Below are positions 1 through 21,355 of a stretch of DNA of 21,355 nucleotides, piece after piece. Numbering within the stretch: position 1 is the stretch's first letter; each line of letters begins with the position of its first letter. Source of the stretch: a virus; the IMG/VR virus record IMGVR_UViG_3300033149_006202, positions 1 to 21,355 of that record. One strand, written 5' to 3'. The notes beneath the pieces were generated by a model. The model was not told the origin of the DNA, searched no databases, and was given only the letters and a program-made list of their open reading frames with translations. The translations under genes and the position numbers were made by a program.

Positions 1-115
1 AGAAAAGAGAGAAAAAGCTGAGAAAAAGAAACGCTGGGACAAAACCTCTGGGCGACCCTCTGGACATAACCAAGAAAGGTTACAAAAATATAGGGAAAAA
101 CGGCGTGGAGTGTAA
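1..115 (+). CDS. C-terminal end of a basic protein (partial)
   Basis: An open frame enters from the left edge (first full codon at base 2) and stops with TAA at 113-115, leaving 37 residues. They are very rich in Lys, Arg and Glu, with Ser-Gly-Arg-Pro-Ser-Gly-His in the middle and a Tyr-Arg-Glu-Lys-Arg-Arg tail, as in a charged nucleic-acid-binding terminus. No domain can be recognised from so short a piece. The coding call rests on the open frame to the edge, the stop just before a noncoding leader, and a strand shared with everything downstream. A chance open frame is possible. Confidence 0.45.
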   Translation, partial: EKREKAEKKKRWDKTSGRPSGHNQERLQKYREKRRGV

Positions 116-134
116 TGCGAAATGCGAAATGCGC
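114..134. repeat. Three tandem 7-bp units (AATGCGA)
   Basis: AATGCGA, AATGCGA and AATGCGC lie head to tail, starting in the stop codon of the partial upstream gene. This is iteron-like in form but too short to assign a role. It sits 9 bp before the first copy of the dispersed palindromic motif. Confidence 0.6.
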
Positions 135-142
135 AACAAAAC

Positions 143-163
143 GTCAAATTTTGACCATTCTGG
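143..163 (+). promoter_or_regulatory. Dispersed palindromic element, copy 1
   Basis: The core GTCAAATTTTGAC (143-155) is a 13-bp inverted repeat with a one-base centre, followed by CATTCTGG. It lies 27 bp upstream of the -35 box of the first promoter and 104 bp upstream of the start codon at 267. It shares orientation and right arm with five other copies in the window. Confidence 0.7.
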
Positions 164-190
164 CCGTTTCACGGCGTGCGTGCAAAACGG

Positions 191-219
191 TTGACAAACT
201 GGCCAAACGGAGTTATGGT
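191..219 (+). promoter_or_regulatory. Sigma70-like promoter for the 267-608 gene
   Basis: A consensus -35 box TTGACA (191-196) and a 17-bp spacer lead to TATGGT (214-219), which matches 4 of 6 positions of the -10 consensus. A start near 226 would give a leader of about 40 nt holding TCATGC-GATT-GCATGA and TGAAAT-AA-ATTTCA stem-loops, then GGAGGT at 255-260 before the ATG at 267. Confidence 0.5.
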
Positions 220-266
220 TTGGGTATCATGCGATTGCATGAAATAAATTTCACGGAGGTGCTAAA

Positions 267-608
267 ATGGCAGAAAGAGACGTGAAGGTTACTAGAGAAG
301 GGAGTGAATTGGTATTTACCGACGGGGCTATTGAACGGCGGTATAACATTGACGCACTACCTGAAGACATGAAAGAGGAGCTAATGTTTCATGGTGCAAA
401 ACAAAAAATACGTGATAGCTACAGCGGTTATCGTAAAAAAGGCGTCAAATGGTATGAAATGGCGGACGATGTATACAATGCGTTATCTAATGGGACATGG
501 GAACGTAAACCAACATTTAAGCTTACAAAATTGCAGGAATTGGCCGATGCTGGCGCATTTAGCGCCAAACAAATGGCATTGCTAAAGGGATTAGGGCTAA
601 TCAAATAA
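267..608 (+). CDS. Small conserved phage protein, unknown function
   Basis: 113 residues; the ATG at 267 has GGAGGT at 255-260. The middle (about residues 40-80) carries a His-Gly-Ala-Lys-Gln-Lys-Ile-Arg-Asp segment and later Leu-Ser-Asn-Gly-Thr-Trp. I recognise this pattern (HGxKQKxxD, then a variable stretch, then a small-residue/Trp motif) from short uncharacterised proteins in many tailed-phage genomes; no biochemical role is known to me. The protein is soluble, charged and has no membrane segment. It has its own promoter and a terminator directly after it, so it is a separate transcription unit from the packaging genes. The C-terminus resembles a short helical hairpin. Confidence 0.8.
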   Translation: MAERDVKVTREGSELVFTDGAIERRYNIDALPEDMKEELMFHGAKQKIRDSYSGYRKKGVKWYEMADDVYNALSNGTWERKPTFKLTKLQELADAGAFSAKQMALLKGLGLIK

Positions 609-634
609 TCCGCTTGACAAGCTACAACCTGCAT

Positions 635-670
635 GGGCGTAGGCCTTCACGGCTTACGCCCTTTCTTTTT
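635..670 (+). terminator. Rho-independent terminator
   Basis: GGGCGTAGGCC (635-645), loop TTCAC, then GGCTTACGCCC (651-661): an 11-bp stem with one G-U pair, followed directly by TTTCTTTTT (662-670). It lies 26 bp after the stop of the 267-608 gene and closes that unit. Confidence 0.9.
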
Positions 671-800
671 GTCCGCTGGCGGACATCCAGACGAAGCCCC
701 CTAAGCCCCCAAGGGCATCCGTCCCTGATGATAGACATAGTCTAAAATTCTCCCTGACCAAAATTTCAAACCACTCCGCTGATGCGGAGTCAGCCAAAAA

Positions 801-821
801 GTCAAATGTTGACGTTTCTGT
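801..821 (+). promoter_or_regulatory. Dispersed palindromic element, copy 2
   Basis: GTCAAATGTTGAC (801-813) differs by one base from the common core and is followed by GTTTCTGT. It sits 74 bp before the -35 box of the TerS promoter and 107 bp before its ATG, nearly the same distance to the gene start as copy 1. Confidence 0.65.
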
Positions 822-894
822 GCTAACGCAGCACCTACGGTGCCGTCCAGCTATGCTGGCGAATAGCCCGAATGAACATTTGTCCATTCACACA

Positions 895-922
895 TTGACT
901 TACGCCATTGGCGTGGTATAAT
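895..922 (+). promoter_or_regulatory. Strong sigma70-like promoter of the packaging operon
   Basis: TTGACT (895-900), a 16-bp spacer, and a perfect TATAAT (917-922). Transcription would be expected to begin about 7 nt after the -10 box, at base 929, which is the A of the TerS ATG. This predicts a leaderless mRNA. No ribosome binding site precedes that ATG, unlike almost every other gene here. Confidence 0.75.
902..914. promoter_or_regulatory. Palindrome in the promoter spacer (possible operator)
   Basis: ACGCCATTGGCGT is a perfect inverted repeat (6-bp arms, one central base) placed exactly between the -35 and -10 boxes, where a bound dimeric repressor would block RNA polymerase. No second copy was seen. 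Short perfect palindromes are common throughout this genome, so the position may be coincidental. Confidence 0.35.
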
Positions 923-928
923 GTTATC

Positions 929-1399
929 ATGGGACGGCCTAAGAAAAAACTTGACGAAGAGGCCATATTGGACCTCGTAGAGCGTGGCCTTCCGCAGAAA
1001 GAGATTGCCGAAGAGCTCGGCGTTAGCACACCAACACTGGCAAAGCGGATAGCTGACCTTCGGGAGAAGCAAGGCCTTCTGCTGAAATACCGTGCACTGC
1101 AGAGCCTGCAGCTCACCGAGCTGCAATGTAGAGTGCTAGAAGCGATAACGCCTGAGAAAATCGAAGAGGCCCCACTTCGGGACCTCGTCCTTGCATATAA
1201 AGTTCTGAAAGACAAGGAGCAATCCATTGAAGGACTACCGTCGGACATCAAGGGTCTTGTTGGGTATCTTGTTGAGCTTGAAAAGAGCAAGCTTGACAGC
1301 GAAGATAGCGACAGCAGTGCTGTCATTGATGTTACTCCTGGCAATGGAGACGAGAGTCATGCCAGAGACGAAAGTCACGTTGACAAGACTATCAACTAG
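929..1399 (+). CDS. terS: Terminase small subunit
   Basis: 156 residues from the ATG at 929; a TTG at 908 is in frame but lies inside the promoter spacer. The protein begins Met-Gly-Arg-Pro-Lys-Lys-Lys, a basic start common in small terminases. A helix-turn-helix follows at about residues 21-45 (Leu-Pro-Gln-Lys-Glu-Ile-Ala-Glu-Glu-Leu-Gly-Val-Ser, then Thr-Leu-Ala-Lys-Arg). The Ala-Pro-Leu-Arg-Asp-Leu segment near 81-95 matches the second conserved patch of HTH-type TerS proteins, and the tail is acidic. TerS binds the phage DNA packaging site and passes DNA to TerL, whose gene lies one gene downstream. A perfect 8-bp stem with a 3-nt loop is embedded at 1107-1125. A transcription regulator is the alternative, but length and context favour TerS. 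Confidence 0.75.
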   Translation: MGRPKKKLDEEAILDLVERGLPQKEIAEELGVSTPTLAKRIADLREKQGLLLKYRALQSLQLTELQCRVLEAITPEKIEEAPLRDLVLAYKVLKDKEQSIEGLPSDIKGLVGYLVELEKSKLDSEDSDSSAVIDVTPGNGDESHARDESHVDKTIN

Positions 1400-1736
1400 C
1401 AAAGCTGGCACACACGGAGTGCTGTCAGTGGACGGACGGGCTGTGCTCGTCACGCTTGAACCGCCTGCAGCGGTTGTGCCGCCTGGACAATACAGGCTTC
1501 GCTTGCGGTGGTCGCCACGCTTCAAGCGTAAGCTCTTTGAGGTCGCAGATGTGCCAGGACACACAGATGTGCTGATTCATCCAGGAAACACAATCAAAGA
1601 CACCAAGGGTTGCATCCTTATCGGAACAACGAGGGAGGGCGGAGCCGTGCTTCAGAGCCGCAAGGCTCTCGAAGAGTTTCATCGCCTTCTGGGCGACAGC
1701 TCCGCTGTCTTGGAGGTGAGGGATGCGTGGCCTTAA
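1359..1736 (+). CDS. DUF5675 family protein
   Basis: 125 residues. I chose the ATG at 1359 because GGAGA lies 8 nt upstream and the family homology begins right after it; in-frame ATGs at 1227 and 1344 would add residues that only shadow TerS. The sequence has the family's order: Gly-Val-Leu-Ser-Val-Asp-Gly with Thr-Leu-Glu-Pro (20-35), Pro-Pro-Gly-Gln-Tyr (41-45), Ser-Pro-Arg-Phe (52-55), Val-Pro-Gly-His (65-68), then Ile-His-Pro-Gly-Asn (73-77) and Asp-Thr-Lys-Gly-Cys-Ile-Leu (81-87). The function of DUF5675 is not established. The His-x-Gly-Asn and Gly-Cys pair recalls YkuD L,D-transpeptidases, so a cell-wall role is a guess. The gene overlaps terS by 41 nt and terL by 14 nt. Confidence 0.85.
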   Translation: MPETKVTLTRLSTSKAGTHGVLSVDGRAVLVTLEPPAAVVPPGQYRLRLRWSPRFKRKLFEVADVPGHTDVLIHPGNTIKDTKGCILIGTTREGGAVLQSRKALEEFHRLLGDSSAVLEVRDAWP

Positions 1737-3174
1737 TCCCGTTGTGCTAGAACGTTTACGCTCTTGGCAGGACAATCCGTTGAGGTTTGTGCAAGAATGC
1801 TTCAAATGGCCGAAGGGCCAGGGGCCAACATTCCAGCAGAGAGATGCTCTTCAAGCAATAGCCTTCAGGAAGCGGGTTAGCATTCGAAGCGGCCATGGTT
1901 GCGGAAAGAGTGCCGCTGCGGTGTGGATAGCCTTATGGTTCATGAGCACAAGGGCATATGCTAAAGTGGCTGTCACTGGGCCGACAGGCCGACAGTTGTA
2001 TGACATATTCTGGGCTGAATTGGCCAAATGGTTCAGGCGGTCACGCCTGCAGGACGAGTTTGTGATGCAGAAAGGGAAGTTCTTCTATAAAGCTGCACCC
2101 GAAGACTGGTGGATAAGGCTGATAAGCCCGCGGGTGAAAGCCACGAAGGAGGAGCAAGCGGAAACACTTGCTGGTCTGCACGGCGACCATCTCCTTATCA
2201 TCGTAGATGAGGCCAGTGGCGTGCACGACCCTGTGTTTGTGCCACTGGAAGGGGCCTTGACAAGGCCCGACAACAAAGTCCTGTTGATTGGAAACATGAC
2301 AAAGTCTTCTGGATACTTCTACGACACGCATTTCCATGCTGCCATCAAGCGGAAGTGGGTGCATTTGCACTGGAACAGCGAGAAGTCACCTCTGGTGACG
2401 AAGGAAACTGTAGAATACTTCAGAGATAAATATGGCGAAGATAGCAGCGTTTACGCTGTGCGTATAAAAGGTGACCCTCCGCTCACAGATGAGCGGGCTC
2501 TCATCCCGCTGGAATGGAGTCGTCAGTGCATCGGCAATGAAATTGAAGTTGCTGATGACGAACCGCTCTACCTGAGTGTGGACATCGCCAGATATGGCGA
2601 TGATGTCTCTGTGGTGATGCCCCGTAGGGGTCTTAAGGTCTATGAGTGGGATGTCTTCAAAGACATGAATACAATATCGCTGGCAGGAAACATCCTGCAG
2701 ATGTATACGGAGCGTAATGCTAGCGGCGTCATTCTTGACGAAATCGGTGTTGGAGCGGGTGTCGTAGACTGGCTTGAAAAGCACGGAATGGTCAACTGTT
2801 ACGGAGTAAATGTGTGCTGGAAATCTAGCGACGTCAGTCGCTATCACAGGCTACGGGACGAGCTGTGGTGGACAGTGCGAGAGAAATGTATGCGAGGCCT
2901 TTACTCGTTTCCTCCGACAGAGGAGTCGGAGACACTGTGTGACGAGCTGGCTTCGCCAAAGTATGACTTCAATGCCCAAGGCGGTATTGTTGTTGAGAGC
3001 AAGAAAAAGATGCGGGCTCGTGGTGTCGGAAGCCCGAATAGGGCTGACGCTCTCGTGTTGAGCGAGTATATTAACAGCGTAGCTCACAGGGTGTGGCCTG
3101 TGAAGAAGACGACCGATAGGTCTTCTAGAAAATATTATGCAATAGGTGGAGAACACGCTTGGATGGTAACATAG
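1723..3174 (+). CDS. terL: Terminase large subunit (packaging ATPase/nuclease)
   Basis: 483 residues; the ATG at 1723 has GGAGGTGA just upstream. The N-terminal ATPase has Walker A Ser-Gly-His-Gly-Cys-Gly-Lys-Ser (56-63), Walker B Ile-Ile-Val-Asp-Glu-Ala (159-164) and a likely coupling motif Ile-Gly-Asn-Met-Thr-Lys (189-194). The C-terminal RNase H-like nuclease has its three acidic positions: Asp287 (Ser-Val-Asp-Ile-Ala-Arg), Asp339 (Ile-Leu-Asp-Glu) and Asp442 (Asn-Arg-Ala-Asp-Ala-Leu). It pumps DNA into the prohead through the portal and cuts the concatemer. Both active sites look intact. Perfect stem-loops are dense in this gene (2252-2268, 2583-2602, 2651-2666, 2826-2843, 2912-2931). Confidence 0.96.
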   Translation: MRGLNPVVLERLRSWQDNPLRFVQECFKWPKGQGPTFQQRDALQAIAFRKRVSIRSGHGCGKSAAAVWIALWFMSTRAYAKVAVTGPTGRQLYDIFWAELAKWFRRSRLQDEFVMQKGKFFYKAAPEDWWIRLISPRVKATKEEQAETLAGLHGDHLLIIVDEASGVHDPVFVPLEGALTRPDNKVLLIGNMTKSSGYFYDTHFHAAIKRKWVHLHWNSEKSPLVTKETVEYFRDKYGEDSSVYAVRIKGDPPLTDERALIPLEWSRQCIGNEIEVADDEPLYLSVDIARYGDDVSVVMPRRGLKVYEWDVFKDMNTISLAGNILQMYTERNASGVILDEIGVGAGVVDWLEKHGMVNCYGVNVCWKSSDVSRYHRLRDELWWTVREKCMRGLYSFPPTEESETLCDELASPKYDFNAQGGIVVESKKKMRARGVGSPNRADALVLSEYINSVAHRVWPVKKTTDRSSRKYYAIGGEHAWMVT

Positions 3175-3833
3175 GAAAGGTAATTTGTGTCAGCGACTTG
3201 CACGTGCCATACACGAGTAGGTACTTTGTCCGCTTTGCAGACTATGCCTGCGAAGCAGACATGGTCGTCTTCGACGGGGACATTTTCGACCTGGTGAGGT
3301 GCACCATTGAAGATATTAAGAGCAGCTACGTAGGACGGGAGCTTATCAAGGCTGTGAAGCGGATAGCTGAAGCGACTAAGACGATTTTCGTCTTGGGCAA
3401 TCACGACATGGAGCTTGAAAAGGCGCTTCGTGAGCTGCTGGAAGCGGAAATTCCTGCCTATTCGTCATACCGTTCGGGTAGCATGCTGTGCATGCATGGC
3501 TGGCAGTTTGACCCAGCATGTAGATGTTGGAACTGGCGATTGCTGGCGAAAATTGTCCCGCGGTTCTACCGTCCGCCTTCTGAATGGAAGGCGAGGAACA
3601 GAGAGAAATGGCACAAGCACGTGGGGCGAATTTATTCCGAGATATTCTCTTTCCTTGAAAAGGAAAGGTGGTGTGACCTGCTGGTTGTGGGCCACACGCA
3701 TTATCCCAGCTATCATGTGTTACAGACAGGACAACGTGTGTTGGACTGTGGTGATTGGTGGGATAGCAATAGCTGGGGAGAGATTGTAAATGGTGAGGCA
3801 AGAATGAGATATGTAGGAGATGGAATCGAATGA
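3159..3833 (+). CDS. Calcineurin-like metallophosphoesterase
   Basis: 224 residues. All dinuclear-metal motifs are present in order: Ser-Asp-Leu-His (12-15), Asp-Gly-Asp (39-41), Gly-Asn-His-Asp (80-83), a lone His (113) in Cys-Met-His-Gly, and Gly-His-Thr-His (178-181). The spacing is like the LpxH/YfcE-type phosphoesterases. The start is TTG at 3159, with GGTGGAG ending 7 nt before it, overlapping the end of terL by 16 nt; no in-frame ATG precedes the first motif. The natural substrate (nucleic acid, nucleotide or lipid phosphate) cannot be read from sequence. Its place inside the terminase operon suggests late expression, with a role in DNA end processing or packaging as one option and host metabolism as another. 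Perfect stems lie at 3378-3394, 3574-3593 and 3649-3667. Confidence 0.9.
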   Translation: MDGNIGKVICVSDLHVPYTSRYFVRFADYACEADMVVFDGDIFDLVRCTIEDIKSSYVGRELIKAVKRIAEATKTIFVLGNHDMELEKALRELLEAEIPAYSSYRSGSMLCMHGWQFDPACRCWNWRLLAKIVPRFYRPPSEWKARNREKWHKHVGRIYSEIFSFLEKERWCDLLVVGHTHYPSYHVLQTGQRVLDCGDWWDSNSWGEIVNGEARMRYVGDGIE

Positions 3834-4156
3834 GCACGATAGTGGCAGAGAACGAAAATTGGCGGATTAGGCAGGCAGAGGGCGACAACTATGCCCTCAC
3901 CTGCGGGAAGGGTCACTTCACGTTCTATATAAAGGGGCGAAATGAGAAGCTCGTGTTCTACAATATGCTTGTATCGGCGAAAGCTGAGATGAAAGACGTA
4001 GTCTTCTTGACGTTTGGTGGCTGGTTTGCGTTGTGGCTGACAGTGGAAGACGTGGATTTTCTGCTGGAAAACCTGCCGATGACGGAGGCCGAAAAAGAGG
4101 CAAGTGCGGAAGTGAGCACGGAAGTGCGAAGCTCCGAAGGAGTGACTATACAGTGA
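3830..4156 (+). CDS. Small hypothetical protein
   Basis: 108 residues; the ATG overlaps the stop of the phosphoesterase gene by 4 nt (ATGA), with GGAGATGG upstream, so translation is probably coupled. The first 85 residues look like a small alpha/beta fold with hydrophobic, aromatic strands (Phe-Leu-Thr-Phe-Gly-Gly-Trp-Phe-Ala-Leu-Trp), followed by an acidic, Ser/Glu-rich tail from about 84. No family is recognised and no membrane segment is clear. The last gene before motif copy 3. Confidence 0.8.
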   Translation: MSTIVAENENWRIRQAEGDNYALTCGKGHFTFYIKGRNEKLVFYNMLVSAKAEMKDVVFLTFGGWFALWLTVEDVDFLLENLPMTEAEKEASAEVSTEVRSSEGVTIQ

Positions 4157-4160
4157 TAAT

Positions 4161-4181
4161 GTCAAATTTTGATATTTCTGG
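4161..4181 (+). promoter_or_regulatory. Dispersed palindromic element, copy 3
   Basis: GTCAAATTTTGAT (4161-4173), then ATTTCTGG. It lies 4 nt after a stop codon (4154-4156), and its right end merges into the GGAGG of the next gene. The preceding AT plus the first G form an ATG (4159) opening a 15-codon frame (stop 4204-4206) that begins Met-Ser-Asn-Phe-Asp-Ile-Ser-Gly. Confidence 0.7.
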
Positions 4182-4190
4182 AGGCATGGG

Positions 4191-4865
4191 ATGGAAAATG
4201 CTTTAATAGATGGCAATTATAATGCTAGCTTGCTAGCCGAAGACGCCGATAGCCATGAAACGGCTCGGCTGCGGTGCAGGAGCAGGGCTCTGGTCATAGT
4301 CGGAGGACCTTTGGTCCTGGCTCTGCAGAAGGTCAACGACAAGTATTCTTGGGGAGATAGTTTTGCGTATCTCCTGATGCCTATTCCAAGCCCTGCGGAC
4401 CTAGATGGCGATGACAGTCTGGACTGCGAGGAGAAAACTGGGATAACAAATACTGACGAAGCCGAGCAGATAAACAAAGTCTTTGTCTTTGCGGACCTTC
4501 AGCACTATTTTGTCTTGCCACCGAAAGGTGGCCTTGTCAGAACGGTCGTTCAGACGGGTATTGCTAGGACAGACGGGACTGGGAATGTCTATCTGACAAA
4601 GATGACGTTCAGTCTGGGCTATGTGGATAGTGCTGGGAGCTTCACTTCTGGGTCTACTGCAGACGCAACGCCTAATTTCTACACAGACAAGACAGATTAT
4701 CAGTTATGCAGCGGGCAAGCTTGGCTCAACTGGGACTTCGACATACCTGATGGACGGATGTTTGCTTTGAGAGCGCAGCTGTATGGGAAGGTCGATAGTG
4801 GTGTGACTGGCAAGATGAAACTTTGTTGCAGTCGAGATGCTTATGACAGTTTTTTGGAGTTTTGA
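4191..4865 (+). CDS. Beta-rich putative virion protein
   Basis: 224 residues; ATG at 4191 with GGAGG at 4180-4184 inside the end of motif copy 3. There is no signal peptide or membrane span. The second half alternates hydrophobic and polar residues with Gly/Ser/Thr/Asp loops, as in a beta-sandwich, and ends in a Cys-Cys-containing strand. This resembles capsid decoration or base-plate proteins, and its loop style is like that of the proteins at 11354 and 11777, though I cannot align them with confidence. Its position before the tailspike gene suggests a spike-attachment or head-surface role. AGGACC-TTT-GGTCCT and GCCACC-GAAA-GGTGGC hairpins are embedded. Confidence 0.65.
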   Translation: MENALIDGNYNASLLAEDADSHETARLRCRSRALVIVGGPLVLALQKVNDKYSWGDSFAYLLMPIPSPADLDGDDSLDCEEKTGITNTDEAEQINKVFVFADLQHYFVLPPKGGLVRTVVQTGIARTDGTGNVYLTKMTFSLGYVDSAGSFTSGSTADATPNFYTDKTDYQLCSGQAWLNWDFDIPDGRMFALRAQLYGKVDSGVTGKMKLCCSRDAYDSFLEF

Positions 4866-4875
4866 GGAGGGGCTT

Positions 4876-6501
4876 ATGCGGTTTTTGACGCAGCAGTTTG
4901 GTTATTGGGGCTATGCTATAAGGAGATTTCTGGAGGAGAATCAAGGAGAAGGGAGTTCGAGTGAAGCGTATGGTGGATATTCAGCACTTGTTTATATTGA
5001 CGGTAGCTTTATAATTGCACGAGATTACAAAGGAGATTTAATTGCTTCAGGCACAGCAGGCATAGATGATGCAAGTGTAATAAATAGTGCTATTACGCAT
5101 GTTAATGGGCAGTTAAATCATGGTCTTGAGAGGGGATTCATTTTTGGTAAAGGATTGCGGTATTATTTAGAAGACACCATTATTTTGAAAGCTGGAGTAA
5201 CATTGAAAGATTTTGTATTTTGGATTAAAGATGGAGTAGACAAAGATGGAATAAAGATTGAAAACTTTGACTCACTTACAGGAACTGATACACCTGCGAC
5301 AGATAGCAGTGTTCCACACAGTTTTGGTTTAATAGATGTTACTGTTTATGGAAACAGAGATAACAATACTTCAGGTTCTGGTGTTAAAATTTATGGGTAT
5401 GGCTTTATTTTAGATGGACTTGCAGTAAAAAAATGTGCTGAGCATGGTCTTTGGTGTGAATGTGGTTATTGTTCTGGTTCTGGATATAGTATTGTGGGAG
5501 AAAACCGTATCGGATCTATATGGGCTGTAAATAATGGTAAGTGTGGAATAGTTCATAAAGGGCCAAACGATACTGTATATGGGTATGTTATAACATATGG
5601 TAACGGGGCTGTTGGAACGCCTGGCCATGGAATGTATATAACGGGGACGAGAGGGAATTGTGATATTAGATATATTCATTCTTATGGCAATGGGGAAGAC
5701 GGTGTCAATGTTGATGAAGGATTTATAAATGCTATCTATATAGAGGCAGAAAGTAACGAAGGCAGAGGGTTGGTTCTAAAAGACCATTGGCATCCTACTG
5801 TTCAATGTTTATATGCATACCACAATAAAAATGAGGCTCTATATGTAAGCGGTGTGCAGTATGGAGGTATTGATTTTGCACTTATACGTGATAATGATTC
5901 AAGTGGTAATACAGTATATATAAGCGCTGAGAAATTTTATGCTAATATTATTTGCAATAATAGTTCTGGGTCTGATTTGTGTAATTTTGGAAAACTTACC
6001 TTTTCAAGAGTAAATCTGATTCTCTTAGGTAACACAAACACAGGCAAAGCCGTTGTTCTAGGAACAACAGATAATAAAATACTATCAAATGTTATAGACG
6101 TCCAAGTTTCATTGAGTAATACCAACGGCCGACTGATGGAAATTCATTCTGATGGTAGAAACATAATTAGAATTAGAGGTGCGACCTATGATTCAACAAA
6201 AGATTGGGATTATTCTACTTATCCCCCTCATTCAACAGACGAGATAAACTATAAAACTAACACTTTGACTTATACACTACCTGAAAAAACAGGTTCAGCT
6301 ACAATTACTAGTGGCAATACTTCTGTAACAGTAAATCATGGATTACCCACAACGCCTACTAACATTCAGTTAACAGGAACTCACTCAGAGGTAAAAGATG
6401 CTTATGTGCCTGAATCCAGTATTACAGATACAAGTTTTGAAATACATGTAGACTCTGCCGTAACAGCAGACAGAGCCGTTTATTGGAAAGCCAAAGTATG
6501 A
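4876..6501 (+). CDS. Tailspike/tail fibre with beta-helix domain
   Basis: 541 residues from the ATG at 4876, which has GAGGAGGGG at 4865-4872; an in-frame ATG at 4837 lies inside the previous gene and lacks a binding site. A short N-terminal segment is followed by a long Gly/Asn/Asp-rich stretch of short strands (about residues 80-430) with the rhythm of a right-handed parallel beta-helix (pectate-lyase-like fold). The last 70 residues (Gly-Ser-Ala-Thr-Ile-Thr-Ser-Gly, then Val-Asn-His-Gly-Leu) form a small C-terminal module I recognise at the ends of many phage fibres. It would bind or cleave the host surface polysaccharide; no catalytic residues can be assigned. From about 4970 the gene is much richer in A+T than its neighbours and has few hairpins, which suggests transfer. 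Confidence 0.8.
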   Translation: MRFLTQQFGYWGYAIRRFLEENQGEGSSSEAYGGYSALVYIDGSFIIARDYKGDLIASGTAGIDDASVINSAITHVNGQLNHGLERGFIFGKGLRYYLEDTIILKAGVTLKDFVFWIKDGVDKDGIKIENFDSLTGTDTPATDSSVPHSFGLIDVTVYGNRDNNTSGSGVKIYGYGFILDGLAVKKCAEHGLWCECGYCSGSGYSIVGENRIGSIWAVNNGKCGIVHKGPNDTVYGYVITYGNGAVGTPGHGMYITGTRGNCDIRYIHSYGNGEDGVNVDEGFINAIYIEAESNEGRGLVLKDHWHPTVQCLYAYHNKNEALYVSGVQYGGIDFALIRDNDSSGNTVYISAEKFYANIICNNSSGSDLCNFGKLTFSRVNLILLGNTNTGKAVVLGTTDNKILSNVIDVQVSLSNTNGRLMEIHSDGRNIIRIRGATYDSTKDWDYSTYPPHSTDEINYKTNTLTYTLPEKTGSATITSGNTSVTVNHGLPTTPTNIQLTGTHSEVKDAYVPESSITDTSFEIHVDSAVTADRAVYWKAKV

Positions 6502-6538
6502 GAAGTCTAACAGACTCGCAATGTTGGAGGATGATAAG

Positions 6539-6931
6539 ATGGAAGGAGTAACAATTGCGAAGGTGATTACTTTGTTACTGTGTGTTGTGCTCTTAGTGGG
6601 ATGTGCTGCTCGCATGAAAGGCCTCACCAAGAGCTATGACAAGTTTATGAAACAAGCCGATAGGCTTGCTGCTGTGCTGTGCTCGCACAGCGAGTTCTCG
6701 GTCTGCTACTGGAAGGCAGCTCTCGGAGATGACGTTAGCAAAATGCCTGCCGAAGCTATGGAAATCCTCAGCGAAATCGAGACGACCATTAAAGGTCGTA
6801 AGGTCGAGGACCTTACGGAGTGCGAAAAGGGTAAGCTATTGGGCTTGTGGCAGCGGTTTGGCCAGCTCGTAGGTAAAGATGTTATCAAGCGTGTTGTTCC
6901 GTTCATGATGAAGTTTGCGGGAGCACTGTAA
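6539..6931 (+). CDS. Small phage lipoprotein
   Basis: 130 residues; I chose the ATG at 6539 because GGAGG (6526-6530) lies 8 nt upstream and the signal peptide then starts at the N-terminus; the ATG at 6521 has no such site. Residues 5-21 are hydrophobic and end in Leu-Val-Gly-Cys (19-22), a good lipobox, so Cys22 would be lipidated after signal peptidase II cleavage. The mature part is helical with three further Cys and an amphipathic C-terminus. Such proteins in phage are outer-membrane spanin subunits or superinfection-exclusion lipoproteins; neither is proven. A perfect 9-bp stem (6797-6817) and a 7-bp stem (6676-6691) lie inside. The stop shares a base with the next ATG (TAATG). Confidence 0.8.
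   Translation: MEGVTIAKVITLLLCVVLLVGCAARMKGLTKSYDKFMKQADRLAAVLCSHSEFSVCYWKAALGDDVSKMPAEAMEILSEIETTIKGRKVEDLTECEKGKLLGLWQRFGQLVGKDVIKRVVPFMMKFAGAL
6797..6817. repeat. Perfect 9-bp stem-loop in the lipoprotein gene
   Basis: CGTAAGGTC, loop GAG, GACCTTACG. The longest perfect small-loop stem seen in the window, wholly inside coding sequence, with no T-tract, so not a terminator. Confidence 0.9.
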
Positions 6932-7092
6932 TGACGTGGAAGGAGTTCAAGGAGAAAGTCGACGAACGATTGGCGAAGCTTGGGATTGACGAGAACGTCA
7001 ATGTCTGCTGGATTGATGTAGTGCTGTATAGCACTGACGAGATAGATATTGAATATGTCAAGGACGAAGACTGTATTAGGGTGATAGACTGA
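6931..7092 (+). CDS. Small hypothetical protein (53 aa)
   Basis: ATG at 6931 overlaps the previous stop by one base (TAATG), and its own stop TGA (7090-7092) overlaps the next ATG by one base (TGATG), a tight translational relay. The product begins Met-Thr-Trp-Lys-Glu-Phe-Lys-Glu-Lys-Val and is acidic, with a helix then one or two strands (Val-Cys-Trp-Ile-Asp-Val-Val-Leu-Tyr) and an Asp/Glu-rich end. Short proteins of this style are common in phage genomes, without known function. The start-stop overlaps on both sides are the main evidence that it is real. A perfect ATTGACG-AGAA-CGTCAAT stem is at 6985-7002. Confidence 0.75.
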   Translation: MTWKEFKEKVDERLAKLGIDENVNVCWIDVVLYSTDEIDIEYVKDEDCIRVID

Positions 7093-7277
7093 TGGACGAA
7101 GTCTTTGCGAAAGCGATGGAGTTTGTAAAACTGCTTAAGCAGTGGGTCCTAGAAGCTAGAACCAGGTGTCATGAGACTGAAAGTCCTGAAGAGTGCTGCG
7201 AAGCAGCGGAGCAGCTCATTAAGCTGATAGAGAAGTTTGAGAAGTTAATGGAATTAAGGTGGGGCGTCAAAATTTGA
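7092..7277 (+). CDS. Small helical (coiled-coil) protein
   Basis: 61 residues, nearly all predicted helix, with heptad-like Leu/Ile spacing in the second half (Leu-Ile-Lys-Leu-Ile-Glu-Lys-Phe-Glu-Lys-Leu) and a Cys-Cys pair after Glu-Ser-Pro-Glu-Glu. There is no membrane span. It is translationally coupled to the gene upstream. Its stop codon TGA (7275-7277) lies inside motif copy 4. A 14-bp perfect palindrome ACTGCTTAAGCAGT sits at 7130-7143. Function unknown; a partner of the neighbouring lipoprotein or membrane protein is possible. Confidence 0.7.
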   Translation: MDEVFAKAMEFVKLLKQWVLEARTRCHETESPEECCEAAEQLIKLIEKFEKLMELRWGVKI

Positions 7278-7287
7278 CGTTTCTTGG
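7266..7287 (+). promoter_or_regulatory. Dispersed palindromic element, copy 4
   Basis: GTCAAAATTTGAC (7266-7278), a perfect palindrome with one central base, then GTTTCTTGG (one extra T compared with the other copies). It contains the stop codon of the gene before it and runs into the GGAGG of the gene after it. Confidence 0.7.
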
Positions 7288-7295
7288 AGGCGAAG

Positions 7296-7553
7296 ATGCA
7301 GTCCGAGAAAGAATGGAGGGATTTTAAGATGTGGGCCTCGAAGGCCAAGAGCGAGGAGGCCCTTAAGGTGGTAGCCGCCTTGGTGTGGATTGTCCAAGAC
7401 TTGAGAGATACACTCAAGTCGTTAGACGAACGACTTCATGCAATGGAGGAGAGATGTGGTAAACATCTTTGCAAGTGTGCTAGGCGTGGTAGTGAGCGTT
7501 CTGCTCACAATACTGTGCAGGGAAGTAATGGCGACCAAGAAGATGGTCGCTAA
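7296..7553 (+). CDS. Small helical protein, Cys-containing C-terminus
   Basis: 85 residues from the ATG at 7296 (GGAGG at 7286-7290); an in-frame TTG at 7284 lies within the motif and is less likely. Residues 1-52 form a charged amphipathic helix with a coiled-coil pattern (Val-Gln-Asp-Leu-Arg-Asp-Thr-Leu-Lys-Ser-Leu). The C-terminus has Cys-Gly-Lys-His-Leu-Cys-Lys-Cys, which could bind a metal, then a disordered polar tail. The last 98 nt also encode the start of the next gene in another frame, so the tail may be shaped by that overlap. A perfect AAGTCGTT-AGACG-AACGACTT stem is at 7416-7436. Unrecognised family. Confidence 0.7.
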   Translation: MQSEKEWRDFKMWASKAKSEEALKVVAALVWIVQDLRDTLKSLDERLHAMEERCGKHLCKCARRGSERSAHNTVQGSNGDQEDGR

Positions 7554-7644
7554 AATGAATGCAGAACTTGCTGAGTATAAGGTGCTCGTAGAGCATCGTC
7601 TGACGAGACTGGAAGCGAAAGTTTTTAACAGGGTGTGCAAATGA
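7456..7644 (+). CDS. Single-TM small protein (holin-like candidate)
   Basis: 62 residues from GTG at 7456, with GGAGGA at 7445-7450; an upstream in-frame ATG (7438) would add six residues without a good binding site. Residues 2-21 are one transmembrane helix (Val-Leu-Gly-Val-Val-Val-Ser-Val-Leu-Leu), followed by a basic, heptad-patterned coiled coil to the end. Size and plan (N-terminal TM, charged helix) fit small holin- or XhlA-like phage membrane proteins, but many small phage proteins look like this. It overlaps the previous gene by 98 nt and the portal gene by 4 nt (ATGA). With the upstream lipoprotein it forms the only membrane-directed group in the window. Confidence 0.65.
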   Translation: MVNIFASVLGVVVSVLLTILCREVMATKKMVAKMNAELAEYKVLVEHRLTRLEAKVFNRVCK

Positions 7645-9485
7645 ACGAAGTTGCTGAAAGCGGAATAAAGCAGCATCACCGAAGCGGAGCTTCGCAGAGC
7701 GAGGAGGAACTCCTCGAGAAGTTGCGGGAGTGGCTGCGAGAGGCAGAACGCTCCACGCCCGAGACGAGGTGGCGTGAAGAAGCAGAGGAGGACTATGACT
7801 TCTATGCTGGAAGACAGGACAAACCTGAAGTGCGACAAGCACTTATTGCACAGAAACGCCCTGTTACGGTGTATAACGAAGTTAAGCCTCGGATAGACAA
7901 GCTCGTTGGCTTGGCAGCCCAAATACGGCGGACACCGAAGGTGTTCCCCGTAACAAAGGAAGATGAGCCTCTGGCTGAATTGATAAACGGAGTTTTCAAA
8001 CACTTTCGCTATCACACGAAAGCTTCCCGAAGGGAGATGGAATGCTTTGAGCATGCTGTGAAAAGCGGACGGAGTTTCCTCTACTTTTATGTGGATACAA
8101 GCAATCCTTTTGAACCGCAGATTAAGTGCAAGAGGCTACCAGGACGGGATGTCCTGGTGGACCCAGATTGCTACGATTATGACATAAACGAGGCGAGATA
8201 CGTGTTCATATCTCGGTGGTTTACCGAGGAAGAAATTAAAGCGTATTGGGACAGGTTTGATGCTGACGCTATCAGGATGTTTGATACTGACCTCAGCTAC
8301 TACACGCCGACTTATTTCAATGAGAGCAAGAAATTGTATAGGCTCGTAGAGTGTTGGTATAAGAAGCCCGAGAGGGCTGTCTGGTTTGTCAATCCGATAA
8401 CAGGACGTCCTGAGCACTTGACGAGGGCTCAGTGGCGTGACTTTGTAAAACGGCTTCGGGAGGGTATCACTCTCCCTGACGGGAGAGTCTGGCGAGGCGA
8501 CCCGCCAACAGCTGTTGAGAGTGTGATGCAAGTCCCTTATTATGCTATATTTTCTGGCAATGTGCTCCTCGAGCACGGGAGGTCGCCGTATAAGTGGCAC
8601 GGCTATCCGATTGTCCTCTTCGGAGGTTACAAAGATGAAAACGAGAACAGGTATATGAGTGCAATTGAGATGATGAAAGACCCGCAGAGGGCCCTGAACA
8701 CAATGCGGCGTCAGTTGTCGCATTTGTTGCAGACTGCCCCGAAGGGCATCTTGATGCATGAGATAGATGCGATTCTCAATGTGGATGAGTATGACAAACA
8801 CAGCAGCGAGCCGAATTTCAGACTCATACTTAACAGAGGTGGCCTTGGTCGTGTCAAGTTCAGCGAACAGCCACAGATAAGCCCGATTTACGGGCAGCTG
8901 GATGCCCAATATAGGCAGAGCATTGTGGATGTCAGTGGCATCCAAGATGTCTTGATGGGAAAGCAAACGGGGACCAGGGAGCCTGGCGTTACTGCAAGAA
9001 TGCGGCTTGAAAGCAATATAGCTGTGCTATACATCTTGTTCGCAAACTTCAGGGATGCTAGGCTGCAGGGCGGAGAGCTTTTGCTCTCGCTTGTGCAGCA
9101 ATATGTAACATATCCTATGGTAATACGGATGGAAGGGGCGAAGGGAGCACAGCTTGTTGAGATAAACACACAGCTCAATCCGCAGATTGAGGGTTTCAAC
9201 GATATATCTGCAGGCAAGTTTGACTTGCGGATTGATGAGGAAGCTGAAGACGTGACGATGCGGAGAGAGATTGCGAATATGCTCATGGAATATGCTCATA
9301 ATGCTCCAGATGCAATTCCGCCTGAAATCATTCTTGAATACATGGACGTGCCCTTCACAGTGAAGGCACAGGTGCAGCAATACAATGAGGCCAGGATTGA
9401 GCGAGAGATGATGCTCAGAATGGCTGAGATTAAGGCTAAGGAGGCTAAAGATGGCAGACGTAAAACAAACACCGCAAGGCGATGA
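7641..9485 (+). CDS. Portal protein, P22-like
   Basis: 614 residues from the ATG at 7641, overlapping the previous stop by 4 nt. The region from about residue 30 (Glu-Asp-Tyr-Asp-Phe-Tyr-Ala-Gly-Arg-Gln) through Lys-Arg-Pro-Val-Thr-Val-Tyr-Asn-Glu-Val-Lys-Pro, then Gly-Arg-Ser-Phe-Leu-Tyr-Phe-Tyr-Val-Asp and Arg-Asp-Val-Leu-Val-Asp-Pro-Asp, matches the conserved portal core of the P22-type family. The C-terminal 70 residues are a charged helix, as in portals with a barrel or crown. The ring of portals occupies one capsid vertex, docks TerL during packaging and then carries the tail adaptor. Length is within the range of the family. It precedes the scaffold and coat genes in the usual order. 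Confidence 0.92.
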   Translation: MNEVAESGIKQHHRSGASQSEEELLEKLREWLREAERSTPETRWREEAEEDYDFYAGRQDKPEVRQALIAQKRPVTVYNEVKPRIDKLVGLAAQIRRTPKVFPVTKEDEPLAELINGVFKHFRYHTKASRREMECFEHAVKSGRSFLYFYVDTSNPFEPQIKCKRLPGRDVLVDPDCYDYDINEARYVFISRWFTEEEIKAYWDRFDADAIRMFDTDLSYYTPTYFNESKKLYRLVECWYKKPERAVWFVNPITGRPEHLTRAQWRDFVKRLREGITLPDGRVWRGDPPTAVESVMQVPYYAIFSGNVLLEHGRSPYKWHGYPIVLFGGYKDENENRYMSAIEMMKDPQRALNTMRRQLSHLLQTAPKGILMHEIDAILNVDEYDKHSSEPNFRLILNRGGLGRVKFSEQPQISPIYGQLDAQYRQSIVDVSGIQDVLMGKQTGTREPGVTARMRLESNIAVLYILFANFRDARLQGGELLLSLVQQYVTYPMVIRMEGAKGAQLVEINTQLNPQIEGFNDISAGKFDLRIDEEAEDVTMRREIANMLMEYAHNAPDAIPPEIILEYMDVPFTVKAQVQQYNEARIEREMMLRMAEIKAKEAKDGRRKTNTARR

Positions 9486-10266
9486 AGACCCTAGGAACCT
9501 TGAGGGTGTGACCACCGACCCTGATGAGGGTAAAGGTGATGAAGGTGCTGTAGACGAGGGTCAAACACAGGAGCCCGAAGGGCAGGAAGGGCAAAAGCCC
9601 GAGGAGGGCGGCGAGCCCTCTGTTGAGGAGCTACTGGCACAACGTGACGCAGAAGTGCGGGAATTAAGAGCACTCCTGCGTGAGCAGAAGCGTGAGATGA
9701 CCGAGCTCCGTATGCAGATGCAGGGCACTAGCAAAGCCCTGAAAGAGGCTGGCGTCCTCGATGAGGGAGAGGAGGATGAGGAGCAGAAGAAGCTGTTGCA
9801 ACGGCAGGAAGCCCTGCGTGCACAGCAATTGGAGACGATGTTGGAGATGATGAGATTAAATCCGAAATACGAAGATGTGGACGAAGTCGTCTCGCAAGAG
9901 CACTTCGACGATATGGTGGAAGCTATGGCTGAAGTATATGCCGAGCGGACTGGTGTGTCGAAGGGCGAAGCTGTGATGGCTGTCGAAGACTGGATTTGGA
10001 GTCAGCCAAATCCGTATAAACTGATGTATACACAGATAAAGCAGTATCATCCAGACTATGCTAAGCAGGACAAAGGCCCTGGGCCAAAAGGCCGAGAACC
10101 GAAAGAGCCTGCGAAAGCTCCATCCAGTATACAAGGTATGGCTGGTGGAGGTGGTGCGGATGCAGCTGGATGGACTGCAGCTAAAATTGATGCATTACCC
10201 GAGGACGAGCTGGACAAAGTCCCTCGGGATGTATATGCACTGTATCTACAGGGAAAGTTGAGATAG
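9451..10266 (+). CDS. Capsid scaffolding protein
   Basis: 271 residues; ATG at 9451 with GGAGG before it, overlapping the portal gene by 35 nt. The first 55 residues are extremely acidic and low in complexity (Asp, Glu, Gly, Gln, Pro), followed by a Glu/Arg/Leu-rich coiled coil (about 58-135), a helical segment, a Gly/Pro/Lys linker (about 208-240) and a C-terminal helix-turn-helix-like end that would bind coat protein. There is no enzyme motif. The composition, coiled coil and place between portal and coat identify a scaffold that guides coat assembly and leaves before packaging. A perfect GGATTTGG-AGTCAG-CCAAATCC stem is at 9992-10013. Confidence 0.85.
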   Translation: MADVKQTPQGDEDPRNLEGVTTDPDEGKGDEGAVDEGQTQEPEGQEGQKPEEGGEPSVEELLAQRDAEVRELRALLREQKREMTELRMQMQGTSKALKEAGVLDEGEEDEEQKKLLQRQEALRAQQLETMLEMMRLNPKYEDVDEVVSQEHFDDMVEAMAEVYAERTGVSKGEAVMAVEDWIWSQPNPYKLMYTQIKQYHPDYAKQDKGPGPKGREPKEPAKAPSSIQGMAGGGGADAAGWTAAKIDALPEDELDKVPRDVYALYLQGKLR

Positions 10267-10282
10267 TGAGGAGGAGGTAGAA

Positions 10283-11341
10283 ATGGCAGAGACTGTATTT
10301 CTGACAAATGACCCGTTGACTAGGAAGCGTTGGGCAAAAGACCTTTTTGCTATATTGCTTCCAGCGACGGAAATCAACGACTTAGTTGGCACGGACACAA
10401 AGTCTATTATCCAGCAAAGGAAGGAACTCGCTAAGGGCGAGGGTGATACTATTACCTTTGGTATCCGTTTGCCTTTGCAGGGTGAAGGTGTTGTTGGGAG
10501 AGACCCGATTGAAGGAAAGGAAGAGGCACTGCGTTTTAGGCACTTTAAGTGCACGATTGAAGAACTCAACCACGCTGTGGAAACTGGTGGTCGGATGGAG
10601 GAACAGAGAGTTCCTTATGACTTAATGAGAGAAGGACGTGATGCCTTGCAAGAGTGGTGGGCTGACAAGCTGAGTGACCTTGCATTTGCTCATCTGTGCG
10701 GCGACACTTCGTTTAGAATTGCAGGCAAGACCCTTGGTCAAGACCCCGTAGACCCTGATGATGAGCATTGGCTCAAAGTGAACGACGTAGCTACCGAGGG
10801 TGCTATGACCAGTGCAGATGTGTTGGACTTGTCCTTCCTGGACAGGATGAAGCAGCGGGCTGAAATGCCTGTTGGAGACAAGTGCTACAAAGTGCGTCCT
10901 CTTGTGATAAACGGCAAGAAGTATTACAGGGTCATTCTTCACACCTACGTGTTTGACGCCTTGCGTCAGAACACTAATGTGGGTCAGTGGGGTGACTTGA
11001 TTAGGGCCGCTGGCAAGTTGCAAATCCCCAATGTGGAGATAGAGTATAACGGGATGCTCGTCTCCAAATCCGAGAGGATTAGGCAAGTTGTGAAGGACAG
11101 CACTGACCCAAGAGCAGGTGTGTATAGAAATATCTTGCTTGGGTGTCAGGCTGCGGTGCTTGCCTGGGGCGGAGCTGGCGAGAGCAAGAGCACGACACTG
11201 TCGTTTGTGCCTTATCAGACAGATGCCAAGAGGTTCATGAACATAAGAGGCGGTGGAATTCTTGGTATTAAGAAAGTGAGGTTTGAAGGCCACGACTTCG
11301 GAGTGATTACTGGGTCTAGCTGGGGAGCACCATTATCGTAA
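10283..11341 (+). CDS. Major capsid protein, N4-gp56 family
   Basis: 352 residues; ATG at 10283 after a GAGGAGGAGGT site. Diagnostic of this HK97-fold family (DUF4043/N4-gp56) are Gly-Asp-Thr-Ile-Thr-Phe (54-59) with Arg-Leu-Pro-Leu-Gln-Gly-Glu-Gly-Val (62-70), Glu-Gly-Lys-Glu-Glu-Ala-Leu (78-84), His-Ala-Val-Glu-Thr-Gly-Gly-Arg-Met (97-105) and Gln-Arg-Val-Pro-Tyr-Asp-Leu (108-114). The C-terminal part with Trp-Gly-Gly-Ala-Gly-Glu and Gly-Ile-Lys-Lys is also typical. It forms the icosahedral shell. The family differs from P22 coat, so the head combines this coat with a P22-like portal. This gene has fewer perfect hairpins than its neighbours. Confidence 0.93.
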   Translation: MAETVFLTNDPLTRKRWAKDLFAILLPATEINDLVGTDTKSIIQQRKELAKGEGDTITFGIRLPLQGEGVVGRDPIEGKEEALRFRHFKCTIEELNHAVETGGRMEEQRVPYDLMREGRDALQEWWADKLSDLAFAHLCGDTSFRIAGKTLGQDPVDPDDEHWLKVNDVATEGAMTSADVLDLSFLDRMKQRAEMPVGDKCYKVRPLVINGKKYYRVILHTYVFDALRQNTNVGQWGDLIRAAGKLQIPNVEIEYNGMLVSKSERIRQVVKDSTDPRAGVYRNILLGCQAAVLAWGGAGESKSTTLSFVPYQTDAKRFMNIRGGGILGIKKVRFEGHDFGVITGSSWGAPLS

Positions 11342-11353
11342 GGGAGGTTCGTT

Positions 11354-11761
11354 ATGGCAACTGATTTATATACACATGCTTTTGCTGATAATCTGCGGCT
11401 GGCCAAGAGCAAGAGGCTGGCCGCTCCAGCCGACGGGACGTATAATCTCATTCGTTTGCCAAGATATGCATTTGTGAAGGCAGTGTGGCTCTGGGTTGTC
11501 ACAGCCTACACAGGGACAAGCCCTTCTGTCACAGTGGGCTTCATCGGAAACGGTGAAACTGCAGACCCCGATGCTTTCTTGACAAACACTGAGAGTGCCC
11601 CTAAGACAGCTGGGATGAAAATCTCGCTTGGTGGCACAGCTGCTTGTGCTGCTGGCAAGTATTTCGCAGACGGCTCTGGTGCAATTACCCTCACTACGGG
11701 TAAGGACGATGGTAGTGCTGGTGTCGTCTATGTATTTGCAGACTACACGGTAATTTGCTGA
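11354..11761 (+). CDS. Putative head decoration protein
   Basis: 135 residues; ATG at 11354 with GGGAGG upstream. The sequence alternates beta strands and Gly/Ala/Thr-rich loops (Thr-Ser-Pro-Ser-Val-Thr-Val-Gly-Phe, later Gly-Ser-Gly-Ala-Ile-Thr-Leu-Thr-Thr-Gly) with no charge clusters or membrane segment. Directly after the coat gene this is the usual place of a capsid decoration or cement protein. The next gene has the same plan (a strand with Gly-Thr/Ser-Pro-x-Val/Ile-x-Val/Ile-Gly near the middle and a strand-rich end), so the two may be paralogues. Confidence 0.65.
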   Translation: MATDLYTHAFADNLRLAKSKRLAAPADGTYNLIRLPRYAFVKAVWLWVVTAYTGTSPSVTVGFIGNGETADPDAFLTNTESAPKTAGMKISLGGTAACAAGKYFADGSGAITLTTGKDDGSAGVVYVFADYTVIC

Positions 11762-11776
11762 GAGAGGAGGTAAAAG

Positions 11777-12304
11777 ATGGCAGTATTGGATACTGACTTA
11801 AGAAGGACTGATGAGAGGCACTATAAGAGGGTCAATCCTTTCTGGGTGCAGAGCAGTCCTTTCGGCTATGAGAACACAAACGAGAAGGTATTGCTGTTTG
11901 CTTTTCCAGCGGTGCTAGGGAACTATTTCCTGCATCAGTTTGTGCTGGAGGTTGAAGTAGCGTTTTCAGGTGGAACACCAACAATTGATATTGGCAAGTG
12001 CACTTTGGACGACCCGTCGGTCGACTTGACATACAGCAATCTCGACGAGGACTATTATATTGACAACACAGATGTAACAGAGGGCTCGGCTGGATACTAT
12101 ATGCCTGGCACGTCTTTAACGGAGGGAACGCCGAATACTGTGTCTGGAACAGTCTGGGCGAAAGCCCTTCGCGAGAACGATGTTGGAGCATTGATTGTCA
12201 AGGGTGCGGATACGGCTATGCCCGCAATCATCGCAACGCTGTCTAGTGGACTGACTGCTGGAAGGGCACGATTGTATATGCTGGTGAGCAGGATTGGAGT
12301 GTAA
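11777..12304 (+). CDS. Putative second head decoration protein
   Basis: 175 residues; ATG at 11777 with GGAGG. Beta-rich, with Val-Leu-Glu-Val-Glu-Val-Ala-Phe-Ser-Gly-Gly-Thr-Pro-Thr-Ile-Asp-Ile-Gly (about 54-71), a long acidic Asp/Tyr loop region (Asn-Leu-Asp-Glu-Asp-Tyr-Tyr-Ile-Asp) and a hydrophobic final strand (Ala-Arg-Leu-Tyr-Met-Leu-Val-Ser). The Gly-Thr-Pro-x-Ile-x-Ile-Gly segment matches Thr-Ser-Pro-x-Val-x-Val-Gly of the protein encoded just before. It is probably a surface or cement protein of the head. Its stop (12302-12304) abuts motif copy 5. Confidence 0.6.
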   Translation: MAVLDTDLRRTDERHYKRVNPFWVQSSPFGYENTNEKVLLFAFPAVLGNYFLHQFVLEVEVAFSGGTPTIDIGKCTLDDPSVDLTYSNLDEDYYIDNTDVTEGSAGYYMPGTSLTEGTPNTVSGTVWAKALRENDVGALIVKGADTAMPAIIATLSSGLTAGRARLYMLVSRIGV

Positions 12305-12340
12305 ATGTCAAAATTTGACTTTTCTGGTGATGTGCGATGA
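12305..12340 (+). other. Mini-ORF (11 codons) spanning motif copy 5
   Basis: ATG (12305) follows the previous stop directly (TAA-ATG), reads Met-Ser-Lys-Phe-Asp-Phe-Ser-Gly-Asp-Val-Arg, and stops with TGA at 12338-12340, overlapping the ATG of the adaptor gene (ATGA). This geometry would suit a coupling or leader peptide. It may equally be a by-product of the DNA motif, since three motif copies have no ATG. Confidence 0.3.
12307..12327 (+). promoter_or_regulatory. Dispersed palindromic element, copy 5
   Basis: GTCAAAATTTGAC (12307-12319), a perfect palindrome around one base, then TTTTCTGG. It lies 2 nt after a stop codon and 9 nt before the adaptor start. Confidence 0.7.
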
Positions 12341-12963
12341 ACCTGCAACAGCTCGTTGATGAAGTGATTGTTGTGCTGGACGACGATAGTGACGAAATCG
12401 TGTCTCGTATTCCTGACTGGATAAACGAGGCAATTGCGACTGCGGTTGAGCGGGCCGAAGTCCCTGGGTTTGGTGTCCTCAACAGCGTTGACACTGTGGT
12501 TGGGCAGGCTTACACGAGCCTGCCCTCGCAGTGCAGCCGTCTGCTGTATGTAGGCGATGGCGACGTGGAGCTCACGATAGTGACGCTTGAAGGGCTATTG
12601 GAGAGGTATCCAGGGATGGACGAGGAAGGTGATGTCGAAGTAGTAGCCGTTGATGGGGCAACGCTGTATTATCAGCCCATTCCTGCGGAAGCGCAGACAT
12701 TGACTGTGCTGTATAGGCGGAAGCCAGCCACGCTCGTAGAACCTGACGATGTCCCCGAAGGGATACCTGAAATGCTGCACCGAAAGGTGATTGTGCAGGG
12801 TGCAGCAGCAATCGGCTTTGGCCTTATCGAAGATGGTATCGAAGAAGGGAAGAAGGTCAATACAGCTGCAGCGATGATGCAGTTTGAGCAGGGACTGCAC
12901 GAGCTACAGGCTTGGGTCGAACGACGGCGAGTCCACAGACCTAGGTCTATCTGGAGGTATTGA
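12337..12963 (+). CDS. Head-tail adaptor, P22 gp4-like
   Basis: 208 residues; ATG at 12337 with a weak GGTGAT site. The N-terminus is a helical bundle starting Asn-Leu-Gln-Gln-Leu-Val-Asp-Glu-Val with Ile-Pro-Asp-Trp-Ile-Asn-Glu-Ala-Ile near residue 25-33, a pattern typical of phage adaptor proteins. A beta-rich middle (Leu-Tyr-Tyr-Gln-Pro-Ile-Pro, Leu-Tyr-Arg-Arg-Lys-Pro) and a C-terminal pair of helices (Arg-Lys-Val-Ile-Val-Gln-Gly-Ala-Ala-Ala-Ile, then Trp-Val-Glu-Arg-Arg-Arg) follow. It would bind under the portal ring and close the head after packaging. A perfect 9-bp stem (12502-12525) lies inside. The portal family and position make this more likely than a generic structural protein. 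Confidence 0.7.
   Translation: MNLQQLVDEVIVVLDDDSDEIVSRIPDWINEAIATAVERAEVPGFGVLNSVDTVVGQAYTSLPSQCSRLLYVGDGDVELTIVTLEGLLERYPGMDEEGDVEVVAVDGATLYYQPIPAEAQTLTVLYRRKPATLVEPDDVPEGIPEMLHRKVIVQGAAAIGFGLIEDGIEEGKKVNTAAAMMQFEQGLHELQAWVERRRVHRPRSIWRY
12502..12525. repeat. Perfect 9-bp stem-loop in the adaptor gene
   Basis: GGGCAGGCT, loop TACACG, AGCCTGCCC. Fully inside coding sequence, without a T-tract. Confidence 0.9.
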
Positions 12964-13850
12964 TGGCTCTAGCAAGAGTGTTACAGAGCCCGAGGGGGCT
13001 AGACAATCGGCATGACCCTGTTACGCTCTGCCGAGAGGGTGTTTGTTATCTGGCAGCGGCTTACAACGTAGATGTCGAGAGACGGGTGTGCAGACGAAAG
13101 GGCTACCGAAAGGTCGTGGACCTTCCAGGGCATAGCCCATATCCTTATTTTGGTGGATGTCTGTTTGTTTCCAACGGGAGGCTGATGCTGCTATCGCCAG
13201 ATTACAGCTACGCCACCCTGAGGGTGGGGCTGCACGATAGTGCTATGAGCTATGCAACTGTGTTTAACAGAGTGTATTACAGCAACGGCTATGAGAACGG
13301 CTATGTTGAAAACGCTGAAAGCCACCCTTGGGAAGTTGGCGAATATGTTGGGCCAGACACGACGAGAGTCTTTAGCGACCCTCCGATAGGACACATTCTG
13401 TGCTTGTGGAACGGAAGAATGTTTATAGCCGAAGGCTCAACACTCTGGTATAGTGAGCCATTTGCATATCATGCTTACGACCTCGGTCGCAACTTTGTCC
13501 CTTTTTCCAGCAGAATACGGATGGTTATCGGCATCGCCGATGGGATATTTGTCAGCGACGAACGTATGACGTATGCCCTGGTGGGCAGCAGTCCCGAGGA
13601 TTGGTTTGTCAGAAAGGTAGCGGACTACCCTGCTGTGGAGGGCACAGCCCTTCACGTGGAGAGCAGCCGCATAGGCGATGGGAGTTTGCCGCCTGGCATG
13701 TATGCTATGTGGATGAGTGCACGAGGTATCTGCCTCGGTGGCCTTAATGGCTACTTCAGAAATTTGACGGAAGAGCATGTCAAGTGCCCTGCGGGCACTC
13801 GAGGGACTGCCCTTATCAGGGACGGAAGATATATAACAATTGTGTGGTAG
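12963..13850 (+). CDS. Tail stopper / propeller protein, P22 gp10-like
   Basis: 295 residues from the ATG at 12963, which shares a base with the previous stop (TGATG) and has GGAGG at 12953-12957. The N-terminus has Arg-Gly-Leu-Asp-Asn-Arg, then Ala-Ala-Tyr-Asn-Val-Asp-Val and Arg-Arg-Lys-Gly-Tyr-Arg-Lys-Val: the NVD-then-RRxGY pattern I associate with phage tail hub or DNA-stabilisation proteins. The rest is repeated strands with Leu-Trp-Asn-Gly-Arg-Met-Phe-Ile-Ala and Thr-Leu-Trp-Tyr-Ser-Glu-Pro, a beta-propeller feature seen in gp10-type stoppers. It is shorter than P22 gp10 (about 470 residues). It would plug or extend the adaptor ring. A 7-bp stem lies at 13783-13799. Confidence 0.7.
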   Translation: MALARVLQSPRGLDNRHDPVTLCREGVCYLAAAYNVDVERRVCRRKGYRKVVDLPGHSPYPYFGGCLFVSNGRLMLLSPDYSYATLRVGLHDSAMSYATVFNRVYYSNGYENGYVENAESHPWEVGEYVGPDTTRVFSDPPIGHILCLWNGRMFIAEGSTLWYSEPFAYHAYDLGRNFVPFSSRIRMVIGIADGIFVSDERMTYALVGSSPEDWFVRKVADYPAVEGTALHVESSRIGDGSLPPGMYAMWMSARGICLGGLNGYFRNLTEEHVKCPAGTRGTALIRDGRYITIVW

Positions 13851-13859
13851 GAGGAAGTT

Positions 13860-14579
13860 ATGCTGAAACTAAGCACGGGATTGAAGAATAGTTTGCTCGG
13901 AAACGCCACTCTGAAAGGAACTTCGTTGGCCTATCACGATGGTGGAGCTGGGAATGACTATATCACAGACAGCGAGAACAGGTTCTTGGATGCGGGCTTC
14001 AAGGTCGGTGATAAAATCACGACTACTGGGTCTACGACTGGCAGCAACGACATGTCTGATGTGGAGATTTTGGCTGTTTCTGCAGGCAAACTGGAGTTTG
14101 CCACAGGCACTGTGGCAGCGGAAGAAGCCTTCAACGAGAACACGGTCTTGAAAAGCAACAATGGAGGCTCTCTCGAAGAGCTTTTCAAGGACGGTGTCCT
14201 TGAGATATACAGTGGGAGTCAGCCAGCTGATGCAGACAGTGGTGAAACGGGCACGAAGCTCGTGAGAATCACGCTGAACAGCGGTGCTTTCACGCCTGGC
14301 TCACCAGACAACGGTCTCGAGTTCGAGGCTCCGATAAACGGAGTGATAGGGAAGAAGAGTGGTGATGTCTGGAGCGGTGTTGGCTTGGCCGACGGGACGG
14401 CTGGGTGGTTTCGCCTGTATGACAACAAATATCACACAGGTGATAACAAAGCTGCCGTTAGGCTCGACGGGGCCTGTGGTGTTGGGAGTGGGCAGCTGAA
14501 GCTGTCTAGCCTGACCATAAAGGAGGGCGTGACGATAACGATAGACAGTTTTGATATTGACATCAGAGGAGCTTCGTAA
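13860..14579 (+). CDS. Phage structural protein with an inserted beta domain
   Basis: 239 residues; ATG at 13860 with GGAGG. The start (Leu-Lys-Leu-Ser-Thr-Gly-Leu-Lys-Asn-Ser-Leu-Leu-Gly) and the second half (Leu-Phe-Lys-Asp-Gly-Val-Leu-Glu-Ile-Tyr-Ser-Gly, then Gln-Pro-Ala-Asp-Ala, Gly-Thr-Lys-Leu, Ala-Gly-Trp-Phe-Arg-Leu-Tyr-Asp) match a widespread family of phage virion proteins that are usually shorter. In those the start runs straight into the Glu-Ile-Tyr-Ser-Gly segment. Here residues about 17-104 form an extra beta module (Tyr-Ile-Thr-Asp-Ser, Ala-Gly-Phe-Lys-Val-Gly-Asp-Lys-Ile-Thr). It is coupled to the next gene. A perfect TCAAGGAC-GGT-GTCCTTGA stem is at 14185-14203. Confidence 0.7.
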   Translation: MLKLSTGLKNSLLGNATLKGTSLAYHDGGAGNDYITDSENRFLDAGFKVGDKITTTGSTTGSNDMSDVEILAVSAGKLEFATGTVAAEEAFNENTVLKSNNGGSLEELFKDGVLEIYSGSQPADADSGETGTKLVRITLNSGAFTPGSPDNGLEFEAPINGVIGKKSGDVWSGVGLADGTAGWFRLYDNKYHTGDNKAAVRLDGACGVGSGQLKLSSLTIKEGVTITIDSFDIDIRGAS

Positions 14580-14962
14580 TGGGTGTCTGGTGTAATGACG
14601 CTATGCTCGACACAGCGTTGAACTGGCTTAAGGATGGGGCTGACAAGCTATGCTTGTGTAGTCAGCAACCTGCTTCCTATACGGAAGCAACGTCTACATA
14701 TTGCCTTGGCTCGATAGCCATTGGCAGTGCCAATTTTGGAGAGATTGAGGATGGGCTCGTCTCGGGGAGACGTGTGACGGTGAATGTGGCTGATGCCATT
14801 CCTGTAGACACTACGGGTGTGCTCAACCATGTTGCTCTTGTGAGCGACATCTCGCAAGAGCTGCTGTATGTTGTTCCCTGTCCTGAAAGGGACGTTGCTC
14901 AGGGGAGTGAGGTTGTGCTTGGCCAGTTCTACGTAGAACTGCGAGACCCAATTTCGGTGTAG
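14579..14962 (+). CDS. Conserved phage structural protein
   Basis: 127 residues; the ATG shares its first base with the previous stop (TAATG), with GAGGAG upstream. The pattern Asp-Thr-Ala-Leu-Asn-Trp-Leu-Lys, Leu-Cys-Leu-Cys-Ser-Gln-Gln-Pro, Tyr-Thr-Glu-Ala-Thr-Ser-Thr-Tyr-Cys-Leu-Gly-Ser, Ser-Gly-Arg-Arg-Val-Thr-Val and His-Val-Ala-Leu-Val belongs to a common phage family normally found beside the family of the preceding gene. The role is probably a surface or tail-attached beta-sandwich. Three unusually strong inverted repeats lie in this short gene: 14671-14689 (TGCTTCC stem), 14834-14861 and 14924-14941. Confidence 0.75.
   Translation: MGVWCNDAMLDTALNWLKDGADKLCLCSQQPASYTEATSTYCLGSIAIGSANFGEIEDGLVSGRRVTVNVADAIPVDTTGVLNHVALVSDISQELLYVVPCPERDVAQGSEVVLGQFYVELRDPISV
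14834..14861. repeat. 11-bp stem-loop in coding sequence
   Basis: GCTCTTGTGAG, loop CGACAT, CTCGCAAGAGC: 11 pairs of which one is G-U. No T-tract follows. Confidence 0.85.
14924..14941. repeat. 18-bp perfect palindrome
   Basis: CAGTTCTAC followed directly by GTAGAACTG, 21 nt before the end of the gene. Chance expectation for an 18-bp perfect palindrome in 21 kb is about 0.08. Confidence 0.9.
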
Positions 14963-14972
14963 GAGGTATGTT

Positions 14973-15473
14973 ATGAAGATTGCTGCAACTGTGCGTGCCT
15001 TCTGGGAGTGGGAACTTTGGAGGAACAACGTTCTGCTTGACCAGTGGGCATACTGCAATAAGATTGTGACACAGGGGCTGAATGCCTGGCTTGACATAAT
15101 GTTTCACGGTGCTACGCAGGTTGGAACGTGGTATATTCTCATATTTGAGGATGATTATACGCCCGCCTCTGGCGATACGTATCAGAGCCCAGGATTCACA
15201 GAGTGCACTGCGTATGACGAGGCTACAAGGCCAGCGTTCAATGAGGGTGCTGCAAGCAATGGGACGATAAACAATTACAGTAATCCTGCAGTGTTCAGCA
15301 TCAACGCTACGAAAACCGTGTATGGTGCTGCTCTTGTAAGTGACAGCACGAAGGGTGATAGCAGTGCTGGGCATTATATGTTTTCGGCAGCGAACTATGG
15401 TGAGGGCAAGCCCGTCGAGAGCGGCGATACGCTGAAAGTGAAGCTTGCCATTACAGTGACAAGCACCACATAG
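14973..15473 (+). CDS. Conserved phage structural protein
   Basis: 166 residues; ATG at 14973 with GGAGG. After an N-terminal strand region come Lys-Ile-Val-Thr-Gln-Gly-Leu-Asn-Ala-Trp-Leu-Asp-Ile-Met-Phe-His-Gly-Ala-Thr-Gln (about 29-48), Thr-Trp-Tyr-Ile-Leu-Ile-Phe, and Glu-Cys-Thr-Ala-Tyr-Asp-Glu-Ala-Thr-Arg-Pro. The second half has Phe-Ser-Ile-Asn-Ala-Thr-Lys-Thr-Val-Tyr-Gly-Ala and Leu-Val-Ser-Asp-Ser-Thr-Lys-Gly. I recognise this order from a family frequent in podovirus and siphovirus structural clusters, without a named function. It is likely a virion surface or tail component. It follows the related small structural genes with no gap for another promoter. Confidence 0.75.
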   Translation: MKIAATVRAFWEWELWRNNVLLDQWAYCNKIVTQGLNAWLDIMFHGATQVGTWYILIFEDDYTPASGDTYQSPGFTECTAYDEATRPAFNEGAASNGTINNYSNPAVFSINATKTVYGAALVSDSTKGDSSAGHYMFSAANYGEGKPVESGDTLKVKLAITVTSTT

Positions 15474-15485
15474 TGGAGGTGAGGC

Positions 15486-17033
15486 TTGGCGGTTACTTGG
15501 AACCCAAACGACAAGAATAATATCAATCTCTCTGACGATAACTTAACAGCTTGGGGTGTGATTTTTGCTAATGGGACTGTTCGTGCCACTGAAAGTCGCT
15601 CCTCTGGGAAGTGGTATTGGGAAATACAGTATCATCATGGCTCAGATGCTTACACCTATTTTGGAATAGCGACGAGTAGTCATGACATCACGAAGTGGAT
15701 AGGCTCTACCAGCGACAGCTACTGCTTTCGTTTCGAGAGTAGTGGCGGGGCGCAGAAATGGCATGATAACGCTGGCGAGGACTACGGTTCTTCTCTCGCT
15801 GATGGCGATATCGTCATGATTGCCCTTGACCTCGACGATGGCAAGATATGGTGGGGCAAAAACGGAGCGTGGTTCGAAGGTGGTGACCCAGCAGCTGGAA
15901 CCAATCCAGCATACACAAGTGTTCTTGGAGAGTTCTTTCCTGCGGCTTCTTTCTATCACGATACTACTAAGCAGACGGCTAAGTTCCACTCACAGAGCCT
16001 TGCCTATTCGCCTCCCTCAGGCTTTCAGCCTTTGGAAGGTGGAGAGGTCGTCACGCATATTGTCTATTTCAGCGAAGAAGCTGGAGCCTCTGACTCGTAT
16101 GATACTACAATGGGCTATACTAAGACCATTGAGGAAGAGGCTGCTGTCTCGGATACATACGATGTTCCTGCTCCTGTCTACATGACCTTTGCCGAGGCAG
16201 CAACAGTATCCGAGCGTTACGACTTTCCGAGCCCTATATATGCAGGAATCACTGAGCTATCCTCGGTAGAGGATGCTTATGCACCGTTTGCCTTGACGGC
16301 AGTTGTAGAGGAGGAAGCTGCTGGTGCTGATGCCTATGCTACAAATCTGAGATTTGCCACAGGCGAAGACGGAGGCCTTGTCCAAGACCACTGGGAGTTC
16401 ACAGTTGCACGGAAGGCTTCACCTGTTAACAGCTACATCGGGCATGTTGGCAGCTCTCCGACTGTTGATGTTACAAAAGGCCCAATTACTGGGGATGCTA
16501 CTGTAGACGTTGCTGCTGATGTGGCAGGACTTGGCGGAGCTGTTCTGTCGGAAGGTATTGAGGTTTCTTGCAAGGCAACTGCTTCGCAGGTCATTGTGGC
16601 ACAGGGCGTTGCGTCTGCAACGCTCGGCGTGGAGGCCCTGGGTGCTAGCTTTGCAGAGGCAACCACGGAAGTGGATGTTGACGCTACAGGCTGTGTTAGC
16701 ACGCTTGGCAATGCTATCGCAGAGTTGCTGTTGGGCGTGAGCGGTGAGGCCAGTGCAGAGATTAGAGGTCAAGGTGATGCAAGCATTGTTTCTCATGTCA
16801 GTGCCACTGGTCACAGTGATACTGCTGCTGAAGGTCAGGTCGATGTAATTGTTGGGCTGAAAGCTACAGGTGTGATTGGCAAACTTGTTTGTGGCGAATG
16901 CACCTTACAGCTCACTGCGGAGGGAAGCGGAGCTCCAGTGCCAACAGGTGAGGCCGAGACCGAAATCAGCCTTGGGCTGCAGGCAACTGCAAGGGCGAAT
17001 ATTGGAATATGTGTGCTGAGGTATACAAGATAA
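15486..17033 (+). CDS. Tail/surface protein with SPRY domain and two repeat regions
   Basis: 515 residues from TTG at 15486, with GGAGGTGAGG just before it; no ATG precedes the domain. Residues 4-183 are a SPRY (B30.2-type) fold: Gly-Lys-Trp-Tyr-Trp-Glu-Ile (41-47), Tyr-Phe-Gly-Ile-Ala (58-62), Leu-Asp-Leu-Asp-Asp-Gly-Lys-Ile-Trp-Trp-Gly-Lys-Asn-Gly-Ala-Trp (114-129) and Phe-Phe-Pro-Ala-Ala-Ser (150-155). Five imperfect 20-residue repeats follow (about 195-288: Glu-Glu-Ala-x-x-Ser-Asp-x-Tyr-Asp), then a Gly/Ala/Val/Glu repeat zone (about 330-505) that reads like an extended beta fibre shaft. SPRY domains bind proteins or glycans. The likely role is receptor or carbohydrate binding on the virion. 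It ends 3 nt before motif copy 6. Confidence 0.8.
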   Translation: MAVTWNPNDKNNINLSDDNLTAWGVIFANGTVRATESRSSGKWYWEIQYHHGSDAYTYFGIATSSHDITKWIGSTSDSYCFRFESSGGAQKWHDNAGEDYGSSLADGDIVMIALDLDDGKIWWGKNGAWFEGGDPAAGTNPAYTSVLGEFFPAASFYHDTTKQTAKFHSQSLAYSPPSGFQPLEGGEVVTHIVYFSEEAGASDSYDTTMGYTKTIEEEAAVSDTYDVPAPVYMTFAEAATVSERYDFPSPIYAGITELSSVEDAYAPFALTAVVEEEAAGADAYATNLRFATGEDGGLVQDHWEFTVARKASPVNSYIGHVGSSPTVDVTKGPITGDATVDVAADVAGLGGAVLSEGIEVSCKATASQVIVAQGVASATLGVEALGASFAEATTEVDVDATGCVSTLGNAIAELLLGVSGEASAEIRGQGDASIVSHVSATGHSDTAAEGQVDVIVGLKATGVIGKLVCGECTLQLTAEGSGAPVPTGEAETEISLGLQATARANIGICVLRYTR

Positions 17034-17034
17034 A

Positions 17035-17544
17035 ATGTCAAATTTTAACATTTCTGTAAATGTTGAGGCCGAAGGCCATGTGGAGTGCTGGGACAGGCTA
17101 TGCCTGTCGATGAGCCTGCGGCGACTAGCTGTTAGCCAGTATGGTAACTACAATTTTGATGGCCTTGTGGAAATGAACGGAGTTCCTCTCGCCTTTAGCA
17201 AGGATGGTATATATGCCCTCGAGGGTGATGATGACGACGGGCAGCCTATACAAGCCCTGCTTGAATTCATGACAGACATGGGGTCTGAAAGACAGAAGAG
17301 GTTGCGGAGCTGTTATCTTGGTTGTGAAGCCGATGGCAACCTGCGGCTAGTGCTGCAAAACGACGAGGGGAACATGCGTGAGCACGTGCTTGTGTGCAAG
17401 CCTACACAGCACTCCGTCAGGACAGCCGTAGGTAGGAGCGGACGAGGACGTTATTGGACGTTTACAGTTGAAAACGTGGATGGCTGCTACTTCTGTGTTG
17501 ACACGGTCGATGCTGTGGTAACAGTGATGCGGAGGAAACCGTGA
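17035..17544 (+). CDS. Conserved phage tail-associated protein
   Basis: 169 residues. The ATG at 17035 overlaps the first base of motif copy 6, so the element encodes its first residues (Met-Ser-Asn-Phe-Asn-Ile-Ser-Val). The ribosome site is weak: GAGG lies 13 nt upstream. The body has Tyr-Asn-Phe-Asp-Gly-Leu-Val-Glu-Met-Asn-Gly, Ser-Lys-Asp-Gly-Ile-Tyr-Ala-Leu-Glu-Gly-Asp-Asp-Asp-Asp-Gly, Arg-Leu-Arg-Ser-Cys-Tyr-Leu-Gly, Gly-Arg-Gly-Arg-Tyr-Trp-Thr-Phe and Glu-Asn-Val-Asp-Gly, a pattern common to an unnamed phage structural family. A later start cannot be excluded but would lose a folded strand. The end overlaps the next gene by 4 nt. Confidence 0.75.
   Translation: MSNFNISVNVEAEGHVECWDRLCLSMSLRRLAVSQYGNYNFDGLVEMNGVPLAFSKDGIYALEGDDDDGQPIQALLEFMTDMGSERQKRLRSCYLGCEADGNLRLVLQNDEGNMREHVLVCKPTQHSVRTAVGRSGRGRYWTFTVENVDGCYFCVDTVDAVVTVMRRKP
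17037..17057 (+). promoter_or_regulatory. Dispersed palindromic element, copy 6
   Basis: GTCAAATTTTAAC (17037-17049), then ATTTCTGT. Unlike the other copies it lies within a coding start; the gene before it ends at 17033. Confidence 0.6.
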
Positions 17545-19277
17545 AACAGCTGCCGAGAATTGTGCTGAAAGGTGATAGGCAAGCTGCGGAAGAGATGATA
17601 AGGGAGGGTGTGAGGCAGTTTGACATTTTGCTTCAGCAAATGAAATTTGCTGGTCTGAAGCAGGACGTTCGTCGGGTGCGATACCTCGATGGGAGCGAAA
17701 TTGTGTGCAAGAGTGTGTTTGGCGACAACACACTGGAGATATATGTCCCTCCTGAGGTGACAGAGAAAAAAGTGGAGTTTCCTCCGAGGGGAAGGTTCAT
17801 AGTATTCTATAATGAGGACAACATCCTTATGGATGTTAGCGACGGGATAAAGATGACCAAGATAGGTTCTGTTGAGAGACCACTCATTGGCTGGCTCAAC
17901 ACAAGCATTGCTCTGGAAGACAGGGTTGTGGATGTTTGTTACTTGCAGGGGCAGTCCAATGACCCTTTCTATTACCAGGGTCTTTCGGAGTGGAGCAGGG
18001 AGAGCCTCTCTGTTAGGTCTGGTAATAGAGTTTGTTTGCAGACAGACATTGGTTATTCTGTTACTGTTCTAGGTCCCCAGAGTGTTCCTTGGTCATATGC
18101 AATTAGGCACTCGAAGGAGTGGGATGCTGTGTGTATTGTACTGATGTCGGGTGTGCAGATGGGTGCTAAGTGGACTTACGTCATTCGTGCAAGCAAATAT
18201 GTGTGGGATGAAGATGAGTATAAGCTAGTTGACAATATCGAGAAGTACCTGCAGTGCGACGAGGAGAAGTATCCTTCAGATGCCTATCCAACTCATCTTC
18301 TGTATGTGGACGATGAATGGAGGGTGCTTTACAATGTGGGCTGGTATGTTGTCAGTAAGCAACAATGCGTGTTCGAGAAGAGACGGCTGGATATTCACAG
18401 CGGGGAGGATGTGCTTGTTGTGACACACGGAAGTGAGCGCACATCGGCTGATGTGCACAGGCATTGGTTGGCAACCAAGGGAACTGTGGCTGTAGAGAAG
18501 AATGTGATAGAAAGGTGTGAGGAAAGCATAGAAGGCCCTTGGTCTATTACAGAGGTGGAAGGCGATTTTCTGGGTTTGGACTCAAGAAGTCGTGTAGCTC
18601 GTCCTGAATGCAACACGCAGCACTTCAACGGGGCTGAATACAGCTTCGAGTGGGAAGTCGATGACTGCACGCTTGGTGGCTTCAGGATGGTGGAGGATAT
18701 TGATTATCAGCACTTGTGGCAGTGGTGCCTTCAGTGTTTGAATCCTGAGGAATACGTCCCGTGGAAGCGTATGTATAGGTTGTGGTTCACAGGGCACTAT
18801 ACATTCAACTGTAGTTGCAGGCTTGAGTGGCCAGATGGAACAGGCTTGGCTGAGCTTCCTTGCCCAACGCCTTGCTGGCAAGCCTATGTTAATCGCAGAC
18901 ATTACACTGAGTGCTCCGAGGATGTAGAGTGGGAGTGGACTGGCAAGCTCGAGGACATTGACGGCTTCAGCTTTTCTGTGCAGGGCATCCCACAAAGGGG
19001 AGGTGCTGTGACACACCTTCGTCCAGTGCAGATACCTTATAGACGGTTGGCCTTGCTCGCTGGGGTGAAAAAGCCTTTTTCCAGACCAAAGGCGTTCTTT
19101 GCCAAGAGCAAGGATATTGTCAAGGTGCTTGTCCACGAGGAGGACATAAGTGTTCTGGTGAATGACAAAGACGCAACTGGCGAGTTTATTGCGGAGCTTG
19201 AGAGAGTCATTGAGAAGCAGTTTGACCTCTCGTCCCTCTTAGGGGTGTTTGCATATGTAGGAGGAGAGGATGAGTAA
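17541..19277 (+). CDS. Large Trp/Cys-rich protein, probable tail component
   Basis: 578 residues from GTG at 17541 (GTGA overlap with the previous stop; GGAGG upstream). I recognise no domain. The N-terminal 45 residues are helical, the rest is mostly strand with many Trp, Tyr and about 16 Cys, including Trp-Cys-Leu-Gln-Cys, Cys-Ser-Cys and Cys-Pro-Thr-Pro-Cys. Clustered Cys pairs could hold disulfides or metal outside the cell. There is no signal peptide or membrane span. Its place between a tail-associated protein and the rod protein suggests a virion part such as a tail hub or large surface protein. Perfect stems: 17634-17652, 17712-17734, 17820-17837, 18439-18456 and 18464-18478. Confidence 0.75.
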   Translation: MKQLPRIVLKGDRQAAEEMIREGVRQFDILLQQMKFAGLKQDVRRVRYLDGSEIVCKSVFGDNTLEIYVPPEVTEKKVEFPPRGRFIVFYNEDNILMDVSDGIKMTKIGSVERPLIGWLNTSIALEDRVVDVCYLQGQSNDPFYYQGLSEWSRESLSVRSGNRVCLQTDIGYSVTVLGPQSVPWSYAIRHSKEWDAVCIVLMSGVQMGAKWTYVIRASKYVWDEDEYKLVDNIEKYLQCDEEKYPSDAYPTHLLYVDDEWRVLYNVGWYVVSKQQCVFEKRRLDIHSGEDVLVVTHGSERTSADVHRHWLATKGTVAVEKNVIERCEESIEGPWSITEVEGDFLGLDSRSRVARPECNTQHFNGAEYSFEWEVDDCTLGGFRMVEDIDYQHLWQWCLQCLNPEEYVPWKRMYRLWFTGHYTFNCSCRLEWPDGTGLAELPCPTPCWQAYVNRRHYTECSEDVEWEWTGKLEDIDGFSFSVQGIPQRGGAVTHLRPVQIPYRRLALLAGVKKPFSRPKAFFAKSKDIVKVLVHEEDISVLVNDKDATGEFIAELERVIEKQFDLSSLLGVFAYVGGEDE

Positions 19278-21138
19278 GGATTACCTAGCTGAGATAACGT
19301 CACTGGTGGAGAGTAAGTTCAGGAACGCAGAGGACTATGCAGATGCCACGTGGCAGTCCGCCGTCAATTACCTGAGCGACCTCTCCAGCATTGTGGCAGA
19401 CTTTGATTTTAATCCTGTTGACCTAGACTTCTCGATAGAGCCAATCAGCGTAGGGTCGTATGACCCTGCAAGGCCAACTAGGCCAGACTTGGATGTGCAA
19501 TTGCCAGACACACCGAGTGCGGCGTCTCTGGACAAAGTCTCGGTAGAGGACGTTGATGTTCCAGATATAGACTTTGTTGCTCCAGACATTAGCCTACCAG
19601 AGACACCACAAGTGTCTTGGCCGCAGGAGCCTGGTGAACCACCACAGATTGAAGACGTGGAGGTCCCGTCGAAGCCAGATTATGAGCTTCCAGACGTGCC
19701 ATCGCTCGACGAAATCGTGCTGCCTGATGCACCAGAAGTGGATGTTCCGCAGATGGATATTGACATACCGTCTATTGACATAGAGACACCAAGTCTAATC
19801 TTTGATTATAGTGAAGCTATGCATAGCAGTGACCTCAGTGACGCTCTAGCGTCAAAGCTGCTAAGTGGTGTCAGAGACGGAGCGACGGGCTTGCCTGCTG
19901 ACGTCGAAGACGCTATCTGGCAACGAGCACGAGACCGCAATGCTTTGCGGAATGAGCAGATGTATCGAGAGGCCGAGAACTATTTTGCTTCTCGTGGTCA
20001 CACGCTTCCGCCAGGAGCCCTAGCGGGACGCCTTGCACAGGTGCAGCAAGAAATTGCAAGGAGCGAGCAGCAGCTCAACTACGAGATTAGCATTGAGCAA
20101 GCTCGACTTGCACAGCGAAATACACAGTTTATGATAACTGCTGCGTTGCAGTATGAGCAGCAAATAATGCAGTATGAAGATGGTATGGCTCGAAGGTCGC
20201 TGCAAGCAGCACAGTATGTGCAGCAAGCATCGTTAGACCTGTTCAGAGCAGAGATTGCGAAGCACCAGCTGTTGCTGGAGCGATATCGCTCGGCGGCAGC
20301 TGTTTACGAGTCCAAGATTCGTGCAGGACTTGCTCTGCTAGAGCAGTATAGGCTTCGCCTTACGGCGTCACGATTGCAAGCTGACATACAAAGGACACAA
20401 GTCGAGCTATATAGGACGCAAGTCGGTGCGTTGGAGACGCTGATGAGGCTGTACACCACAGAGATGGATGCGGCAAGACTACGTCTTGACGTTAGTCGCA
20501 TGCGATTAGCTGCGTTTGGCGAGAAGGTGCGTGCTTACGCATCTACGATTGCTGCCAACACCGCAAAGTATAATGCCTATCAGGCCGCCATCGCTGGCGA
20601 AACTGCGAAAGTGCAGATGTATGGCGAGCAGGTTAGGGCATATCTTGGGAAGGTGGAGGCAGCCAGGGCGAAGAGCTCTATCAAGATAGCTGAAGCAGCA
20701 ACGAAGTTGGATGCAAACCGCTTGAAGATAGAACAGTATAGGGCTGACATCGACCAATATAGGGCGAGGATTGCAAGCTTGCTTGGTGAGGTGGAGACGA
20801 AGGCGAGAGCCTACGGCTATGACGTCAGCATGTATGCTGCTGATGTTGGCCTGGCAAGAACGAAAATAGATGGGGACATAGCAAGCTATGCAGCTCGAAC
20901 CAGACATATTGACGCCGCCGTGCGACAAGCACTTGCACAGGCGGAAATAAATCTCAATGCTGCACTGCGGTTGCACGAAGTGCAGGCAAATGCGGTGAAA
21001 GCTGGTGCTACAGTAACAGCACAGATGGCTGCATCTGCATTGTCGTCTGTAGCTGCAGGAGCGAACATGAGTTATAGAGGTGGGTATAGTGTTAGTCAAG
21101 CGACAGACTTTGGCTACTATTATCACTATTATCCATAG
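19270..21138 (+). CDS. Helical rod protein with extended Asp/Pro-rich arm
   Basis: 622 residues; ATG at 19270 with GGAGG, overlapping the previous gene by 8 nt. Residues 1-45 are helical; 46-178 are an extended, very acidic Pro/Asp/Val segment with recurring Val-x-Val-Pro and Ile-x-Ile-Pro units; about 185-580 are long Ala/Gln/Arg/Glu helices with little Gly or Pro, giving a coiled-coil rod; the end is Gly/Ser then Tyr/His-rich (Gly-Tyr-Tyr-Tyr-His-Tyr-Tyr-Pro). The stretch Ala-Ile-Trp-Gln-Arg-Ala-Arg-Asp-Arg and Leu-Pro-Pro-Gly-Ala-Leu-Ala-Gly-Arg-Leu (about 213-256) matches uncharacterised phage proteins I have seen in similar clusters. Needle, ejection or tape-measure-like roles are options. 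A 14-bp palindrome lies at 20278-20291. Confidence 0.75.
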   Translation: MSKDYLAEITSLVESKFRNAEDYADATWQSAVNYLSDLSSIVADFDFNPVDLDFSIEPISVGSYDPARPTRPDLDVQLPDTPSAASLDKVSVEDVDVPDIDFVAPDISLPETPQVSWPQEPGEPPQIEDVEVPSKPDYELPDVPSLDEIVLPDAPEVDVPQMDIDIPSIDIETPSLIFDYSEAMHSSDLSDALASKLLSGVRDGATGLPADVEDAIWQRARDRNALRNEQMYREAENYFASRGHTLPPGALAGRLAQVQQEIARSEQQLNYEISIEQARLAQRNTQFMITAALQYEQQIMQYEDGMARRSLQAAQYVQQASLDLFRAEIAKHQLLLERYRSAAAVYESKIRAGLALLEQYRLRLTASRLQADIQRTQVELYRTQVGALETLMRLYTTEMDAARLRLDVSRMRLAAFGEKVRAYASTIAANTAKYNAYQAAIAGETAKVQMYGEQVRAYLGKVEAARAKSSIKIAEAATKLDANRLKIEQYRADIDQYRARIASLLGEVETKARAYGYDVSMYAADVGLARTKIDGDIASYAARTRHIDAAVRQALAQAEINLNAALRLHEVQANAVKAGATVTAQMAASALSSVAAGANMSYRGGYSVSQATDFGYYYHYYP

Positions 21139-21147
21139 GAGGATAAG

Positions 21148-21355
21148 ATGATATTACCGTTTCCTTATCCGAGATGGTATGTAGAGAAGAGGATAGCGGA
21201 GGAGAGAAGGACGACTAGAGCTCCTGTTGGTCATCCACGCTCTGGACACTTCGTGTCCGAAGAGGACCTCATGAAATGGTATGAGCAGAGGGAGGCTGCG
21301 AAAGAGGTTGCAGCACTGCAAGACCTTATAGAGCAAGCTGCTACCCGACGGGCTG
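21148..21355 (+). CDS. Hypothetical phage protein, 3' end missing
   Basis: ATG at 21148 with GGAGG at 21138-21142, open to the window edge (69 codons visible). It starts Met-Ile-Leu-Pro-Phe-Pro-Tyr-Pro-Arg-Trp-Tyr-Val-Glu-Lys-Arg, is basic in the first half (Arg-Arg-Thr-Thr-Arg), has Ser-Gly-His-Phe-Val-Ser-Glu-Glu-Asp-Leu near 35, then a charged helix with Trp-Tyr-Glu-Gln-Arg-Glu. No domain is recognised. It continues the structural operon. Confidence 0.8.
   Translation, partial: MILPFPYPRWYVEKRIAEERRTTRAPVGHPRSGHFVSEEDLMKWYEQREAAKEVAALQDLIEQAATRRA

Follow-up and report, generated by a model that had tools for sequence, protein, structure and literature searches.

The window, i.e., the whole stretch of 21,355 nucleotides analysed here, is a 21.4-kb virus record that contains a tailed phage's late module, with genes for terminase, portal, head, head closure, and further structural proteins, and its main late-module genes lie on the + strand throughout. 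Judged by the terminase, portal, and head genes, the DNA of this phage is expected to be double-stranded. The features that define the window are as follows:

1723–3174, + strand, terminase large subunit (PHROG phrog_2, 1e-39)
7635–9485, + strand, portal protein (PHROG phrog_156, 8.6e-99)
10283–11341, + strand, major head protein (PHROG phrog_334, 1.3e-59), the query for finding relatives
12960–13850, + strand, head closure Hc3-like protein (PHROG phrog_8040, 1.8e-35)
143–162, 801–820, 4161–4180, 7266–7284, 12307–12326 and 17037–17056, + strand, copies of the GTCAAAWTTTGAC element
1–21355, no strand assigned, hairpin-dense segment with 120 perfect stems (arms of at least 6 bp, loops of 0–6 nt)

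The repeated element consists of the palindromic core GTCAAAWTTTGAC followed by TTTCTG, is located mostly directly 5' of gene starts, and is a candidate operator or phage promoter signal. A search by pattern recovers four copies in G001 and six in G008, on both strands, and zero copies in G006 and G007. Moreover, the gene at 4837–6501 has a low GC content (~0.36) and for the most part aligns hardly or not at all with relatives, being possibly an exchanged tail-spike module.

The head-protein query retrieves 75 related loci, seven of which share 96–97% of the head-protein residues. Two whole-genome relatives of 37 kb each, G001 and G008, add the leftward early genes, which include a fusion of uracil-DNA glycosylase and family A polymerase (UDG–PolA), an ATP-dependent ligase, a DUF3987 protein, and a ParB-like methylase. 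The UDG–PolA fusion is present, at 46–59% identity, in most of the compared records of the phage family. In the related locus L092, a single protein (13239–15551, − strand) combines uracil-DNA glycosylase, 3'-5' exonuclease, and family A DNA polymerase, and the adjoining gene (15548–16840, − strand) encodes an N6/N4 DNA methylase fused to a ParB-like domain that scores slightly below the Pfam cut-off. The same locus encodes two neighbouring, similar-looking small proteins (10186–10566 and 10627–11166, − strand), both of which are found in the window clade and neither in the other compared records. The GC content of the hairpin-rich window clade is 0.48–0.51, against 0.40–0.42 in its nearest sisters L007–L010. 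A search for cellular relatives as a clue to the host gave three genome matches, all of them weak and uninformative.

The original prediction, made from the letters of the window, was that this DNA is packed with short perfect stem-loops, mostly inside genes. Counting every perfect inverted repeat with a loop of 0–6 nt as a stem, by minimum arm length and against dinucleotide-preserving shuffles, the window holds 120 stems with arms of at least 6 bp (28.7 in shuffles, z = 18.4), 50 with arms of at least 7 bp (7.2, z = 16.6), and 15 with arms of at least 8 bp (1.7, z = 9.5). Thus, the predicted excess is real and was understated: the figure of at least 37 stems holds as a lower bound but undercounts the 50 with arms of at least 7 bp, while all 16 of the examples listed at the time are exact in position. 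The overrepresentation of 3–4 nt loops, also foreseen, is confirmed (23 stems against 1.9 in shuffles for arms of at least 7 bp), and lowering the minimum arm to 6 bp raises the number further, as had been expected, to 55 against 7.5. In coding sequence, 105 stems with arms of at least 6 bp compare with 28–30 in shuffles of synonymous codons of three types, one of them preserving dinucleotides as well, so the excess survives the very control, keeping protein and codon usage, on which the prediction had staked its refutation. Most stems with arms of at least 7 bp are indeed found inside genes (45 of 50), although hairpin density is higher in intergenic DNA (14.1% against 8.6% of bases), and T-tracts are as scarce as claimed, following one of 100 stem sides where 2.9 would be expected. 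A preference for codon phase, which had been proposed as a check, was not seen, the stems falling into the three registers as 36/31/39.

With arms of at least 6 bp, the excess in the window, G001, and G008 is highest at 3-nt loops, where it reaches 7-fold; it is strong at loops of 2, 4, and 5 nt and fades beyond 6–9 nt, in the window from 7 nt onwards. The window has 107 separate hairpins with loops of 1–6 nt, one per ~200 bp, with diverse arm sequences and random spacing, and no regular spacing was seen. This random distribution speaks for a bulk property, such as shielding or compacting single strands, rather than for positioned signals. The excess is found in genes of both strands, including the leftward early genes, and no avoidance of gene starts was seen in the window. 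Furthermore, it reaches pairs formed solely by codon positions 1 and 2, with the expectation taken from base composition by codon position, so that the amino-acid sequence appears to be bent too. Individual hairpins (no strand assigned) illustrate how pairing is kept or rebuilt among relatives:

1107–1125, 8-bp arms and 3-nt loop, perfect in three relatives and with 7 of 8 pairs in two
2912–2931, 7-bp arms, perfect pairing in 7 of 8 relatives
6797–6817, 9-bp arm and 3-nt loop, inside a lipoprotein-like gene, fast-diverging
7531–7550, perfect pairing retained in g010 and L002 by compensatory change of both sides
13213–13227, stem in which three pairs in a row differ from relatives in both arms (CAC/GTG vs TGT/ACA); the coupled amino-acid changes swap Thr and Val, and the 1-nt loop is complemented too
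14085–14117, pair of overlapping hairpins with 8-bp arms

The trait is confined to particular lineages. Among 17 long records of the phage family, compared by the observed/expected ratio for arms of at least 6 bp and loops of 3–5 nt, a strong excess occurs in four, namely the window, G001, G008, and G006, with 4.5–6.4x in the window clade and 2.7x in G006, against 0.7–1.8x in the 13 other full records. The nearest sister, G007, at 76% head-protein identity, has a ratio of 1.2, and G006 and the window have ~60% of their head-protein residues in common. In turn, L036 and L038, which are much closer to G006 (80–82% head-protein identity), reach only 1.2–1.3, and, since these closer relatives have no excess, the trait looks as though it was gained twice, i.e., independently in the window clade and in G006, as far as these sequence comparisons indicate. 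Outside the family, lambda, T7, four more phages, and three plasmids show ratios of 1.1–2.3. A tblastn search for genes confined to the two hairpin-rich lineages returned none, and for this reason the host, or a host-specific cellular factor, probably decides whether the bias is present. The polymerase family was rejected as the cause, as every relative in which a polymerase was found carries the same UDG–PolA. Likewise, temperature was rejected as the sole cause, as the hairpin-rich L005 and its hairpin-free sister L009 bear the same metagenome number.

Two processes could enrich a genome in hairpins, and they leave different traces in the gain and loss of pairs. The first is sequence-directed mutagenesis, in which the polymerase switches template within a hairpin, by snap-back or strand switch, and rewrites one arm to match the other, so that near-palindromes turn perfect without benefit to the phage, which has its own UDG–family A polymerase. 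The second is a bias in fixation. Gains and losses were measured in the window clade only, among relatives at 85–91% identity, with mid-stem pairs defined as those having at least five flanking pairs and rates given relative to base rates. A mid-stem mismatch becomes a pair at 1.59 [1.32–1.88] of the base rate, and a mid-stem pair is lost at 0.61 [0.50–0.72]. From the static odds in the same data, selection predicts 1.73/0.55 (gain/loss) and mutation bias 2.83/0.89, while simulations at comparable odds give 1.57/0.64 for selection and 2.0–2.3/0.75–0.88 for mutation bias. By calculation and simulation alike, the mid-stem kinetics are a better match to a selection-like fixation bias than to a template-switch mutation bias, and they correspond to a bias worth about one scaled unit for each base pair. 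The test presumes near-equilibrium and similar behaviour among hairpins; its main weakness is that strong heterogeneity of correction rate among hairpins could mimic selection. Moreover, the outer pairs of longer arms (k = 4–6) lean towards mutation, with gains exceeding losses (D 0.27 [0.06–0.47]), and a mixture of selection and mutation bias behind the excess is possible. In sister clades without excess, a simpler estimator based on the outermost pair gives gains of 0.66–0.98 and losses of 0.95–1.03, which indicates that there is no pairing bias there.

One-sided changes within stems occur at 0.72–0.81 of expectation, alike for G.U, A.C, and other products, and two-sided compensatory changes, which the original prediction had suggested seeking among homologues, at 2.2 times expectation. 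The value for mismatches turning into other mismatches is 0.89, and the idea that unpaired bases are simply hypermutable was rejected on this ground. Counting against a fixation bias, stems are not depleted of differences between very closely related genomes (30 against ~19 expected, most of them from a single genome pair).

Template switching itself has left recognizable products. Exact loop inversions with arms intact or nearly so occur at ~8 loci, far above armless controls; four of these loci differ at three bases or more and several at just two, and the latter could be two ordinary substitutions. Representative cases are the following (no strand assigned):

163–175, loop inversion vs g008 (tttca / tgaaa), 4-bp arms intact
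7020–7035, loop inversion vs L090 (gtat / atac)
16606–16623, loop inversion vs g001 (gtct / agac), 4 of 4 loop bases differing and 6 of 7 arm pairs kept
19452–19467, loop inversion vs g001 and g008 (gtat / atac)
near 35924 of g008, loop inversion (aca/tgt)

Judging by these alignments, template switching is real in the window clade, with a rate per hairpin that is not clearly above that of sisters without excess (5 loci in 2535 hairpins against 1 in 1175). The one-arm rewriting that such a process should leave is not apparent: 6 of 11 unique stems with two changes have both in one arm (null 5.5), and none of those with three or more changes has all of them in one arm. Block template switches were rejected, as clusters explained by a reverse complement barely exceed controls, and so was pure outward snap-back, as inward gains equal outward gains. 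The changed arm shows no left/right bias either (24 vs 21). With similar inversion rates in sisters and no one-arm blocks, template switching alone does not explain the excess, and the polymerase family does not set the sisters apart. Nevertheless, besides the inversions, the compensatory changes, and the outer pairs, the excess of short inverted repeats in coding sequence is what this mechanism would produce, and the marks of hairpin stability described below would suit fold-back nucleation. Template switching is described in PMC8794818, stem-loop synthesis by the family A polymerase Pol theta is reported in PMC11292364, and a mutational origin is the account that Ladoukakis and Eyre-Walker (2008, as cited in PMC4060949) gave for the weaker bacterial excess. 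Of the causes offered by the original prediction, this one is thus upheld as a process at individual loci, while the rate per hairpin, the missing one-arm blocks, and the mid-stem kinetics make it a rather doubtful main source of the excess.

The loops indicate the kind of strand that folds. For loops of 3–5 nt, the closing pair is 5'C-G3' rather than 5'G-C3' in a proportion of 178:45 in the clade and 28:3 in G006 plus L045; the corresponding figures are 191:137 for codon shuffles and 73:80 for other phages. Triloops of the form cGNAg are enriched 10.7x in the clade, 26x in G006, and 1.5x in 13 other records, and cTNCg triloops 10.2x, 18x, and 1.0x, respectively. Since TNC is GNA read on the opposite strand, both strands matter equally. 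In lambda, T7, Thermus P23-45, the Aquifex and Aliivibrio plasmids, and others, these loop and closing marks are absent or amount at most to a weak C-G lean. The d(cGNAg) hairpin has far greater stability as DNA than as RNA. Among d(GNA) triloops, CG is the preferred closing pair (PMC5815330), and extraordinarily stable mini-hairpins with stems of 2–3 bp melt at 76–88 °C (PMC10527192). By contrast, the RNA-type tetraloop rule is not seen, as GNRA tetraloops with C-G closing are enriched no more than GNYA (14x vs 15x). In single-mismatch stems, A.C and G.U are equally enriched relative to expectation. This equal treatment, together with the strand-equal loop enrichment, points to hairpins acting at the level of folded DNA strands instead of mRNA, insofar as base patterns can tell.

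Selection for locally folded mRNA, another cause that had been offered, is therefore disfavoured. It would agree with the location of most hairpins inside genes and with the selection-like kinetics, and Katz and Burge (2003, as cited in PMC4060949) proposed it for bacteria. RNA folding energies against codon shuffles give it one further point, a weak sense lean in the early leftward genes (sense −11.2, antisense −9.0, difference z −1.9). However, late genes fold equally on both strands (sense z −12.4, antisense z −11.8, difference 0.1), G.U is tolerated no better than A.C, GNA and TNC loops are enriched alike, and hairpins are not avoided near gene starts and are denser between genes. mRNA selection is thus an unlikely cause, indeed quite an improbable one. 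Biased gene conversion, in which phage recombination would preferentially keep the alleles that pair within a hairpin, produces kinetics identical to those of selection without any benefit, and it would share the strand symmetry; no enzyme with such a conversion bias is known, and this route seems just as improbable. Finally, composition, codon usage, terminators, or regulatory palindromes are refuted as the main cause and have almost no standing left, since, although a repeated 25-nt element accounts for some intergenic palindromes, codon- and dinucleotide-preserving shuffles give low counts, T-tracts are absent after stems, and coding sequence holds 45 of 50 stems with diverse arms.

The reading preferred here, whose prospects fall just short of even, is a fixation bias at the DNA level, in its simplest form selection favouring hairpins where the genome DNA is transiently single-stranded. 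Under this reading, the window lineage and, independently, its distant relative G006 would have acquired a genome-wide, strand-symmetric bias for short DNA hairpins, which may represent natural selection for the capacity of each DNA strand to fold once it is unpaired. Its likely setting would be a stage with long unpaired stretches of both strands, during replication, recombination, entry, or packaging, where hairpins could protect, compact, or mark the single strand. Such putative single-stranded intermediates, the remaining suggestion of the original prediction, agree best with the DNA-type loop signature and the selection-like kinetics, and they are the leading guess for what selection acts on. 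Counting against the fixation-bias reading, the analysis brought to light neither a single-stranded stage nor a reader protein or function, and selection in phages does not usually take the form of a weak per-pair advantage repeated at hundreds of sites. The fuller proposal is put forward only tentatively: a tailed phage lineage with double-stranded DNA would be evolving under selection, throughout its genome, for hairpins of single-stranded DNA, cGNAg mini-hairpins of the DNA type among them, and this would imply that single strands of the entire genome are read or attacked at some stage of the life cycle or by some host system.

The origin of extra inverted repeats in coding sequence is disputed between mutation and mRNA selection, and a fixation bias at the DNA level is predicted by neither of these standard accounts. 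The family of the window is an extreme case in which two hairpin-rich lineages serve as natural replicates and sister phages as matched controls, with relatives near enough to follow gains and losses of hairpins. If confirmed, the bias would reveal a single-stranded stage or a host pressure new to tailed phages.

Genome-wide selection for secondary structure is familiar from single-stranded DNA and RNA viruses, which resemble the window in the selection-like conservation of pairing across coding regions, whereas the window belongs to a tailed phage expected to be double-stranded. Phage N4 uses DNA hairpin promoters that are short, with 3-nt purine loops closed by C-G, and thus shares short DNA hairpins, loop length, and closing pair with the window. 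However, N4 has a few promoters with a flanking consensus, and the window lineage has hundreds of hairpins with diverse arms. The template-switch hairpins of PMC8794818 show loop inversions and compensatory changes as well, but they serve functional RNAs, while those of the window fill protein genes and have mid-stem rates that misfit mutation bias. According to PMC6649704, Nematomorpha mitochondria carry perfect inverted repeats in protein genes, likewise in particular lineages, with palindromes of up to 284 bp in contrast to the 6–9 bp arms and 3–4 nt loops of the window. In a survey of 118,019 genomes with arms of at least 10 bp, substitutions are depleted in arms and in excess in spacers (PMC13155455), the same direction as the substitution rates found here (arm 0.78, loop 1.14). 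Closest in kind is the excess of short perfect repeats of 6–9 bp in bacterial genes, beyond chance as in the window, which is small and ascribed to sequence-directed mutagenesis or mRNA selection (Huang and Mrazek 2014, PMC4060949). The excess of Ladoukakis and Eyre-Walker, as presented there, is small, against 3–7 fold at 3–5 nt loops here, where it is limited to two phage lineages. The same text describes some genera as extremely over-represented in inverted repeats; the loop signature was compared here for two Aliivibrio plasmids, and the one whose excess is 2.3x does not carry the C-G closing and GNA loop marks of these two lineages. Thus, while the small bacterial excess is already known, what is new here is an excess that is strong, confined to lineages, and accompanied by a DNA-hairpin signature.
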